DNA of 64,000 nt from Phycicoccus sp. M110.8 (GTDB lineage: Bacteria > Actinomycetota > Actinomycetes > Actinomycetales > Dermatophilaceae): assembly GCF_032464895.1 (NCBI RefSeq), contig NZ_JAWDIC010000001.1, positions 1,984,001 to 2,048,000 on the forward strand, read 5' to 3'. A program made the position numbers and the translations under genes. The notes below the pieces were generated by a model. It worked only from the letters and a program-made list of their open reading frames with translations. It was not told where the DNA came from and did not search any database. Positions 1-64,000 of this stretch are shown piece by piece. How positions within the stretch are numbered: the stretch's first letter is position 1; each line of letters begins with the position of its first letter.

Positions 1-1650
1 TACCTGCCGGACGAGTCCTACCTGCGCAGCCACGACCTGTTCGCGGCCGGGCCGACCGCCGCGATGGATGCCGAGCTGCGGGACGCGTCCGCAGCCGTGC
101 ACGGCGACCTCACGCGCGCCCCGCGGACCGGGCGCGCCGGCGGCACGTGGACGGCCGACGTGTCGCCGTGGGTGGCGGCCTGGATCGTCGGCGTGGAGTG
201 GGACGGGTACGCCACCCGTGCCTCCGACGCCCGCAACGCTGCGAAGCCGCTGCACCGCGGCCGGTACTTCGCCAACACGACGGACGCGACCCCGACCGAG
301 CGCTGGCTGGCGGCCCGGATGGACGAGCTCGCGACACGCGAGGCGGCGCGAGGGGTCTCGGCACCCATCGCGTTCGTCAACTGGCCCACCACCGACCCGC
401 TGCGCCACCCGGCGGAGCCGCTCAGGAGCGAGGACGCCGTCGGCGTCGACGCCGACCACGTGCTGCCGACGAAGGCCTGGCCGGGCGGGACGTTCGCCAG
501 CTTCCACGCCTACCCGTACTACCCGGACTTCCTGCGGCACCAGCCCGCCTACGCGAAGGCCGACGACCCGTACCTCGCCTACCTGCTCGACCTGAAGCGG
601 CACTTCGCACCGCACATGCCGCTGCTCGTCACCGAGTTCGGCGTGCCGTCCTCGCTGGGCTCGGCCCACGACGGCACCAACGGCCGCGACCAGGGCGACC
701 ACAGCGAGCAGGAGGCGCTCGCGATGGACGCCTCGATGCTGCGGTCCTTCAAGGACGCCGGGCTCGCGGGCGGCCTGCTCTTCTCCTGGGTCGACGAGTG
801 GTTCAAGTTCACCTGGAACACCATCGGGCGGCAGGCCGTCGTCGACGGCGAGCGCCGGGCGGTGTGGCACGACCCGCTGACCAACGAGCAGCACTTCGGG
901 CTGGTCGCGCAGGACCCGTCACGGGTGGGCCGGAGCGTCCCGTGGGAGTCACGCTCCGGCGTGCAGCGGGTCACGGTCGACCACGACGCGTCCTGGGCCT
1001 ACCTCACGATCGACCTGGACAAGGCGCCGACGGCGCCCGTGCGGCTGGGCTTCGACGTCGTCCCCGGCGGACTGGCCCTGCCCGGGGGCTCGACCAGGGC
1101 CGGGGGCGCCTACGACTACGCGGTCACCGTCGACCCGGCGGCGCGGACCGCCACGATGGTCGTCGACGGGGCGATCGACCCGGTGCTGCTCGACGGCCTG
1201 CCCGCGGCCTCCGTGCCCAGGCCCGCGGCCGACGGCTGGTCGCTGGAGCGGCTGACCGTGAACCGGCCGTTCGTCCTCCCGCTGACCGGGCAGCACAGCC
1301 CCGCCGAGTTCCTCGAGGTGGGCCGGCTGAGGCGCGGCTCCTGGGACCCTGCCGCCGCAGACTTCGACGACCGCTCCACCTGGCAGCTGCAAGGCGCCCG
1401 GGTCACCCTGCGGCTGCCGTGGTCGATGCTCGGCCTCGGTGACCCGTCCTCGAGGACGGCTGTGGTCCCGCGCGACCGGCGGCCGGTCGCCGTCCCGGTG
1501 CAGGACATCGGCGTCGTCGTCGACGCGGGCCCCGGGGGCCGGGCCGACCTGCGCCTGCGCTGGGACACCTGGAACCGGGCGACGCACACCGAGCGGGTCA
1601 AGGCCGGCGCACAGGTCTTCGTGGACGCGCTGGCCGACGTCTCGCGCTGA
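1..1650 (+). CDS. Glycoside-hydrolase-like protein, 5' end missing
   Basis: The frame is open from the first base, so the first start codon inside it (position 64) is not the true start; about 549 residues are visible. The protein has features of a TIM-barrel glycosidase of the clan A type: a W-x-x-G-V-E-W-D segment near 187-207, a HAYPYY segment near 508, a TEFG segment near 632 that fits a strand-end nucleophile glutamate, and a WVDEWFKF segment near 788. After about 930 the sequence turns into beta-rich, low-identity sequence that may be an accessory domain. I see no membrane helix in the visible part. The substrate cannot be read from the sequence. The glycosidase assignment is inference from fold-type motifs. 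Nothing downstream is in the same operon. Confidence 0.55.
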   Translation, partial: YLPDESYLRSHDLFAAGPTAAMDAELRDASAAVHGDLTRAPRTGRAGGTWTADVSPWVAAWIVGVEWDGYATRASDARNAAKPLHRGRYFANTTDATPTERWLAARMDELATREAARGVSAPIAFVNWPTTDPLRHPAEPLRSEDAVGVDADHVLPTKAWPGGTFASFHAYPYYPDFLRHQPAYAKADDPYLAYLLDLKRHFAPHMPLLVTEFGVPSSLGSAHDGTNGRDQGDHSEQEALAMDASMLRSFKDAGLAGGLLFSWVDEWFKFTWNTIGRQAVVDGERRAVWHDPLTNEQHFGLVAQDPSRVGRSVPWESRSGVQRVTVDHDASWAYLTIDLDKAPTAPVRLGFDVVPGGLALPGGSTRAGGAYDYAVTVDPAARTATMVVDGAIDPVLLDGLPAASVPRPAADGWSLERLTVNRPFVLPLTGQHSPAEFLEVGRLRRGSWDPAAADFDDRSTWQLQGARVTLRLPWSMLGLGDPSSRTAVVPRDRRPVAVPVQDIGVVVDAGPGGRADLRLRWDTWNRATHTERVKAGAQVFVDALADVSR

Positions 1651-1719
1651 GGCAGCCGGCGCCGACCGGGTGAGGCCGCCGCGGCGAGGCTCGCCGGGGG
1701 AGAGGTGCCGAGGGGCCGG

Positions 1720-1908
1720 TCAGCGCCGCAGCCGGGCACCGCGCAGGGCGAGGACCAGCCCGACGATCGCGACCACCGGCCCGACGACGGCCCACAGGGT
1801 CACGCCGGTCATGGGGCTGCCGCCGACCACGCCGAGACCCTGGAGGGTCCACAGGACCCCGACAGCGAAGACCGCGCCGCCGAGCGCGAGGGCGAGGGGT
1901 CGGGACAT
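1720..1908 (-). CDS. Small two-helix membrane protein
   Basis: A 62-residue protein with two hydrophobic helices (about residues 4-24 and 35-57) joined by a short Gly/Ser/Pro loop and ending in an Arg-rich cytoplasmic tail. Small proteins of this build are common in actinobacteria and have no assigned function. It stands alone, pointing away from the nrd operon. A GTATGCCG copy lies at 1918-1925, just upstream of the start codon. Confidence 0.7.
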   Translation of the reverse strand: MSRPLALALGGAVFAVGVLWTLQGLGVVGGSPMTGVTLWAVVGPVVAIVGLVLALRGARLRR

Positions 1909-2093
1909 GCGGCCAGCGTATGCCGTCGTGGACGCGTGACCACGAGAACGCGGCGGTGCCGCGGGACTTCACGGACATCACCGGCATACGGGCCTGTGGC
2001 TCTTGACCACAGGCATCCGCAGGAGGACCGTCGCGAACGAGCCCAAGCGCGCGGCGGGCAGCCGGGGGGCCGTGGCCGCTGCGGCGGGGCGGG

Positions 2094-2133
2094 GTGTGCC
2101 GGGTGGTCTTCGTGGTACGACCACCCGGCACAC
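2094..2133 (-). terminator. Terminator of nrdAB
   Basis: A perfect 15-bp inverted repeat (2094-2108 with 2119-2133) around a 10-base loop begins 25 bases after the nrdB stop codon on the minus strand. There is no T-run, which is usual for actinobacterial terminators. Confidence 0.8.
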
Positions 2134-2158
2134 GACCTGTGCACAGCTCGTCGTCGGC

Positions 2159-3208
2159 TCAGAAGTCGTCGTCGAAGCCGACCTGGCCGGTCACGCCCAC
2201 CTGGTAGGCCGAGACCCTGCGCTCGAAGAAGTTCGACAGCTCCTGCACGTCCTGCAGCTCCATGAACGCCAGCGGGTTCCTCGCCCCGTACTCCGGCTCG
2301 AGACCGAGCTGCGCCAGGCGCCGGTCGGCGACCGACTCCAGGTAGGTGCGCATGTCCGTCGTGGAGAGCCCGGCGACCCCGCCACCGAGGAGGTCCTCGG
2401 CGAACTGCGCCTCGGCGTCGACGGCCTCGCGCAGCATGGCCCGCACCTGCGCCGCCATCTCGTCGTCGAACAGGTCCGGCTCCTCGGCGCGCACCGTCTC
2501 GACCACGTCGAACGCGAACGCCATGTGCATCGACTCGTCCCGGAACACCCAGTTGGTGCCCGACGCCAGGCCGTTGAGCAGCCCGCGCGAGCGCAGGAAG
2601 TACACGTACGCGAACGCGCCGTAGAAGAACAGGCCCTCGATGCAGGCGGCGAAGCAGATCAGGTTGAGCAGGAACGCCTTGCGGTGCTCGCGCGTCTCGA
2701 GCCGGTCGAGCTCGAACACCGAGTCGATCCAGCGGAAGCAGAAGTCGGCCTTGTGCTTGATCGAGGGGATGGTGTCGACCGCCGCGAACGCCTCCGCCCG
2801 CTCCCTCTCGTCGGGCACGTAGGTGTCGAGCAGCGTCAGGTAGAACTGCACGTGCACCGCCTCCTCGAACAGCTGCCGGCTCAGGTACAGCCGGCCTTCG
2901 GGGGAGTTGACGTGCTGGTAGAGGTTGAGCACGAGGTTGTTGGCCACGATGGTGTCGCCGGTCGCGAAGAAGGCGACGAGGCGGGAGACCAGGTGGCGCT
3001 CGGCGTCGGTGAGCCGTTTCAGGTCCTTGAGGTCGGAGTGCAGGTCGACCTCCTCGACCGTCCACGTGTTCTTGATGGCGTCGCGGTACCGCTCGTAGAA
3101 GTGCGGGTACCGCATCGGCCGCAGGGTGAGGTTCATGCCCGGGTCGAGCAGCATCCGGGTGCTCGTGTGGTCACTGGCGGTGGTGGTGGTGGTCTGGTCG
3201 ACGGTCAC
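2159..3208 (-). CDS. nrdB: Ribonucleoside-diphosphate reductase, beta subunit
   Basis: The 349-residue small subunit holds the diiron-tyrosyl radical that starts NDP reduction in NrdA. The E-E-x-x-H-x-x-x-Y pattern (EEAVHVQFY) gives two iron ligands and the radical tyrosine four residues after the histidine, as in class Ia enzymes. The later ligands are seen in CIEGLFF and RDESMH. The GTG start overlaps the nrdA stop codon as GTGA, so the two subunits are probably translationally coupled. The N-terminal 20 residues are Thr-rich and likely disordered; an alternative start would be the Met that opens MLLDPGMN. The protein ends in acidic FDDDF; the C-terminal tail normally docks on the large subunit. 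Confidence 0.95.
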   Translation of the reverse strand: MTVDQTTTTTASDHTSTRMLLDPGMNLTLRPMRYPHFYERYRDAIKNTWTVEEVDLHSDLKDLKRLTDAERHLVSRLVAFFATGDTIVANNLVLNLYQHVNSPEGRLYLSRQLFEEAVHVQFYLTLLDTYVPDERERAEAFAAVDTIPSIKHKADFCFRWIDSVFELDRLETREHRKAFLLNLICFAACIEGLFFYGAFAYVYFLRSRGLLNGLASGTNWVFRDESMHMAFAFDVVETVRAEEPDLFDDEMAAQVRAMLREAVDAEAQFAEDLLGGGVAGLSTTDMRTYLESVADRRLAQLGLEPEYGARNPLAFMELQDVQELSNFFERRVSAYQVGVTGQVGFDDDF

Positions 3209-5658
3209 TGGCAGGCCTCGCAGCTCTCGGGGTTCTCCAGGGAGCACGCGATGGCCTCCTGGTCGGTCGGGGTCAGGGTGGGCTGTGCCGCGGCGGACGT
3301 CGCGGTGGTCGGGTTGGGCACCCTCGCGGCGACGGAGACCGTCGCCTGCTGGATCCGCGTCGCGGGTCGTGAGCGCAGGTAGTACGTCGTCTTCAGCCCG
3401 GCCTTCCACGCGTACAGGTACATCGAGCTGAGCTTCCCGATGGTGGGCGCGGCGAGGAACAGGTTGAGCGACTGGCTCTGGTCGACGTACGGCTGGCGGG
3501 CCGCGGCGAGGTCGATCAGCGCCCGCTGCGGCAGCTCCCACGCGGTGCGGAACAGCAGCCGCACGTCCTCGGGCAGGTCCAGCACCCCCTGCACCGAGCC
3601 CTCGCTGCGCTTGACGGCCTCGCGCACCTCGGGCGTCCAGAGCCCGCGGTCCTTGAGCTCGCGCACCAGGGCGGTGTTGACCTGGAGGAACTCGCCCGAG
3701 AGCGTCTCCCGCTTGAACAGGTTCGACACCTGCGGCTCGATGCACTCGTAGCAGCCGGCGATCGAGGCGATCGTCGCCGTGGGGGCGATCGCCACGAGCA
3801 GGCTGTTGCGCAGCCCGTGGTCGGCGACGGCCGCGCGCAGCGCGCCCCACCGCTCGGTCTGGGTCGGCGTCACCCCCCAGAGGTCCGGCTGGAGGTCGCC
3901 GCGGGCCGCCCGCGTCTGCCCGTATGCCGGGTGCGCGCCGTGCTCGGCCGCGAGCTCGGCGGAGCGCTCCAGGGCCGAGAGGTAGACCTCCTCGGCGATG
4001 CGGGTCGACAGCTCACGCGCCTCGTCGGAGTCGAACGGCAGCCGGAGGGCGAAGAAGACGTCCTGCAGCCCCATCATCCCCAGCCCGACCGGGCGCCAGC
4101 GCGGGTTCGAGGCGGCCGACTCGGTGCTCGGGTAGTAGTTCACGTCGATGACCCGGTCGAGGTAGGTCACCGCGGTGCGGACCGTGGATCGCAGTGCGCC
4201 CCAGTCGATCCCGTCACGTGCGGCGGTGAGGTGCCGGGCCAGGTTGACCGAGCCGAGGTTGCAGACGGCGGTCTCGCCGTCGCTGCTGACCTCGATGATC
4301 TCGGTGCACAGGTTGGACAGGTGCACGACGGGGGAGCCCGGGCCCTGCTCGTCCGAGGTCTGGTTGCAGGTGCGGTTGCTGGCGTCCTTGAAGGTCATCC
4401 AGCCGTTCCCGGTCTGCGCCAGCGTCCGCATCATCTTCCCGTAGAGCTCGCGCGCGCTCACGGTGCGCACGACGCGGCCCTCGCGCTCCGCCGCGGCATA
4501 CGCCCGCTCGAAGGCGGGACCCCACAGGTCGGGCAGCTCGGGCACCTCGCTGGGGTCGATGAGCGACCACTGCTCGTCGGCCTCGACCCGGCGCATGAAC
4601 TCGTCGGGGACCCAGTTGGCGAGGTTGAGGTTGTGCGTGCGCCGGGCGTCCTCGCCGGTGTTGTCGCGCAGCTCGAGGAACTCCTCCACGTCGGGGTGCC
4701 ACGGCTCGAGGTAGACGCAGGCGGCGCCCTTGCGCCGGCCGCCCTGGTTGACGGCGGCGACCGAGGAGTCGAGCGTGCGCAGCCACGGGACGATGCCGTT
4801 GGAGTGGCCGTTCGTGCCGCGGATCAGGGCGCCGCGGCCGCGGACCCGCGACCACGAGATGCCGATGCCGCCGGCGAACTTCGACAGCTTGGCAACCTGT
4901 GCGTAGCGTTCGTAGATCGAGTCGAGCTCGTCGCGCGGGCTGTCGACGAGGTAGCACGACGACATCTGCGTGTGCCGGGTGCCCGAGTTGAAGAGGGTCG
5001 GCGAGCTCGGCAGGTAGGCCAGGCTCGACATCAGCCGGTAGAAGTCGATCGCCTCCTGCGGGGTGTGCGCGAGGCCGCAGGCGACCCGCAGCAGCCAGTA
5101 CTGCGGGGTCTCGATGACGTCGCGGGTCTGCGGGTGGCGCAGCAGGTAGCGGTCGTAGACGGTGCGCAGGCCGAAGTACTCGAACCGCCGGTCGGCGGAC
5201 GGGTCGACGGCGTGGTCGAGCTTGCGCGCGTTCGCCTCGACGAAGGCGGCGGTCTCGTCGCCGACCAGCCCCTCGAGGTGGCCGAGCCGCACCGCCTGGC
5301 TGAACGACGCGACCTGCGCGCCGCGCACCTCCTTGTCGATGTAGTTCGACAGCAGCCGGGCCGCGAGCCGGGAGTACTCCGGCTCGGTGGCGGTCATCTC
5401 GGCCGCCGTCTGGATCGACAGCCGGTCGAGCTCGGCCGTCGTCGCGCCGTCGTAGAGCCCGCTGATCGTGCGGGTGGCGACCGTCATGGGGTCGACCTCG
5501 GGGAGGTCGTCGCACCAGCGCTCGACGGCGCGGACGATCTTCATGACGTCGACGGGTTCGGCGTCGCCGTTGCGCTTGCGCACCTGCATGGTGCTGCGGC
5601 GCGGCGTGGTTTCGGTGGTCTCCGGGGCGCCGGGCGCCCGGTCCTCGACCTGGGTCAT
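3205..5658 (-). CDS. nrdA: Ribonucleoside-diphosphate reductase, alpha subunit (class Ia)
   Basis: This 817-residue catalytic subunit reduces ribonucleotides to deoxyribonucleotides. An ATP-cone-type allosteric domain opens the protein after a short tail (MQVRKRNGDAEPVDV). The active-site set is present: SSCYL (redox cysteine), NLCTEI (thiyl-radical cysteine with Asn and Glu), AVCNLGSVNL (second redox cysteine) and the C-terminal shuttle pair in ESCEACQ. The ATP cone and the CxxC tail favour class Ia NrdA over NrdE. I place the start at the ATG at 5658 because a strong GAGGAGAG ribosome site lies just upstream. The frame is open further upstream, but that part overlaps the leader region of the riboswitch. 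Expression should be limited by the cobalamin riboswitch and NrdR boxes upstream. Confidence 0.95.
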   Translation of the reverse strand: MTQVEDRAPGAPETTETTPRRSTMQVRKRNGDAEPVDVMKIVRAVERWCDDLPEVDPMTVATRTISGLYDGATTAELDRLSIQTAAEMTATEPEYSRLAARLLSNYIDKEVRGAQVASFSQAVRLGHLEGLVGDETAAFVEANARKLDHAVDPSADRRFEYFGLRTVYDRYLLRHPQTRDVIETPQYWLLRVACGLAHTPQEAIDFYRLMSSLAYLPSSPTLFNSGTRHTQMSSCYLVDSPRDELDSIYERYAQVAKLSKFAGGIGISWSRVRGRGALIRGTNGHSNGIVPWLRTLDSSVAAVNQGGRRKGAACVYLEPWHPDVEEFLELRDNTGEDARRTHNLNLANWVPDEFMRRVEADEQWSLIDPSEVPELPDLWGPAFERAYAAAEREGRVVRTVSARELYGKMMRTLAQTGNGWMTFKDASNRTCNQTSDEQGPGSPVVHLSNLCTEIIEVSSDGETAVCNLGSVNLARHLTAARDGIDWGALRSTVRTAVTYLDRVIDVNYYPSTESAASNPRWRPVGLGMMGLQDVFFALRLPFDSDEARELSTRIAEEVYLSALERSAELAAEHGAHPAYGQTRAARGDLQPDLWGVTPTQTERWGALRAAVADHGLRNSLLVAIAPTATIASIAGCYECIEPQVSNLFKRETLSGEFLQVNTALVRELKDRGLWTPEVREAVKRSEGSVQGVLDLPEDVRLLFRTAWELPQRALIDLAAARQPYVDQSQSLNLFLAAPTIGKLSSMYLYAWKAGLKTTYYLRSRPATRIQQATVSVAARVPNPTTATSAAAQPTLTPTDQEAIACSLENPESCEACQ

Positions 5659-5798
5659 CTGCTCTCTCCTCGCGAGCTGTTCCGGAGGAGCCGGGCCACG
5701 CGGGGAGGGGACGACGACACGGGGGCGCGTCCCCGGCATACCGCTGCCGCGCACGTCGCACCGCTGTCGCTGGACCCGCCCTCGAGGCCACGACTCCA

Positions 5799-5818
5799 CC
5801 ACGCGCGGGTGCGCGTGG
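5799..5818 (-). promoter_or_regulatory. Expression-platform hairpin of the riboswitch
   Basis: A 7-bp GC-rich stem (5799-5805 with 5812-5818) and six-base loop follows the aptamer directly, about 140 bases before the nrdA start. It could be the stem that stops or permits nrd transcription. The assignment rests on position only. Confidence 0.45.
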
Positions 5819-5995
5819 CCGCTGGCAGGTCTTCGGACTCCCGGGCGTGCCGTGGACGGCAGGTGCCGACCACGGTTCCTACTGGCCGTCGCTTCCCACG
5901 CCCGGGGGCGCAGTGCTTGGTTGACGGCGGTCGTTCCCGGTCACCGCTGCGGGGCAGTCCCGGAGTCGCACCGGGTTCCCTCTTGCCCCGGAGCC
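5815..5995 (-). promoter_or_regulatory. Cobalamin (adenosylcobalamin) riboswitch upstream of nrdAB
   Basis: Read on the minus strand, the conserved aptamer blocks appear in order: GGGAA followed by GGTG and a CTCCGGGACTGCCCCGC segment and GGTGA (about 5980-5940), then a variable arm, a GGAA loop, and the B12 box AGTCCGAAGACCTGCC (about 5842-5825). Such riboswitches shut expression when adenosylcobalamin is plentiful. The same arrangement is known for the class Ia nrd operon of Streptomyces coelicolor, where a B12-dependent class II reductase takes over. This implies a class II nrdJ elsewhere in this genome (inference). Confidence 0.93.
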
Positions 5996-6024
5996 GATGG
6001 ATCTCGGCCCCGGACCAGCTGGGG

Positions 6025-6073
6025 ACCACCATATGGGGTGGCGGGTGCGGAATCTCGGCACCAGATGTGGTGT
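6025..6073 (-). promoter_or_regulatory. Tandem candidate NrdR boxes
   Basis: Two 16-bp imperfect palindromes, ACCACCATATGGGGTG (6025-6040) and GCACCAGATGTGGTGT (6058-6073), resemble the NrdR consensus with its CC-A-TAT-GG core. Their centres are 33 bp apart, about three helical turns, as usual for paired NrdR sites. They lie upstream of the riboswitch, between nrdA and the divergent gene at 6148. NrdR represses nrd genes when ATP/dATP is bound. Confidence 0.7.
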
Positions 6074-6147
6074 CCGCGTGTCCCGGCGTGTCGCGCCGGG
6101 GTCGAAGGTCCCTGTGCCGGCCGGCGGCGGGCGCCCACCATGGGGCC

Positions 6148-7290
6148 GTGTCCGCGACCGGCCCCGACCGGCGGGCGCGGTCGCCGCTGCCCGCCTCCCG
6201 TGGCGCGCGGTGGCTGCGCGAGGGGGAGGCCGTCGCCGCCGCGCTGCTGGCGATCGCCCTGCTCGCCTTCGGCCTGCCGCGCGTGGCGGGCGTGGGCTGG
6301 GACCAGGTCGGTGCGGTGCTGGCCCAGCTGACCGTGGCCGAGGTCGGGCTGCTCACCGCCGTGTGGCTCGCCGGGCTCGCCGTGCAGACGGTGGCGCTCT
6401 CGGCCGCCCTGCCCGGCCTGAGCCACCGGCGGGCGTTCTTCCTCAACATCACCGGCAGCGCGGTGTCGAACCTCCTGCCGCTGGGGGGCGCGGCCGGGTC
6501 GGCCGTCAACTACTGGGCCGTGCGGGCCTGGGGCTTCGGGACCGCCGCGTTCCTGCGGTGGGCCCTGCTCACGAACATCTGGGACGTGCTGGGCCGGCTC
6601 GCGGTCCCGGCCCTGGCGCTCGGCTGGTTCCTCGCCTCGGGCACGCACTCCGAGGCGCTCACCACCGCGGGCCTGGGTGCCTGCGCCACCCTGCTGGCGC
6701 TGGTCGTGGTGACCGTGGTCGTGCTGCGCGAGCCCCGCCGCGTCGCGTGGCTGGGACGGGTGGTCGACCCCGTCGCGACCCTCCTGCGCCGCCTGCCCGC
6801 GCCGGGCACGTCCTACTCCGACCGCGTGGTGGCGGCCGTCGCGTCGGTCGCCGACCTCGTGCGGGTCGCGTGGGTGCGGCTGACGGTGGGCAAGCTCGCG
6901 TATGCCGTGATGCAGGCGGTGCTGCTCTGGCTCTGCCTCGACCTGCTCGGGGCGCGACCGCCGCTCGTGGTGGTGGCCGGGGCGTTCGCGGTGGAGCGGC
7001 TGCTGTCGCTGGCGGTCATCTCGCCGGCCGCGACCGGGATCGTCGAGCTGGGCATGACGGGGCTGCTCGTCGCCCTGGGCACCGCCCCTGCCCCTGCCGC
7101 GGCCGCCGTCCTGCTCTACCGCCTGTTCGTGATCGGCATGGAGGTCCCGGTCGGCGGGGCGCTGCTGGGCTGGTGGCTGCTGCGCCGGCTGCGGGACCGC
7201 GCGCGGGCTCGCCGGGCGACGGGGCCCGCCGTCGACCCCGGGCCCAAGGGCCCTAGGACGCCCACGGCGACGGCGCGACGGTCGAGGTGA
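6148..7290 (+). CDS. LPG synthase TM-type integral membrane protein
   Basis: This 380-residue membrane protein with about eight hydrophobic segments resembles the lysylphosphatidylglycerol synthase transmembrane/flippase family (UPF0104). Family-type features are the SNLLPLGGAAGSAVNYW segment (about residues 111-127) and the repeated small-residue helices. The catalytic aminoacyl-transferase domain of MprF is absent, so it is the flippase-like part alone. I chose the GTG at 6148 as start; no good ribosome site is visible and an upstream start cannot be excluded. It is divergent from nrdA, and DUF4389 and lipoprotein genes follow closely, so the three are likely one envelope-related transcription unit. 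Confidence 0.75.
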   Translation: MSATGPDRRARSPLPASRGARWLREGEAVAAALLAIALLAFGLPRVAGVGWDQVGAVLAQLTVAEVGLLTAVWLAGLAVQTVALSAALPGLSHRRAFFLNITGSAVSNLLPLGGAAGSAVNYWAVRAWGFGTAAFLRWALLTNIWDVLGRLAVPALALGWFLASGTHSEALTTAGLGACATLLALVVVTVVVLREPRRVAWLGRVVDPVATLLRRLPAPGTSYSDRVVAAVASVADLVRVAWVRLTVGKLAYAVMQAVLLWLCLDLLGARPPLVVVAGAFAVERLLSLAVISPAATGIVELGMTGLLVALGTAPAPAAAAVLLYRLFVIGMEVPVGGALLGWWLLRRLRDRARARRATGPAVDPGPKGPRTPTATARRSR

Positions 7291-7306
7291 CACAGGAGGT
7301 CCTTCC

Positions 7307-8923
7307 ATGGCTGCGTTCCCGACCGCACCGGCGGCGCCCGCACCGCGCCCGGTCGCCTACCCCGTCCACCTCGACGCCGACACGAGCCCGCACGCCTCCC
7401 GCTGGCTGTGGCTGGTGAAGTGGCTGCTGGCGATCCCCCACGTCATCGTCCTGGCGTTCCTCTGGGCGGCGTTCGCCGTGCTGAGCATCGTGGCGTTCTT
7501 CGCGATCCTCATCACGGGCGAGTACCCGCGGGCCCTGTTCGACTTCAACGCCGGGGTGCTGCGGTGGAGCTGGCGTGTGGCGTACTGGTCCTACGGCGCC
7601 CTCGGCACCGACCGCTACCCGCCGTTCACGCTCGCCGAGGTGCCGGACTACCCGGCCCACCTCGAGATCGACTACCCGGAGCACCTCTCGCGGGGCCTCG
7701 TGCTCGTGAAGTGGTGGCTGCTCGCCATCCCGCACTACGTCGTGGTCGCGGTCCTCGTGGGGTCGGGCTCGTACGCCGTGCACACGGCCGACCGCTGGCG
7801 GACGGTCGGCGCACAGACCGGGCTCATCGGTGTGCTCGCACTCGTCGCCGGAGTCGCGCTCGCCGTGACCGGGCGGTACCCGCAGGCCCTCTACGACCTG
7901 CTGCTCGGGCTCAACCGCTGGGTGATCCGGGTCGCCGCCTACGTCGGCCTCATGACCGACGCCTACCCCCCGTTCCGCCTCGACCAGGGTCCGCACGAGC
8001 CGTTCGCCATGGCCTTCGCCGCAGGGGGCGCGCCCGCGCCCACCGCCGGTGGTCCGGCGACCGGGTCGGTCGTCCCCTCGGGGTCCGGGGTTGGGGCAGG
8101 GCCGGCGCCCGGGGCGGGAACCGGCCCCGCGCAGCCGGGCGTCGCGGGTGGCGGACCGGGTGGGACCTACCCGCCCGCGCCGGCAGGGCCGCCGTCCGGA
8201 CCCGTCGGTCCCGCCGCCCCGCGCACCGGGTGGGTCGCGGGACGGGTCGTCGGGGTGGTGGCCGGGTCCGTCGCGGTCCTGGTGTCGCTCGGCATGCTCA
8301 CCGGTGGGCTGGCCCTCGTCGTCGCCGACAACGCCGCGCGCCAGGACGGCCTGGTCACCGTGGTCGACCGCACCGTCCGCTCGGCGGGGTATGCCGTCGT
8401 CACCCCGTCGGCCGTGGTGGACAGCAGGTCCGACGGGACCGACTGGGCCGCCAGGGTGGTCGGAGACGTGCGCATCCGGGTGACGCCGCAGTCCGCCGGC
8501 CAGTCGGTGTTCGTCGGCATCGGGCCGACGGCCGACGTCGACCGCTACCTGGCCGGGGTGGCGCGCACCCAGGTGGCCACGCGGTCCTCCGGCGACCGTG
8601 ACCTGGCCGGGGTCGCCCCGGCGACGACGCCGACCGCGGCCCCGTTCTGGGTCGCCCGGGCGCAGGGCACCGGCACGGTCGACCTGCGGTGGCGTCCCAC
8701 CAGCGGCGACTGGTCCGTCGTCGTCATGAACTCCGACGCCTCCGCCGGGGTCTCCGCCGCCGTGCTGGCGGGCGCCGAGCTCCCGTGGCTCGGCACGGTC
8801 GGCGTGGTGCTGCTCGTCCTGGGTGTGCTGCTGCTCGTCGCCGGGGCGGTCCTCGTCGTGGTGATGGTCCAGCGCGCCTCGGTGCGGCACCCCGGCCCAC
8901 CCGTCCAGGCGGCCACGCCGTGA
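7307..8923 (+). CDS. DUF4389 membrane protein
   Basis: A 538-residue membrane protein with two tandem DUF4389 units. Each unit has a WxWLVKWLLAIPHV or VLVKWWLLAIPHY helix followed by a YPxxLFDF or YPQALYDL stretch (about residues 25-100 and 125-225). A long Gly/Pro/Ala-rich spacer (about 240-310) precedes a C-terminal region with a helix near 320, an extracytoplasmic-type domain and a last helix near 500. A perfect AGGAGGT ribosome site lies seven bases before the ATG. It starts 16 bases after the previous gene and its stop overlaps the next start as GTGA. The function of DUF4389 is unknown. Confidence 0.85.
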   Translation: MAAFPTAPAAPAPRPVAYPVHLDADTSPHASRWLWLVKWLLAIPHVIVLAFLWAAFAVLSIVAFFAILITGEYPRALFDFNAGVLRWSWRVAYWSYGALGTDRYPPFTLAEVPDYPAHLEIDYPEHLSRGLVLVKWWLLAIPHYVVVAVLVGSGSYAVHTADRWRTVGAQTGLIGVLALVAGVALAVTGRYPQALYDLLLGLNRWVIRVAAYVGLMTDAYPPFRLDQGPHEPFAMAFAAGGAPAPTAGGPATGSVVPSGSGVGAGPAPGAGTGPAQPGVAGGGPGGTYPPAPAGPPSGPVGPAAPRTGWVAGRVVGVVAGSVAVLVSLGMLTGGLALVVADNAARQDGLVTVVDRTVRSAGYAVVTPSAVVDSRSDGTDWAARVVGDVRIRVTPQSAGQSVFVGIGPTADVDRYLAGVARTQVATRSSGDRDLAGVAPATTPTAAPFWVARAQGTGTVDLRWRPTSGDWSVVVMNSDASAGVSAAVLAGAELPWLGTVGVVLLVLGVLLLVAGAVLVVVMVQRASVRHPGPPVQAATP

Positions 8924-9273
8924 GCCGGCAGGGTCGCCCGGTGACCCTGCGTGGGTCCACGGCGACAGCGGTCGTGCTGGCCGTGGCGGTCCTGTTGCTG
9001 GTCGGCGCGTGTGCCGCCGACGCCAACCCGTCGGTGTCCTCCAGCCCGGGCGTCCCGGGCTTCTGGCTCGGCCTGTGGCAGGGGTTGATCAGCCCGATCA
9101 CGTTCCTGGTGTCGCTGTTCCGCGACGACGTGGGCATCTACGCCGTGCGCAACTCCGGCGCCTGGTACGACTTCGGCTTCATGCTCGGCGTCTCCATCAT
9201 CTTCGGCGGGAGCGCCCGCTCGGGCGCCGCAGCGAGCCGGGCGGCACCCCGGCGCCGGCGGCCCGGCAGCTGA
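8920..9273 (+). CDS. Small conserved lipoprotein or membrane protein
   Basis: A 117-residue protein that starts in the GTGA overlap with the DUF4389 gene; the in-frame GTG at 8941 is an alternative start. The N-terminus is a signal sequence ending in a lipobox-like VGAC. The body carries the conserved pattern FWLGLWQGLISPITFLVSLF, then VGIYAVRNSGAWYDFGFMLG, which I recognise from a widespread family of unknown function. The C-terminus is Arg/Ala-rich. It probably sits in the cytoplasmic membrane with the two upstream products. Confidence 0.75.
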   Translation: MSRQGRPVTLRGSTATAVVLAVAVLLLVGACAADANPSVSSSPGVPGFWLGLWQGLISPITFLVSLFRDDVGIYAVRNSGAWYDFGFMLGVSIIFGGSARSGAAASRAAPRRRRPGS

Positions 9274-9310
9274 GGGGCCCACCGGCACGACGTGCGGGGG
9301 GTGTGTCGGG

Positions 9311-11008
9311 TCAGGCCGGGCGGAGCCAGGCGGCGGCGTCGACCGGGAGCATCCCGGCGTCCACCGGCGCGCTGGCGAGCAGCACCTGCGTGTCGCCGGG
9401 CAGTGCGACCGGCGCGGACGAGATGTTGACGACGCACCGCAGGACCGACCCGCGCTCCAGGTCGAGCACCCCGTCGGCCGACTCCCGCCACCGCAGGCCC
9501 ACGGCGCCGAGGCCCGGCAGGTCCCGCCTCAGGTGCAGGGCCTCGCGGTAGAGGTTGAGCATCGAGCCGGGGTCGTCGCGCTCGCGCTCCACGGTGTACC
9601 GGTCCCAGCCCTCGGGCTGCGGGAGCCAGGTCGACGCGCCCGCAGGGCTGAACGCGTACGGCGGGTGCTCGCCGGCCCACGGCAGGGGGACCCGGCAGCC
9701 GTCGCGGCCGCGCATCGTCCCGCCGCTGCGGGCGAACATCGGGTCCTGGAGCACCTCGTCCGGCAGGTCGTCGACGTTGGGCAGGCCGAGCTCCTCGCCC
9801 TGGTAGACGTAGGCGCCGCCCGGCAGTGCGAGCATGAGCAGCGCGGCCGCCCGGGCCCGGCGCGTGCCGAGCTCGAGGTCGGACTCCTCGCCGGCGCCGT
9901 CGGTGATGAAGACCGAGCTCGTCGTGCGGCGGCCGTACCGCGTGACGAGCCGGGTCTCGTCGTGGCTGCTCAGCACCCAGGTCGACGGGACGCCGATGGG
10001 TTCGTACGACGCGAGCGTCGCGTCGATCACCGACCGCAGCGCGCCGGCGTCCCACGCGGACTTCATGTACGGGAAGTTGAAGGCCGAGTGCATCTCGTCC
10101 GGCCGGAGGTACTTCGCCAGCCGCTCGGGCCCGTTGACGACGGCCTCGGCGACGAACACGCGGTCGCCCTCGTAGGTGTCGGCGATCCGGCGCCACCGGC
10201 GGAAGACCTCGTGCACGGTGTCGACGTCCCAGTGCGGGTTGTCGGTCCACTCCAGCGTGCGGAACTCGGCGACGTCGCCGTAGTCGGCGTCGGGCAGCCC
10301 GGCCGCCTTGCCCATGGCCGGGGCCGCGTCGATCCGCAGGCCGTCGACGCCGCGGTCGAGCCAGAACCGCAGCACGTCGTCGAAGTCGGCGAGCACGTCG
10401 GGGTTGGTCCAGTCGAGGTCCGGCTGCTCGAGCGCGAACATGTGCATGAACCACTGGCCCGGCCGGCCGTCGGCCTCGGTGACGCGCTCCCAGGCGGAGC
10501 CGCCGAAGCAGCTGATCCAGTTGTTGGGGGGCTCGTCGCCGCCGGGTCCGCGGCCGTCGCGGAAGAGGTACCGCGCCCGCTCCCGCGACCCCGGACCCGC
10601 CGCCAGCGCAGCCCGGAACCACGGGTGCTGGTCGGACGTGTGGTTGGGGACGACGTCGATGATGACCTTGAGGCCGAGCTCGTGCGCCCGGGCGATCACG
10701 GCGTCCGCGTCGGCGAGCGTGCCGAACATCGGGTGGATGTCGAGGAAGTCGCTGACGTCGTAGCCGCCGTCGGCCATGGGGGAGGGGAACCACGGCGAGA
10801 TCCAGATCCCGTCGACCCCGAGGTCGGCGAGGTAGGGCAGGCCCTCCAGCAGGCCGGGCAGGTCGCCCTCGCCGTCGCCGTTCCCGTCGGCGAAGCTGCG
10901 CGGGTACACCTGGTAGATGACGGCGTCGCGCCACCACGCGCCGGCCGAGCCGCCGGTGGCCGCGTCGGGGGACGCGCTGGGGGACGCGCTGGGGAGGGTG
11001 TCGGTCAT
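9311..11008 (-). CDS. GH13 alpha-glucosidase
   Basis: This 565-residue enzyme belongs to glycoside hydrolase family 13 and probably cleaves terminal alpha-1,4- or alpha-1,6-linked glucose from oligosaccharides. The four GH13 regions are present: DVVPNHTSD (118-126), GLRIDAAPA with nucleophile D227, FVAEAV with acid/base E288, and SSHDE with H349-D350. An IYQVYPRSFAD opening is typical of the oligo-1,6-glucosidase/alpha-glucosidase branch. There is no signal peptide, so it acts in the cytoplasm. An AGGAG ribosome site precedes the ATG. The next upstream gene, in the same direction, is a WYL regulator; no sugar transporter is adjacent. Confidence 0.9.
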   Translation of the reverse strand: MTDTLPSASPSASPDAATGGSAGAWWRDAVIYQVYPRSFADGNGDGEGDLPGLLEGLPYLADLGVDGIWISPWFPSPMADGGYDVSDFLDIHPMFGTLADADAVIARAHELGLKVIIDVVPNHTSDQHPWFRAALAAGPGSRERARYLFRDGRGPGGDEPPNNWISCFGGSAWERVTEADGRPGQWFMHMFALEQPDLDWTNPDVLADFDDVLRFWLDRGVDGLRIDAAPAMGKAAGLPDADYGDVAEFRTLEWTDNPHWDVDTVHEVFRRWRRIADTYEGDRVFVAEAVVNGPERLAKYLRPDEMHSAFNFPYMKSAWDAGALRSVIDATLASYEPIGVPSTWVLSSHDETRLVTRYGRRTTSSVFITDGAGEESDLELGTRRARAAALLMLALPGGAYVYQGEELGLPNVDDLPDEVLQDPMFARSGGTMRGRDGCRVPLPWAGEHPPYAFSPAGASTWLPQPEGWDRYTVERERDDPGSMLNLYREALHLRRDLPGLGAVGLRWRESADGVLDLERGSVLRCVVNISSAPVALPGDTQVLLASAPVDAGMLPVDAAAWLRPA

Positions 11009-11047
11009 GCTGCGCTCCTGGGGCCGCGCCGGTGGGGCGATCCGAAC

Positions 11048-12097
11048 CTAGTGCGCGCGGTCGTCCGTGTGCACCCGCTGACCGCGACCAGTCCGGCGTT
11101 CGGCCGGCGGCGGACCGCCGCCGGGGCCTGCGCCGACCGCGGCGGCGAACCGGGCCGACCAGTCGGCGAGCTCGGCCCGCACCTCCGGGGTGGCCTCCTC
11201 GATCGTGAACGGCGCGCCGATCACCCCGAGGCCGAAGATCGCCCACCGCGGCTCGAGCGCCTCCATCTCGATGCGGCACGAGTGCTCGTCCACCGGGGTA
11301 AGCGAGGCCCACGGCCCGGTCCGCGGCTCGACCTGGGCGGCGGGGGCGTGCACCAGCACGCGTACGGTCGTGCGGACCTCGTTGCGGGACAGGCCGTTGC
11401 GCACGTATGCCGCGGCGTCGCCGCCGGGCACCTCCCGCGGGCGGAACCGCGCCCGCGTGCCCTCGGGCTCGCTCAGCCGGTCCATCCGGAAGGAGCGCCA
11501 GTCCTGCCGGTCGAGGTCGTAGCCGAGCAGGTACCACCGGCGCCCGACGGTGACCAGCCGGTGCGGCTCGACGTGCCGCCGCAGGTCCGAGCCGGCCGCC
11601 TGGCCACCCCGGGCCCGGTAGGTGAACCGGAGCCGCTCGGTGTCGCGTGTCGCCTGGGCGACGACCGCGAGCACGTCGGCGCGCACCGTCGGTGCCTGGG
11701 AGAACGGCGAGTCGTCCGTGACGGCGCGCAGCGCCTCCGCCCGGCGCCGGAGCCTCGGTGGCAGGACCTGGACCACCTTCGACAGGGCGCTGACCGACGC
11801 CTCCGACAGCGTGCCGCTGGTGAGCTGCGCGGCACCGTTGAGCGCGACCACCATGGCGATCGCCTCGTCCTCCTCGACGGTCAGCGGCGGCATGGCGGCT
11901 CCGGCGCCGAGCTGGTAGCCGCCCTCGACGCCGCGCACCGAGTCGACGGGGTAGCCGAGCTCGCGCAGCCGCTCGATGTCCCGGCGCAGGGTGCGCTCGG
12001 ACACCTCGAGCCGGCCCGCCAGCTCCCCGCCGGGCCAGAACCGGTGGGTCTGCAGCAGCGACAGCAGCCGGAGGGTGCGCGAGCTCGTGTTGGCCAT
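11048..12097 (-). CDS. WYL-domain transcriptional regulator
   Basis: A 349-residue DeoR-like regulator: an N-terminal winged helix (RTLRLLSLLQ, then SERTLRRDIERLRELGYPVDSVRGVEGGYQLG, about residues 7-55), then a WYL ligand-sensing domain (about 130-300, with the signature tyrosines in RRWYLLGYDLD) and a WCX-type C-terminus. The Met at 12097 gives a normal N-terminus; another in-frame ATG lies at 12118. There is no clear ribosome site. It is divergent from a DHA2 efflux gene and very probably controls that gene. Confidence 0.88.
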   Translation of the reverse strand: MANTSSRTLRLLSLLQTHRFWPGGELAGRLEVSERTLRRDIERLRELGYPVDSVRGVEGGYQLGAGAAMPPLTVEEDEAIAMVVALNGAAQLTSGTLSEASVSALSKVVQVLPPRLRRRAEALRAVTDDSPFSQAPTVRADVLAVVAQATRDTERLRFTYRARGGQAAGSDLRRHVEPHRLVTVGRRWYLLGYDLDRQDWRSFRMDRLSEPEGTRARFRPREVPGGDAAAYVRNGLSRNEVRTTVRVLVHAPAAQVEPRTGPWASLTPVDEHSCRIEMEALEPRWAIFGLGVIGAPFTIEEATPEVRAELADWSARFAAAVGAGPGGGPPPAERRTGRGQRVHTDDRAH

Positions 12098-12120
12098 GGG
12101 TCGACAGTCTCGCACCATGC

Positions 12121-12152
12121 GGTCAGGAAGTGACCGGAATGCTCCCTAGCGT
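12121..12152 (+). promoter_or_regulatory. Operator and promoter of the DHA2 pump
   Basis: An inverted repeat GGTCAGGAAGTGACC (12121-12135, 5-bp arms) covers the -35 region of a TAGCGT -10 box (12147-12152). It lies between the divergent WYL regulator and the pump and is the best candidate for the regulator's site. Confidence 0.5.
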
Positions 12153-12198
12153 CGTCGGGAGAAGCACACCGCAGCAGTCCTCGACGAAGGAGACCCCG

Positions 12199-13764
12199 AT
12201 GAGCACCACGCTGGACACCGACCTCCCGGCCCCGGTCCCCGCGGCCGCCCCACCTGTCCCGCCCGACGAGGCGGGCGCGGCGCCGACGGCCTCCGCCCGC
12301 GCCCGCGGCCCCCTGCCGGTCGGCCGGGCCCGCACCATCGCCCTGCTCAGCCTGTTCCTGGCCTCGACGATGGAGCTGCTCGACACGACCATCGTCAACG
12401 TCGCCCTGCCGACCATCGAGTCCGGGCTGCGCGCCACCGACACGCAGCTGCAGTGGATGGCCGCGGCATACCCGCTCGCCTTCGCCCTCGCCCTCATCAC
12501 CGGCTCGCGGCTGGGGGACCTGCTCGGTCGCAAGCGGGTCTTCGTCGCCGGGCTCGTCGGATTCACGGCCACCTCGGCCGCCTGCGGCCTGGCCCCCACC
12601 GCCGAGGCGCTCGTCGCCTTCCGGGCGGTGCAGGGCGTCGCGGCCGCGGCGATGATCCCGCAGGTGCTCTCCAGCCTGCAGGTGATGTACCGGCCGCACG
12701 AGCGGGCCCGGGCGATGGGCATGTTCACCGGGCTCGCCGGCCTGTCGGCGGTGCTCGGCCCCGTCATCGGCGCCGTGCTCACCCAGGCGGACGTGGCCGG
12801 ACTGGGCTGGCGCGCGATCTTCCTCGTCAACGTCCCCTTCGGGCTGGCCGCGGTCGCGGCGGCCCTGCGCTGGGTGCCCGAGTCGGTCGCCGAGCGGCGC
12901 CCGCGGATCGACCTGCGCGGGGTCGTGGTGCTGGCGCTCGGGCTGCTGGGCGTGCTCTACCCGCTCACGCTCGGGCGCGAGCTCGGCTGGCCCGCCTGGG
13001 TGTATGCCGCGATGGCGGCCGGCGTGGCCGTCCTCGTCCTGTTCGGCCGGGCCCAGTGGCGGGCCGAGCGGGCGGGCCGCGAGCCGCTGGTGGCGACGAG
13101 CCTGTACCGCGGCCGCGGGTTCGCCGCAGGGTCGACGATGAACGCCCTGCTCTTCGCCTCGATGTCGTCGTACTTCCTGTGCCAGACCGTCTACCTGCAG
13201 GCAGGGCTCGGCTGGTCGGTGCTGCGGGCCGGGCTCGCCGGAGTGCCGTTCGCGCTGACCACCACGGTGTTCGCCGGGGTCGGCGTCGCGGTCCTCGCGC
13301 CGCGGATCGGCCGACGGGTGCTGCAGATCGGGGCCCTGACCTGGGCTGCCGGCGCCGTGCTCATCGGCGTGGCCGTGCACGGGGCGGACGCCTCGACGTC
13401 GCTGTGGGCGTTCCTGCCGGGGTTCGTCGTCGCGGGTGCCGGGTTCGGCCTCATGGTGTCGCCCATCGGGGTGTTCACGCTGGCCGACGTGCCGGTCGAC
13501 AAGGCCGGGTCGGCGTCCGGGCTGTTCAGCACCACCGGGCAGCTCGCAGGGGCGACCGGGGTGGCGGCCGTGGGGTCGCTGTTCTTCTCCGTGGCGCAGG
13601 CGCACGCGTCGTCCTCGCCGGTCGAGGTCTTCCGGCCCGCGGTCGAGGCGTCGCTGGCAGTGCTGGTCGGGCTCATGCTCGTGGCCGCCCTCGTCGCCCG
13701 CGCGCTACCCCGCCACCCCCTGGTCACGGCCGAGGCGGCCGGCGTCGTGGCGGACGCCGACTGA
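12199..13764 (+). CDS. MFS drug efflux transporter, DHA2 family
   Basis: A 521-residue proton-coupled exporter with about 14 membrane helices. The first helix pair carries DTTIVNVALPTI, the DHA2 motif; motif A is GSRLGDLLGRKRVF (about residues 101-114), and the antiporter motif C region is GLSAVLGPVIGAVL. The N-terminal 40 residues are Pro/Ala-rich and cytoplasmic. A GGAGA ribosome site precedes the ATG. Likely substrates are hydrophobic toxic compounds or antibiotics, but the sequence does not say which. The divergent WYL regulator and the operator in the gap suggest inducible expression. Confidence 0.88.
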   Translation: MSTTLDTDLPAPVPAAAPPVPPDEAGAAPTASARARGPLPVGRARTIALLSLFLASTMELLDTTIVNVALPTIESGLRATDTQLQWMAAAYPLAFALALITGSRLGDLLGRKRVFVAGLVGFTATSAACGLAPTAEALVAFRAVQGVAAAAMIPQVLSSLQVMYRPHERARAMGMFTGLAGLSAVLGPVIGAVLTQADVAGLGWRAIFLVNVPFGLAAVAAALRWVPESVAERRPRIDLRGVVVLALGLLGVLYPLTLGRELGWPAWVYAAMAAGVAVLVLFGRAQWRAERAGREPLVATSLYRGRGFAAGSTMNALLFASMSSYFLCQTVYLQAGLGWSVLRAGLAGVPFALTTTVFAGVGVAVLAPRIGRRVLQIGALTWAAGAVLIGVAVHGADASTSLWAFLPGFVVAGAGFGLMVSPIGVFTLADVPVDKAGSASGLFSTTGQLAGATGVAAVGSLFFSVAQAHASSSPVEVFRPAVEASLAVLVGLMLVAALVARALPRHPLVTAEAAGVVADAD

Positions 13765-13773
13765 GCCGCCGCG

Positions 13774-13809
13774 GCGTCCCCACCCTCGCTCGGCGTGGGT
13801 GGGGGCGTC
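13774..13809. terminator. Bidirectional terminator
   Basis: A 12-bp GC-rich stem with one bulged G (13774-13785 with 13797-13809) lies in the 51-base gap between the convergent DHA2 gene and the membrane protein gene ending at 13816. It can serve both. Confidence 0.7.
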
Positions 13810-13815
13810 GCGTCG

Positions 13816-14262
13816 TCAGCGGGGTGCGTCCTGCCGGCCGCGCGCAGGGGCGCCGGCCCGCGCGAGCTCGTGCACCCGTCGCGCGGCGGCCACGACCAGC
13901 GCCACGGCCAGCGGCAGCTCGACGAGCACCGCGCTGAGCACGGAGCCGAGGCGGTCACTCGCGTTGGCGGTGGTCACGTCGAACCACGCGTCGGCGCCCA
14001 GCATCCCGGCGGCCGCCACCGCAGCGAGCGCGAACTCGGGCCGGCGGCGCAGGCCCAGCCACGCGGTGGCCGCGAGCAGCGCCGCGACGAGGACGTCGAA
14101 CCCGACCCACGCCAGGCTCCACGTCGACACGGTGTAGCGGGTGGGCAGCGAGACGCCCAGGTATGCCGCCCACGGGACCAGGGCGGCCGCGGCGAGGAGC
14201 AGGAGCAGCCGCCGGAGGCGCGTCGGGCGCTCGTGGTTCCGCAGGTCATGGATGACGCTCAT
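13816..14262 (-). CDS. Four-helix membrane protein of unknown function
   Basis: A 148-residue protein with a short basic cytoplasmic start (MSVIHDLRNHERPTRLRR) and four hydrophobic helices. I chose the ATG at 14262 because a GAGGAGG ribosome site lies just upstream. The build recalls the two- and four-helix membrane proteins often found alone in actinobacteria. No catalytic motif is visible. The 140 bases upstream, to the gene ending at 14403, show no other feature. Confidence 0.7.
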   Translation of the reverse strand: MSVIHDLRNHERPTRLRRLLLLLAAAALVPWAAYLGVSLPTRYTVSTWSLAWVGFDVLVAALLAATAWLGLRRRPEFALAAVAAAGMLGADAWFDVTTANASDRLGSVLSAVLVELPLAVALVVAAARRVHELARAGAPARGRQDAPR

Positions 14263-14402
14263 GTCGGCCTCCTCGTCCCCGTGCCCGACCCGGTCGGGTC
14301 GTCGGCGCGGTTCGAGCATCGCCCCGCGGGCTGGCCGCCACCCGGGCCGCACCTGTGCCGGTGCTGTGACTGCGCGCGCCGGGCAGGCCTGTGCCAGCCG
14401 GA

Positions 14403-14759
14403 TCAGGACCAGCCGTGGACGACGAGCAGCGCCACCTCGACCGCCGCCCCGACGGTGGCGAGGCCCAGGACCACAGCGGTGGTGGTCCACGCCGACCACC
14501 GCCAGGTGAGGGCGCCCGTCGTGCGGCGCTCGGGCGCTCGGAAGACCGACCACCAGCGGTTGTCGGCGAGCGGGCCGTACCGGCCGTCCGGTCGAGGGAC
14601 GAAGGGCGCCCACCAGCTCCCCTCGCGCCGGGCTCGCAGCCCCTCCTGCGCGACGGTGACGGTGACGGCGCGGAAGACCCAGGCCAGCGCGGCGAGCAGG
14701 AGCAGCGCGACCACGACGAGGAACGTGCGCGCGCCCCAGAGGAAGAGCTGGCCGCTCAC
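14403..14759 (-). CDS. Small two-helix membrane protein
   Basis: A 118-residue protein with two membrane helices (about residues 7-30 and 89-115) and a basic segment between them. The GTG start overlaps the stop codon of the aminotransferase gene as GTGA, so it is translated with it. Its role is unknown; nothing in it suggests a link to amino-acid metabolism beyond this coupling. Confidence 0.7.
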   Translation of the reverse strand: MSGQLFLWGARTFLVVVALLLLAALAWVFRAVTVTVAQEGLRARREGSWWAPFVPRPDGRYGPLADNRWWSVFRAPERRTTGALTWRWSAWTTTAVVLGLATVGAAVEVALLVVHGWS

Positions 14760-15985
14760 CGGCGGCGGGTGTCGAGGAACTCGCCGATCCGGCCGATCGC
14801 CTCGGTGAGCACCTCGACGTCCGGCAGGGTCACGAGCCGGAAGTGGTCGGGCTCGAACCAGTTGAAGCCGGTGCCGTGCGTCACGAGGATCTTCTTCTCG
14901 CGCAGCAGCTCGATGACGAACGCCTGGTCGTCCTCGATCGGGAACTGCTCGGGATCGAGGCGCGGGAAGCAGTACAGCGCCCCGTGCGGCTCGACGCAGG
15001 ACACGCCCTCGATCTCGTTGAGCAGCCGCCAGGCCGTCTTGCTCTGCTCGTAGAACCGGCCGCCGGGGTGGATGTACTCCTCGATCGACTGGTAGCCGCC
15101 GAGCGCGGTCTGGATCGCGTGCTGCCCGGGGACGTTGGCGCACATCCGCATGTTCGCCAGCAGGGTCAGGCCCTCGAGGAAGTCCGACGCGAGCGACTTC
15201 GGGCCGGACACCATGACCCACCCCGCCCGGTAGCCGCACACGCGGTAGGCCTTCGACAGCCCGCTGAAGGTGAGGCACAGGACGTCGTCACCGGCATACG
15301 TCGCGGTGTGGTGGTGCACCGGCTGGTGCTGGTCGTCGGCGAAGAGGATCTTCTCGTAGATCTCGTCGGACATGAGGACGAGGTCGTGGCGCCGGGCGAT
15401 GTCGACGAGCCCGCGCACCGTCCCCTCGCTGTAGACAGCGCCGGTGGGGTTGTTGGGGTTGATGACGACGAGGGCGTGGGTGTTGGGGGTGATCTTGGCC
15501 TCGATGTCCTCGAGGTCGGGGTTCCAGCCGTTCGACTCGTCGCAGCGGTAGTGGACCGGGGTGCCACCGGCGAGCGTCACCGCGCCGGTCCACAGCGGGT
15601 AGTCGGGGGCCGGCACGAGGATCTCGTTGCCCTCGTCGACGAAGGCCGTCAGCACCATGGAGATGAGCTCCGAGACGCCGTTGCCGATGAAGACGTCGTC
15701 GACGTGCGTGTCGGTCAGGCCGCGCGACTGGTAGTAGTGCGCGACGGCCGTCCGGGCCGAGTAGATGCCGCGGGAGTCGCTGTAGCCCTGGGCGTTCGGC
15801 AGGTGGTGGACCATGTCCTGCAGCACGGCCTGCGGCGCCTCGAAGCCGAACGGTGCGGGGTTGCCGATGTTGAGCTTGAGGATCTTGTGGCCCTCGGCCT
15901 CCAGCCGCTGCGCCTCGACCAGGATCGGGCCACGGACGTCGTAGCGGACCTGGTGCAGCTTGCGGGACTGGGTGATGCGGCGCAC
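14756..15985 (-). CDS. PLP-dependent aminotransferase, alanine aminotransferase (AlaA) type
   Basis: A 409-residue fold-type I aminotransferase that probably exchanges amino groups between glutamate and pyruvate. The N-terminus (RRITQSRKLHQVRYDVRGPI) and LNIGNPAPFGF (38-48) are characteristic of AlaA and its mycobacterial relatives. PLP-binding features are NPNNPTG (176-182), SDEIY (206-210) and the Schiff-base lysine K245 in SGLSKAYR. I chose the GTG at 15985; upstream sequence in frame looks non-coding and there is no clear ribosome site, so the mRNA may be leaderless. The next gene overlaps its stop. Confidence 0.88.
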   Translation of the reverse strand: MRRITQSRKLHQVRYDVRGPILVEAQRLEAEGHKILKLNIGNPAPFGFEAPQAVLQDMVHHLPNAQGYSDSRGIYSARTAVAHYYQSRGLTDTHVDDVFIGNGVSELISMVLTAFVDEGNEILVPAPDYPLWTGAVTLAGGTPVHYRCDESNGWNPDLEDIEAKITPNTHALVVINPNNPTGAVYSEGTVRGLVDIARRHDLVLMSDEIYEKILFADDQHQPVHHHTATYAGDDVLCLTFSGLSKAYRVCGYRAGWVMVSGPKSLASDFLEGLTLLANMRMCANVPGQHAIQTALGGYQSIEEYIHPGGRFYEQSKTAWRLLNEIEGVSCVEPHGALYCFPRLDPEQFPIEDDQAFVIELLREKKILVTHGTGFNWFEPDHFRLVTLPDVEVLTEAIGRIGEFLDTRRR

Positions 15986-16094
15986 GCGTGCAGTGTGCCA
16001 AACCCCGGCGGGTACGGCCCTCCAGGCGCCACCACCCGGACGGCGCGGCTTCGTCACACGCACCCTCGCACGCCGCCCCGCGCCCCTCCCCGGG

Positions 16095-16730
16095 TCAGCG
16101 GCTCCGTGACGGGTCCAGCAGCTCCACGGTGGTGACGACCCGGGTCAGCCCGGGCGTGCGGGGCGTCGAGGAGAAGCCGAACGAGCACGGCGGGTCGACC
16201 GGGGCGAGGTCGCCGAGGTCGGTGCCGCGCCAGGTGCCCGACAGGGAGGTGACCCGGTGCAGGTCGGTCGCGCCGTACCACTCGCGCCGGCCCTCGAGCG
16301 CCGCGCCGCGGGTGCGGACGCCGCGGAGCACGGTCCTCGCGACCGGGTCGACCGCGCCGGCCCACCACGTGCTCGTGGCGACGGGCTCGGGCACGGCGCG
16401 CAGCAGCCAGCCCAGCGGTGCCCGCCGGCCGATGCCGAGGCGCAGGGACAGCACCCCGCCGGCGGTGACCCGCCAGCCGCGACCGCGCGGGCCACGGTCC
16501 TCGGCGACGGCCACCGGCACCTGGACGACCTCGTCGAACGCGTAGGTCTGCGCCACGAAGTCGGCCACCCCGGGCGACGGCGCGAGCAGCGTCCGGTGAC
16601 CCGCTGCGTCCTCCACCATGACGTCGGCGAAGGTGCCGAGCGGTGACTCGAGCCAGCGCCCGACGACGAGCCGCGCACCCGAGGTCGAGCCCGCGCCCGC
16701 GATCGCGCCCACGAACCGCAGCCGGCTCAC
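16095..16730 (-). CDS. Conserved hypothetical protein
   Basis: A soluble protein of about 211 residues if the GTG at 16730 is used; the start is uncertain because no ribosome site is clear and the frame stays open upstream. It is rich in beta-type sequence, with GDHRT-like and WWAGAVDPVARTVL stretches, and has no membrane helix or signal peptide. I do not recognise the family. It is divergent from a MarR-type gene at 16957. Coding bias and length support a real gene. Confidence 0.6.
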   Translation of the reverse strand: MSRLRFVGAIAGAGSTSGARLVVGRWLESPLGTFADVMVEDAAGHRTLLAPSPGVADFVAQTYAFDEVVQVPVAVAEDRGPRGRGWRVTAGGVLSLRLGIGRRAPLGWLLRAVPEPVATSTWWAGAVDPVARTVLRGVRTRGAALEGRREWYGATDLHRVTSLSGTWRGTDLGDLAPVDPPCSFGFSSTPRTPGLTRVVTTVELLDPSRSR

Positions 16731-16944
16731 GGCGCGGGCCAGCCGGGTGCGGGCCTGCGGGGTGCGGGCCTGCAGGGTGTGGCTGGGTGTGGGGCGGGCA
16801 CGGGGCTCTGCCTTCCGGACGGGGACCCGCGCCGGCTGCCGGCGCGGTCGGGCCAGTATCGCCCGGGTCGCCGGGCCGCGCCCCGGACGGCGACACGCGT
16901 GCGACCTCCGCCGGGCGACGTACCGTGGCCGCGGGCTGCGCCCG

Positions 16945-16950
16945 TACTCT
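16945..16950 (+). promoter_or_regulatory. -10 box of a probable leaderless transcript
   Basis: TACTCT lies six bases before the ATG at 16957, with no ribosome site between. This fits transcription starting at the start codon. Confidence 0.55.
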
Positions 16951-16956
16951 TTCGCC

Positions 16957-17400
16957 ATGTCCCGTTCCCCGCTCGGCGAGCTCGAGGTCGAGCTCACGCG
17001 GCTCATGCGGCGGGCGCGCAGCGCCCAGCAGCGGACCGCCGCCGAGGTGCACCCGGACCTGGACTCCGCCGGGTATGCCGTCCTGATCGCCGTGCGCGAC
17101 CTGTCCGCCTCGGGCGGGGGCGCCCGCGGCGGCGAGGTGTCCGAGGTGCTGGGCCTGCACAAGTCGACGACCAGCCGGAACCTCACGACCCTCGAGGACC
17201 TCGGCCTCGTCGAGCGGATCCCCGACCCCGACGACGCGCGGGCCCGCCAGGTGCGGCTGACGCCGCAGGGCGCCGAGGCGCTCGACCGCTCGGTCCTCGG
17301 GCGCCGCGCGCGCCTGCGGGCTCAGCTGCAGGCCTGGGAGGCGGCCGACATCGCCGCCCTCGCCCGCCTCCTGCGCAAGCTCAACGACTCCGGCACCTGA
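16957..17400 (+). CDS. MarR-family transcriptional regulator
   Basis: A 147-residue dimeric winged-helix regulator. The recognition helix region is VSEVLGLHKSTTSRNLTTLEDLGLVERIPDPDDARARQVRLT (about residues 62-105), followed by the C-terminal dimerisation helices. The Gly/Ala-rich SASGGGARGGE insert before the helix-turn-helix is a lineage feature. No operon partner follows; the divergent neighbour is the hypothetical protein at 16095-16730, a possible target. A -10 box six bases before the ATG suggests a leaderless mRNA. Confidence 0.85.
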   Translation: MSRSPLGELEVELTRLMRRARSAQQRTAAEVHPDLDSAGYAVLIAVRDLSASGGGARGGEVSEVLGLHKSTTSRNLTTLEDLGLVERIPDPDDARARQVRLTPQGAEALDRSVLGRRARLRAQLQAWEAADIAALARLLRKLNDSGT

Positions 17401-17513
17401 CCGCAGCGCCGCCTGACTCCGGAGCCGGGCCGCCTGACACCGGAACCGGCTGACGCGCTCCTCCCCGCGCGACCCCGAGGGGGCCCGACCGCCGGCGCTC
17501 TGTCCTTCCGCAC

Positions 17514-17574
17514 AACGGCGGTTGCGCGGCAACCCGCGGCTCATCAACCCGCGGTGTGCCGAGCAACCGCCGTT
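17514..17574 (+). terminator. Terminator-like stem with T-run
   Basis: A perfect 12-bp inverted repeat (17514-17525 with 17563-17574) is followed by TTTT. The 37-base loop contains a direct repeat AACCCGCGG. It lies 114 bases after the MarR gene at 16957-17400 and before the next operon. Confidence 0.6.
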
Positions 17575-17594
17575 TTGGTGCTGTCGGGTATCAA

Positions 17595-17637
17595 GTTGCA
17601 TTCAGCAACTAAGTGATTTAAAGTTGCGTAGCGCAAC
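17595..17637 (+). promoter_or_regulatory. Twin MarR operators around the promoter of the MarR/DHA2 operon
   Basis: Two 15-bp palindromes, GTTGCATTCAGCAAC (17595-17609) and GTTGCGTAGCGCAAC (17623-17637), share the form GTTGC-N5-GCAAC and are 28 bp apart. They flank an AT-rich segment in which TTGCAT and TTAAAG can serve as -35 and -10 boxes 17 bp apart. Binding by the MarR protein encoded at 17653 would block transcription. Confidence 0.75.
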
Positions 17638-17652
17638 CAAAGGAGTTCCCCA

Positions 17653-18201
17653 ATGACCACCACGGCCCCCACGGCACCGACGAGCGGCGCGCCCACCGAC
17701 GCCGCCGTCGACCACGCCCTGGAGGTGCTGTCGGCACTGACCGGGCTGATCCGCACCAGCCGGTCGATCGGCCGCCGCCTCCAGGAGGAGGGCGCCGGCG
17801 CGTCGGGCACCCCCGTCGCCGTCCTCAAGGCCCTGGCCCGCGCCGACGGGCACGACCGCCCCGGTGACCTCGCCGTCGCCGCCGGCGTAGCCCCCTCGGT
17901 CGTGAGCAGGGTCCTGCCCAAGCTCGAGGAGGACGGCCTCGTCCGCCGCCGCCCCGACGAGTCCGACGCCCGGTCCTGCCGGATCGCCCTCACCGACGAG
18001 GGCGTGGCGCACCTGGCCCGGGTGCAGCGCCTGACCGCCGCGCGCCTCGCGCCGGCGCTCGACGGAATACCCCCCGGCGACCTCGACCGGCTGCCCCGGC
18101 TGCTCGCCGAGCTCGACCGCGCGCTCGTGCGCGCCACCGACCCCCACCCCGCAACGACGCGGCACCACGAGACCACCACGACCCCACAGGACAACGACTG
18201 A
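17653..18201 (+). CDS. MarR-family repressor of the downstream efflux pump
   Basis: A 182-residue winged-helix regulator: dimerisation helix at about residues 20-45, DNA-binding region LAVAAGVAPSVVSRVLPKLEEDGLVRRRPDESDARSCRIALT (about 74-118), then C-terminal helices and a Thr/His-rich tail. AAAGGAG lies seven bases before the ATG. The stop overlaps the pump start as TGATG, a one-base overlap, so the pair is translationally coupled. The twin operators upstream indicate autorepression. It is probably released by the pump substrate. Confidence 0.9.
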   Translation: MTTTAPTAPTSGAPTDAAVDHALEVLSALTGLIRTSRSIGRRLQEEGAGASGTPVAVLKALARADGHDRPGDLAVAAGVAPSVVSRVLPKLEEDGLVRRRPDESDARSCRIALTDEGVAHLARVQRLTAARLAPALDGIPPGDLDRLPRLLAELDRALVRATDPHPATTRHHETTTTPQDND

Positions 18202-20513
18202 TGTCAGCCACCACCGTGCCCGCCACCGGGATCCCCGAACAGACCGGGGAGATGAGCCACCGGCAGATCCTCGAGGCCATGACCGGCCTGCTCGCCGGCC
18301 TGTTCACCGCCCTGATGAGCAGCACGATCGTCTCGACCGCGCTGCCCACCATCATCGGCGACCTGCACGGCACCCAGCGCCAGTACACCTGGGTCATCAC
18401 CGCCTCCCTGCTCGCGACCACCGTGAGCACCCCCATCTGGGGCAAGCTCTCGGACCTGTTCAGCAAGAAGCTGCTCGTCCAGCTGTCGCTCGCCGTGTTC
18501 GTCCTCGGCTCGGTGGCCGCCGGCCAGTCGCACAGCGTCGGGTTCCTCATCGCCTGCCGCGTCGTCCAGGGACTCGGCATGGGCGGTCTCACCGCCCTGA
18601 CCCAGTCGATCCTCGGCGCCATGATCGCCCCCCGTGAGCGTGGCCGGTACTCCGGCTACATGGGCGCCGTCATGGCCGTCTCCACCGTGAGCGGCCCGCT
18701 CCTGGGTGGCTTCATCGTCGACAGCGGCCTGGGCTGGCGCTGGACGTTCTACGTCTGCGTCCCGCTCGCGATCATCGCGATGTTCATCCTCCAGGCGACG
18801 CTGCACATCACCACGCCCAAGCGGATGCCGAAGATCGACTACCTGGGCGCGGTCCTCATCGCCATCACGTCCTCGCTGCCGCTGCTCTGGGTCACCTTCG
18901 CGGGCAACGACTTCCCGTGGTGGTCGACGCAGACCGCCCTCTACCTCGGCGGCACCCTCGTCGGCCTGGCGCTGACGATCGTCGTGGAGCTGCGCGCTGC
19001 CGAGCCGATCATCCCGATCCGGCTGCTGCGCAACCTCACCACCGGCCTGGTCATCATCGCCAGCGTGGCGGTCGGCGTCGCGATGTTCGGCGGCACGACC
19101 TTCCTCAGCCAGTACTTCCAGGTCTCGCGCGGCTACAGCCCCACCCACGCGGGGCTGCTCACCATCCCGCTCATGGGTGCGCTGCTGCTGTCCTCGACCA
19201 TCGGTGGCCGCTACGTCAGCAACACCGGCAAGTGGAAGGGCATCATCGTCGTCGGCGGCGTCCTGCTCACCGCGGGCCTGGTCTGGCTCGGCCGGCTCGA
19301 CCACCTCACCCCGCTGTGGCAGATCGGCACGGCCATGGCCCTCATGGGCCTGGGCATGGGCATGATGATGCAGAACCTCGTCCTCGCCGTGCAGAACTCG
19401 GTCGACGTCCGCGACATCGGCGCCGCCTCCGCGAGCATCGCGTTCTTCCGCACCCTCGGTGGCGCCATGGGCGTCTCCGTTCTGGGTGCGGTGCTGGCCA
19501 ACGGGGTGCGCGACCACGTCGCGGAGGGCCTGCGCGCCCTCGGCCCGAAGGCGGCTGCGGCGGCACAGTCCGGCGGCGGTACCGGCACGCTCGACATCAA
19601 GGACATGCCGGCACCGATCCGCGAGATCGTCCGCGCCGCCTACGGCGACTCCACCGGGCACATCTTCCTCATCGCCGCGGTGTTCGGCGTCGTGGCCCTG
19701 CTGGCGGTGCTCTTCGTCAAGGAGGTGCCGCTGCGCACCACCGTCTCGATGACGGAGGAGTCCCCGGTCGCCGCGGCCGCGGCGACCGCCGCCACCACCG
19801 GGACGGGTGCGCCGGAGGCCACCGGCCTGGTCACGTCGACCGGCGCGCAGGAGCGCACCGACAGCCCGGCCGAGGACGTCCTGGCCGGTCCGTCGGCGGC
19901 CGAGCCCGTGGTGGTCGAGCCGGCGGTGGCGGCCCCCGAGCGGGTGCTCGAGCCGCAGTCGCAGGCGGATGCCGAGGAGCTCACCGCCGTCGCGGCCCTC
20001 GACGTCCTCAGCGCTGCCGAGCAGGAGGTCCGGCGACGCGCCCGGGCCGGCGACGAGGCCGTCGCGGCGGCTCGCACGCTGGTCACGTCGCTGGGGCGCG
20101 AGGTCGAGGAGGCGCTCGAGGGCTTCCAGCGCGGGCTCGCCTCGGTCCTGCGGGACCTCGACGACCCGGCGGCCGGACGCCACTCCACCCACCGCGTCGC
20201 CGAGCAGCTGCACGACCTCGAGTTCACCCTCCTGCGCAGCAGCCAGGCCACGGCCGACCGGGTCGTCGCGGCGGCGCACGCCGAGGCCGAGACGATCGTG
20301 GCCCGTGCCCGGCTCGAGGCCAGCCGCGTGGGCGGACGGTCCGCGCCGGCTGCGGACCGCGACCTCCCGGCGGACCGCATCCCCTCCGCCGACCGCACCG
20401 ATGCCGCGGACCCCACCTTCCCGGCGGACGGCGCGGCCTCCGGGGACGGCTCCACGGCAGGGCAGGAGCCGGCCGAGCCGGTCAGCCTGCCGAACCGGCC
20501 GGCCCAGGACTGA
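18201..20513 (+). CDS. DHA2 efflux transporter with long C-terminal coiled-coil tail
   Basis: A 770-residue protein. Residues 1-512 are a complete 14-helix DHA2 exporter with STIVSTALPTI in the first helix, GKLSDLFSKKLL as motif A and SGPLLGGFIVD as motif C. From about residue 516 the sequence leaves the family: an Ala/Thr/Val-rich linker to about 595, then a charged helical region to about 710 (LSAAEQEVRRRARAGD... and ATADRVVAAAHAEAETIVARAR) resembling DivIVA or ATP-synthase-b-type coiled coils, then a tail with repeated AD-rich elements (ADRDLPADRIPSADRTDAAD). The reading frame and base composition are continuous, so this is one gene rather than a frameshift. The gene overlaps the end of the convergent kinase gene by 32 bases. 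Confidence 0.88.
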   Translation: MSATTVPATGIPEQTGEMSHRQILEAMTGLLAGLFTALMSSTIVSTALPTIIGDLHGTQRQYTWVITASLLATTVSTPIWGKLSDLFSKKLLVQLSLAVFVLGSVAAGQSHSVGFLIACRVVQGLGMGGLTALTQSILGAMIAPRERGRYSGYMGAVMAVSTVSGPLLGGFIVDSGLGWRWTFYVCVPLAIIAMFILQATLHITTPKRMPKIDYLGAVLIAITSSLPLLWVTFAGNDFPWWSTQTALYLGGTLVGLALTIVVELRAAEPIIPIRLLRNLTTGLVIIASVAVGVAMFGGTTFLSQYFQVSRGYSPTHAGLLTIPLMGALLLSSTIGGRYVSNTGKWKGIIVVGGVLLTAGLVWLGRLDHLTPLWQIGTAMALMGLGMGMMMQNLVLAVQNSVDVRDIGAASASIAFFRTLGGAMGVSVLGAVLANGVRDHVAEGLRALGPKAAAAAQSGGGTGTLDIKDMPAPIREIVRAAYGDSTGHIFLIAAVFGVVALLAVLFVKEVPLRTTVSMTEESPVAAAAATAATTGTGAPEATGLVTSTGAQERTDSPAEDVLAGPSAAEPVVVEPAVAAPERVLEPQSQADAEELTAVAALDVLSAAEQEVRRRARAGDEAVAAARTLVTSLGREVEEALEGFQRGLASVLRDLDDPAAGRHSTHRVAEQLHDLEFTLLRSSQATADRVVAAAHAEAETIVARARLEASRVGGRSAPAADRDLPADRIPSADRTDAADPTFPADGAASGDGSTAGQEPAEPVSLPNRPAQD

Positions 20514-21975
20514 GGCGCCCCGCCCCCACGTCGCCGTGGTCCTGCCCCGCTCGCTCGAGCGGGAGCAGGACCACGGCGCGGGTGCCGGGTCCCGCGTCCT
20601 CGAGCCGGACCGAGCCCCCGTGCCGGCCCACGAGCTCGCGGACGATCGCCAGGCCCAGCCCGCTGCCGCCGCTGTCGCGGTCGCGGGCGTCGTCGAGCCG
20701 GGCGAACCGGTCGAACACGCGCTCGCGGTCGGCCTCCGGGATGCCGGACCCGTCGTCGGAGACGGTGACCTGCGCGACGTCCGGGCCGTCCTTCGCCGGG
20801 TGACGGGAGACCTCGACCACGACGCCCGACGCGGCGTGCCGCACCGCGTTGTCGAGCAGGGCCGACAGCGCCCGGTCCAGCTCCTCGGGCCGGCCCCGCA
20901 TCACCACGGGACCCGCTCCCCCCACGGGACCGGCTCCTTGCGGGGGGCCTGTTGCCTCGGCCCCGTCACCGGCCCGGACGGTCACGGGCACGCGCGCCAC
21001 GGCATACCGCGCCACGACACCGGCCGCGAGTGAGCCGAGGTCCACCGGCTCCAGCCGTCGGGACGGGCTCGGTGCTCCCGCCCGCGCGAGCACGAGCAGG
21101 TCGTCGACGATGCGTCCGAGGCGCTCGACCTCGGGCAGCAGGTCGGCTGCCAGCCCGTTGCCCTCGCCGAGGCGTTGGGCCACCTCGAGCTGGGTGCGCA
21201 TCGTGGCGAGCGGGCTGCGCAGCTCGTGGGCCGCGTCCGCCACGAACGCACGCTGCCGCGCGCTCGCGTCCGCCAGCCGGGCGAGCATGCCGTTGAGGGT
21301 CGTCGCCAGCGCCTGCACCTCGTCGCGGGTCGGCGGCACCGGCAGCCGCTCGCCGGGGTCGGCGGCCTCGCCGATCCGCTCGGCGCCCCGGCGCAGCGCC
21401 TCGACCGGGCGCAGGGCCGACCCGATGACGCGCCAGGCGATGGCCGCGATGACCAGGAGGAAGGCGGGGAAGGCGACGAGCAGCAGGGTGCGCACGACCC
21501 GCCGGCTCGTCTCGAGGTCGGCCGTGGGCACCGCTGCGACCACGAGCACGGGCGCGTCCGACGGGCCGGCCGCGACCCCCGCCACCTCGAGCGGACCCGA
21601 CACACCGGCGCGCGAGCCCGGCACCCGCACCGGGTCGCCGCGCAGGACCCGCGGCCTCTCCTGCGGCGTCACCACCGGGGTGAGCCGGTCGGCCGCGACC
21701 GAGCCGGAGAGCACCCGGTTCTGGGCGTCGAGCACCTGCACGAGCTGCGCCCCGCTCACCGGCACCGGGTCGGGCAGCCGCCCGTCGTTGACGAGCACCG
21801 CCACGTCCTGCGCGCTGGAGCGGGCCTCGGCGCGGACGGCGCGGTCGAGCGCGGCGCCGGTCGCGGCATACAGCACGCCCCCGCCGAGCAGCAGCGCGCC
21901 GATGATGCCGACGAGGCCGATCGTCATGAGGCGCACCCGCAGGGTCCGCCGCGAGTACCAGCCCGAGACCCTCAT
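20482..21975 (-). CDS. Sensor histidine kinase
   Basis: A 497-residue EnvZ/PrrB-type kinase: membrane helix at about 15-40, an extracytoplasmic sensor region to about 160, second helix about 163-183, HAMP domain, phosphoacceptor H250 in DAAHELRSPLATMR, and a catalytic domain with LDNAVRHA (N box), DDGSGIP (G1) and GGSGLGLAI (G2). It is read from the ATGA overlap with its response-regulator gene. The 3' end overlaps the convergent DHA2 gene. The LolA/RseB-like protein and ABC exporter on the other side are likely targets. Confidence 0.92.
   Translation of the reverse strand: MRVSGWYSRRTLRVRLMTIGLVGIIGALLLGGGVLYAATGAALDRAVRAEARSSAQDVAVLVNDGRLPDPVPVSGAQLVQVLDAQNRVLSGSVAADRLTPVVTPQERPRVLRGDPVRVPGSRAGVSGPLEVAGVAAGPSDAPVLVVAAVPTADLETSRRVVRTLLLVAFPAFLLVIAAIAWRVIGSALRPVEALRRGAERIGEAADPGERLPVPPTRDEVQALATTLNGMLARLADASARQRAFVADAAHELRSPLATMRTQLEVAQRLGEGNGLAADLLPEVERLGRIVDDLLVLARAGAPSPSRRLEPVDLGSLAAGVVARYAVARVPVTVRAGDGAEATGPPQGAGPVGGAGPVVMRGRPEELDRALSALLDNAVRHAASGVVVEVSRHPAKDGPDVAQVTVSDDGSGIPEADRERVFDRFARLDDARDRDSGGSGLGLAIVRELVGRHGGSVRLEDAGPGTRAVVLLPLERAGQDHGDVGAGRLSPGPAGSAG
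20533..20577 (+). terminator. Strong terminator inside the kinase coding sequence
   Basis: A nearly continuous 21-bp stem (13-bp outer arms 20533-20545 and 20565-20577, 8-bp inner arms, one bulged A) starts 20 bases after the DHA2 stop. It lies in the last codons of the convergent kinase gene, so it terminates the pump mRNA while coding on the other strand. Confidence 0.75.
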
Positions 21976-22628
21976 GCCCGCAGGCGGTAACCGCTGCCGC
22001 GCACCGTCTCGATCCGTTCCCGGCCGAGCTTGCGGCGCAGGTAGCCGATGTAGACCTCGACCACGTTGGGGTCGCCGCGCTGGCCGGCACCCCAGACGTC
22101 GTCGAGCAGCGACTCCTTGGACACCACGCTCGGGTGCGCGCGCAGCAGGTGCTCGAGCACGAGGAACTCGGTGCGGGACAGGTCGACCGCAGCCCCCTCG
22201 ACCTCCACCCGGCGCGACGACGGGTCGAGGGTGATGCCCGCCGCGTCGAGGACCGGCGGCCGCGGCGCCGGGCCGCGGCGCATGAGGGCGCGCAGCCGGG
22301 CGACCAGGACGACGAACGAGAAGGGCTTGGTCAGGTAGTCGTCGGCGCCGTAGTCGAGCCCGTCGGCCTGGTCGTACTCGCCGTCCTTGGCCGACAGCAG
22401 CAGCACGGGCACGCCGTTGCCCTCCTCGCGCAGGGTCCGCACGACCGTGTAGCCCGACAGGCCCGGCAGCATGATGTCGAGCACCACGGCGTCGTACCCG
22501 CCGAAGCGCGCCGACTCCAGCCCGGACGGCCCGTCGGCGGCCACGTCGACGACGAAGCCCTCGGCGCCGAGTCCCCTGGCCAGCGCAGCGGCCATCCGCT
22601 GCTCGTCCTCGACCACCAGCACCCGCAC
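21972..22628 (-). CDS. OmpR-type response regulator
   Basis: A 218-residue regulator with receiver domain (acidic pocket near E7-D8, phosphorylation site D51 in LDIMLPG, K100 in LTKPFS) and a C-terminal winged helix (EFLVLEHLLRAH, then NVVEVYIGYLRRKLG, ETVRGSGYRL). I use the GTG at 22628 that yields the usual MRVLVVEDE start; further GTG codons just upstream are possible. It is cotranscribed with the kinase and divergent from the gene at 22735. Confidence 0.93.
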   Translation of the reverse strand: MRVLVVEDEQRMAAALARGLGAEGFVVDVAADGPSGLESARFGGYDAVVLDIMLPGLSGYTVVRTLREEGNGVPVLLLSAKDGEYDQADGLDYGADDYLTKPFSFVVLVARLRALMRRGPAPRPPVLDAAGITLDPSSRRVEVEGAAVDLSRTEFLVLEHLLRAHPSVVSKESLLDDVWGAGQRGDPNVVEVYIGYLRRKLGRERIETVRGSGYRLRA

Positions 22629-22734
22629 GGCGACCACTCTGGCACGACGGCCCGCAACGGGACCGCCGCTCGGGTGCAGGGCAGCTCCGCGTCGTCTCAG
22701 ACTCCTCACAGGTGGGCGGGCGCACGATGTCCCC

Positions 22735-23946
22735 ATGAGCGTGTTCTCGACCCATCCCGCCACCCGCTGGCTCGCCCCCGGCGCAGCCGTCGTCCTCGTC
22801 GGGGGAGTGGCCCTCGCGGCCAACCACCGCGCGAGCGCGGACCCGAGCCTGCCGCCGCGGTCGGCGGCCCAGCTGCTCGTCGACGTCCAGCAGGCGCGCC
22901 TGGCGGGCCTGTCGGGCACCGTCGTGCAGACCTCCAACCTCGGCCTGCCCTCCATCGCCGGCCTCGCCGGCGGCGGTGGGGCCGAGGGCGGCTCGGGCGG
23001 GTCGTCCGCGCTCTCCTCGACGGTCGCCGGCACGCACACCTGGCGGGTGTGGCTCGCCGGGCAGGACAAGCAGCGGCTCGCGCTCGTGGGGAGCCTCGGC
23101 GAGTCCGACCTGATCCGCGACGGCCGCAACGTGTGGATGTGGTCGAGCAAGGACAAGACCGCCACCCACACCGTGCTGCCGGCCGAGTCGGCAACCGGTG
23201 ACCACTCCGGCGCGGCGGGCGGCGCCCCCGGCACCGGCGGCTCGACGCCGTCAGCCACCGACCTGCCGAAGACGCCGCAGGAGGCGGCGCAGCGCGCGCT
23301 CGCGGCCCTCGACCCCACCACCTCGGTGACGACGAGCGGCACCTCCTCGGTCGCGGGCCGCTCGGCCTACGACCTGGTCCTCAAGCCCAGGGACGCGCAG
23401 AGCCTCGTCGCCCAGGTGCGCATCTCGATCGACGCCACGAAGCACGTGCCGCTGCGGGTGCAGGTCTACTCGACCAAGATCGCCAACCCGGCGTTCGAGG
23501 TCGGCTTCACCAGCGTCGACTTCGCCACCCCGGCGGCCTCGCAGTTCGCGTTCAACCCGCCGCCCGGCACCAAGGTCACCGAGCACACCCTCCCGGCGAA
23601 GGCGGACCTGCAGAGGGGCTCCGCGACCGCGCGCGCCCAGGCGGCCGCCGCCCGCCCGACCGTCGTCGGCAAGGGCTGGACGACCGTCCTGGTCGGCAAG
23701 CTCCCCGCCTCGACCCCGTCCGGCAGCACGGGCAGTGGCAAGCCCGGCGACAAGGCCGGCGCGACCGGCCCCAACGGTGCCCAGCTGCAGCGGATGCTGG
23801 CGCTGCTGCCCAAGGTCTCCGGCTCGTGGGGCTCGGGGCACCTGCTCAGCGGCACCCTCTTCTCGGCGGTGGTGACGACCGACGGACGGTATGCCGTGGG
23901 CGCGGTCGCACCGGACCGCCTCTACGCGGCGCTGGCAGCCAAGTGA
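22735..23946 (+). CDS. LolA/RseB-like exported protein
   Basis: A 403-residue protein with an N-terminal signal or anchor helix (about 11-30). A lipoprotein-carrier-like half-barrel follows (about 43-315, with GTVVQTSNLGLPSI, RVWLAGQDKQRLALVG and RNVWMWSSKDKTATH), then a C-terminal extension with a Gly/Ser/Pro linker. In actinobacteria such proteins often neighbour ABC exporters and two-component systems; I infer an envelope-sensing or substrate-carrying role. The stop overlaps the ABC ATPase start as GTGA. There is no ribosome site, and CACGAT six bases before the ATG may be a -10 box. Confidence 0.75.
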   Translation: MSVFSTHPATRWLAPGAAVVLVGGVALAANHRASADPSLPPRSAAQLLVDVQQARLAGLSGTVVQTSNLGLPSIAGLAGGGGAEGGSGGSSALSSTVAGTHTWRVWLAGQDKQRLALVGSLGESDLIRDGRNVWMWSSKDKTATHTVLPAESATGDHSGAAGGAPGTGGSTPSATDLPKTPQEAAQRALAALDPTTSVTTSGTSSVAGRSAYDLVLKPRDAQSLVAQVRISIDATKHVPLRVQVYSTKIANPAFEVGFTSVDFATPAASQFAFNPPPGTKVTEHTLPAKADLQRGSATARAQAAAARPTVVGKGWTTVLVGKLPASTPSGSTGSGKPGDKAGATGPNGAQLQRMLALLPKVSGSWGSGHLLSGTLFSAVVTTDGRYAVGAVAPDRLYAALAAK

Positions 23947-24947
23947 CGCAGCTGGCGGACCCGACGCGGCGGGCGACCCTGGGGGCGCCCGCCCCGTCGG
24001 GTCGGGGGGACGCCGACGACTCGCTCGCGGTGCGCACCGACGGGCTCACCAAGCGGTTTGGCCACCAGGTGGCCGTGGACTCGCTGGACCTGCGGGTCCC
24101 CCGCGGTGCCGTCTACGGCTTCCTCGGCCCCAACGGCTCGGGCAAGACCACCACGATCCGCATGCTGCTCGGCCTGGTCGAGCCGACGGCCGGGAGCCGG
24201 TCGCTGCTCGGGCTGCCGATCCCGCAGGGGGCGACCGAGGCCCTGCACCGGGTCGGCTCGCTGGTCGAGGGGCCCGCCTTCCACCCCTACCTCTCGGGCC
24301 GGGCGAACCTCGTCCGCCTGGACGCCGCCGACCTCCTCGCCGACCCGCGGACCAGCGCCGAGCGGATCGACCGGGCGCTGGACCGCGTCGGGCTGCGGGC
24401 CGCCGCCGGCAAGCGCTACCGCGCCTACTCCCTCGGCATGCGGCAGCGGCTGGCCATCGCCGCGGCGCTGCTCGCACCGCGCGACCTGCTCGTCCTCGAC
24501 GAGCCCACCAACGGCCTGGACCCCCAGGGCACCCGCGAGGTCCGCAACCTCATCGGCTCGCTCGCCTCGGACGGCACCACCGTCCTCGTCTCCAGCCACC
24601 TGCTGTCGGAGGTCGAGCAGATCTGCACCCACCTCGGCGTCATGCGCGAGGGCCGGATGGTGGCGCAGGGCACGACCGCCGAGGTGCGCGGAGCCGGCGT
24701 GGTGACCGTGCGCGTCGAGACCGGCCAGCCCGAGCGGGCGGCCGAGGTGCTGACCCGGATGGGCGCGACGTCCGTCAGCACGAGCCCGACCGGCGTGCGC
24801 GCCGACGCGGGTGACCTCGAGCCCGAGGCGGTCGTCGCCGAGCTCGTGCGGGCCGGGGTGGGGGTGCGCGGGTTCGCGCTCGACCGCCCGAGCCTGGAGG
24901 ACCTTTTCGTCACGCTCACGGGGGAGGGCTTCGATGTCAGCGGCTGA
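23943..24947 (+). CDS. ABC transporter ATP-binding protein
   Basis: A 334-residue ATPase with Walker A GPNGSGKT (62-69), signature SLGMRQR (163-169), Walker B LLVLDEP (182-188) and an H-loop in SSHLL. The C-terminal part (about 235-334) is the extra domain typical of DrrA/BcrA-type exporters. A 30-residue disordered leader precedes the domain. It overlaps the upstream gene by four bases and the permease gene by 14, giving a three-gene unit. Confidence 0.93.
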   Translation: MTQLADPTRRATLGAPAPSGRGDADDSLAVRTDGLTKRFGHQVAVDSLDLRVPRGAVYGFLGPNGSGKTTTIRMLLGLVEPTAGSRSLLGLPIPQGATEALHRVGSLVEGPAFHPYLSGRANLVRLDAADLLADPRTSAERIDRALDRVGLRAAAGKRYRAYSLGMRQRLAIAAALLAPRDLLVLDEPTNGLDPQGTREVRNLIGSLASDGTTVLVSSHLLSEVEQICTHLGVMREGRMVAQGTTAEVRGAGVVTVRVETGQPERAAEVLTRMGATSVSTSPTGVRADAGDLEPEAVVAELVRAGVGVRGFALDRPSLEDLFVTLTGEGFDVSG

Positions 24948-25842
24948 CGTCTCGACCAGCACGACCGGCACGACCACGACCACCGGGGCGACGGGCCGCG
25001 CCACGGCTCGACCGGCCCCGCACCGCCTGCTGTCCACCCGTCTGCTGCGCTCCGAGCTGCGGCTCATCGGTGGTCGCCGGCGCAACCAGGCAGGCCTGGC
25101 GGTCCTCGCGGCGGTGCCGATCGTCATGGCGATCGCGGTGAAGATGTCGACGCCCCGGGCCGGGGAGGGTCCGGACTTCCTCTCCTCGATCACGAGCAAC
25201 GGCCTGTTCGTCCCGCTCGCCGCCCTCGGGGTGGAGATGGGGATGTTCCTGCCGCTGGCGATGTCGATGCTCGCCGGGGACGCGATCGCCGGCGAGGCCA
25301 ACATCGGCACGCTGCGCTACCTGCTCACCGTCCCGGTCGGCCGCACCCGCCTGCTGCTCGTGAAGTACGCGTCCCTGTGCATCGGCGCGTTCTGGGGCGT
25401 GCTGGCCGTCGCCGTGCCCGGCGCCGTCGTGGGCATCGCGATCTTCGGGACCGGACCGCTGACGACGCTGTCGGGCAGCCAGATCTCCTTCGGCGCGGCG
25501 CTCTGGCGGCTGCTGCTCGTCATGCTCTACCTGTCGGCCGGCCTGGCCGCGCTCGCCGCCGTGGGCCTGTTCATCTCCACCCTCACGGAGCAGCCGATCG
25601 CGGCGGCCATCGCGCTGATGATCTTCACGATCGTGTCGTGGATCCTCGACTCCGTGCCGCAGCTGGCCTGGCTGCACCCCTGGCTCGTCGTCGACCACTG
25701 GCTCGCCTTCGGCGACCTGCTGCGCGACCCCATGGGCGGCAGCGGCGAGATCACCCGTGGGCTGGCCCTGGCGGCGGCGTATGCCGTGGTCTTCTGGACC
25801 GCCGCGTGGGCCCGGTTCGCCGGCAAGGACATCACGAGCTGA
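24934..25842 (+). CDS. ABC-2 type transporter permease
   Basis: A 302-residue permease with a Thr-rich cytoplasmic N-terminus and six membrane helices, including the DAIAGEANIGTLRYLLTVPVGRTRLLLVKY segment (about 109-138) that is a hallmark of ABC-2 permeases. It pairs with the ATPase encoded just upstream. The exported compound is unknown; such pairs commonly give bacitracin- or antibiotic-type resistance or export lipids. Expression is probably driven by the divergent two-component system. Confidence 0.88.
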   Translation: MSAADVSTSTTGTTTTTGATGRATARPAPHRLLSTRLLRSELRLIGGRRRNQAGLAVLAAVPIVMAIAVKMSTPRAGEGPDFLSSITSNGLFVPLAALGVEMGMFLPLAMSMLAGDAIAGEANIGTLRYLLTVPVGRTRLLLVKYASLCIGAFWGVLAVAVPGAVVGIAIFGTGPLTTLSGSQISFGAALWRLLLVMLYLSAGLAALAAVGLFISTLTEQPIAAAIALMIFTIVSWILDSVPQLAWLHPWLVVDHWLAFGDLLRDPMGGSGEITRGLALAAAYAVVFWTAAWARFAGKDITS

Positions 25843-25860
25843 GCCGCGGCGCGGGGAGCC

Positions 25861-25906
25861 CGGGGCGGGTTCGCGGTATGCCGGGGGGCGCCGCGGGCCC
25901 GCCCCG
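25861..25906 (+). terminator. Terminator containing a GTATGCCG copy
   Basis: A 9-bp outer stem (25861-25869 with 25898-25906) and a 5-bp inner stem enclose a GTATGCCG copy (25876-25883). The structure begins 18 bases after the permease stop. Confidence 0.6.
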
Positions 25907-26010
25907 TCACCTCGCCCCGCCGTGGAAAGGCCTGGGCGCCCCGCCGTGGACACCCCGGCGGGCACGGCGCGGATGTGGTGACGAGCGACACCTGCTGGGC
26001 GGTATCGCGC

Positions 26011-26031
26011 TTACCGGTCGGTAACTAGGCT
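26011..26031 (+). promoter_or_regulatory. TetR-type operator and -10 box of the SDR gene
   Basis: The perfect palindrome TTACCGGTCGGTAA (26011-26024, 6-2-6) lies immediately upstream of TAGGCT (26026-26031), which is eight bases before the ATG at 26040. Short TetR-type palindromes of this kind often control fatty-acid genes; no TetR gene is adjacent. The mRNA is probably leaderless. Confidence 0.6.
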
Positions 26032-26039
26032 CGACGGCC

Positions 26040-26867
26040 ATGACGACCCTTGCAGGCAGGACGATCCTCATGTCCGGCGGCAGCCGCGGCATCGGCCTCG
26101 CGATCGCGGTGCGCGCCGCCCGCGACGGCGCCAACGTGGCCCTGGTCGCCAAGACCGACCAGCCCGACCCGCGCCTCGCCGGCACGATCCACACCGCCGC
26201 CGACGCGATCCGCGAGGCCGGCGGCAACGCCCTGCCGATCGTCGGCGACATCCGGGACGACGCGACCATCGCCGACGCGGTCGAGGGCACCGTGGCCGAG
26301 TTCGGCGGCATCGACGTCGTCGTCAACAACGCCAGCGTCCTCAACCTCAGCCCGACCGCCGACCTCGACCCCAAGCGGTACGACCTGATGCAGGACGTCA
26401 ACGTGCGCGGCACCTTCATGCTCACCCGCGCCGCGATCCCCCACCTGCTCGCGAGCCCCGACCCCAAGGTCCTCACCCTGAGCCCGCCCATCAACCTGGA
26501 CCCGCGCTGGTTCGCCGGGCACCCGGCATACACGATGGCCAAGTACGGCATGACGATGGCGGCCCTCGGCTTCGCCCACGAGCTCGGGCAGAAGGGCGTC
26601 TCCTCCACCTGCCTGTGGCCGGCGACGCTGGTGGCCACCGACGCGATCGGCAACCTGCCCGGCGGCGACCAGATGGTGGCGGTGAGCCGCAAGCCGGACA
26701 TCGTGGCCGACGCGGCGTACGAGGTGCTCACCACGGATGGCCAGGAGCTCAACGGGCAGACGATCATCGACGAGGACCTGCTGCGGTCGCGCGGCGTCAC
26801 CGACTTCGCGGCGTACTCGATGACCGGTCGCGACGAGGGCCTGGCGCCGGACATCTTCCTGTCCTGA
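26040..26867 (+). CDS. SDR-family oxidoreductase (HSDL2-like)
   Basis: A 275-residue short-chain dehydrogenase/reductase. It has the nucleotide site GGSRGIG (13-19), NNAS (96-99), catalytic S148 and the Y164-x-x-x-K168 pair. The long spacing and the LSPPINLDPRWF segment match the HSDL2-like branch associated with lipid metabolism. The acyl-CoA synthetase gene follows 43 bases later, supporting a role in fatty-acid turnover (inference). No ribosome site is present and the promoter sits against the start codon. Confidence 0.88.
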   Translation: MTTLAGRTILMSGGSRGIGLAIAVRAARDGANVALVAKTDQPDPRLAGTIHTAADAIREAGGNALPIVGDIRDDATIADAVEGTVAEFGGIDVVVNNASVLNLSPTADLDPKRYDLMQDVNVRGTFMLTRAAIPHLLASPDPKVLTLSPPINLDPRWFAGHPAYTMAKYGMTMAALGFAHELGQKGVSSTCLWPATLVATDAIGNLPGGDQMVAVSRKPDIVADAAYEVLTTDGQELNGQTIIDEDLLRSRGVTDFAAYSMTGRDEGLAPDIFLS

Positions 26868-26910
26868 CACGGGGCTTGTCCGGCCGCCCGCGGCGCGGTG
26901 GGATGGGCCC

Positions 26911-28530
26911 ATGACATCGCTGTCGCACGCCGTGGGCGAGACCGAGCCGGCCCTGCTCGAGCAGACCATCCCCGACAACCTCGACGCGACCGTGGCCCGG
27001 TTCGGGGAGCGCGAGGCGCTCGTCGACGTGCAGCAGGGCATCCGGTGGACGTATGCCGAGTTCGCCGGGCAGGTGGACCGGCTCGCCCGGGCGCTGCTCG
27101 CCTCTGGGGTGGCCAAGGGGGAGCGGGTCGGCATCTGGTCGCCGAACCGCGCCGAGTGGACGGTCGTGCAGTACGCCACGGCGAAGATCGGTGCGATCCT
27201 CGTCAACATCAACCCGGCCTACCGCACGCACGAGCTCGACTACGTGCTCGGGCAGGCGGGCATCACGCGCGTGTTCCTCGCCGACTCGTTCAAGACCAGC
27301 GACTACGTCGCGATGCTGGCCGAGGTGCGCTACAACCGGCCCGACGTCAGCGACGCCTGGGTCTTCGGGCAGCAGTCGTGGGACGACCTGCTCGCCCGCG
27401 CGGAAGAGGTCTCGCAAGAGCAGGTGGCGGAGGTCCAGCGCGGCCTCGCGCCGGGTGACGCCATCAACATCCAGTACACGTCCGGCACGACGGGGTTCCC
27501 CAAGGGGGCCACCCTCAGCCACCGCAACATCCTCAACAACGGCTACTTCGTCGGCGAGCTGTGCCGCTACACCGAGGCCGACCGGATCTGCATCCCCGTG
27601 CCCTTCTACCACTGCTTCGGCATGGTGATGGGCAACCTCGCGGCCACCACCCACGGCGCCTGCATGGTGATCCCGGCGCCCGGGTTCGACCCGGCGGCGA
27701 CGCTCAGGGCGACCGCCGACGAGAAGTGCACCAGCCTCTACGGCGTCCCCACGATGTTCATCGCGGAGTGGGCGCTGGCCGACCACGCGGCCTACGACCT
27801 GTCCTCGGTGCGCACCGGGATCATGGCCGGGTCGCCGTGTCCCGCGACGATGATGCAGAAGCTCATCGACGCCGGCATCGACGAGATGACCATCTGCTAC
27901 GGCATGACCGAGACCTCGCCGGTGTCGACCCAGACCCGCGTGGACGACTCGTTCGAGCACAAGGTCGGCACGGTGGGGCGGGTCATGCCGCACCTGGAGA
28001 TCAAGGTGGTCGACCCGGTGACCGGCGAGACGGTCCCCCGCGGGACGCCGGGGGAGTTCTGCACCAAGGGGTACTCGGTGATGCTCGGGTACTGGGAGCA
28101 GCAGGACAAGACCGACGAGGTGCTGCAGGACGGCTGGATGCACACCGGCGACATCGCGGTCATGGACGAGGACGGCTACGTCCAGATCACCGGCCGGATC
28201 AAGGACATGGTCATCCGCGGTGGGGAGAACATCTACCCGCGCGAGATCGAGGAGTTCCTCTACACCCACCCCGACGTCCTCGACGCCCAGGTGATCGGGG
28301 TGCCCGACGAGCGGTACGGCGAGGAGCTGTGCGCGTGGATCCGGATGCGCGAGGGGGCGCAGCCGCTCGACGCCGAGGGGGTGCGCGCGTTCGCCACCGG
28401 GAAGCTCGCGCACTACAAGATCCCGCGCTACGTCATGGTCGTCGACGAGTTCCCCATGACGGTCACGGGCAAGGTCCGCAAGGTCGAGATGCGGGAGAAG
28501 ACGGTCGCCGACCTCGGCCTGCACGCCTGA
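26911..28530 (+). CDS. Fatty acyl-CoA synthetase (AMP-forming)
   Basis: A 539-residue adenylate-forming enzyme that activates a carboxylic acid with ATP and joins it to CoA. Motifs are YTSGTTGFPKGA (189-200), YGMTETSP, the GWMHTGDIAVMDEDGY hinge region, GRIKDMVIRGGENIYPREIEE and the C-terminal catalytic lysine in VTGKVRKVEM. Overall it matches the FadD/ACSF2-like branch for medium- or long-chain acids. The 43-base gap from the SDR gene holds no clear promoter, so both are likely one transcript. A terminator follows at 28554. Confidence 0.92.
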   Translation: MTSLSHAVGETEPALLEQTIPDNLDATVARFGEREALVDVQQGIRWTYAEFAGQVDRLARALLASGVAKGERVGIWSPNRAEWTVVQYATAKIGAILVNINPAYRTHELDYVLGQAGITRVFLADSFKTSDYVAMLAEVRYNRPDVSDAWVFGQQSWDDLLARAEEVSQEQVAEVQRGLAPGDAINIQYTSGTTGFPKGATLSHRNILNNGYFVGELCRYTEADRICIPVPFYHCFGMVMGNLAATTHGACMVIPAPGFDPAATLRATADEKCTSLYGVPTMFIAEWALADHAAYDLSSVRTGIMAGSPCPATMMQKLIDAGIDEMTICYGMTETSPVSTQTRVDDSFEHKVGTVGRVMPHLEIKVVDPVTGETVPRGTPGEFCTKGYSVMLGYWEQQDKTDEVLQDGWMHTGDIAVMDEDGYVQITGRIKDMVIRGGENIYPREIEEFLYTHPDVLDAQVIGVPDERYGEELCAWIRMREGAQPLDAEGVRAFATGKLAHYKIPRYVMVVDEFPMTVTGKVRKVEMREKTVADLGLHA

Positions 28531-28553
28531 CCCCGGCACGCTCCACCCACGAC

Positions 28554-28587
28554 GGAGCCCGGCACCCCCTCCGGTGTGCCGGGCTCC
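28554..28587 (+). terminator. Terminator of the SDR/acyl-CoA synthetase unit
   Basis: A perfect 12-bp stem (28554-28565 with 28576-28587) and 10-base loop, 24 bases after the stop codon. Confidence 0.85.
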
Positions 28588-28632
28588 TCGTGTGCGGTCG
28601 GGCGCCTGACGCCGTGCCGACCGACGACCAGT

Positions 28633-28664
28633 GCGCCGGCCGGGCGGCGTGTCCCGGCCGGCGC
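28633..28664 (-). terminator. Terminator of the MMPL gene
   Basis: A perfect 12-bp GC stem (28633-28644 with 28653-28664) lies eight bases after the MMPL stop on the minus strand. Confidence 0.8.
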
Positions 28665-28671
28665 GCCGTGG

Positions 28672-30840
28672 TCAGGCGCGAGCCGGTCGCTGCTCCGCGG
28701 GGTGGCTCGGCCACCAGAACCGCTCGCCGAGCAGGCTGACCAGCGCCGGGACGAGCACGCTGCGCACGACCAGGGTGTCGAGCAGCACGCCGAACCCGAC
28801 GATGACGCCGATCTGGGCCAGCTGGACCAGCGGCAGCACGCCGAGCACGGCGAACACCGCGGCGAGGAGGATGCCGGCGCTCGTGATCACGCCACCGGTG
28901 ACGGCCAGCGCGGTGACGATGGACTCGCGGGCGTGGGAGCCACCGGCGGCCTCCTCGCGGGCCCGGGTGGTGAGGAAGATGTTGTAGTCGACCCCGAGGG
29001 CCACGAGGAACAGGAACGCCAGCAGCGGGGTGCTGACGGCCAGCGGCGGGTAGTCGAGCAGGTGCTGGAACGCGAACCAGCTCGCGCCCATGCTCGCGAC
29101 GTACGTCGCGACGACCGTGGCCACGAGGACCAGCGCGGCGACCACGGAGCGCAGCAGGAGCAGGAGCACCACCACGACGATCCCCAGGATGAGGGGGAAC
29201 AGCACCACGCGGTCGCGGTCGGCGGTGGTCTTGGCGTCCAGGGCCTCCGCGTCGCTGCCGCCCACGAGGGCGTCGGCGCCGGGGACGGCGTGGACCGCGG
29301 TGCGCAGCGCGCGGACCTGGTCGAACGCCTTGGTGGTCCCGGGGGACGCGTCGAGGACGGCGCTCAGCTCGACGAGCCGGTCGTCGCCCCCTGCCTTCCG
29401 GACGTCCTGCACGCCCTCGACCCCCTTGGCGGCATCGGTGACGGCCGCGGCGGCCGAGGCCTTGGCGATGATGGTTGCGGGCTCGCTCGTGCCGGCGGGG
29501 AAGGCGGCGGCGAGCTGTTCCTGGCCGACGACGGCCTCCGGCTTCTTCAGGAACTGCTCGTTCGGGGACTGCCCCACCGACAGGGTGAGGCCGCCCAGCG
29601 CGAGGACGACGAGCACGGCCACCGACGAGACGGCCACGACCACGGGCCGCCGCGTCACCGCGTCGCCGAGGCGGCGCCACACCCCGGCGTGGCTGGGGTC
29701 GAGGGTGCCCACGCGGGGGACGAACGGCCAGAACAGCCGGCGCCCGAAGAGGACCATGGCGGCGGGCAGCACGAGGAGGGCGTACAGCAGGGCGACGACG
29801 ATGCCCAGGGCGCCGGCGTAGCCCAGCGACTGTGCGAAGGGATCGTCGGCGAGGCCGAGGCTGAGCAGGGCCAGGGTGACGGTGCCGCCGCTGGCCAGGA
29901 TGGCGGGCGCGGCGGAGCCCAGGGCGGCTCGCATGGCGTCGTGGCGGTCCTCAGTGCGGCGCAGCTCCTCGCGGTAGCGGGCGATGAGCAGCAGGGCGTA
30001 GTTGGTGCCGGCACCGAAGACCAGCACCGACGTGATGCCGGTGACCGCGCCGTCGGCGCGGACGTCGCTGATGCGCGACAGGATGGTGAGCGCCTTGCTC
30101 GCGACCTGGTCGCCGGTGCCGACGACGGTGAGGGGCACGAGCCACAGCCAGGGGCTGCGGTAGGTGATGAGCAGCAGGACGGCCACCACGGCCGCGGTCG
30201 CGCCGAGCAGGCGGATGTCGGCGCCCTCGAAGACGGCGCCGATGTCGGCGCCGAAGGCCGGTCCGCCCGTCACCGTCGCGGTCAGGCCCTGGGGCAGGCC
30301 CTCGCGGACGGCGGTACGCAGGGCCGCGACCGCGTCGGAGTTCTCGCCGTCCGGCAGGTCGGCCTTGAGCGGCACGATGACGATCGCGGTGCCCTTGTCG
30401 TCGGACAGCTGGGGCGGGATGGCTCCCGCGGGCGCGCCGCCCGCACCGGTGCCGCCGGGCGCGCCGCCGGCGTCGGGCGCCCACTGCGTCACCGCCGCCA
30501 CGCCGCTGTCGCGCGAGGCCTCCACGGCCTTGACGTCGACCGGGCCGGAGGCGGCCTTGTAGACGACGATGGCCGGGGCCACGCCGCTGGACGGGAGCTG
30601 CTCACGCAGCGCGATGACCTGGGCGGCCTCGGCGCTGTCGGGCAGGGACGCCGCGGTCGTCGAGACGGCCTTGGGCTCGCCGGCGAAGGCGAAGGCGGCG
30701 GCGGAGACGAGCACCGCGAGCACCACGACGACCCACTTGGCGCGTCGGCCGACCAGGCGGCCGAGCACGCGCCCGACCGGGGAGAAGAAGCCGTGCGGGT
30801 CGCGGGTGGGCGTTTTGTCTCCACTCTGGAACATTTCCAT
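28672..30840 (-). CDS. MMPL-family transporter
   Basis: A 722-residue RND-type exporter of the MMPL family: membrane helix at about 38-54, first periplasmic domain (with a Gly/Ala/Pro-rich insert near 125-145), five helices with the GAGTNYALLLIARYREE signature (about 271-287), a second helix set starting near 395, a second periplasmic domain and a final five-helix block with ALGVDYNIFLTTRAREE. Such pumps export lipids or hydrophobic drugs using the proton gradient. The ATG at 30840 or the one two codons later could be used; both lie in or beside the operator shared with the divergent MarR gene. Confidence 0.92.
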   Translation of the reverse strand: MEMFQSGDKTPTRDPHGFFSPVGRVLGRLVGRRAKWVVVVLAVLVSAAAFAFAGEPKAVSTTAASLPDSAEAAQVIALREQLPSSGVAPAIVVYKAASGPVDVKAVEASRDSGVAAVTQWAPDAGGAPGGTGAGGAPAGAIPPQLSDDKGTAIVIVPLKADLPDGENSDAVAALRTAVREGLPQGLTATVTGGPAFGADIGAVFEGADIRLLGATAAVVAVLLLITYRSPWLWLVPLTVVGTGDQVASKALTILSRISDVRADGAVTGITSVLVFGAGTNYALLLIARYREELRRTEDRHDAMRAALGSAAPAILASGGTVTLALLSLGLADDPFAQSLGYAGALGIVVALLYALLVLPAAMVLFGRRLFWPFVPRVGTLDPSHAGVWRRLGDAVTRRPVVVAVSSVAVLVVLALGGLTLSVGQSPNEQFLKKPEAVVGQEQLAAAFPAGTSEPATIIAKASAAAAVTDAAKGVEGVQDVRKAGGDDRLVELSAVLDASPGTTKAFDQVRALRTAVHAVPGADALVGGSDAEALDAKTTADRDRVVLFPLILGIVVVVLLLLLRSVVAALVLVATVVATYVASMGASWFAFQHLLDYPPLAVSTPLLAFLFLVALGVDYNIFLTTRAREEAAGGSHARESIVTALAVTGGVITSAGILLAAVFAVLGVLPLVQLAQIGVIVGFGVLLDTLVVRSVLVPALVSLLGERFWWPSHPAEQRPARA

Positions 30841-30857
30841 GATGGAAATACTAGACT
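30833..30857 (+). promoter_or_regulatory. MarR operator between the MMPL pump and MarR genes
   Basis: A perfect 8-1-8 palindrome ATTTCCATGATGGAAAT (30833-30849) contains the first ATG of the MMPL gene. On the other side it abuts TAGACT (30852-30857), a -10 box six bases before the MarR GTG. One bound dimer could control both genes. Confidence 0.8.
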
Positions 30858-30863
30858 GACCCG

Positions 30864-31361
30864 GTGACGTACCGCGACCCGACGCCTCCTGCGGCCATGG
30901 AGGCGGCCATCATCGAGCGGCTCCGCGAGTTCACGACCGCCATGGACCACTACATCGACGCCCACGGCGGTCGCCACGGGCTGCACCGCACCGACCTCAA
31001 CGCGCTGGGCCACGTGATGGAGGCCAACCGTCGGGGTGAGGACCTGGGTCCGGGGGAGCTCGCGTCGGCGCTCAACCTCAGCGCGCCCGCCACGTCCGCC
31101 CTCCTCGCCCGGCTCGAGGGGGTCGGCCACGTCCAGCGCCGGCACAGCGCCACCGACCGCAGGCGCGTGTCGATCGAGATGACCGACGAGGCGATGCAGG
31201 TCGGCCGGGACGTCTTCGCCCCCATCGGTGGCGCGATCCGGGACGTCATCGCCGGCTTCACCCCCGAGGAGCGCGAGGTCGTGCTCCGCTTCCTCGGCGA
31301 GGTCGTGGACCGCACCAACGCCGCGGCCCGGCAGGCGCCGCCGGACCCGGCGGCCCGCTGA
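30864..31361 (+). CDS. MarR-family regulator of the MMPL exporter
   Basis: A 165-residue winged-helix protein. The DNA-binding region is LASALNLSAPATSALLARLEGVGHVQRRHSATDRRRVSIEMT (about 68-110); long helices at both ends form the dimer. It begins with GTG, preceded by a -10 box at six bases and no ribosome site, so the mRNA is probably leaderless. The operator lies between it and the divergent MMPL gene, the classic arrangement for autorepression plus pump control. Confidence 0.9.
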   Translation: MTYRDPTPPAAMEAAIIERLREFTTAMDHYIDAHGGRHGLHRTDLNALGHVMEANRRGEDLGPGELASALNLSAPATSALLARLEGVGHVQRRHSATDRRRVSIEMTDEAMQVGRDVFAPIGGAIRDVIAGFTPEEREVVLRFLGEVVDRTNAAARQAPPDPAAR

Positions 31362-31514
31362 CCGGGGTCCGCGGGCCCATGGCGCCGGCCCTCCAAGCCC
31401 CTGACCTGCGCGTATGCCGCGAGCTCGCGCCCCGCTCGGCATGCCACCACGCGGTTTCGGGGCTACGTTCGAGGGTGCGGCCGGCACCCCGGCCGCAGGG
31501 ATCAGGAGGTCGGG

Positions 31515-32063
31515 ATGGACACCAGCACCATCATCTGGATCATCGTCGTGGTGGTCGTCGTCGCCGTCGCGGTGGCGCTGTTCGCGCGGCGGTCGTCGGC
31601 GCGTCGCGTCGAGGCGCAGCGCGCCGAGGCGGACAGCATCCGCGAGGAGGCGCGCGAGCACGACCGTGAGCTGCGCGCACGGGAAGCCCGCGCCGAGGAG
31701 ACCGAGGCGCAGGCAGCGGCGGCGCGTGCCGAGGCCGACCGCAAGGCCGCGGAGGCCAAGCGGCTCGAGGCCGAGGCGGAGCGCCACGGCCAGGGCGCGG
31801 AGGAGGTGCGCGCCGTCCGGGACGACCACCTGCGCCGCGCCGACGAGCGCGACCCGGACGTCGACACCGACGAGGCGTCGCGGGACGACACCGCCGACGG
31901 CGTCGGCGGCCGGACGGAGATGACTGACCGGGACGCGATGGACGCCGACGAGGTCGACCGCGCGCCGCTGGGCCGCCGCTCCGAGGTGGACGGCTCCGAG
32001 CCGGTGGCACCCGCCGCGACCGGTGCCCGGGACGGGCGCGAGGGCGAGTACCGCCGCGACTGA
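31515..32063 (+). CDS. Membrane-anchored coiled-coil protein
   Basis: A 182-residue protein with one N-terminal membrane helix (about 5-25) followed by a highly charged Ala/Glu/Arg helix (about 28-115), predicted to be a long coiled coil, then an Asp/Arg-rich disordered tail. AGGAGGT lies four bases before the ATG. Similar single-span, Glu/Arg-rich proteins are common in actinobacteria without assigned function. It stands alone between MarR and pirin genes. Confidence 0.75.
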   Translation: MDTSTIIWIIVVVVVVAVAVALFARRSSARRVEAQRAEADSIREEAREHDRELRAREARAEETEAQAAAARAEADRKAAEAKRLEAEAERHGQGAEEVRAVRDDHLRRADERDPDVDTDEASRDDTADGVGGRTEMTDRDAMDADEVDRAPLGRRSEVDGSEPVAPAATGARDGREGEYRRD

Positions 32064-32129
32064 CCCGCGCCCCGAGCCGTGCCGCGGAGTGGGGCGGTGG
32101 AATGTCTTGACGACGGTCGGCGTTGGCGA

Positions 32130-32153
32130 GGATAGTTGAATTTGAAACTATCC
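32130..32153 (+). promoter_or_regulatory. Operator upstream of the pirin gene
   Basis: Inverted arms GGATAGTT (32130-32137) and AACTATCC (32146-32153) flank an AT-rich eight-base centre, 12 bases before the start codon. It is one of the few AT-rich spots in the window and looks like a MarR-type site; the regulator is not adjacent. Confidence 0.7.
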
Positions 32154-32165
32154 GATGGAGGGACC

Positions 32166-33143
32166 ATGCCAGCCGTCACCGTCTCCGACCTCACCGTCCT
32201 GCCCCGGGTGCCCGCACCCTCGCCGGCGGCCACGTCGCGCCCCGTGCGGTCGATCACCAGCGCCCCGGGCGGGCTCGAGGGCGAGGGCTTCCCGGTGAAG
32301 CGCGCCTTCGCCGGCGTCGACCTGCGCGACCTCGACCCCTTCATCCACATGGACGAGATGGGCGAGGTCGAGTACGCCCCGGGCGAGCCCAAGGGCACGC
32401 CGTGGCACCCCCACCGCGGCTTCGAGACCGTCACCTACATCATCGACGGGATCTTCGACCACCAGGACTCCTTCGGTGGTGGTGGCACGATCACCAACGG
32501 TGACACCCAGTGGATGACGGCCGGCTCCGGGATCCTGCACATCGAGGCCCCGCCGGAGCACCTCGTCGTCAGCGGCGGCCTCTTCCACGGCTTCCAGCTG
32601 TGGGTGAACCTGCCGCGCGTCGACAAGCTCAAGCCCCCGGCATACCAGGACCTGCGGTCCTCGGAGGTCGGGCTCCTGACGTCCGCGGACGGTGGCGCGC
32701 TGCTGCGCGTCATCGCCGGCGAGGTCGCCGGGGTGACCGGGCCCGGCTCGACGCACACGCCGATGGCGATGGTGCACGCGACGGTCGCCCCGGGCGGCGA
32801 GGTCGTCCTGCCGTGGCGCAGCGACTTCAACGCCCTGGTCTACGTCATGAGCGGCGACGGCTTCGTCGGTCCGGACCAGTCGCCGATCGGCACGGGTCAG
32901 CTGGCCGTGCTCGGCGCGGGCGACACGCTGCGGCTGTCGTCGGCGCGCACCCAGCAGGAGCGGTATGCCGCCGGGCTCGACGTGCTCGTCCTCGGCGGGC
33001 GGCCGATCCGCGAGCCCGTCGCGTGGGCCGGGCCGTTCGTCATGAACACCAAGGCCGAGGTCATGAAGGCGTTCGAGGACTTCCAGGCCGGCCGGCTGGG
33101 CCAGCCCGTCCCGCACGGTGACGTGGGCGGCGCCACGTCCTGA
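32166..33143 (+). CDS. Pirin-family protein
   Basis: A 325-residue bicupin. The N-terminal cupin holds the metal site H81-P-H83-R-G-F-E and H125-I-E127, and the C-terminal pirin domain spans about 190-290. Bacterial pirins include quercetin 2,3-dioxygenase-like enzymes and modulators of pyruvate metabolism; which applies here is unknown. The Met at 32166 has a GGAGG site. The frame is open slightly upstream, but that would run through the operator. It is a monocistronic unit, likely induced by release of a repressor. Confidence 0.88.
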   Translation: MPAVTVSDLTVLPRVPAPSPAATSRPVRSITSAPGGLEGEGFPVKRAFAGVDLRDLDPFIHMDEMGEVEYAPGEPKGTPWHPHRGFETVTYIIDGIFDHQDSFGGGGTITNGDTQWMTAGSGILHIEAPPEHLVVSGGLFHGFQLWVNLPRVDKLKPPAYQDLRSSEVGLLTSADGGALLRVIAGEVAGVTGPGSTHTPMAMVHATVAPGGEVVLPWRSDFNALVYVMSGDGFVGPDQSPIGTGQLAVLGAGDTLRLSSARTQQERYAAGLDVLVLGGRPIREPVAWAGPFVMNTKAEVMKAFEDFQAGRLGQPVPHGDVGGATS

Positions 33144-33184
33144 CGGCGGACCGGGGGAGGGTCCTCGGGTGGCAGGTCGTGAGG

Positions 33185-33211
33185 CGATACGATACGGTTC
33201 GTATCGTATCG
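33185..33211 (+). promoter_or_regulatory. 27-bp TetR-type palindrome
   Basis: A perfect 12-3-12 palindrome (33185-33196 with 33200-33211) is built from tandem CGATA units, giving the form (CGATA)2-CG-GTT-CG-(TATCG)2. It ends 17 bases before the start of the 65-residue membrane protein gene and includes TATCGT, a possible -10 box. The cognate regulator is not in the window. Confidence 0.8.
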
Positions 33212-33228
33212 AGAGGAGGCGAGCACAG

Positions 33229-33426
33229 ATGACCCGGACCATGACTCGCACCCGCGCGGAGCACCGCGCCCGCGCCGCCCACGAGGCTCGGCGCTACCCC
33301 CACGACTACCTGCACACCGACCGCACCTACGAGCAGTCGCAGCGCGACATCGGCGGCAGCCTGTTCCTCGGCGCCGTCACGCTCATCGCGCTGATGGCGC
33401 TCATCGTGACCGGCCTGCTGTTCTAG
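33229..33426 (+). CDS. Small single-span membrane protein under a TetR-type operator
   Basis: A 65-residue protein with a basic, His/Arg-rich cytoplasmic half (MTRTMTRTRAEHRARAAHE) and one membrane helix (about 43-65) ending in LLF. GAGAGGAGG lies upstream of the ATG. Function unknown. It is followed directly by a very strong terminator, so the operator appears to serve this gene alone. Confidence 0.75.
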   Translation: MTRTMTRTRAEHRARAAHEARRYPHDYLHTDRTYEQSQRDIGGSLFLGAVTLIALMALIVTGLLF

Positions 33427-33446
33427 CAGCAGGCCGGCCCTGCGCA

Positions 33447-33485
33447 CGACGAAGCCCCCACCCGGTCCGGGTGGGGGCTTCGTCG
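33447..33485. terminator. Strong bidirectional terminator
   Basis: A 17-bp perfect stem (33447-33463 with 33469-33485) around a five-base loop, between the convergent 65-residue protein gene and the DUF1059 gene whose stop is at 33491. Confidence 0.9.
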
Positions 33486-33490
33486 CTGCC

Positions 33491-33727
33491 TCAGGCCTCG
33501 GGCAGGGCCGCGAAGGTCGCCTTGGCGTCGCGGTACCAGCCCATCGAGCGCTTCGGGTGGCGCCAGCGCCCCTTCATGTCGTCGCGGGCCTGCTGGTGGG
33601 TGGTGTCGCCGGCCCTCTCCGCCTCCCTGAGGTGCCGGTCCTGGGCCTTGATGACCTCGTCGGCGCTCTCGCCGCGGTGCTCGAGCTCGCAGGGTCCGCC
33701 GAGCTGGCGGCAGGTCATGGTCTTCAT
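33491..33727 (-). CDS. DUF1059 protein
   Basis: A 78-residue soluble protein that opens with MKTMTCRQLGGPCELEHRGESADEVIKAQDRHL, the DUF1059 signature with two conserved cysteines. A C-terminal Trp/Lys-rich extension (RWRHPKRSMGWYRDAKATF) follows. GGAGGAGA precedes the ATG. Function unknown; the family is small and possibly metal-binding. It stands between the terminator at 33447 and the sigma factor gene. Confidence 0.8.
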   Translation of the reverse strand: MKTMTCRQLGGPCELEHRGESADEVIKAQDRHLREAERAGDTTHQQARDDMKGRWRHPKRSMGWYRDAKATFAALPEA

Positions 33728-33842
33728 CGCTTCTCCTCCGGCCGGTCGGCCTCGGTGTCGGGGTGGGTGGTGCCTCTGCCTGTCTGACGTCCGGGGCGGC
33801 GGAAGTGTGACCGGCCACGCGAGCGGGTCCCGCGGGACCCGG

Positions 33843-34679
33843 TCAGTCGCGCGGTGCGGCCGCCTCGCGACGCGTCACCCGCGACAGCACCTCCGGCTCG
33901 GCGCGGAACGTGATCGCGGTGACGAGCCCGTCGACGAGGGTGAAGTCGAACAGGACCTTGGCCTCGCCCTGCAGGTACCAGGCGGCGCCGGGACGGTCGT
34001 CGACGAGGACGGGCAGCGCGGACTTCGCGGACCCGTTGAAGAAGGTCGCCACCTCGTCGCGGCCCTCGATCCGCTGCGGCGTCCCCGCGAGGACGGCCGC
34101 GTCGTCTGCCGTGATGACGGCGTCGGGGGCCAGCAGCTGCACCAGCCGCGTGAAGTCGCCCTGGCGCGCGGCGGCCAGGAACGCGTCGACGACCTCCCAG
34201 TCGGCCAGCGCGTCCTCCGACGCGGGCTGGCGCACCTTCGCCCTCGCGCGGGAGGCCAGCTTGCGTGCCGCCGCCGGGGTGCTGTCGAGCACCGCGGCGA
34301 TCGTCGCGAACTCGAAGCCGAACGTGTCGTGCAGGACGAACGCCACCCGCTCCTGCGGGGTCAGCCGGTCGAGCACCACCTGCAGGGCGACACCGACCGT
34401 GTCGGCGAGCACGACGTCGTCGGCCGGGTCGGGGGCCTGCTCGGCCACCTCGACCTCCGGCACCGGCACCGAGCGCCGGGCCCGCAACCGGTCGAGGCAC
34501 AGCCGCGTCGTGACGGTGGTCAGCCACGCGGGCAGGTTCTCGATGTCGTCGCCCGCGGCGTCGAGCCGCAGCCAGGCCTGCTGCACCACGTCCTCGGCCT
34601 CGGCCGGGTCGCTGAGCACGCGCGTGGCGAGCCCCACCAGCCGTGGCCGCTCCGCCACGAAGATCTCCGTCCGGTCCAC
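33843..34679 (-). CDS. ECF41-type sigma factor (SigJ-like)
   Basis: A 278-residue sigma-70 factor of the ECF kind. Region 2 is at about 5-68 (AEDVVQQAWLRL), region 4 at about 105-155 (LTPQERVAFVLHDTFGFEFATIAAVL), and residues 165-278 form a SnoaL-like fused domain (VVDAFLAAARQGDFTRLVQLL), the mark of the ECF41 group. In this group the C-terminal domain replaces an anti-sigma factor. The start is the GTG at 34679. Its usual partner, a carboxymuconolactone decarboxylase-type gene, is not adjacent. Confidence 0.88.
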   Translation of the reverse strand: MDRTEIFVAERPRLVGLATRVLSDPAEAEDVVQQAWLRLDAAGDDIENLPAWLTTVTTRLCLDRLRARRSVPVPEVEVAEQAPDPADDVVLADTVGVALQVVLDRLTPQERVAFVLHDTFGFEFATIAAVLDSTPAAARKLASRARAKVRQPASEDALADWEVVDAFLAAARQGDFTRLVQLLAPDAVITADDAAVLAGTPQRIEGRDEVATFFNGSAKSALPVLVDDRPGAAWYLQGEAKVLFDFTLVDGLVTAITFRAEPEVLSRVTRREAAAPRD

Positions 34680-34718
34680 GGTGCCGACCCTTCCACGAAA
34701 CGACGCTGTCGCCCCACT

Positions 34719-34745
34719 GACGCACCACGTGCCGCCGATGTGACG
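34719..34745 (-). promoter_or_regulatory. ECF41-type autoregulatory promoter
   Basis: On the minus strand CGTCACA (34745-34739) is followed after 16 bases by CGTC (34722-34719), close to the known ECF41 target consensus (TGTCACA and CGTC). It lies 40 bases upstream of the sigma factor gene and suggests autoregulation. Confidence 0.65.
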
Positions 34746-34908
34746 GCGCGAGGCCGGCGCGGACCTCGCGTTCGGACGGCGCGAAGGTGGCGTCTCACGG
34801 GGTCCAGACAGTGGACGCGACAGGCGACCGTGCTCACAAACCCGCCACTCTCGGACGCCCAGCCCATAGGTTTGGGCGCGTCACGGCCTTCCAACGACGG
34901 GAGCAACA

Positions 34909-36441
34909 GTGCGGATCGGTGTCCCTGCGGAGTCCAAGCCGGGTGAGACCCGGGTCGCCGCCACGCCCAAGACGGTGGGGCAGCTCGTCGGCCTCGGGTA
35001 CGACGTGGTCGTCGAGCGCGGTGCGGGGGCGCGTGCCTCCTTCCCCGACGAGTCGTATGCCGCGGCGGGCGCCACCTGCGTCGACCCGGGCGAGGCGTGG
35101 ACCTCCGACGTCGTGCTCAAGGTCAACGCCCCCGACGAGTCCGAGGTCGCGCGCCTGCGGGCGGGCACCCTGCTCGCCTGCCTGCTCTCGCCGGCCTTGC
35201 GCCCGGACCTGGTCGAGCAGCTCACCGCCGCGGGCGTCACCGCGCTCGCCATGGACGCCGTCCCGCGCATCTCCCGGGCCCAGTCGCTCGACGTGCTGTC
35301 CTCCATGGCGAACATCGGCGGCTACCGGGCGGTCATCGAGGCCGCGCACGAGTTCGGGTCGCTCTTCACCGGCCAGGTCACCGCTGCTGGGAAGGTGCCC
35401 CCGGCGACGGTGCTCGTCGTGGGTGCCGGTGTCGCCGGCCTCGCGGCCATCGGCACGGCCAACAGCCTCGGTGCCGTGGTTCGCGCGTTCGACGCCCGCT
35501 CGGAGGTCGGCGAGCAGGTCGAGTCGATGGGCGCGAAGTTCCTTCGGATCGACGTGGAGGACGAGGGCCCGTCGGCGACCGGCTACGCCAAGGAGATGGG
35601 CGAGGACTTCAACCGCAAGGCCGCCGAGCTCTACGCCCAGCAGGTCCGCGAGGTCGACATCGTCATCACGACCGCGCTCATCCCCGGTCGCCCGGCGCCC
35701 CGGCTGATCACAGAGGAGATGGTGGCCTCGATGAAGCCGGGCTCGGTCGTCGTCGACATGGCCGCCGCGAACGGTGGCAACGTCGCCGGCGCCGTCGCCG
35801 ACGAGCTGGTCACGACGCCGAACGGCGTCAAGATCATCGGCTACACCGACCTGCCCGGGCGGCTGCCGACGCAGGCGAGCCAGCTCTTCGGCACCAACCT
35901 CGTCAACCTGCTCAAGCTGCTCACCCCCGGCAAGGACGGCCGCGTCGTCCTCGACCTCGACGACGTCGTCCAGCGCGGCATGACCGTCTGCCGCGACGGC
36001 GAGACCCTGTGGCCCCCGCCGCCCGTCCAGGTGAGCGCCGCGCCCGCGGCGCCTGCGGCCAAGGCACCCGAACCCGCGGCCCCCAAGCCGCCACCCGACC
36101 CCAGGCGCCGGTATGCCGTGATGGCCCTGGCCGCGGTCCTGTTCGGCCTCGTGGCGGCCAACTCCCCGTCGGTCTTCCTCGGCCACTTCACGGTCTTCGC
36201 GCTCGCGGTCATCGTCGGCTTCTACGTCATCTCCAACGTCGCCCACGCCCTGCACACGCCACTGATGTCGGAGACCAACGCGATCAGCGGCATCATCCTG
36301 GTCGGCGCGATCCTGCAGGTCGGCAGCGGCGACCCGGTCGTGCGCACCATCGCCCTGGTCGGCATCGTCATCGCGAGCATCAACATCTTCGGCGGCTTCG
36401 CGGTGACCGGCCGCATGCTCCAGATGTTCCGGAAGGACTGA
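34909..36441 (+). CDS. pntA: NAD(P) transhydrogenase, alpha subunit
   Basis: A 510-residue subunit of the proton-translocating transhydrogenase, which drives NADPH formation from NADH. It has the NAD-binding domain I with the [13 protein letters not shown] loop (122-134) and GAGVAGLAA (172-180), then a Pro/Ala-rich linker (about 370-400) and four membrane helices (about 403-500). This is the undivided E. coli-type alpha chain. A GGGAG site precedes the GTG, and a TAGGTT -10 box lies near 34867. pntB follows after 86 bases. Confidence 0.93.
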
Positions 36442-36527
36442 CCGGTGGCCACCCACATCGATCGCCCCCGCTCCTCGTCCCTCCGGGCCTCGCTCCTTCG
36501 TCGCTCGTGTCCTCGGGAGGTCGTCGC

Positions 36528-37913
36528 GTGACCAGCAACCTCGTGCAGGCGGCATACATCGTCTCGGCCGTCCTCTTCGTCCTCTCCCTCGCCGGCCTCT
36601 CGAAGCACGAGAAGGCCAAGGAGGGCAACGCGTTCGGCATCGCCGGCATGGTGATCGCCCTCGTCGCCACCCTGTGGCTGTCGGCGTCACGGTCGGGGAA
36701 CGGGCTCGTCACCATCCTGCTCGTGCTCGTCGCGATGGCGGTCGGCGGCTCGATCGGGCTGTGGCGGGCGCGCGTCGTCGAGATGACCCAGATGCCCGAG
36801 CTCGTCGCGATGCTGCACTCGTTCGTCGGCCTCGCCGCGGTGCTCGTCGGCTTCAACTCGTTCGCGGAGGGCGGCGACGCGGGGACGGGCGAGACCCTCC
36901 ACCTCGTCGAGGTCTTCCTCGGTGTCTTCATCGGCGCCGTCACCTTCACCGGGTCGATCGTCGCGTTCCTCAAGCTGTCGGCGCGGATCAAGTCCTCGCC
37001 GCTCATGCTGCCGGCGCGCCACTGGCTCAACCTCGCCGCGCTCGTCGTCTCGGCCGGCCTGCTGGTGTGGTTCGTGGCGTCGGCGTCGATCCTGCCGCTG
37101 GCGCTCATGACCGTCATCGCGCTGGCGTTCGGCTGGCACCTCGTCGCCTCCATCGGGGGCGGCGACATGCCGGTCGTGGTGTCGATGCTCAACAGCTACT
37201 CGGGCTGGGCGGCCGCCGCGGCGGGCTTCATGCTCGGCAACGACCTGCTCATCGTCACCGGCGCCCTCGTCGGCTCCTCCGGTGCGATCCTGAGCTACAT
37301 CATGTGCCGGGCGATGAACCGCTCGTTCTTCTCGGTCATCGCCGGCGGCTTCGGCCAGGAGGTCGCGGTCGGCGCGGACACCGACTACGGCGACCACCGC
37401 GAGACCACCGCGGAGGACGTCGCAGAGCTGTTGCGCGACGCGTCGTCGGTCGTCATCACCCCCGGCTACGGCATGGCCGTGGCCCAGGCGCAGTACCCCG
37501 TCGCCGAGCTCACCAGCCAGCTGCGCAGGAAGGGCGTCAACGTCCGGTTCGGCATCCACCCCGTCGCCGGCCGCCTCCCCGGGCACATGAACGTCCTGCT
37601 CGCCGAGGCGAAGGTGCCCTACGACATCGTCCTGGAGATGGACGAGGTCAACGACGACTTCCCCGACACCGACGTCGTCCTCGTCATCGGCGCCAACGAC
37701 ACGGTGAACCCCTCGGCGTCCGAGGAGCCGTCCAGCCCCATCGCGGGGATGCCGGTGCTCGAGGTGTGGAAGGCGCGCAACGTGGTCGTCTTCAAGCGGT
37801 CCATGGCGACCGGGTATGCCGGGGTGCAGAACCCGCTGTTCTTCAAGGAGAACAGCGCGATGCTCTTCGGCGACGCCAAGGAGCGCGTCGAGGACATCAT
37901 CAAGGCGCTCTAG
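36528..37913 (+). CDS. pntB: NAD(P) transhydrogenase, beta subunit
   Basis: A 461-residue membrane subunit with about nine helices and the cytoplasmic NADP(H)-binding domain III ([16 protein letters not shown] near 320, then [27 protein letters not shown], and [18 protein letters not shown] near the end), all diagnostic for PntB. I chose the GTG at 36528 with GGGAGG upstream. The open frame continues far upstream, but that part is out of register with pntA and is not coding. The product works as a complex with PntA in the cytoplasmic membrane. Confidence 0.94.
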
Positions 37914-37931
37914 CGGTCGGGCCACCGGCGC

Positions 37932-37980
37932 CGCCCGCGCCTCAGCGGTCGCTCCCCCGGCGCCCGCGCCTCAGCGGTCG
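37932..37980. repeat. Tandem copy of a gene 3' end
   Basis: A 20-bp sequence occurs at 37932-37951 and again at 37961-37980 (period 29). The second copy holds the stop codon and last codons of the VOC gene. Confidence 0.85.
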
Positions 37981-38375
37981 GTCCACTCCTCCGGACCGGG
38001 GTGACCCGGTTCGGCGACCACGCACAGCTCGTTGCCCTCGGGGTCCGCCATGACCTGCCACCAGACGCCCACCGTCTCGAGCAGGTCGACCACCGGCTCC
38101 CCGAGCCGGCTGCCGCCGAGGTCCTCCAGTCGCGAGACGAGCCCGGGCAGGCCGAGGTCGAGCGGCGGGTGGACGTCGACGTGCATGCGGTTCTTGCCGC
38201 GCCGGTCCTCCGGGACCTGCTGGAGGATGAAGACGGGGCCCCTGGGCTCGCCCTCGGCGGGCCTCAGGACGACGAAGCCCGGCAGCTCGGAGGCGACCCG
38301 GTAGCCCATCGCCGCGGACCAGAACGGCGTCAGGCCCTGGGCGTCGAGGCAGTCGAGGACGACCGACAGGTGCAT
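37971..38375 (-). CDS. VOC-superfamily (glyoxalase-like) protein
   Basis: A 134-residue protein with the paired beta-alpha-beta-beta-beta units of the glyoxalase/bleomycin-resistance fold: VVLDCLDAQGLTPFWSAAMGY at the start, MHVDVHPP in the middle and WQVMADPEGNELCVV near the end. The histidine and glutamate pattern is that of the small actinobacterial VOC proteins, of unknown substrate. It starts two bases after the permease stop, so both are one operon. It resembles the VOC protein at 61140-61508 in layout. Confidence 0.82.
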   Translation of the reverse strand: MHLSVVLDCLDAQGLTPFWSAAMGYRVASELPGFVVLRPAEGEPRGPVFILQQVPEDRRGKNRMHVDVHPPLDLGLPGLVSRLEDLGGSRLGEPVVDLLETVGVWWQVMADPEGNELCVVAEPGHPGPEEWTDR

Positions 38376-38377
38376 GG

Positions 38378-39886
38378 TCAGGTCCCGGACAGGCTGGGGA
38401 CCTCACCCTCGCGGGCCCGGCCGGCGAGGCGGCTGTTCCGGTAGCTGTAGGCGCCGTAGATGACGAAGCCGAGCGCCATCCACACGAGGAACCGGATCCA
38501 GGTCTCGACCGACAGGTTGAGCATGAGGTAGAGCGAGGCGAGGGCGGCGAACCCGGGCAGCCACGGCGACAGCGGCACCCGGAAGGCCCGCTGGATGTCG
38601 GGACGGCGCCGGCGCAGGATCGGCACCGCGATCGAGACGAGGGTGAACGCGGCGAGCGTGCCGATGTTCACCATCTCCTCGAGGTCGACGTGGTTGCCGA
38701 GGTAGCCGGCGATGAACGCGACGACGACGCCGACGAGCACCGTGATCCGGATCGGGGTCCCCGTGCGCGGGTTGGTGCGGCCGAGGCCGGAGGGCAGCAG
38801 CCGGTCGCGGCACATCGCGAACAGCACGCGGGTCGCCCCGATGATGAGCGTCATGACGACGGTCGTGAGGCCGGCGACGGCGCCGCACGAGATGACCGTC
38901 GCGTACGCCGACTTGCCCACGTCCTTGAAGGCTGTGGCCAGCGCGGCGTCCGGGTCGATCTTGTCGTACTTGACCATGCCCGTGATGACGAAGGCGACGG
39001 CGACGTAGAGGATCGTGCAGATCACCAGCGAGGCGATGATGCCGATGGGCAGGTCCCGCTGCGGGTTCTTCGCCTCCTCGGCGGTGGTGGCCACCACGTC
39101 GAAGCCGATGTAGGCGAAGAACACGATGCCGGCGCCGGCGAAGATGCCGCCGAGGCCGTAGGTCGACGGGGTGAAGCCCAGGGCGGCCTGGATGAGGGGC
39201 TGGGTCAGCCCGGACGCGGACTCGCCCGCCTTGGCCGGCGGCACGAACGGCGTGTAGTTCGCCGTCTTGATGTAGGCGATGCCCGCGACGATGACGAACA
39301 GCACGATGAAGAGCTTGATCGCGACGAGCACGAGGTTGACCCGCATCGACTCCTTGATGCCCCAGGCCACGAGCGCGGTCAGCACGGCGACGAGCAGGAA
39401 CGCGAGCAGGTTGAACTGTCCGCCCGGGTTGTCCTTGGTCAGCGGCGCCAGGGCGGAGGGGAGGTGGATGCCGAGGTCGTTCAGCAGGAGGTTGGCGTAG
39501 GACGACCACCCCTGCGACACCACCCCGGCCCCGAGGGCCAGCTCGAGCAGGAGGTCCCAGCCGATGATCCACGCCACGATCTCGCCCAGCGAGGCGTACG
39601 AGAACGTGTAGGCCGAGCCCGACACGGGCACGGTCGAGGCGAACTCCGCGTAGCAGAGGGCGGCGAGCCCGCAGACGACCGCGGCCACGACGAAGGAGAT
39701 GGTGATCGCCGGCCCGGCATACGCCTGCGCGGCCTTGCCGGTGAAGGTGAAGATGCCGGCGCCGATGATGACGCCGATGCCGAACACCGTCAGGTCGAGC
39801 CAGGACAGGCTCTTCTTGAGGGCGAACTCCGGGTCGTCGGTCTCGCTGATGGACTGTTCGACCGACTTGGTCCGCATCACGGACAT
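38378..39886 (-). CDS. Amino-acid permease, APC superfamily (cationic type)
   Basis: A 502-residue transporter with 12-13 membrane helices. The first helix carries GIGVIIGAGIFTFTG (about 37-51), the APC substrate-binding loop, followed by a proline/glycine-rich second helix with ALCYAEFASTVPVSGSAYTF. The central GFDVVATTAEEAKNPQRDLP signature marks the cationic amino-acid transporter branch. GGAGGT precedes the ATG. It probably imports basic or small neutral amino acids. A VOC gene follows in the same unit. Confidence 0.9.
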   Translation of the reverse strand: MSVMRTKSVEQSISETDDPEFALKKSLSWLDLTVFGIGVIIGAGIFTFTGKAAQAYAGPAITISFVVAAVVCGLAALCYAEFASTVPVSGSAYTFSYASLGEIVAWIIGWDLLLELALGAGVVSQGWSSYANLLLNDLGIHLPSALAPLTKDNPGGQFNLLAFLLVAVLTALVAWGIKESMRVNLVLVAIKLFIVLFVIVAGIAYIKTANYTPFVPPAKAGESASGLTQPLIQAALGFTPSTYGLGGIFAGAGIVFFAYIGFDVVATTAEEAKNPQRDLPIGIIASLVICTILYVAVAFVITGMVKYDKIDPDAALATAFKDVGKSAYATVISCGAVAGLTTVVMTLIIGATRVLFAMCRDRLLPSGLGRTNPRTGTPIRITVLVGVVVAFIAGYLGNHVDLEEMVNIGTLAAFTLVSIAVPILRRRRPDIQRAFRVPLSPWLPGFAALASLYLMLNLSVETWIRFLVWMALGFVIYGAYSYRNSRLAGRAREGEVPSLSGT

Positions 39887-39949
39887 GGGCGCGACCTCCA
39901 GTGGCTCGACGGCGAGGCCACGGCGGTGTGGCCCGGTTGGCCGACCACG

Positions 39950-40813
39950 CTAGCGCTCGTCGTCCTCCCGGGCGCGGCGACGCCGCAGCGGGATCGGCCC
40001 GGTGTCCGCGCTGCGGTCACGGGCCCGCAGGTCGGGCGACCGGTAGAGGGTGTCCCCCCGGTCGCCGGTCGGCGTGCCCGGGTCCCCGGCCGAGGGGTGC
40101 GCCGGGGTGTGTCGCGGCGAGTTCCAGTCGGCATACGGGTCGGGCAGGTCCGCGCGGACCGGCACCGGCTCGGTCCACGGCTCGTCGCCCCACAGCTCCT
40201 GCCCGGGCTCCTGCGCCTGCGGTTCGTCCCACTGCTCGTCCCACGGCCGGCCGGCCGCGCCCCACGGGCCGCGTCCTGCCCGGTCGCGGCCCGGGCCGCG
40301 GAACATCTCCGCGCAGATGACGCGGTAGTTGTGGTCGGGCTGGGGGACCCAGTTGACCTCGTGCAGGGCCTGGTCCTGGCCGGCGGACTCCATGACGAAG
40401 CGGCCGTAGCCGAGGAGTCGCCCGGGCACCGACCGCTCGTAGGACATGTCCGTGACCTTCGTCAGCGGCATCATCGCGACCTTGCGGGTGATGAAGCCGT
40501 AGAAGAGCAGCAGCCGCTTGTCGGTGGCGACGAACCAGTCGTGCCGCCACTCGACCACCCGGTAGGTCATCCGCGCCACGAGCGCGAACCAGAGCCACCA
40601 GATGCCGGTGCTGAACCACCCGAGCGACGCCGGGATCCGGGCGTCGACGGACAGGGCGACGAACGCGCCCACGAGCACGCTGCCGACGGGCTCGGCCACC
40701 TTGCCCCAGTGCTGGTGGACGGCCGTGACGAGCCGTTCGCCGTCGAGCAGGTACCGGTCGAGCTCGGCGTGCCGGCGCGGCTGGGACAGGGGCCCCGGCT
40801 CGGGGAGGCTCAC
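39950..40813 (-). CDS. PH-domain (bPH2) membrane protein
   Basis: A 287-residue protein. Two membrane helices (about 38-80) precede a bacterial PH-like domain (about 80-165: WFVATDKRLLLFYGFITRKVAMMPLTKVTDMSYERSV). The last 120 residues are rich in Pro, Trp, Asp and Arg and likely disordered. The GTG start comes 12 bases after the stop of a 55-residue protein gene, so the two form an operon. Proteins of this type are membrane-associated with no known reaction. Confidence 0.85.
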   Translation of the reverse strand: MSLPEPGPLSQPRRHAELDRYLLDGERLVTAVHQHWGKVAEPVGSVLVGAFVALSVDARIPASLGWFSTGIWWLWFALVARMTYRVVEWRHDWFVATDKRLLLFYGFITRKVAMMPLTKVTDMSYERSVPGRLLGYGRFVMESAGQDQALHEVNWVPQPDHNYRVICAEMFRGPGRDRAGRGPWGAAGRPWDEQWDEPQAQEPGQELWGDEPWTEPVPVRADLPDPYADWNSPRHTPAHPSAGDPGTPTGDRGDTLYRSPDLRARDRSADTGPIPLRRRRAREDDER

Positions 40814-40825
40814 GGCCGCGGCCCG

Positions 40826-40993
40826 CTAGCGGCCGAGGAGGGAGTCGAAGAAGGTGCCGATGCCCCGGGCGCCGTCGGCGAGGATCGAGCCGGACGTCTT
40901 GACGATGTCGGCGGCCTGGTGCGGGGACGTGATGATCGCGTAGGCGGCGAACGCGACGAGGACCCAGACCAGGATCTTCTTTGCGCGCTGCAT
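40826..40993 (-). CDS. 55-residue single-span membrane protein
   Basis: This short gene encodes a 55-residue protein that starts MQRAKKILVWVLVAFAAYAI and ends GIGTFFDSLLGR. It has one N-terminal membrane helix and an amphipathic C-terminal half. GAGGAG lies six bases before the ATG, codon use is normal, and it ends 12 bases before the PH-domain gene. I believe such a small gene beside a bPH2 gene recurs in related genomes, but could not check. Confidence 0.75.
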   Translation of the reverse strand: MQRAKKILVWVLVAFAAYAIITSPHQAADIVKTSGSILADGARGIGTFFDSLLGR

Positions 40994-41113
40994 GGACACT
41001 CCTCGGACGTGGGGGGCCGGTCCGCCCGAGCGGGCACACCTCGACCCCCCATCCTGCCGGAGGGGGTCCTCCGTTCGGGGGAGGCGCGCCCGGCCCGTTC
41101 GGCCGAGGCCCGG

Positions 41114-41752
41114 TCAGACCAGGCCGTAGAGGCGGTCGCCCGCGTCGCCGAGCCCGGGGACGATGTAGCCCTTGTCGTTGAGCCGCTCGTCCATGGCGCC
41201 GGTGACGATGGTGACCGGGATGTCGAGGTCGGCGAGGGACTCCTCGACGTGCTTGACGCCCTCGGGGGTTGCGAGCAGGCACACGGCGGTGATGTCGTCC
41301 GCGCCCCGGTCGGCGAGGTAGCGGATGGCGTCGGCGAGGGTGCCGCCGGTGGCGAGCATGGGGTCGACGACGTAGCACTGGCGGCCGCGCAGGTCGTCGG
41401 GCAGGCGGTTCGCGTAGGTGATCGCCTCGAGCGTCTCCTCGTTGCGCTGCATGCCGAGGAAGCCCACCTCCGCGCTCGGCAGCAGCCGCACCATGCCCTC
41501 GAGCATGCCGAGCCCGGCGCGCAGGATGGGCACGATGAGCGGCTTGGGGTTGGACAGCTTGATGCCCGTGGTGGGCGCGACCGGGGTCTCGATGTCGAAC
41601 GGCTCGACCCGCACGTCACGGGTGGCCTCGTACGCGAGCAGCGTCACCAGCTCCTCGGTCAGCCGCCGGAAGGTGGGGCTGTCCGTCCGCTTGTCACGCA
41701 GGTAGGTGAGCTTGTGCGTGATGAGGGGGTGGTCGGCAACGTGGACGCGCAT
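41114..41752 (-). CDS. upp: Uracil phosphoribosyltransferase
   Basis: A 212-residue salvage enzyme that makes UMP from uracil and PRPP. The PRPP loop is [11 protein letters not shown] (128-138), the uracil site is the C-terminal [14 protein letters not shown] segment, and RAGLGM (78-83) completes the fold. The ATG at 41752 is six bases from a TAAGTT -10 box, giving a probable leaderless mRNA. It shares a 16-base intergenic region with divergent tadA. Confidence 0.96.
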
Positions 41753-41758
41753 AGGCGA

Positions 41759-41764
41759 AACTTA
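41759..41764 (-). promoter_or_regulatory. -10 box of upp in a 16-bp divergent gap
   Basis: TAAGTT (41764-41759) lies six bases before the upp ATG. The whole gap to the divergent tadA GTG is 16 bases, so the upp promoter must extend into tadA coding sequence, and the same holds in reverse for tadA. Confidence 0.65.
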
Positions 41765-41768
41765 GCGC

Positions 41769-42263
41769 GTGACCTCCACCCGCGGCCCGGCGCCCGACGG
41801 CAGGTATGCCGCGTGGATGGGGGAGGCGCTCGACCTCGCCGCGCAGGCCGCGCTCGAGGGTGACGTGCCCGTGGGTGCGGTCGTCGTGGACGCCGCCGGT
41901 GAGGTCATCGGGCGGGGTCGCAACCTGCGCGAGGTCGAGCACGACCCGACGGCGCACGCCGAGGTCGTGGCGCTGCGCGAGGCCGCCTCCCGCCGTGGGG
42001 AGTGGCGGCTGGAGGGGTGCACCCTCGTCGTCACCCTCGAGCCCTGCCCCATGTGCGCGGGCGCCCTGCTCCTGTCCCGGGTGGACCGGCTCGTGCTGGG
42101 CGCCTGGGACCCGAAGCTGGGCGCGACGGGCTCGGTCTGGGACCTGGTCCGTGACCGCCGCGCCAACCACTTCGTCGAGGTCGTGGGCGGGGTCCGCGAG
42201 CAGGAGTGCTCGGCCCTGCTGCTCGACTTCTTCGCCACCCACCGAGAGGCAGCCCGGTCGTGA
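41769..42263 (+). CDS. tadA: tRNA adenosine(34) deaminase
   Basis: A 164-residue zinc deaminase that converts the wobble A of tRNA-Arg(ACG) to inosine. The catalytic H63-A-E65 and zinc ligands in PCPMC (92-96) are present. It starts at GTG 41769 with no ribosome site, and its stop overlaps the next gene as GTGA. Free nucleobase deaminases are related, but the length and EPCPMCAGALLLSRVDRLVLGAWDPKLG pattern fit TadA. Confidence 0.92.
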   Translation: MTSTRGPAPDGRYAAWMGEALDLAAQAALEGDVPVGAVVVDAAGEVIGRGRNLREVEHDPTAHAEVVALREAASRRGEWRLEGCTLVVTLEPCPMCAGALLLSRVDRLVLGAWDPKLGATGSVWDLVRDRRANHFVEVVGGVREQECSALLLDFFATHREAARS

Positions 42264-42892
42264 GCGGACTCGTCAGCAGCCTGGTCGACACGGTCCTCGG
42301 CGCCCCGCCGTGGCTGGTCTACCTCATCGTGGGCCTGGTCGTCTTCGCCGAGGACGCGCTCTTCGTGGGGTTCGTCCTCCCGGGCGAGACGCTCGCCATC
42401 ATCGGCGGCGTGACGGCCAGCATCGGCCACACGTCGTTCGTGGTGGTGCTGCTCATCGTGATCGTGTGCGCGATCGTGGGCGACTCGGTCGGGTACGAGA
42501 TCGGCAAGCACTTCGGCCCCCGGGTGCTGGAGCTGTCGCTCCTGAAGAAGCGGCGCAAGCGGCTGGACGAGGCGCAGGACTTTCTGCGCCGCCGGGGCGG
42601 CTCCGCGGTCTTCCTCGGGCGCTGGACGGCGTTCTTCCGTGCCGTCATGCCGGCGCTGGCCGGCCTGAGCGGTATGCCGTACCGCATGTTCCTGCCGTGG
42701 AACGCGGTCGGTGGCATCGCCTGGGGCGCGACGGCCGTCACCGGCGGCTACCTCGCCGGGGAGTCCTACCGCCGCGTGGAGAAGTGGCTGGGGACCGGCG
42801 CGGCGGTCGTGGTCGGCGTCATCGTCCTCGTCGCGGTGGTGGTCGTCGTCGTGCGGCGTCGCCGCCGCGAGCGCGCCCGCTCTGCCGGCTGA
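42260..42892 (+). CDS. DedA-family membrane protein
   Basis: A 210-residue member of the DedA/VTT family, which includes undecaprenyl-phosphate flippases. Family motifs are EDALFVGFVLPGETLAIIGG (about 29-48), the GDSVGYEIGK segment and FLGRWTAFFRAVMPALAGLSGMPYRMFLPWN (about 118-148) with its re-entrant loop arginines. The C-terminus ends in an Arg-rich tail. The GTG start lies in the GTGA overlap with tadA. A GTATGCCG copy inside encodes Gly-Met-Pro, unlike most copies. Confidence 0.9.
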   Translation: MSGLVSSLVDTVLGAPPWLVYLIVGLVVFAEDALFVGFVLPGETLAIIGGVTASIGHTSFVVVLLIVIVCAIVGDSVGYEIGKHFGPRVLELSLLKKRRKRLDEAQDFLRRRGGSAVFLGRWTAFFRAVMPALAGLSGMPYRMFLPWNAVGGIAWGATAVTGGYLAGESYRRVEKWLGTGAAVVVGVIVLVAVVVVVVRRRRRERARSAG

Positions 42893-43063
42893 CGGCACAC
42901 CCGGACGGCTCGCTCGCACCTCGGGCGACGGCATACGCGCGGCGCGCGGGCCGCGGGCCGGCCTCGAGGTCCACGAGTTCACCTGATCGTCGCCCGGGCG
43001 GGGACCCCGTGTTCACCTCGGCGCGGGAGAACACGGTCGTCCCCCCCTCGACAGGAGCCCTCC

Positions 43064-44089
43064 ATGCGTCGCACCCGTGCCCTCGCGGCAACGGCCGCCA
43101 CCGCCGCCGTTGCCGCCTTCGTCCTCACCTCCGGTCCGGCGCAGGCCGCCGACGGGCAGTCCAAGCCCGGCCACGAGACCTTCGCGGTCATCGGCGACGT
43201 GCCCTACGGCGCCACGCAGGTGGCCGAGTTCCCCGGCTGGGTCGACCAGATCAACGCCGACCCGGACGTGTCCCTGGCCTTCCACGTCGGCGACATCAAG
43301 AACGGCTCGACCCGGTGCGACGACGCCTACTACCGGATGATCCGCGCCCAGTTCGACCGGTTCGTCGACCCGCTCGTGTACACGCCCGGCGACAACGAGT
43401 GGACCGACTGCCACCGTGCCAACAACGGCGCGTACAACCCGCTCGAGCGGCTCGCGTTCGACCGCTCGGTGTTCTTCGACCACCCGGGCACGACCCTCGG
43501 GGCCCCGGCAAAGGTGTCGGTCGCCGACCCGGCGTTCCCCGAGAACGTCTCGCTGCGGCGGGACGGTGTCGACTTCGCCGCCCTGCACGTCGTCGGCTCG
43601 AACAACGACCTCCAGCCGTGGACCGGCATCGGTGAGACGACCGCCACCCCCGAGCAGGTGGCCGAGGAGCGGGCGCGGATGGACGCCTCGATCGCGCTGC
43701 TCCGCAGGACCTTCGCCGAGGCGCAGCAGCGCCACGACCGGGCCGTCGTCGTGCTCCAGCAGGCCGACATGTTCGACCCGACGTACACGCCCACGGCCGA
43801 CGACATCTCGGCGTTCACGCCGCTGGTGCAGGCCCTGGTCGACGAGACCTCGGCGTTCGACGGCGACGTCTACCTCGTCAACGGCGACTCGCACGTCTAC
43901 AACTACGACCGGCCCCTGGCGCCGGGCTCGGTGTGGCTCGAGCGGTACGGCGTCACCGGGTCCGCCGCCGGACTGCAGCGGATCACGGTCGACGGCTCGA
44001 GCAACAACAGGGACTGGCTCAAGGTGACCGTGAACCGGCCCGGTGCCGACCGCGTCCTGAGCTGGGAGCGCGTGCCCTACACGAGCTGA
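43064..44089 (+). CDS. Secreted metallophosphoesterase-like protein
   Basis: A 341-residue protein with a Sec signal peptide (residues 1-29, cleavage after AQA). The calcineurin-like metal motifs are seen as GDVPYG, HVGDIKNG, GDNEWTD and NGDSHVYNYD. AGGAG precedes the ATG. The mature enzyme is extracellular or cell-wall located and probably releases phosphate from an organic ester; the substrate is unknown. It stands alone, with an MFS gene convergent to it. Confidence 0.82.
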   Translation: MRRTRALAATAATAAVAAFVLTSGPAQAADGQSKPGHETFAVIGDVPYGATQVAEFPGWVDQINADPDVSLAFHVGDIKNGSTRCDDAYYRMIRAQFDRFVDPLVYTPGDNEWTDCHRANNGAYNPLERLAFDRSVFFDHPGTTLGAPAKVSVADPAFPENVSLRRDGVDFAALHVVGSNNDLQPWTGIGETTATPEQVAEERARMDASIALLRRTFAEAQQRHDRAVVVLQQADMFDPTYTPTADDISAFTPLVQALVDETSAFDGDVYLVNGDSHVYNYDRPLAPGSVWLERYGVTGSAAGLQRITVDGSSNNRDWLKVTVNRPGADRVLSWERVPYTS

Positions 44090-44105
44090 CCGGGCTGGGT
44101 CCCGG

Positions 44106-45620
44106 TCACGCCGGCTCCGGTTCCGCCTCGCGGGCCGGGGCCGGCTGCGTGTCGGCCCGGACGCTCGGCATGAGCACGCCGGCGACGACCGTGAGGGCGG
44201 CGGCCAGCAGGACGGCGACGAAGACGGCCCTCCCGGACGACGTGGCGGTGGCGGGGTCGGTCTCGGGGCGTCCCGTGGACGCGACGACCGCGTTCGCGAC
44301 TGCGCCGAAGACGGCTGCACCCAGGGCGCTGCCGATGGAGCGGGCGAACATGTTGGTGCCCGTCGCAACCCCGCGCTCGTGCCACTCGACGCTGGCCTGG
44401 GCCGCGATGAGCGACGGCGTTGCGACCAGGCCCATGCCCATGCCCACGACGAAGCAGGTCACGGCGACGACGAGGACCGACGGGTGCGCGGACAGCAGGG
44501 CGAGGGCCGCGGCCCCCAGCAGCACCAGGGCGAGCCCGATGAGGATGGTCGGGCGGAAGCCCCAGCGCAGGTAGAACAGCCGGCCCGACACGGTGGCCGC
44601 GAGGGGCCAGCCCAGGGTGAGCGCCGCGAGGGCGAGGCCGCCGACGAGCGGGGAGACCCCGAGCGAGTTCTCGAGGTAGGTCGGGACGAACGACGTCAGG
44701 CCGATGAGGATCACGCCGACGCCGAGCGACAGGGCGGTCGTGGTGACGAGCAGACGCCGGCTGAGGACCCACAGCGGGAGCACGGGCTCGGCGGCGCGGC
44801 GCTCGATCCACGGGAAGAGGGCCAGCAGCGCGGCGCCGGCGGCGAAGGCCGCGATGCTCGTCGGGGAGGACCAGGCCCAGGCCTGGCCGCCCTCGAGGAC
44901 GCCCAGGATGACCAGTGCCATCCCGGCCGTCAGGACGGCCGAGCCGGCGTAGTCGATCCGGTGTGCACGGCGCTCGACGGACTCGTGGAAGTCGCGCGCG
45001 ATGAGGAAGGCGGCCAGGAGGCAGAGCGGCACGTTGACGAAGAAGATCCAGCGCCAGATCCCCAGCTGCGAGAACACGCCACCCAGGGTGGGGCCGACGA
45101 CCGAGGAGATCGCCCACACGCTGGCGAGGTAGCCCTGGGTCGTCGCCCGCTCGGCCACCGTGTAGATGTCGCCGGCGATGGTGATCGCCATCGGCTGGAC
45201 CGCGCCGGCCCCGAGGCCCTGGACCGCACGGAAGGCGATGAGCGCCGGCATGCTCCAGGCGAACCCGCACAGGACGGATCCGGCGAGGAAGAGCCCGATG
45301 CCGAGCAGCATGAGCGGCTTGCGGCCGAAGATGTCGGCGAGCTTGGCGTAGACCGGGACCGAGACGCCCTGGGCGAGCAGGTACACCGAGAACAGCCACG
45401 GGAACTGGGCGAAGCCGCCCAGGTCGCGGACGATCGACGGCACGGCCGTGGCGAGGATCGTGGCGTCGATCGCGATGAGGCCGGTGGAGACCATGAGGGC
45501 CAGCAGGATGGGGCCGCGCTCGGAGCGCAGGCCGACGGCAGCACGGGACGTCGTGGTCACGTCCTGGTTCAAGTCCGCCGCGGGGGCGCCGCATTCCCGG
45601 GCATCCCAGGGACCGGTCAC
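44106..45620 (-). CDS. MFS drug efflux transporter (14 helices)
   Basis: A multidrug exporter of up to 504 residues. DATILATAVPSIV in helix 1, AKLADIFGRKPLM as motif A and SSVVGPTLGGVFSQ as motif C place it in the DHA2/EmrB-QacA group. The start is uncertain: GTG at 45620 or GTG at 45560, the latter with AGGA close by and giving a more usual N-terminus of 484 residues. No regulator gene is adjacent. The tRNA-Ser gene lies upstream on the other strand. Confidence 0.87.
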   Translation of the reverse strand: MTGPWDARECGAPAADLNQDVTTTSRAAVGLRSERGPILLALMVSTGLIAIDATILATAVPSIVRDLGGFAQFPWLFSVYLLAQGVSVPVYAKLADIFGRKPLMLLGIGLFLAGSVLCGFAWSMPALIAFRAVQGLGAGAVQPMAITIAGDIYTVAERATTQGYLASVWAISSVVGPTLGGVFSQLGIWRWIFFVNVPLCLLAAFLIARDFHESVERRAHRIDYAGSAVLTAGMALVILGVLEGGQAWAWSSPTSIAAFAAGAALLALFPWIERRAAEPVLPLWVLSRRLLVTTTALSLGVGVILIGLTSFVPTYLENSLGVSPLVGGLALAALTLGWPLAATVSGRLFYLRWGFRPTILIGLALVLLGAAALALLSAHPSVLVVAVTCFVVGMGMGLVATPSLIAAQASVEWHERGVATGTNMFARSIGSALGAAVFGAVANAVVASTGRPETDPATATSSGRAVFVAVLLAAALTVVAGVLMPSVRADTQPAPAREAEPEPA

Positions 45621-45708
45621 GGGCGGTGCCGGATGCCGGGCTGGGACCGGGACCGGGGCTGCCGGGGCGATTTCGGAACCGGTCCACCCCTCGGGTACCC
45701 TGCTCGGC

Positions 45709-45798
45709 GGTGGCGTGTCCGAGCGGCCTAAGGAGAACGCCTCGAAAGCGTTTGTGGGTGAAAGTCCACCGAGGGTTCAAATCCCTCCGCCACCGCCA
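45709..45798 (+). tRNA. tRNA-Ser(CGA)
   Basis: An 87-base class II tRNA plus an encoded CCA end (45796-45798). Acceptor arms GGTGGCG and CGCCACC pair, the anticodon loop CTCGAAA gives anticodon CGA (45743-45745), a long variable arm is present, and the T-loop GGTTCAAATCC is canonical. It reads UCG codons. Confidence 0.95.
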
Positions 45799-45847
45799 TA
45801 CGACGAAGGTCACCCCGATGCGAAGCGAGGGGTGGCCTTCGTCGTAT
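45798..45847 (+). terminator. Terminator of tRNA-Ser
   Basis: A 19-bp stem with one G-U wobble (45798-45816 with 45829-45847) begins on the last base of the encoded CCA, so the transcript folds immediately after the tRNA. Confidence 0.8.
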
Positions 45848-46140
45848 CTGGCGGGTGATGGGCACGTGGGATTTGGGAGGAGCGCGGGGACCGGCGAGGA
45901 ACGAGCCGGCACCCGCGCGACGGCTCCCTCCGCCACCAGGGAACAAGACGCAGTGTCGCCGTTACCACGTCACTGATCAGCCCGGCCGATCAGTGACGTA
46001 GCACCCGCGACGCGTACGCCGCCCGAGGACCCCGGGGCTGCCGCGCCAGGCTCGGCCGCCCGGCATGCGCCCGGGGGAGTAGGTGGCGCTGCCGCGTGCG
46101 GGCGACGCCCACACGTCTCCTGCGCTCGTACGCTGGCGGC
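45848..46140. other. Intergenic region with a 12-bp inverted repeat
   Basis: No gene is visible between the tRNA terminator and the kinase gene. A perfect 12-bp inverted repeat, ACGTCACTGATC (45967-45978) and GATCAGTGACGT (45988-45999), lies 142 bases before the kinase start. It has no T-run and may be an operator or a terminator. A -10 box of the kinase gene is at 46129. Confidence 0.6.
46129..46134 (+). promoter_or_regulatory. -10 box of the NarL-type kinase gene
   Basis: TACGCT lies six bases before the ATG at 46141 with no ribosome site between, which suggests a leaderless transcript. Confidence 0.55.
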
Positions 46141-47361
46141 ATGACCGCGCGCGACTCGCTGCCGTGGGGACCCCCGTGGGCGCGGGGCCGCGCGCACTGG
46201 GGGTATGCCGGGCCGCCGCCGGCCGCCCGCGTGCTGTTCGTGCTCGTGGCGGCCCTGGTGCAGGTCGGCGGCACGTTCGGGGCCGCGCACGGCCAGCCGG
46301 ACCGGCGCCCGGTGGACGCGCTCGGCGTCTGCCTGCTGCTGGTCGGCCCGGCCGCCTTGGCCTTCCTCTCCAAGCGGCCCCGGGGCGTGGTGGTCGTGGT
46401 GGCTGCGGCGACCGGGGTCTTCCTCGGCCTCGGGTACCCGTACGGCCCCGTGTACCTCAGCCTCGCGGTCTCGCTGGTCGCGGCCGTCGTCGGCGGGCAC
46501 AGGGGGACCGCGTGGCTCGCGGGCCTCGCCGTCGTGGCGGCCGACGGGAGCGGTCGCCTCCTCGGCGGGCGCAGCGCGTGGTCCTGGGCCGCCCTCGCCG
46601 GCGAGCTGGCCTGGCTGCTCGTGATCCTCTCGGTCGGTGAGCTCGTGCGCGGCCGGGCCGAGCGGGCGGCCTCCTTCCGGCAGGCGGCCCAGGAGCGGCG
46701 ACGGCGCCAGGCGGGTGAGGAACGCCTGCGGATCGCCCAGGAGCTGCACGACGTCGTCGCCCACCACATGTCGCTCATCAACGTGCAGGCGGGCGTCGCG
46801 CTGCACCTGGCCGACCGGCGGCCGGAGGCCGTCGAGCCCGCCCTGCGGGCGATCCGCGACGCGAGCAAGGAGGCGCTCACCGAGCTGCGTTCGCTCGTGG
46901 ACGTGCTCCGCGACCCCGACCGGCCGGCGCCGCTGTCGCCCGTCGGCACCCTGTCCGCCCTCGACGACATGGTCGAGCGTGCCGGCCACGCCGGCCTGCA
47001 GGTGCGCAAGACCGTGGAGGGCACCGCCCGGTCCGTCCCCGCCGCGGTCGAGCTGGCCGCGACGCGCATCGTGCAGGAGGCGGTCACCAACGTCGTGCGC
47101 CACGCCGGCGCCCACCACGCCGAGGTCCGGCTCCTCTACGGTGACGGCGTGCTGGGGGTGCGCGTCGACGACGACGGCGACGGGGGCGTCACCGACTCCG
47201 AGTCGTCGGTGGGCAACGGGATCAGGGGTATGCGTGAGCGCGCCGCCGCCCTCGGCGGGACCCTGCGTCTCGCCGCCTCACCCCTCGGGGGCACGCGCGT
47301 CGACGCGGTGCTGCCGACGGGCCCGGGACCGGGCGAGGACACCGTCGGGAGGACGCCATGA
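46141..47361 (+). CDS. Sensor histidine kinase, NarL/DesK type
   Basis: A 406-residue kinase with an N-terminal block of five or six membrane helices (about 30-170), a HisKA_3 dimerisation domain with phosphoacceptor H203 (AQELHDVVAHHMSLI) and a C-terminal HATPase domain (QEAVTNVVRHA, then VDDDGDGG and GNGIRGMRERAAALGG). It overlaps its response-regulator gene as ATGA. The membrane sensor has no recognisable ligand motif. The ATG at 46141 fits the -10 box and the codon use. Confidence 0.92.
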   Translation: MTARDSLPWGPPWARGRAHWGYAGPPPAARVLFVLVAALVQVGGTFGAAHGQPDRRPVDALGVCLLLVGPAALAFLSKRPRGVVVVVAAATGVFLGLGYPYGPVYLSLAVSLVAAVVGGHRGTAWLAGLAVVAADGSGRLLGGRSAWSWAALAGELAWLLVILSVGELVRGRAERAASFRQAAQERRRRQAGEERLRIAQELHDVVAHHMSLINVQAGVALHLADRRPEAVEPALRAIRDASKEALTELRSLVDVLRDPDRPAPLSPVGTLSALDDMVERAGHAGLQVRKTVEGTARSVPAAVELAATRIVQEAVTNVVRHAGAHHAEVRLLYGDGVLGVRVDDDGDGGVTDSESSVGNGIRGMRERAAALGGTLRLAASPLGGTRVDAVLPTGPGPGEDTVGRTP

Positions 47362-48026
47362 TCAGGGTGGTGCTCGCCGACGACCAGGTCCTGCTCCGCG
47401 CGGGCATCCGGGCGCTGCTCGACGCCGAGGACGACATCGAGGTGGTCGGCGAGGCGTCCGACGGTGCGGAGGCCGTCGAGGTCGTGCGCCGCACCGCGCC
47501 CGACGTCGTGCTCATGGACATCCGGATGCCGCGCACGGACGGGCTGGCAGCGACCCGGGCGATCACGCAGGACCTTGCGACGACCGCCACGCGGGTGGTC
47601 GTGCTCACCACCTTCGACCTCGACGAGTACGTCTTCGAGGCGGTCCGCATCGGCGCGAGCGGGTTTCTCGTCAAGGACACCGAGCCCGCAGAGCTGCTGC
47701 GCGGCATCCGGGCGGTCGCCTCCGGCGACGCGCTCCTGTCGCCCGGCGTGACGCGGCGCCTCATCGGCGAGTTCGCCACCAGGAGCCGTCCAACCACCGT
47801 GCGCGCCGACCTCGGGGTCCTCACCGAGCGCGAGCGTGAGGTCGTGGCGCTCGTCGGCGAGGGCCTGTCGAACGACGAGATCGCGGCCCGGCTGTTCCTC
47901 AGCCCGGCGACCGCCAAGACCCACGTCAGCAGGGCGATGGTCAAGCTCCAGGTGCGCGACCGTGCCCAGCTCGTCGTCCTCGCCTACGAGAGCGGGCTGG
48001 TGCGCCCCGGCTGGTCCCAGGACTGA
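47358..48026 (+). CDS. LuxR/NarL-type response regulator
   Basis: A 222-residue regulator: receiver domain with D8-D9 and phosphorylation site D54 (VLMDIRMPRTDG), lysine in FLVKDTEPAELL, and a C-terminal LuxR helix-turn-helix (LTEREREVVALVGEGLSNDEIAARLFLSPATAKTHVSRAMVKL, about 155-197). The ATG overlaps the kinase stop. Targets are not shown by the sequence; the small SHOCT and SPW proteins downstream are separated by 158 bases and may be independent. Confidence 0.94.
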   Translation: MIRVVLADDQVLLRAGIRALLDAEDDIEVVGEASDGAEAVEVVRRTAPDVVLMDIRMPRTDGLAATRAITQDLATTATRVVVLTTFDLDEYVFEAVRIGASGFLVKDTEPAELLRGIRAVASGDALLSPGVTRRLIGEFATRSRPTTVRADLGVLTEREREVVALVGEGLSNDEIAARLFLSPATAKTHVSRAMVKLQVRDRAQLVVLAYESGLVRPGWSQD

Positions 48027-48184
48027 CGCCGGCGGGAGCCCCCGCCTGCGGGGCCCCGCCGCACGTCCCGGGCCCATCGGCATACCGCCCCGGAGGTAGG
48101 GGAGGTGTCGCCCGCGGAGGGATTCGCGCGCCGGCTCACGGCCGAAGGATGGAGACATCATCCGACCCGACCAAGGAGCACACC

Positions 48185-48484
48185 ATGGGCCTCGCCCTCC
48201 CCGCCACAGCACTCCCCGCCGCAGCCCTCGCCGCCAACGGCCACTGGAACGGGCCCGGCCCGTGGTGGCCGATCTTCCCGCTGCTGTGGTTCCTGTTCGT
48301 GATCGCACTGTTCGCGACCTTCGGCTTCCTCGGCCGGCGCCGGTGGTCACGCTTCCACGCCCAGTCCGGCCAGCGAGCCGGCGAGGCCCGGCTGGCCGAG
48401 CGCTACGCGGCCGGTGAGATCGACGAGCAGGAGTACGAGCGACGCCTCGCCACCCTGCAGCGGCTGGGGTCCCGGGACCGTTGA
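48185..48484 (+). CDS. SHOCT-domain membrane protein
   Basis: A 99-residue protein with an N-terminal hydrophobic stretch, a membrane helix at about 29-49 and a C-terminal SHOCT motif (EARLAERYAAGEIDEQEYERRLATLQRL, about 65-93). AAGGAG lies six bases before the ATG at 48185; an earlier in-frame start at 48149 lacks a site. SHOCT units are oligomerisation motifs found at the ends of many membrane proteins. Function unknown. Confidence 0.82.
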   Translation: MGLALPATALPAAALAANGHWNGPGPWWPIFPLLWFLFVIALFATFGFLGRRRWSRFHAQSGQRAGEARLAERYAAGEIDEQEYERRLATLQRLGSRDR

Positions 48485-48565
48485 CCGGCGTGCCGCGCGG
48501 GCAGACGATGGTGGTGTCAGGTCCGCCACGGATCGACGGACCACGTCTCCACAGAGGTGGTTGAC

Positions 48566-48922
48566 ATGAGAAACCGGATGCACCCGCAGGACATCATCCC
48601 GCTCGTTGTCGGCATCTACGCCGCGCTGGCACCCATCTGGACCACGACGACGACCAAGGCGACCTGGACCATGGTCGTCCTCGGTGTGGTCACCGCGGTC
48701 CTCGCGCTCGTCGAGATGTTCCGTCCCGACATGATGAGCGTCGAGGGGCTCATGGCGGTCATGGGTGTGCTGTTCTTCATCGCCCCGTGGGTGATGGGGT
48801 TCTCGGACCTGCGTGCCATGTCCTGGACGGCGTGGATCGCCGGCGTCGTCACCGTCGTGGTCGGTGCCGCCGACCTGCAGGTCACGCGCAGCCACCGCGG
48901 AGGCATGGCGGCCCAGCACTGA
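48566..48922 (+). CDS. SPW-repeat membrane protein
   Basis: A 118-residue protein with four membrane helices and two copies of the SPW-type pattern: LAPIW near 24-28 and IAPWVMGF near 76-83. AGAGGTGG precedes the ATG; a GTG nine bases earlier is less likely. The family is widespread in bacteria with unknown function. It follows the SHOCT gene by 81 bases. Confidence 0.82.
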   Translation: MRNRMHPQDIIPLVVGIYAALAPIWTTTTTKATWTMVVLGVVTAVLALVEMFRPDMMSVEGLMAVMGVLFFIAPWVMGFSDLRAMSWTAWIAGVVTVVVGAADLQVTRSHRGGMAAQH

Positions 48923-48995
48923 CCACCTCGGTGGTCGGTGACGGTCGCGGCCCGGCCGGCGCGTGCCGGCCGGGTGTGCTCGGCGAACCGCGCGT

Positions 48996-49040
48996 GCCTC
49001 AGGTGATCTCAGGCCTGAGATGAACCGGGGCCTCAGGTGA
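48996..49040. repeat. Repeated gene end flanking a 16-bp palindrome
   Basis: GCCTCAGGTGA occurs at 48996-49006 and 49030-49040; the second copy holds the stop codon of the gene ending at 49033. Between them is the perfect palindrome ATCTCAGGCCTGAGAT (49006-49021), which could act as a terminator for the convergent genes. Confidence 0.7.
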
Positions 49041-49428
49041 AGCTGAGCAGGGCCAGGGCGTAGGCGCACTCGACGTCGGGGTCGCGGAACACCGCGCGCC
49101 CCACGTCGGGGTCGACCACGTCCACGACCCACGCGTCGTCCTCGCGGCGCAGGCCGGTGAAGCGGTCGCCGAGCAGCTCGCGGAGCTGGTCCTCGCGCGG
49201 CAGCCACAGGGCCGTGTCGAGCGTGACCGAGTCGAGCGCCCACTCCGTCGTGCCGTTGAAGCCGAGCAGCGGCTGGCCGTGGAACGTGTGCACGTCGATC
49301 GTGAGGTGGCTGATCCAGAACACCTCGCCGACGACGTTGGGCTGGTCGATGGTGAACCGGTCGCCGGGCGCCGGCTCCCACAGCACGCCGGCCTCCACGA
49401 GCTGCCGGGCGAGCTCGACCGTGATCAT
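49033..49428 (-). CDS. Conserved actinobacterial protein (often labelled CpaE-like)
   Basis: A 131-residue soluble protein beginning MITVELARQLVEAGVLWEPAPGDRFTI and containing GFNGTTEWALDSVTL and WLPREDQLRELLGDRF. I recognise the pattern from a family in high-GC Gram-positives often annotated as pilus assembly CpaE, but it lacks any ATPase motif, so that label is doubtful. TAGGCT six bases before the ATG points to a leaderless transcript. Confidence 0.75.
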   Translation of the reverse strand: MITVELARQLVEAGVLWEPAPGDRFTIDQPNVVGEVFWISHLTIDVHTFHGQPLLGFNGTTEWALDSVTLDTALWLPREDQLRELLGDRFTGLRREDDAWVVDVVDPDVGRAVFRDPDVECAYALALLSFT

Positions 49429-49434
49429 GGCCCG

Positions 49435-49440
49435 AGCCTA
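49435..49440 (-). promoter_or_regulatory. -10 box of a leaderless gene
   Basis: TAGGCT (49440-49435) lies six bases before the ATG at 49428, with no ribosome site. The same hexamer precedes the SDR gene at 26040. Confidence 0.6.
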
Positions 49441-49475
49441 CGTCCGGGGTCCGTGGGGGCGCGCGGTCACGGCCC

Positions 49476-49512
49476 GGTATGCCGCGCGGCCAGGGCGCGC
49501 ACGCGGCATACC
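49476..49512 (-). terminator. Hairpin made of two inverted GTATGCCG copies
   Basis: GGTATGCCGCG (49476-49486) and its exact reverse complement (49502-49512) form an 11-bp stem with a 15-base loop. It starts 35 bases after the DUF779 gene stop on the minus strand, a terminator position. Confidence 0.75.
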
Positions 49513-49547
49513 GGGGTCGGTGGGGCCGACGGCCCACGGCGCCCGCC

Positions 49548-49940
49548 TCAGAGCAGGTCGAACGCCTCGAGCTCCTCCTGGGTCATCAGCCGGGACCGGA
49601 TGAGGAAGCGAACGCCCTCCGGGGCCTCGACCGAGAACCCGCTGCCACGACCGGCGACGACGTCGACGGTGAGGTGGGTGTGCTTCCAGTACTCGTACTG
49701 CGAGGCCGACATCCAGAACTCGACCGGGTCGGGCACGCCGTCGACCGCCAGGTCGCCGAGGTGGACGTCGGCGTCCCCCGTGAGGAAGTCCCCCCGCGGG
49801 TAGCACATGGGGGCGCTCCCGTCGCAGCATCCACCGGACTGGTGGAACATGAGCGGGCCGTGCCTGCCGGTGAGGCGGCGGAGCAGGTCCGCCGCCCCAC
49901 CGGTCAGGTCGACCCGGGTGCGCTCGCCCGGATCCGCCAT
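49548..49940 (-). CDS. DUF779 protein, aldehyde dehydrogenase partner
   Basis: A 130-residue protein with the DUF779 features: FHQSGGCCDGSAPMC (32-46) with three cysteines, GDFLTG, and FWMSASQYEYWKHTHLTVDVV. Family members are nearly always encoded next to acetaldehyde-type dehydrogenases, as here, four bases after the dehydrogenase gene. The cysteine cluster suggests metal or redox chemistry; the role is not known. The hairpin at 49476 follows the gene. Confidence 0.88.
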   Translation of the reverse strand: MADPGERTRVDLTGGAADLLRRLTGRHGPLMFHQSGGCCDGSAPMCYPRGDFLTGDADVHLGDLAVDGVPDPVEFWMSASQYEYWKHTHLTVDVVAGRGSGFSVEAPEGVRFLIRSRLMTQEELEAFDLL

Positions 49941-49944
49941 CGGC

Positions 49945-51468
<1,524 letters not shown>

Positions 51469-51518
51469 GGTGGTTCTCCCAACGTCCTTGGTGGTGCCCC
51501 GTCAGCGGGGTGGGGAGA

Positions 51519-51551
51519 ACGCTAGGAACGGCAACGTTGCGACCACGTTGC
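51519..51551 (-). promoter_or_regulatory. Promoter and repeated GCAACGT sites of the aldehyde dehydrogenase operon
   Basis: On the minus strand two GCAACGT elements (51551-51545 and 51540-51534) lie 11 bp apart, one helical turn; the second is part of the palindrome GCAACGTTGC. They precede a TAGCGT -10 box (51524-51519), so an activator or repressor would contact the -35 region. Confidence 0.65.
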
Positions 51552-51572
51552 ACCGGTGGTGGCGTATGCCGG

Positions 51573-52784
51573 TCAGCCGGCTCCGAGCTCGCGGTCGAGC
51601 CGGGCGACCTGCCCGGCCACGAGCGGCCGCAGCGGCGACGCGGGGGTGAGGGCCGCGAGCTGCGCCGTCCACATCTCGTAGTCGTCCGAGCCCCAGGCCG
51701 AGCGCGTCCACGTCGACATGAGGTCGGGCTCGCGACTTGCGAGGACGGCCCGTCGCAGCGCTCCCTCGACGCTGCGTCGCACCCGGACGACGCCGGGCGC
51801 CGTGGACGACGGCAGCACCGGACCACGGTAGGCCCGCAGCCCCGAGGCGACGTCGCCGGCGGCCAGGTGTGCCTCCACCGCCAGCCAGTCGGCCGCCACC
51901 TCGGCCGTCAGCCGGTAGGGCCGGGAGGCGAGCAGGTCCTCCCCGAGCAGGCTGCGCAGGCGGTTGAGCTCGGCGCGCAGCGTGGAGGGCGAGACGTCGT
52001 CCTCGTACAGCAGGACGGCGAGCTCGTCGCCCGACATCCCTCGCGGGGTCGAGGCGAGCAGCAGCACGATCTCGCCGTGCCGGCGGCTGAGCCGCACGGT
52101 GCGGCGCGAGTGGCGCCCGTCCTCGAGGACGAGGAGGGCCTCGTCGCGGCCCAGCGCCTGCAGTCCCACGCGCGTGCGCGAGGACAGGGGCGGTTCGGGC
52201 TCGGCGCCGCGGGCCAGCAGCTCGCGGGCCAGCTCGGCCTCGGCCATGCGGGCCGCGGCCCGCACCATCGCCATCGTCTGGGGGACGACGATCTCGGCGC
52301 CGCCGGTGATGTCGAGGACCCCGAGCAGCGAGGCGTCGGTGGGGTCGTGGATCGGCGTCGCCGCACAGCTCCAGCGCTGCACGCTGCGCCGGAAGTGCTC
52401 GGCGCCGACCACGTTGACCGGCTGGTCCAGGGCGAGTGCCATCCCCGGCGCGTTGGTGCCGGCCACGCGCTCGTCCCAGTTGCTGCCCTCGACGAAGCCG
52501 ATGCCCTCAGCCCGGCGCAGCACGCTGGGGGTCCCGCAGACCCAGAGCAGCTGGCCGGCGGCGTCGGAGACCGCCATGATCGCGTCGCACTCGCGCGCCG
52601 CGCGGCCGAGCACGTCGTCGAGCAGGGGGAAGACCTGTGCCAGTGGGTGCGCCTGGCGCAGGTCGCGCAGCGCGTCCTCCGGGACGGTGATGGGGGCGTC
52701 GACGAGGCCGGTGTCGACACCGGCCGCCGCCGAGCGCAGCCACGAGTCGGCGACCTGTGGCCGCACGGACGTCATGGGCTCCAT
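51573..52784 (-). CDS. GAF-domain transcriptional regulator with winged-helix C-terminus
   Basis: A 403-residue protein. The N-terminal half is like AcoR: DSWLRSAAAGVD, then a GAF sensor (about 45-175, GFVEGSNWDERVAGTNAPGMAL). The AAA+ and Fis domains of AcoR are missing. In their place residues 215-300 form a winged helix of the OmpR/SARP kind (LSRRHGEIVLLLAS, then LRAELNRLRSLLGEDLLASRPYRL). Position directly upstream of the aldehyde dehydrogenase operon suggests it senses an alcohol, aldehyde or related signal and controls that operon without sigma-54. Confidence 0.85.
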   Translation of the reverse strand: MEPMTSVRPQVADSWLRSAAAGVDTGLVDAPITVPEDALRDLRQAHPLAQVFPLLDDVLGRAARECDAIMAVSDAAGQLLWVCGTPSVLRRAEGIGFVEGSNWDERVAGTNAPGMALALDQPVNVVGAEHFRRSVQRWSCAATPIHDPTDASLLGVLDITGGAEIVVPQTMAMVRAAARMAEAELARELLARGAEPEPPLSSRTRVGLQALGRDEALLVLEDGRHSRRTVRLSRRHGEIVLLLASTPRGMSGDELAVLLYEDDVSPSTLRAELNRLRSLLGEDLLASRPYRLTAEVAADWLAVEAHLAAGDVASGLRAYRGPVLPSSTAPGVVRVRRSVEGALRRAVLASREPDLMSTWTRSAWGSDDYEMWTAQLAALTPASPLRPLVAGQVARLDRELGAG

Positions 52785-52908
52785 GACGGCAGTGTGCGTG
52801 GCCGCCGGCCGCCTGTCACGGGTCGTCTCGGCTGGCGGCGTCGGGCGGACGAGCCCGGGCGCCGGACGGTTGCCGTCCTGCTGCCGCCCCCGGCTGGGGC
52901 CCCTGGGT

Positions 52909-53475
52909 CTAGCAGCCGGTGGACGGGGTGGCGGTGGCGCCCTTGGTCGCCGTGGCGCCCTTCGTCGTCGCGGTCGTCGTGGGTGACTGCTTCACCGGCG
53001 GCGCGAGTGCCTTGTACCTGGTGCCGAGGACGAGGTCGACGGAGGAGTCGTTGCGTGCGTCCTGCACGCCCCTGGCGCCCTTGACCAGCTGGAGCACGAG
53101 GGTCGCGTCCTTCTTCCCGCTCGGCCCGTAGCGGACCTCGGCGGTGCCGGTCACCTTCTTCTGCAACGGGTCGTTGGACACCGTCGCCACGAGGAAGCCG
53201 CGCTTGCGCACCTCGGCCGCGGTCTTCTTGGCGAGTCCGTCGCGGGTGGTGGCGTTGTAGACGTTGACCGTCACGTCCGCCGGTCGCAGGGCCGCCGTGG
53301 ACGTGGTGCAGACCGCCGCGGGCACAGCCCGCCGGTGGTTGTCCGCCCGGTAGTAGGAGTAGGCGTACCAGAAGGCGAAGAACAACATCAGCGCGACCAG
53401 CCCGAGCGTGATCAGGGCTCGACGGCGGCGAGCACGGCGCTCCTGCGACGGCGCCCCCGCCTCGACGTAGCTCAC
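52909..53475 (-). CDS. LytR_C domain membrane protein
   Basis: A 188-residue protein: cytoplasmic basic N-terminus, one membrane helix (about 20-42) and an extracellular LytR C-terminal domain (about 68-155: VTVNVYNATTRDGLAKKTAAEVRKRGF) followed by a Thr/Lys/Ala repeat tail (KGATATKGATAT). GGAGG lies before the GTG start. It is encoded 39 bases after a small conserved protein gene, a pairing I know from many actinobacteria. It is presumed to act at the cell wall. Confidence 0.87.
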   Translation of the reverse strand: MSYVEAGAPSQERRARRRRALITLGLVALMLFFAFWYAYSYYRADNHRRAVPAAVCTTSTAALRPADVTVNVYNATTRDGLAKKTAAEVRKRGFLVATVSNDPLQKKVTGTAEVRYGPSGKKDATLVLQLVKGARGVQDARNDSSVDLVLGTRYKALAPPVKQSPTTTATTKGATATKGATATPSTGC

Positions 53476-53514
53476 CCCACCACCTCCGCCCGGTCCCGGA
53501 CTGCTGCTGTGGGG

Positions 53515-53811
53515 TCAGTCAAGCACGAGGACCCGTGCGTGGAGGGTAGGTCGCTGCTGGAGAGCCGCGCGCAGGGCGCGGTGCAGGCCGTCCTCGAGGT
53601 ACAGGTCGCCCTTCCACTCCACGACGTGGGCGAACAGGTCGCCGTAGAAGGTCGAGTCCTCGGCGAGCAGCTGTCCGAGGTCGAGGGTCCGCTTCGTGGT
53701 GACGAGCTCCTCGAGCCGCACCATGCGCGGGGGCACGTCGGCCCAGTCCCTCGGGGTCTGCTTGCCGTGGTCCGGGTACGGACGTCCTTCGCCCACCTTC
53801 TTGAAGATCAC
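53515..53811 (-). CDS. Conserved actinobacterial protein paired with LytR_C (labelled VapB-like)
   Basis: A 98-residue soluble protein with the strongly conserved pattern VGEGRPYPDHG, RLEELVTTKRTLDLGQLLAEDSTFYGDLFAHVVEWKGDLYLEDGLHRALRAALQQR. Databases often name it VapB antitoxin, but no toxin gene is next to it; its constant neighbour is LytR_C. The last part has a ParB/sulfiredoxin-like feel (DGLHRALRA), which is inference only. It is divergent from the HerA-like ATPase gene. Confidence 0.8.
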   Translation of the reverse strand: MIFKKVGEGRPYPDHGKQTPRDWADVPPRMVRLEELVTTKRTLDLGQLLAEDSTFYGDLFAHVVEWKGDLYLEDGLHRALRAALQQRPTLHARVLVLD

Positions 53812-53878
53812 CGAGACACCCTATGCGTGCCGTCCCGCGCGCGCCTTCGATGACCGCGCCGGGTATGCCGTCCCGCAC

Positions 53879-53884
53879 TAGAGT
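53879..53884 (+). promoter_or_regulatory. -10 box of the HerA-like gene
   Basis: TAGAGT lies seven bases before the GTG at 53892; no ribosome site is present, which suggests a leaderless transcript. A GTATGCCG copy (53863-53870) lies in the -35 region. Confidence 0.55.
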
Positions 53885-53891
53885 GCCGAGC

Positions 53892-55475
53892 GTGACCGAC
53901 ACTGCGGCGGGGAAGTCCGAGTCGTCCACCCAGCTCGACGAGATCCGGGCCGGGTACGCCTTCGAGGGAGGGGCGCTGCTGTTCGGGGCGGCCGTCGTCG
54001 ACGGCACCGCCCACCCGGACGCACCGGTGAAGATCCCCCTCTCGACGCTCAACCGGCACGGCCTCGTGGCGGGCGCGACCGGCACGGGCAAGACGAAGAC
54101 GCTGCAGCTCATGGCCGAGCAGCTCTCGGGCCAGGGCGTCCCGGTGTTCCTCGCGGACATCAAGGGCGACCTCTCCGGCATGGCGACCGCCGGCACCAGC
54201 AACGACCGCATCACGAGCCGGGCAGCCGACGTCGGGCAGCAGTGGGTCGGCACGGCATACCCCACCGAGTTCCTCTCCCTGGGAGGGATCGGCAAGGGCA
54301 TCCCGATCCGCGCCACGATCACGTCGTTCGGTCCGACGCTGCTCTCGAAGGTGTTGGGGCTCAACGACACCCAGGAGTCCAGCCTGGGCCTGGTCTTCCA
54401 CTACGCCGACAAGAACGGGCTCGCGCTGCTCGACGTCAAGGACCTGCGCGAGGTCGTCTCGTTCCTCACCTCCGACGAGGGCAAGGCCGACCTCAAGGAG
54501 CTCGGCGGACTGTCGTCGGCCACCGCGGGCGTCATCCTGCGCGAGCTCGTCGCGTTCTCGGACCAGGGCGCCGACGCCTTCTTCGGCGAGCCCGAGTTCG
54601 ACACCAGGGACCTGCTGCGCACCGCGGCCGACGGCAAGGGCCTGGTCACCTGCCTGGAGCTGCCGGCCGTGCAGGACCGGCCCGCCCTGTTCTCGACGTT
54701 CCTCATGTGGCTGCTGGCCGACCTGTTCCACGACCTGCCCGAGATCGGTGACGCCGACAAGCCGAAGCTCGTCTTCTTCTTCGACGAGGCGCACCTGCTC
54801 TTCCAGGACGCGAGCAAGGCCTTCCTCACAGCGATCGAGCAGACGGTGCGGCTCATCCGGTCCAAGGGGGTGGGCGTCTTCTTCGTGACCCAGAGCCCCA
54901 AGGACGTGCCGAGCGGGGTGCTGGCGCAGCTCGGCAACCGCGTCCAGCACGCCCTGCGCGCCTACACGCCCGAGGACGCCAAGGCACTCAAGGCGGCCGT
55001 GTCGACCTACCCGCACAGCGCCTACGACCTCGAGGAGCTGCTCACCTCGCTCGGCACTGGCGAGGCCGTCGTGACGGTGCTGTCGGAGCGGGGTGCCCCC
55101 ACGCCGGTCGCGTGGACGCGCATGATCGCGCCGCAGTCGCTGATGGCGCCCTCGGACGACGCGACGGTCGACGCCCTCGTCGCCGCGTCGCCCCTCGCGG
55201 CCAAGTACGCCACGGCGGTCGACCGCGAGTCGGCGTACGAGAAGCTCCGCGCGCGGCTGGAGCAGGCGCCCGCCGCCCCCGCTGCTCCCGCGCCCCAGTC
55301 GGCGCCGGCGCCGGCGCCCGCGCCGCGCGCCCCGAAGCCGGCGAAGGAGGAGCCGGGGATGGTCGAGCAGGTGGTCAGGTCCCAGGCGTTCCGGTCGATG
55401 ATGCGCTCGGCCGGCACGGTGATCGGCCGCGAGATCACCCGGTCCCTTTTCGGGACCGCACGCCGCTCGCGCTGA
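53892..55475 (+). CDS. HerA-like ATPase (DUF853)
   Basis: A 527-residue P-loop ATPase of the FtsK/HerA superfamily. Walker A is GATGTGKT (61-68), Walker B is KLVFFFDEAHLLF (about 290-302), and the GVFFVTQSPKDVP sensor region follows. The C-terminal part is Ala/Pro-rich (about 465-490), then a basic helix (QAFRSMMRSAGTVIGREITRSLFG). Such proteins are widespread, and a role in DNA translocation or repair is assumed. Frame and promoter support the GTG at 53892; the open frame upstream would overlap the divergent gene. Confidence 0.88.
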   Translation: MTDTAAGKSESSTQLDEIRAGYAFEGGALLFGAAVVDGTAHPDAPVKIPLSTLNRHGLVAGATGTGKTKTLQLMAEQLSGQGVPVFLADIKGDLSGMATAGTSNDRITSRAADVGQQWVGTAYPTEFLSLGGIGKGIPIRATITSFGPTLLSKVLGLNDTQESSLGLVFHYADKNGLALLDVKDLREVVSFLTSDEGKADLKELGGLSSATAGVILRELVAFSDQGADAFFGEPEFDTRDLLRTAADGKGLVTCLELPAVQDRPALFSTFLMWLLADLFHDLPEIGDADKPKLVFFFDEAHLLFQDASKAFLTAIEQTVRLIRSKGVGVFFVTQSPKDVPSGVLAQLGNRVQHALRAYTPEDAKALKAAVSTYPHSAYDLEELLTSLGTGEAVVTVLSERGAPTPVAWTRMIAPQSLMAPSDDATVDALVAASPLAAKYATAVDRESAYEKLRARLEQAPAAPAAPAPQSAPAPAPAPRAPKPAKEEPGMVEQVVRSQAFRSMMRSAGTVIGREITRSLFGTARRSR

Positions 55476-55503
55476 GGCGCACGCGCCCGAGCGCCGGGCG
55501 TCG

Positions 55504-55618
55504 AGGCGTCGGAACGCCCGCGGCACAGGGGTCGGTACCGCCGGCGGCTCAGGCGTCGGAACGCCGAGCGCCAGCCGTCGGAACGCCGGCGGGTCAGGCG
55601 TCGGAGCGGCGGGCGATC
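55504..55618. repeat. Five imperfect 22-24-bp tandem repeats derived from a gene 3' end
   Basis: Units start at 55504, 55527, 55551, 55573 and 55596 with the common core AGGCGTCGGAACGCC. The last unit is the true end of the PfkB gene (stop codon at 55594-55596); the others lie downstream of it, in the gap to the convergent HerA-like gene. Confidence 0.85.
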
Positions 55619-56706
55619 GTCGCCACGGCCCGGTGCACGGCCCCGGCGGGCGTCGCCGGCACGAGGTCCTCGAGGAACCCGAAACGCCGGCGGACCGAGA
55701 GGGCCTCGGCTGTCGTCCCGTGGTCGCGCACCCGGTGCCACCAGTCGGCGATGTCGCCCCAGCCCGGGGCCGCGAGCGACCCGCCGAACTCCTGCACCGC
55801 CAGGGCCGAGCAGAGGCTGGCGAAGTTGAGCCGCTGCCCGAGCGGCCAGCCGGCCAGGGTGCCCAGCGTGACGGCGGCGTCGAACACGTCGCCCGCACCC
55901 GTCGGGTCGATCGCGTTGACGCGAAGCCCCGGCACCGCGGCCTCCTCGCCGGTGAGCGCGTCGATGGCCAGGGCGCCGTCCTTGCCGTTGGTCACCACGG
56001 CCAGCGGCACCCGGTCGGCCAGGCAGTACAGGGCGTCCTGGGCCGTCTCGGTGCGCGTGTAGGCCATCGCCTCGACCGCGTTGGGCAGGAAGGCGTGGCA
56101 GCTCTGGAGCTGGTCGAGGACCGAGGGGTCCCAGCGTCCGGTGGAGTCCCACCCCACGTCGGCGAAGAGGAGTGCGCCGTCCGTGCGGGCCTTGTCGGCC
56201 CACTCCCGGTCGGGGTGGCCGGCGCCGAGCGGCTCGTCGGCGCGCAGGTCCAGCAGCACCGCACGCGACCGCGGCGGCTGACCCATCATGGCGGTGGCCG
56301 GCTCGGGTGCCTGGTGGCCGTGCGTGACCATCCGGCGCTCGCCGTGCACCGCGATGGACACGGTGACCGGGGAGTGCCAGCCCGCGTACCGGCGCGAGCG
56401 CGAGAGGTCGACGCCCTCCTGCTCCTCCAGCGTCCGCCAGCAGAACTCGCCGTAGTCGTCGTCGCCGAAGGCCGCGCCCAGCGCTGTCTGGAGGCCGAGG
56501 CGGGAGGCCGCGACGGCGAGGTTGGCGATGCCGCCGGGGGAGGAGCCCATGCCCTCGGCCCACACCTCGGTGCCGTTCTTGGGCATCGCGGACAACCCGG
56601 TGAAGATGATGTCGAGGAAGACCATCCCCTGGAGGAAGACGTCCACCTCCGGGTCCCCGTCGCCGCGCAAGTGTGCGAGCGGGTCGAAGACACGGTCCGC
56701 GGGCAC
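55594..56706 (-). CDS. PfkB-family carbohydrate kinase
   Basis: A 370-residue ribokinase-fold enzyme that phosphorylates a sugar or nucleoside. The substrate-side GG motif is SSPGGIANLAVAASRLG (55-71) and the C-terminal signature DPTGAGDVFDAA (267-278) holds catalytic D273. The GTG at 56706 has a GAGGAGG site. It is divergent from a GH4 glycosidase gene, so the two probably work on one glycoside. The sugar is unknown. The 3' end has been copied several times downstream. Confidence 0.88.
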   Translation of the reverse strand: MPADRVFDPLAHLRGDGDPEVDVFLQGMVFLDIIFTGLSAMPKNGTEVWAEGMGSSPGGIANLAVAASRLGLQTALGAAFGDDDYGEFCWRTLEEQEGVDLSRSRRYAGWHSPVTVSIAVHGERRMVTHGHQAPEPATAMMGQPPRSRAVLLDLRADEPLGAGHPDREWADKARTDGALLFADVGWDSTGRWDPSVLDQLQSCHAFLPNAVEAMAYTRTETAQDALYCLADRVPLAVVTNGKDGALAIDALTGEEAAVPGLRVNAIDPTGAGDVFDAAVTLGTLAGWPLGQRLNFASLCSALAVQEFGGSLAAPGWGDIADWWHRVRDHGTTAEALSVRRRFGFLEDLVPATPAGAVHRAVATIARRSDA

Positions 56707-56829
56707 GGTTGCTCCCTCCTCGGCCGCGACCCTGCCCGCCGTCCCGGGCTGGTGCCGTCGCGGTCGTCCCGCCATCGTGTCGCGGCGGCTGCGGGCCGTG
56801 CAACCGACATTCGGCCGAGCCCTGCTGGG

Positions 56830-56835
56830 TAGCCT
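56830..56835 (+). promoter_or_regulatory. -10 box of the GH4 gene
   Basis: TAGCCT lies six bases before the GTG at 56842, with no ribosome site, another case of a probable leaderless mRNA. Confidence 0.6.
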
Positions 56836-56841
56836 GCTGCC

Positions 56842-58179
56842 GTGCGGCTCACCATCCTCGGCGGCGGCGGGTTCCGCGTGCCCCTGGTGCACGGCGCCCT
56901 GCTGGCCGACCCCGAGCACCGTGTGGACGAGCTGCGCCTGCACGACCCGGACGCCGGGCGCCTCGCCGCCGTCGTCGCGGTGCTGCAGCAGCAGGCGGCC
57001 GGTGCGACGCGGCCGCCGCGCCTGGTCGTCGCGCCGACGCTCGACGACGCCCTGGGTGGCACCGACGTCGTCTTCTCGGCGATGCGCGTCGGTGGCGTGC
57101 GCGGACGCACGGTGGACGAGCGGGCAGCCCTGGACCTCGGGCTGCTCGGCCAGGAGACGACGGGTGCCGGCGGCGTGGCATACGCCCTGCGCAGCGTCCC
57201 GGTGTCGCTGGAGGTGGCGCGCCGCGTGGCCGCGGTCGCCCCGCAGGCCTGGGTCATCAACTTCACCAACCCCGCCGGGGTGGTCACCGAGGCCATGCAG
57301 ACCGTGCTGGGGGACCGGGTCGTCGGCATCTGCGACTCGCCGGTCGCGCTGGCGCGCAGGGCGATGCGCGTGCTGGGGCTCGAGCCCGCGGAGACGACCG
57401 TCCACTACGTCGGGCTCAACCACCTGGGCTGGCTGCGAGGGCTGCACTCGGGCGGCACCGACCACCTGCCACGGCTGCTCGCCGACGAGCGGCTCCTGGC
57501 CCGCACCGAGGAGGGGCGGCTGTTCGGGGCGCCGTGGCTGCAGGCCCTGGGTGCCATCCCGAACGAGTACCTCTTCTACTACTACTTCACCCGGGAGGCG
57601 ACCGCGTCCGTCCGCGCGGCGGGGCGGACCCGGGGGGAGTTCCTGCGGGAGCAGCAGGAGGCGTTCTACGCCGAGGTGGCCCGCTCGCCCGACACCGCCC
57701 TGGAGACCTGGCGGCGCGTGCGTGCCGAGCGCGACGCGACCTACCTGCAGGAGGCGCGCGCCGAGGGCGAGGCGCGCGACGAGCTCGACCTCGACGGCGG
57801 CGGGTACGAAGGGGTCGCGCTGGCGCTCATGGGAGCCCTGGGTGGTGGCGCGCCGGCCGAGCTGGTCCTCGACGTGCGCTCGGCCGGTGCGGTGCCCGGT
57901 ATGCCGCACGACGCCGTCGTCGAGGTGCCGTGCACCGTCGATGCCGGTGGCCCCCGTCCCCACCCGGTCGCCGAGCCGGAGGGGCACATGCTGGGGCTGA
58001 TGCAGTCGGTGAAGGCGGTCGACCGCCTGGTTCTCGAGGCCGTCCTCGCGCGCTCGGAGGCGGCGGCGCTCAAGGCCTTCGCGCTGCACCCGCTGGTCGA
58101 CTCGGTGACCTCGGCGCGGGCCCTGCTCGACGCGCACCTGGCGCAGGCGCCGGAGATCGCAGCCCTGTTCCGCCGCTGA
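56842..58179 (+). CDS. GH4-family 6-phospho-glycosidase
   Basis: A 445-residue NAD- and Mn-dependent glycosidase. The dinucleotide site is GGGGFRVP (7-14), NFTNPAG (140-146) is a family mark, and metal ligands are C164 (GICDSP) and H194 (GLNHLGW). Family members with this pattern act mainly on 6-phospho-beta-glucosides by a redox-elimination mechanism. No PTS gene is nearby, so the phosphorylated substrate may come from the divergent PfkB kinase or from an unlinked PTS. Confidence 0.88.
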   Translation: MRLTILGGGGFRVPLVHGALLADPEHRVDELRLHDPDAGRLAAVVAVLQQQAAGATRPPRLVVAPTLDDALGGTDVVFSAMRVGGVRGRTVDERAALDLGLLGQETTGAGGVAYALRSVPVSLEVARRVAAVAPQAWVINFTNPAGVVTEAMQTVLGDRVVGICDSPVALARRAMRVLGLEPAETTVHYVGLNHLGWLRGLHSGGTDHLPRLLADERLLARTEEGRLFGAPWLQALGAIPNEYLFYYYFTREATASVRAAGRTRGEFLREQQEAFYAEVARSPDTALETWRRVRAERDATYLQEARAEGEARDELDLDGGGYEGVALALMGALGGGAPAELVLDVRSAGAVPGMPHDAVVEVPCTVDAGGPRPHPVAEPEGHMLGLMQSVKAVDRLVLEAVLARSEAAALKAFALHPLVDSVTSARALLDAHLAQAPEIAALFRR

Positions 58180-58194
58180 CGGGAGGTGTTCGGC

Positions 58195-59118
58195 CTAACC
58201 CAGCCAGGCGGCCACGAGCAGGATCACCGGCACCGCGCCCACCGTCGTGACGAGGATGGTGTCGCGCGCCAGCACGGTGGCCCGCTGGTACCGCGTGGCG
58301 TGGACGAAGATGTTCTGCGCCGTCGGCAGGGCGGAGGTGACGACGATCGCCAGCAGCGCGTGCCCCGACACCCCCAGCAGCACGTCGGCGACGAACCACG
58401 CGACGAGCGGCTGCACCAGCATCTTCAGCGTCGAGGTCGTCACCAGCTCGGCCACCGATCCCGTGCGACCCAGCCCCGGACCGAGCCGCAGGGCGATGCC
58501 GTACGCCACGAGCATGCTCGGCACCGCCATCGCCCCGAGCAGCGCGAGCGGGTCGGACACGGCGGCCGGCAGCGTCCACCCCGTGACCGACAGCAGCAGC
58601 CCGACCAGGGAGCCGACGGTGAGCGGGTTGCGCAGGGGCCGCAGGGCCAGCTGCCACCAGCGCAGCTCGCGGCCGCGGGCGTCGGCGTCGAGGAAGCCGA
58701 GCGCGAGCGGCTGCAGCACCAGCAGCTGCAGCAGCAGGGTGGGCGCCACGAACGCGGCGTCACCGAGGACGTAGCTCGCGACCGGGATGCCCAGGTTCCC
58801 GGCATTGACGTATGCCGAGGACAGCGCGCCGATCGTGGTGTCCCCCAACGGCCGCCGCCACACCAGCCGCGCCGGCACCACGTAGAGCGCCACGGCCACG
58901 GCGATGCCGGCGAGCGAGGCAAGCAGGTTCGCCGACAGCACCTGGTGCACGTCGGCCCGGCCGAGGGTGCCGACCATGAGGGCGGGGCTGGCGACGAAGA
59001 AGGCGAGGCGCGACAGCACCTGCTGGGCGCCGGCGTCGACGATGCGCAGGTGGGCGAGCAGGGCACCGACGGCGATGACGACGGCGATGGTCGCGAACCC
59101 GGTGAGTACCCCCTGCAC
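58195..59118 (-). CDS. AEC-family transporter
   Basis: A 307-residue member of the auxin efflux carrier family with ten membrane helices in two five-helix repeats. Typical features are VNAGNLGIPVASYVLGD (about 104-120) and SALPTAQNIFVHATRY (about 265-280), each with an unwound N-x-G-type or P-T-A crossing. Bacterial members export or import organic acids such as malate or malonate. The GTG start is preceded by TAGCCT at seven bases. It follows the propionyl-CoA synthetase gene by ten bases and may handle a related acid. Confidence 0.87.
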   Translation of the reverse strand: MQGVLTGFATIAVVIAVGALLAHLRIVDAGAQQVLSRLAFFVASPALMVGTLGRADVHQVLSANLLASLAGIAVAVALYVVPARLVWRRPLGDTTIGALSSAYVNAGNLGIPVASYVLGDAAFVAPTLLLQLLVLQPLALGFLDADARGRELRWWQLALRPLRNPLTVGSLVGLLLSVTGWTLPAAVSDPLALLGAMAVPSMLVAYGIALRLGPGLGRTGSVAELVTTSTLKMLVQPLVAWFVADVLLGVSGHALLAIVVTSALPTAQNIFVHATRYQRATVLARDTILVTTVGAVPVILLVAAWLG

Positions 59119-59125
59119 GTCCGAC

Positions 59126-59131
59126 AGGCTA
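59126..59131 (-). promoter_or_regulatory. -10 box that contains the upstream gene's stop codon
   Basis: TAGCCT (59131-59126) lies seven bases before the AEC gene GTG, and its TAG is the stop codon of the propionyl-CoA synthetase gene. The AEC gene may thus have its own promoter at the end of that gene. Confidence 0.5.
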
Positions 59132-61033
59132 GGGCGGCGGCGCGAGGACGGGTGCGAGGGTCTCGAGGACCGAGGCGTCCTCGATCGTCCCCGGCACCTT
59201 CGCCGGCAGCCCGTCGGCCATCTCGCGCATCGTCTTGCGCAGGATCTTGCCGGAGCGCGTCTTGGGCAGGGCCGCGACGACGTCGACACGTTGCAGGGAC
59301 GCGATCGCGCCGACCTCGTCGCGGACCCGCTGCCGCAGCTCGGCCGCGACCGCGTCGGCCGAGCCCCGGTCGACACCCGCCTTGAGCACCACGAGCGCTC
59401 GCGGCACCTGCCCCTTGAGCTCGTCGTGCACGCCGATGACGGCGCACTCGGCGACGGCCGGGTGGCCGGCCAGGGCCGCCTCGATCGACCCGGTCGACAG
59501 CCGGTGGCCGGCGACGTTGAGCACGTCGTCGGTGCGGCCCATGACGAAGAGGTATCCGTCCTCGTCGAGGAAGCCGCCGTCACCGGTGAGGTAGTAGCCG
59601 TCGAACGCCGACAGGTAGCCGGCGACATAGCGGTCGTCGTCGCCCCACAGGGTGGGCAGCGTGCCCGGCGGCAGCGGCAGCCGGATGCAGATCGCGCCCT
59701 CCTCGCCCGCAGGCATGGGGCGACCCGCCTCGCCGAGGACCTCCACGGCATACCCCGGCACGGGCACGGTGGGGGAGCCGGGCTTGATCGGCATCGGTTC
59801 CAGGCCACGCAGGTTCGCCGCGATCGGCCAGCCGGTCTCGGTCTGCCACCAGTTGTCGACGACCGGAACACCGAGCCGCAGGGTCGCCCACTCCCACGTG
59901 TCGGGGTCGAGGCGCTCACCGGCGAGGAACACCGTCTCCAGCGTGGACAGGTCGTACCCGGCCATGAGCGCGCCCTCGGGGTCGTCCCGCTTGATGGCGC
60001 GGTAGGCGGTCGGCGCGGTGAACATGGCCTTGACGCCGTAGTCGGAGACGACCCGCCAGAACGCGCCCGCGTCGGGCGTGCCGACCGGCTTGCCCTCGTA
60101 GAGGACGGACGTCGCCCCGGTGAGCAGCGGCGCGTAGACGATGTAGGAGTGGCCGACGACCCACCCGACGTCGCTCGCGGTGAACCACGTGTCGCCCGGG
60201 TCGATGCCGAAGACGTTGGTCATCGACCACCGCAGCGCGACCGCGTGGCCGCCGTTGTCGCGCACGATGCCCTTGGGCCGGCCGGTGGTCCCCGACGTGT
60301 AGAGGATGTAGAGCGGGTCGGTGGCCTCGACGTCGACGCAGTCCGCCGGCTCGGCGTCGGAGACGAGCTCGGCCCAGTCCAGCTCCTCCCAGTCGGTGTC
60401 GCGCTCGCCGACGGCCGCCCGGGCCTGCTCGCGCTGGAGGACGACGACGGCCTGGGGCTTGTGGCTGCTGCGGTCGAGCGCGGCGTCGAGCAGCGGCTTG
60501 TACTCCACGACGCGGCTCGGCTCGATGCCGCAGCTGGCGGCGAGGACGACCACCGGCCGGGCGTCCTCGATCCGCGCGGCGAGCTCGGCCGGCGCGAACC
60601 CGCCGAACACCACCGAGTGCACCGCGCCGATGCGGGCGCACGCGAGCATGGCGACCACGGCCTCCGGCACCATCGGCATGTAGACGACGACCCGGTCGCC
60701 CTTCCCGACGCCGAGGCTCGCGAGCGCCCCGGCGAAGGTCGCCACCTCCTCGAGCAGGCCGGCATACGTGAGGGTGCGCCTCGTGCCGGTGACCGGGCTG
60801 TCGTAGTGGATCGCCGGCTGGTCGCCGCGCCCGTCGCGCACGTGCCGGTCGAGGGCGTTGAAGCAGGTGTTGAGCCGGCCACCGGCGAACCAGCGGTGGA
60901 ACGGCGGACGGTCGGAGTCGAGCACCCGCGCCGGCGGCGTCGACCACTCGACCGCCCGAGCCGCCTCGCCCCAGAAGCCGTCGGGGTCCTGCAGGCTGCG
61001 CTGGTATGCCGCGGAGTAGGCGCCGGTGCTCAT
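59129..61033 (-). CDS. prpE: Propionyl/acetyl-CoA synthetase (PrpE-like)
   Basis: A 634-residue AMP-forming short-chain acyl-CoA synthetase. Motifs: YTSGTTGRPKGI (245-256), DVGWVVGHSYIVYAPLLTGATSVLYEGKP, WWQTETGWP, GYYLTGDGGFLDEDGYLFVMGRTDDVLNVAGHRLSTGSIE and catalytic lysine in KTRSGKILRK near 598. The first residues (AAYQRSLQDPDGFW) and YDSPVTG favour PrpE over Acs. It makes propionyl-CoA (or acetyl-CoA) from the acid. No methylcitrate genes are adjacent. Confidence 0.88.
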   Translation of the reverse strand: MSTGAYSAAYQRSLQDPDGFWGEAARAVEWSTPPARVLDSDRPPFHRWFAGGRLNTCFNALDRHVRDGRGDQPAIHYDSPVTGTRRTLTYAGLLEEVATFAGALASLGVGKGDRVVVYMPMVPEAVVAMLACARIGAVHSVVFGGFAPAELAARIEDARPVVVLAASCGIEPSRVVEYKPLLDAALDRSSHKPQAVVVLQREQARAAVGERDTDWEELDWAELVSDAEPADCVDVEATDPLYILYTSGTTGRPKGIVRDNGGHAVALRWSMTNVFGIDPGDTWFTASDVGWVVGHSYIVYAPLLTGATSVLYEGKPVGTPDAGAFWRVVSDYGVKAMFTAPTAYRAIKRDDPEGALMAGYDLSTLETVFLAGERLDPDTWEWATLRLGVPVVDNWWQTETGWPIAANLRGLEPMPIKPGSPTVPVPGYAVEVLGEAGRPMPAGEEGAICIRLPLPPGTLPTLWGDDDRYVAGYLSAFDGYYLTGDGGFLDEDGYLFVMGRTDDVLNVAGHRLSTGSIEAALAGHPAVAECAVIGVHDELKGQVPRALVVLKAGVDRGSADAVAAELRQRVRDEVGAIASLQRVDVVAALPKTRSGKILRKTMREMADGLPAKVPGTIEDASVLETLAPVLAPPP

Positions 61034-61139
61034 GGGCCCATGGTGGGTCGCGCGGCACGGCGGCGCCAGAGGTGGGCGGCTGCGGTCCGCCGAAGCACCG
61101 CCGGTCCGCGCCGAGCGGTCGGGTGGTGGGGTGGGCGGA

Positions 61140-61508
61140 TCAGCCCACGGGCGGCGCCCAGCCGGGCCGCGGGACGAGGCAGAACGGGTGACCGGCCGGG
61201 TCGGCGTAGACGTGCTCGCCCCCGAGCGGGGTCGCGCCCAGCTCGACCGCCAGCCGCCCGGTCACGTCGGGGTCGTCGGCCATGACGTCGACGTGCAGCT
61301 GCTGCGGGCGGGCCGGGTCGCCCCACACGGGCGGCTGGTGGTCCGGCGCGAGCTGGAAGGCCATGCCGGAGTGCCGGTCGTCGACGGCCACCACGACCCA
61401 GTCGTCACTGGTGTAGGTGATCGGCAGGCCCAGCAGCCCGGACCAGAACCGCGCCAGGCCGTGCGGGTCCCGGCTGTCCAGGACCACGTGGTGCAGGCGA
61501 CCGGCCAT
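61140..61508 (-). CDS. VOC-superfamily protein
   Basis: A 122-residue glyoxalase-fold protein: GRLHHVVLDSRDPHGLARFWSGLLGLPI at the start, QLHVDVMADDPDV in the middle, YADPAGHPFCLVPRP at the end. These match the small actinobacterial VOC proteins of unknown substrate, like the one at 37971-38375. The start is the ATG at 61508, 11 bases after the stop of the upstream membrane protein gene, so they are probably cotranscribed. The stop codon lies in the loop of a short GTGGGC/GCCCAC stem. Confidence 0.82.
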   Translation of the reverse strand: MAGRLHHVVLDSRDPHGLARFWSGLLGLPITYTSDDWVVVAVDDRHSGMAFQLAPDHQPPVWGDPARPQQLHVDVMADDPDVTGRLAVELGATPLGGEHVYADPAGHPFCLVPRPGWAPPVG

Positions 61509-61519
61509 GGCGTCGGCGC

Positions 61520-62074
61520 TCAGCCCTGGGGGGTGGTCTGGTAGCGGATCCAGGCGGAGGAGTCGGGGTGCCACAGGCGCACCACCGCCCACACGCCGAC
61601 GAGCAGCAGCACGACGGCGAGCACCTGGTGGAAGAGCCCGGCGGTGGGGAGCAGGCCTCCGAAGAAGATGCCCACGGCGAGGGCCAGCAGCACGCAGGCG
61701 CCGATGCGCCCCCACTTGGACCCGCGCGCGGTCACCCGGGACATCCAGAACCACAGCGCGGCGGCGAGCAGGCCGACCACGGTCGACACCGTGAGGGCCA
61801 CGGTCACGAGCCGGTCGAGCTCCTCGGGCGTGGCACCCCTGCCCTGCGTCGAGGCGGCCTGCGCGAACGCGTCGTGCAGCGATCCCCGGGTGAGCCAGGC
61901 GCGGGCGACCTCCACGAGGCTCAGGACCGCTCCGACCTGCATCGCGCGGACGGCCTCCACGACCGAGGCCGGTGGGACGAGGGGCGTTCCCGGTCGCCAG
62001 ACCGCCCGCTCCGGGCGCCCGGTGCCGGGCCGGTCGGGGCTGAGCACCCCACGCCACGAGATCTGTCGAGCCAT
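61520..62074 (-). CDS. Four-helix membrane protein of unknown function
   Basis: A 184-residue protein: a 35-residue basic/Pro-rich cytoplasmic N-terminus, then helices at about 40-62, 88-112, 120-143 and 145-168, and a short tail with WHPDSSAWIRYQTTPQG. The extramembrane loop between the first two helices (ARAWLTRGSLHDAFAQAAS...) is the most polar part. I recall similar actinobacterial proteins only as hypothetical. A GAAGGGA site lies somewhat far from the ATG. Confidence 0.7.
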   Translation of the reverse strand: MARQISWRGVLSPDRPGTGRPERAVWRPGTPLVPPASVVEAVRAMQVGAVLSLVEVARAWLTRGSLHDAFAQAASTQGRGATPEELDRLVTVALTVSTVVGLLAAALWFWMSRVTARGSKWGRIGACVLLALAVGIFFGGLLPTAGLFHQVLAVVLLLVGVWAVVRLWHPDSSAWIRYQTTPQG

Positions 62075-62145
62075 TCGCTGCCGGTCCCTTCGCCGTACCT
62101 GACGGCATCCTCCCTGCCGTTCGCCGACCAGCCAAGCCCGACCCC

Positions 62146-62207
62146 TTGAACCGGAGGGCCTGTGTAGGTAAGTTCCGCAAACAGGACCAATCGCGTGAAT
62201 CGTTCAC
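62146..62207 (+). promoter_or_regulatory. Promoter and operator-like repeat of the GH3 gene
   Basis: TTGAAC (62146-62151) and TAAGTT (62169-62174) are spaced by 17 bp, a good housekeeping promoter. Downstream lies GTGAATCGTTCAC (62195-62207), a 5-3-5 inverted repeat that could be a repressor site, followed by GGAGGAG and the ATG at 62226. Confidence 0.7.
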
Positions 62208-62225
62208 ATCCGCTCTGGAGGAGCC

Positions 62226-64000
62226 ATGTCCACGTCCAGCGTCTCCCGTCGCACGGTGGTGGCCGCAGCCGCCGCAGCAGCAGTCCTGGCCGCGGGAACG
62301 GCCCCGGCGCTCGCGAGCGTGCGCTCGGGCCCACCGCCGACCAACCCCGATGCCCGTGAGGGCTGGGTCGCCTCGACGATCGCGCGGATGACCCTGCCCG
62401 AGAAGGTCGGCCAGCTGTTCATCCAGAACGTCTACGGCAAGGACGCGACGACCCCGGACTCGCGCAACATCCCGCTGTACGGCGTCGCGACTCCGGCCGA
62501 GGTCGTGCAGAAGTACCACCTCGGCGGTGTCATCTACTTCGCCTGGACCGACAGCGTGCAGAACCCGCCGCAGATCGCGGGCCTGTCCAACGGCCTGCAG
62601 AAGGCCGCCCTGTCGCAGCAGTCGAAGGTCGACGTCCCCCTGCAGATCGCGACCGACCAGGAGCAGGGTGTCGTCACCCGCATCGGGCCACCGGCGACGC
62701 AGTTCCCCGGCTCGATGGCGCTCGGCGCCGGGCGGTCCACCGCCGATGCCCGGACGGCTGCCGCCATCACCGGCGAGGAGCTGCGGGCAATGGGGGTCAA
62801 CACCGACTTCGCGCCCGACGCGGACGTCAACGTCAACCCGCTCAACCCGGTCATCGGCACGCGCTCGTTCTCCTCGCGCCCCGACCTCGCCGCGCAGATG
62901 GTCGGCGCCCAGGTCGACGGCTACCAGAAGGACGGCAACGTCTCCGCGACGGCCAAGCACTTCCCCGGCCACGGTGACACCGCGACCGACAGCCACGTGG
63001 CGTTCCCGATCATCACCCACACCCGCGAGCAGTGGGAGCAGATCGACGCGCCGCCGTTCAAGGCGGCGATCGCCAGGGGCATCGACATGATCATGACCGC
63101 CCACCTCAACGTGCCGGCGCTCGACGACTCCGGCGACCCGGCGACGCTGAGCAAGCCGATCCTCACCGGGGTGCTCCGGAACGAGCTCGGCTTCAAGGGC
63201 GTCATCGTCACCGACTCGCTGGGCATGCAGGGCGTGCGGGACAAGTACGGCGACTCCGAGGTCGCGGTGCGGGCACTCTCGGCAGGTGTCGACCAGCTGC
63301 TCATGAGCCCGTCGATGGACGAGGCGTACGGCGCCGTCATCGGCGCGGTGGAGAGCGGCCGCATCCCCATGGCCGACCTCGACGCCAAGGTGCGCCGCGT
63401 GCTCGAGCTCAAGTGGGACCGTGGCATCGTGGCCAAGCCCTACGTGGACCCGGCCGCCCTCGACTCGGTGGTCGGCACACCGGAGCACCTGGCCACGGCT
63501 GACGCCATCACCGACCGCACCACCACCCTGGTGAAGAACGACGACAAGACCCTGCCCCTCGCGGTGAGCGGGAAGAAGGTCCTCGTCACCGGCTACGGCG
63601 TGACGACGACCCAGACGCTCGGTGACGCGCTCAAGGCCCAGGGTGCCGCGACCACGGTCAAGCAGACCGGCTCGTCCCCGACGGACGCCCAGGTGGCTGC
63701 AGCCGTCGCCGCCGCGCAGGGCCAGGACGCCATCGTGGTCACGACGATGAAGGCCTGGGACACCTCCGTCACCGACCCGCGGGGCGGGCAGCAGAAGCTG
63801 GTCCAGCAGCTGCAGGCGACGGGCAAGCCGGTCGTCGTGGTGGCGACGCGCGACCCGTACGACATCGCCTACCTCCCGGGCACGAGCACGTACCTCGCCA
63901 CCTACTCCTACAGCCCGGTCGCGATCGAGTCCGTCGCCCGGGTCATCACCGGGGCGGTGAACCCGAGCGGCAAGCTGCCGGTCGACATCCCGGTGAAGGG
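62226..64000 (+). CDS. Exported GH3 beta-N-acetylglucosaminidase-like enzyme, 3' end missing
   Basis: At least 591 residues; the frame runs off the window. The N-terminus has a twin-arginine-like signal (SRRTVVAAAAAA with APALA cleavage near 30). The GH3 barrel carries K244-HFPGHGDTATDSH, the His-Asp dyad of NagZ-type N-acetylglucosaminidases, and nucleophile D330 in GVIVTDSLGM. A GH3 C-terminal domain follows from about 420, which simple NagZ enzymes lack. It probably cleaves GlcNAc from peptidoglycan fragments or chitin oligomers outside the cell. GGAGGAG precedes the ATG. Confidence 0.9.
   Translation, partial: MSTSSVSRRTVVAAAAAAAVLAAGTAPALASVRSGPPPTNPDAREGWVASTIARMTLPEKVGQLFIQNVYGKDATTPDSRNIPLYGVATPAEVVQKYHLGGVIYFAWTDSVQNPPQIAGLSNGLQKAALSQQSKVDVPLQIATDQEQGVVTRIGPPATQFPGSMALGAGRSTADARTAAAITGEELRAMGVNTDFAPDADVNVNPLNPVIGTRSFSSRPDLAAQMVGAQVDGYQKDGNVSATAKHFPGHGDTATDSHVAFPIITHTREQWEQIDAPPFKAAIARGIDMIMTAHLNVPALDDSGDPATLSKPILTGVLRNELGFKGVIVTDSLGMQGVRDKYGDSEVAVRALSAGVDQLLMSPSMDEAYGAVIGAVESGRIPMADLDAKVRRVLELKWDRGIVAKPYVDPAALDSVVGTPEHLATADAITDRTTTLVKNDDKTLPLAVSGKKVLVTGYGVTTTQTLGDALKAQGAATTVKQTGSSPTDAQVAAAVAAAQGQDAIVVTTMKAWDTSVTDPRGGQQKLVQQLQATGKPVVVVATRDPYDIAYLPGTSTYLATYSYSPVAIESVARVITGAVNPSGKLPVDIPVK

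What the first reader, a model, noticed from the sequence alone, without database searches (positions are those of the whole stretch)
1918..61012. A highly iterated 8-mer, GTATGCCG, shapes codon choice and intergenic DNA across the whole window
I count 44 exact copies (26 on +, 18 on -), one per about 1.45 kb. Assuming about 73 % GC, chance predicts about two. Eleven copies (25 %) are intergenic although about 8 % of the window is. In genes the motif is built from rare codons: TAT GCC for Tyr-Ala, GCA TAC for Ala-Tyr, and GGT ATG CCG for Gly-Met-Pro in a different frame, so amino-acid content alone does not explain it. Outside it, TAT and ATA are almost confined to regulatory sites. Both orientations occur without regard to gene direction, which argues against Chi or KOPS. 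The density would give thousands of copies per genome, as with Neisseria/Haemophilus uptake sequences or cyanobacterial HIP1. Candidate roles are DNA uptake signal, nucleoid-protein site or methylation site. I know of no report in actinobacteria.
Basis: partly seen in the sequence, partly recalled or inferred. Interest (0 to 1): 0.88.

Follow-up and report, generated by a model that had tools for sequence, protein, structure and literature searches.

The report
Strand-by-strand repeated DNA signal
An eight-letter DNA word is written thousands of times across the genome of a soil actinobacterium, and copies reading in the same direction keep about a kilobase or more apart while copies reading in the opposite direction are largely ignored, so each DNA strand seems to carry its own spaced set of signals, a pattern not shown by the two known repeated signals measured here for comparison.

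Summary
GTATGCCG occurs 44 times in the window (about 1 expected) and 2,476 times in the genome (1,234 forward, 1,242 reverse; reversed control 135). The genus is Pedococcus (Dermatophilaceae). 37 of 60 family genomes carry it densely; no sampled genome of another family comes near (one weak outlier). Two motif-poor genera use one-letter dialects, GGATGCCG and GTATGCGG. It is a sharp 8-mer: none of its 24 one-letter neighbours exceeds 3.2 times expectation, against 38 times for the word.

The new fact is its spacing. Same-orientation copies avoid each other out to about 1.5 kb (observed/expected 0.09 rising to 0.82). Opposite-orientation copies do not. Among positions where codons permit the motif, occupancy rises from 12% to 66% (own genome) and 35% to 88% (a relative) with distance from the nearest same-orientation copy, and depends only weakly on opposite copies. 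A dialect genome repeats this. Gonococcal DUS and E. coli Chi do not show it.

So the site is polar and each strand is served separately. Three methyltransferase families are dispensable; ComEC, TadE and AdnA do not discriminate. I favour a signal read on single strands during DNA uptake or recombination; a Chi-like role for AdnAB is the close rival. The reader protein is unknown.

The parts
1918..1925 (+). GTATGCCG, intergenic
1982..1989 (-). GTATGCCG, intergenic
3922..3929 (+). GTATGCCG in CDS, opposite sense, GCA TAC
4494..4501 (-). GTATGCCG in CDS, TAT GCC
5734..5741 (-). GTATGCCG, intergenic
6900..6907 (+). GTATGCCG in CDS, TAT GCC
8389..8396 (+). GTATGCCG in CDS, TAT GCC
11405..11412 (+). 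GTATGCCG in CDS, opposite sense
12464..12471 (-). GTATGCCG in CDS, opposite sense
13002..13009 (+). GTATGCCG in CDS, TAT GCC
14161..14168 (+). GTATGCCG in CDS, opposite sense
15292..15299 (-). GTATGCCG in CDS, TAT GCC
17073..17080 (+). GTATGCCG in CDS, kept in 8 of 9 aligned relatives
21000..21007 (-). GTATGCCG in CDS
21864..21871 (-). GTATGCCG in CDS, kept in 3 of 3 aligned relatives
23889..23896 (+). GTATGCCG in CDS
25779..25786 (+). GTATGCCG in CDS
25876..25883 (+). GTATGCCG, intergenic
26524..26531 (-). GTATGCCG in CDS, opposite sense
27051..27058 (+). GTATGCCG in CDS, kept in 8 of 10 aligned relatives
31412..31419 (+). GTATGCCG, intergenic
32638..32645 (-). GTATGCCG in CDS, opposite sense
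32963..32970 (+). GTATGCCG in CDS, kept in 9 of 10 aligned relatives
35055..35062 (+). GTATGCCG in CDS, kept in 9 of 10 aligned relatives
36111..36118 (+). GTATGCCG in CDS, in 0 of 10 aligned relatives
36550..36557 (-). GTATGCCG in CDS, kept in 8 of 10 aligned relatives
37814..37821 (+). GTATGCCG in CDS
39715..39722 (-). GTATGCCG in CDS
40129..40136 (-). GTATGCCG in CDS
41804..41811 (+). GTATGCCG, intergenic or at a gene start, kept in 7 of 10 aligned relatives
42672..42679 (+). GTATGCCG in CDS, GGT ATG CCG frame
42929..42936 (-). GTATGCCG, intergenic
46203..46210 (+). GTATGCCG, intergenic
48078..48085 (-). GTATGCCG, intergenic
49477..49484 (+). GTATGCCG, intergenic, inverted pair with 49504
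49504..49511 (-). GTATGCCG, intergenic, inverted pair with 49477
51564..51571 (+). GTATGCCG, intergenic
53863..53870 (+). GTATGCCG, intergenic or at a gene start
54253..54260 (-). GTATGCCG in CDS, opposite sense
57899..57906 (+). GTATGCCG in CDS, GGT ATG CCG frame
58810..58817 (+). GTATGCCG in CDS, opposite sense
59746..59753 (-). GTATGCCG in CDS, TAT GCC
60760..60767 (-). GTATGCCG in CDS, TAT GCC
61004..61011 (+). GTATGCCG in CDS, opposite sense

Best explanation
GTATGCCG is a polar, exactly read 8-bp self-DNA signal that is maintained separately on each strand, so that each strand has one copy about every 2-3 kb. (Shown from sequence: enrichment, sharpness, strand-separate spacing, synonymous choice, conservation in most same-genus relatives, dialects, patchy presence best read as repeated loss.) The mechanism I think most likely is that the word is read on one strand of DNA while single strands of about 1-2 kb are handled during genetic exchange: in natural transformation one strand of a fragment is taken in, either strand being equally likely, and a strand carrying the word is favoured for import, protection or recombination. 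Then a second same-strand copy within the tract adds nothing, while a copy on the other strand serves a different event. (Inferred: that it acts in exchange, that it is read as single strand, and who reads it.)
For: Same-orientation pairs are depleted: observed/expected 0.09 under 50 bp, 0.36, 0.43, 0.46, 0.60, 0.75, 0.82 up to 1.5 kb, then 0.99; opposite pairs 0.93-1.19 beyond 50 bp (1,134 sites, 1.64 Mb). Neighbours alternate orientation in 183 of 265 pairs (own) and 273 of 386 (G001). Occupancy of synonymous-permissive positions rises with distance to the nearest same-orientation copy from 0.12 to 0.66 (own, 506 positions) and 0.35 to 0.88 (G001, 546); logistic p = 1e-17 and 3e-24; the effect of opposite copies is weak and of the other sign. 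The dialect genome G036 (GGATGCCG, 227 copies against 18.9 expected in 220 kb) obeys the same rule, 0.20 to 0.83, with no opposite-strand effect. Sites are conserved at orthologous positions in most same-genus relatives, e.g. 11 of 13 in G001 against 27% of all 8-mers. The 20 stretches sampled along the genome show no strand bias; their summed imbalance (with the window) is even lower than chance, chi-square 7.04 on 21 df. The motif occurs on both sides of the midpoint root of a 30-genome ComEC tree with at least 5 label changes forced, including sister pairs with and without it, as expected of a dispensable exchange system. ComEC and TadE, which belong to DNA-uptake machinery in other bacteria (recalled), are present in 57 and 59 of 60 family genomes.
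Against: A true double-strand-read uptake sequence (gonococcal DUS, 378 copies in 400 kb) does not show strand-separate spacing beyond its close inverted pairs, and it has a near-match excess (135 against 50 expected) that GTATGCCG lacks. ComEC and TadE are equally present in motif-less genomes, so nothing ties the motif to competence. PilM, a type IVa pilus marker, was found in 2 of 60 family genomes. No competence was tested, and no reader protein was found. E. coli Chi, recalled as a polar signal read on one strand, shows no repulsion, so single-strand reading need not give this pattern. In 19 other motif-bearing genomes pooled (20 kb each) the same-orientation occupancy effect was not significant (p 0.086; opposite p 0.005). 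Dense G051 keeps only 3 of 15 of the window's sites.
Confidence: 0.4

Rival explanations
1. Chi-like signal for the AdnAB end-resection machine (or a similar helicase-nuclease): an enzyme entering from one side reads only one orientation, so the two ends of a two-ended break need independent sets of sites.
For: Non-palindromic, sharp octamer with orientation-dependent spacing; strand-separate spacing is what two-ended breaks would select. The own genome has a protein matching solved UvrD-like helicase chains at E 1e-99 (I recall entries 6ppj/6ppr as mycobacterial AdnAB), and such an AdnA-like protein was read in 47 of 50 loci fetched; PF12705 matches in 55 of 55 genomes searched. One-letter variants are known for Chi in Proteobacteria (PMC8022716, passages read). 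At genus level RecC is commoner where the motif is missing: motif-bearing in 6 of 16 RecC+ and 21 of 29 RecC- genera, Fisher p 0.03, not corrected for kinship, five intermediate or dialect genera left out and genus g1 counted once as RecC- although G001 has RecC.
Against: E. coli Chi is polarised (68 in the majority orientation of each 50-kb stretch, 21 in the other) and shows no same-orientation repulsion (89 sites), and PMC8022716 uses leading-strand polarity as a criterion; GTATGCCG is unpolarised. AdnA is also in 16 motif-less genomes read. Fourteen AdnA residues that tracked the motif in a first set of 19 genomes failed in a held-out set of 18 (p 0.22; motif-less G011 has all 14). Repeated loss is hard to square with an essential repair function.
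Confidence: 0.3
2. A strand-specific intracellular mark (methylation, other modification or a nick site) that tells old from new strand or self from foreign; an asymmetric site would be needed on each strand separately.
For: Strand-separate spacing on a 1 kb scale fits a mark used for strand discrimination.
Against: G017, G044 and G055 carry the motif and have no PF02384, PF01555 or PF00145 match; own genome has only one PF00145 match. Other modification families were not searched.
Confidence: 0.12
3. Classical double-strand-read uptake sequence of the Neisseria or Haemophilus kind.
For: Similar density, strand balance, intergenic excess, inverted pairs under 50 bp (36 opposite against 22 expected), family-level dialects.
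Against: Gonococcal DUS: same- and opposite-orientation pairs from 50 to 1,000 bp are 129 and 141, against 194 and 453 here; near-match excess in DUS, none here; 149 of 277 neighbours at least 100 bp apart alternate in DUS (not significant), against 172 of 252 and 253 of 360 here. USS was not measured.
Confidence: 0.1
4. Composition, codon-pair or amino-acid artefact.
For: 206 of 229 coding copies lie in the Tyr-Ala or Ala-Tyr frames; a maximal-order Markov model reproduces the count.
Against: Intergenic excess, 24 neighbours without comparable excess, a different word in other codons in G036 with 0 of 214 permissive positions holding GTATGCCG, and occupancy 6 of 276 in 17 low genomes. A formal codon-pair model was not run.
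Confidence: 0.01

Closest known systems
DNA uptake sequence (DUS) of Neisseriaceae and USS of Pasteurellaceae
   Same: About one copy per 1-1.7 kb, both strands equally, in and between genes, family-restricted, dialects, inverted pairs between genes.
   Different: DUS measured here repels both orientations alike and mildly and has excess near-matches; GTATGCCG repels only its own orientation and is exact. Host is an actinobacterium with no PilM match. USS was not measured here.
Chi (RecBCD, and Chi-like sites of AddAB)
   Same: Non-palindromic octamer, orientation matters, one-letter variants between lineages.
   Different: No polarity along the chromosome, strong self-repulsion, no RecC match in the own genome, missing from relatives that keep AdnA.
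HIP1 of cyanobacteria
   Same: Highly iterated octamer, patchy between related genomes.
   Different: HIP1 is a palindrome linked to orphan methyltransferases (PMC4390886, abstract start and passages); GTATGCCG is asymmetric and does not need the three methyltransferase families searched.
KOPS, AIMS and similar chromosome-polarity words (recalled, no record tested)
   Same: Asymmetric octamers.
   Different: Those are strand-biased along each replichore (recalled); here the 20 sampled stretches show no strand bias.

Membership tests
DNA uptake sequence (DUS/USS) | Genome-wide over-representation, both strands equally | tested here: met
   1,234 and 1,242 copies, control 74 and 61
DNA uptake sequence (DUS/USS) | Orientation-independent spacing and excess near-matches, as in the gonococcal yardstick (one species only) | tested here: not met
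DNA uptake sequence (DUS/USS) | Biased uptake of motif-bearing DNA | not testable with these tools
   needs transformation assays
DNA uptake sequence (DUS/USS) | Type IVa pilus receptor of the ComP kind | tested here: inconclusive
   PilM (PF11104) in 2 of 60 family genomes, not in the own genome; ComP itself not searched
Chi | Over-represented non-palindromic octamer whose orientation matters | tested here: met
   (orientation dependence seen in spacing only)
Chi | Polarity along the replicating chromosome | tested here: not met
   20 stretches without strand bias; summed chi-square with the window 7.04 on 21 df
Chi | Presence of RecBCD | tested here: not met
   no RecC (PF04257) match in the own genome; an AdnA-like protein instead
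Chi | Attenuates a resection enzyme | not testable with these tools
   needs biochemistry
HIP1-type or methylation site | Palindrome | tested here: not met
   sequence itself; both strands counted separately
HIP1-type or methylation site | Co-occurrence with a DNA methyltransferase | tested here: not met
   for PF02384, PF01555 and PF00145: G017, G044, G055 lack all three; other families not searched

The most novel reading that the evidence does not exclude
A new class of genome-wide signal whose two orientations form two independent, self-spacing sets, one per DNA strand, because it is read on single strands; with word dialects between genera and repeated whole-system loss within one actinobacterial family.
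Probability: 0.4. Interest if true: 0.93.

Novelty: new variant of a known kind. Interest (0 to 1): 0.86.

Why it matters
Iterated genome words with a known reader (DUS, Chi) explain how bacteria recognise their own DNA or repair breaks; how such words arise and what sets their spacing is a long-standing question. Here the spacing rule is visible at the level of single codon choices: given the protein sequence, distance to the nearest same-direction copy strongly shifts whether the word is written. No report of such a word in actinobacteria appeared in the listings I saw (some searches found 643, 2,606 and 70 papers of which only 20, 20 and 10 were listed, so this is not exhaustive).

Tried and rejected
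RecBCD as reader: RecC (PF04257) in 19 of 60 family genomes, no match in the own genome, if anything commoner without the motif. Type IVa pilus: PilM in 2 of 60. ComEC (57 of 60) and TadE (59 of 60): not discriminating. AdnA presence: PF12705 in 55 of 55 searched; an AdnA-like protein longer than 600 residues read in 27 of 30 loci (G016, G045 and G059 came out truncated) and 20 of 20, 16 of them motif-less. Methyltransferases PF02384, PF01555, PF00145 (52 genomes each): each missing from many motif-bearing genomes. AdnA residues: with all genomes 31 columns separated motif-bearing from motif-less; with one Pedococcus kept, 14 against a shuffled mean of 3.9 (4 of 300 shuffles as high), ComEC as control 3 against 2.1; but on the nine genomes common to both proteins AdnA and ComEC gave 25 and 21, no real difference, and the 14 failed in a held-out set of 10 and 8 genomes (p 0.22); dropped. 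AdnB was not tested. ComEA: a tblastn hit in each of 30 loci, motif-bearing or not (my reading-frame display for minus-strand loci in that call is wrong and only the hits are used). In the pooled 19 other motif-bearing genomes (20 kb each, mixed densities) the occupancy effect of same-orientation distance was not significant (p 0.086) and that of opposite distance was (p 0.005, nearer is fuller), although the raw same-orientation pair depletion is there. In G030 (GTATGCGG, 65 copies in 220 kb) alternation is not significant (30 of 55 pairs), though occupancy is (p 4e-4). Part of the G036 occupancy is background: in the own genome, which does not use GGATGCCG, its Gly-Ile frame is already filled in 41 of 99 places (51 of 54 in G036). 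Orientation shuffles of DUS also give evener same-strand gaps; this comes from inverted pairs under 50 bp (84 opposite against 1 same), and from 50 to 1,000 bp the difference is gone. Phage TJE1 of Tetrasphaera jenkinsii holds 2 copies in 49 kb, too little to conclude from. tree was wrong (20 of 30 rows read on the wrong strand) and was discarded; one search stopped on a label error; one search is the one used.

Full report
The observation. GTATGCCG occurs 44 times in the window, 26 on + and 18 on -, where dinucleotide shuffles give 0.99. The genome (G000, 7 contigs, 4.117 Mb; window = C1:1984001-2048000) holds 1,234 and 1,242 copies against 74 and 61 for the reversed word. In 464 kb (window plus 20 stretches) there are 286 against 7.6 by a second-order Markov model, the highest z-score of any 8-mer. 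None of the 24 one-letter neighbours shows comparable excess: they range from 0 to 3.2 times expectation, the highest being GTATGCCA with 9 against 2.8. Flanks carry little: at most 0.31 bits, against 1.45-2.89 bits inside (673 sites).

Who has it. Of 60 family genomes, 37 (27 of 50 genera) have at least 100 copies per Mb and twice the reversed control, up to about 1,125 per Mb in G017; 18 have under 30 per Mb and 5 lie between (counts, thresholds mine). None of 38 genomes of 19 other families of the order exceeds 64 per Mb, and the highest two have control counts as high. Among 296 genomes of the class, 289 of them from other families, none exceeds about 52 per Mb; the notable outlier is G363 with 170 against 27, and G348 of the same genus has 44 against 6.

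Dialects. Of 20 motif-poor genomes sampled at 20 kb, two showed another word: G036 GGATGCCG and G030 GTATGCGG; in the other 18 no 7- or 8-mer reached z 10, which is all I can say of them. In 220 kb each, G036 has 227 GGATGCCG against 18.9 expected and 2 GTATGCCG; G030 has 65 GTATGCGG against 4.0 expected and 21 GTATGCCG against 5.2. The G036 word falls partly in other codons and amino acids (Asp-Ala, Ala-Ser, Gly-Ile), which speaks against a codon or amino-acid cause; its Gly-Ile frame has a high background in the own genome too, 41 of 99 places.

The spacing rule. Adjacent copies alternate direction in 183 of 265 pairs in the own genome (p 5e-10), 133 of 211 in 20 relatives (p 2e-4) and 273 of 386 in a contiguous 400 kb of G001 (p 2e-16). 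Pair correlation shows why: same-orientation pairs are depleted to 0.09 under 50 bp, 0.36-0.60 up to 1 kb and 0.75-0.82 up to 1.5 kb, then normal; opposite-orientation pairs are at 0.93-1.19 beyond 50 bp, with 1.64 under 50 bp (that set includes ten orthologous regions, so its copies are not all independent; without them gives the same). The control words do not show the pattern, though their counts are small. Opposite pairs facing each other or away behave broadly alike.

The rule at codon level. I listed every place in called genes where the word could be written with synonymous codons. In the own genome 228 of 506 are occupied, in G001 319 of 546. Occupancy by distance to the nearest same-orientation copy (0-250, -500, -1000, -1500, -2500, more; places within 1.5 kb of a stretch end left out) is 0.12, 0.17, 0.37, 0.45, 0.56, 0.66 in the own genome and 0.35, 0.43, 0.47, 0.70, 0.88, 0.88 in G001. 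By distance to the nearest opposite copy it is 0.43-0.51 up to 2.5 kb and 0.26 beyond in the own genome, and 0.50-0.66 with 1 of 8 beyond in G001. In logistic models the same-orientation term is positive (p 1.3e-17; 2.8e-24) and the opposite term weakly negative (p 5e-4; 0.02). G036 repeats it with its own word (0.20 to 0.83, p 3e-15; opposite p 0.97). Pooled over 19 other genomes of mixed density the same-orientation term is not significant (p 0.086) and the opposite term is (p 0.005). In 17 low genomes occupancy is 6 of 276. So, given the protein sequence, a same-strand copy within about 1.5 kb strongly lowers the chance that the word is written.

Conservation and loss. In 40-kb orthologous regions of ten relatives (80-84% nucleotide identity) the window's copies are kept in 11 of 13 aligned places in G001, 10 of 16 in G005, 9 of 15 in G003 and G004, 9 of 17 in G008, 8 of 14 in G002, 6 of 14 in G007, 5 of 14 in G006, 6 of 21 in G010 and 3 of 15 in G051, against 24-31% for all 8-mers. 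Conservation is thus well above background in the denser same-genus genomes, slight in G006, and absent in sparse G010; but G051, of another genus and dense (562 per Mb), also keeps only 3 of 15, so between genera the places turn over. A ComEC tree of 30 genomes puts motif-bearing genomes on both sides of the midpoint root with at least 5 changes forced; sister pairs G053 and G011 (380 and 8 per Mb) and G025 and G038 (285 and 15) are fully supported. I read this as ancestral presence and repeated loss; root and direction are not proven.

Yardsticks. Gonococcal DUS (378 copies in 400 kb): same and opposite pairs from 50 to 1,000 bp are 129 and 141, alternation 149 of 277, near-matches 135 against 50 expected. 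E. coli Chi (89 copies in 400 kb): 68 in the majority orientation of each stretch and 21 in the other, and no depletion of same-orientation pairs. For GTATGCCG the corresponding pair counts are 194 and 453. Haemophilus USS could not be measured. Papers: PMC1939737 reports that position and orientation of the best site do not affect uptake in H. influenzae, and cites even spacing (passages); PMC7811141 describes oppositely oriented USS pairs (passages); PMC12061091 reports a strand preference of single-stranded DUS in gonococcus, citing Duffin and Seifert 2012, with double-stranded DNA preferred (passages); PMC8022716 gives polarity as a property of Chi (passages); PMC4390886 links HIP1 to methyltransferases (passages).

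What reads it. Not RecBCD (no RecC match in the own genome), probably not a type IVa pilus, not a methyltransferase of three families, and no discriminating presence of ComEC, TadE or AdnA. An apparent link to AdnA residues failed on held-out genomes.

Interpretation. Shown: an exact, polar word maintained separately on each strand with a range of about 1-1.5 kb. Inferred: it is read on single strands, because a double-strand reader such as the DUS receptor would make both orientations redundant. Single strands of both polarities, about a kilobase long, arise in transformation and in resection of two-ended breaks. Repeated loss with the machinery left in place, dialects and lack of replication polarity favour exchange; octamer polarity and exactness fit Chi equally well. 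I give 0.40 to a strand-read uptake or recombination signal in genetic exchange, 0.30 to a Chi-like role for AdnAB, 0.12 to a strand mark, 0.10 to a classical uptake sequence, and the rest to the unknown.

Noticed in passing
G363 and G348 (family f41, genus g111): G363 is the clearest genome outside Dermatophilaceae with GTATGCCG excess: 94 and 76 copies against 9 and 18 for the reversed word in 3.8 Mb; G348 has 19 and 25 against 2 and 4; others of that genus show little.
   Followed up: no
Dermatophilaceae genomes: RecC is commoner in genera that lack the motif (6 of 16 RecC+ genera motif-bearing against 21 of 29 RecC-, Fisher p 0.03, not corrected for kinship; intermediate and dialect genomes left out).
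   Followed up: partly
e.g. G000:C3:162942-163676, 11 kb from the AdnA match at G000:C3:151967: By eye, on a list that was cut short, a second short single-domain PDDEXK nuclease near adnA seems present mainly in genomes without RecC; could be a substitute nuclease.
   Followed up: no
NZ_CP119140.1 and NZ_CP119142.1 in the plasmid collection: Two Neisseria gonorrhoeae records of 2.17 Mb, evidently chromosomes, are filed as plasmids; a 4.9 Mb Aeromonas caviae record is likewise listed.
   Followed up: no
window:49477-49511: Two copies form an inverted pair 19 bases apart between two minus-strand genes, able to form a hairpin; convergent pairs under 50 bp are about twofold in excess across the genomes sampled, as with DUS and USS pairs that double as terminators.
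   Followed up: partly
G004:C1:1517076-1517881: ComEC is split into two matches in different frames in G004, which still has 2,537 copies; either a sequencing error or recent damage.
   Followed up: no
L043 and L046 (G000:C1:700001-720000 and 1150001-1170000): Two own-genome stretches of lower GC (0.70) hold only 5 and 6 copies against a mean of about 12 per 20 kb, as might be expected of recently acquired DNA.
   Followed up: no
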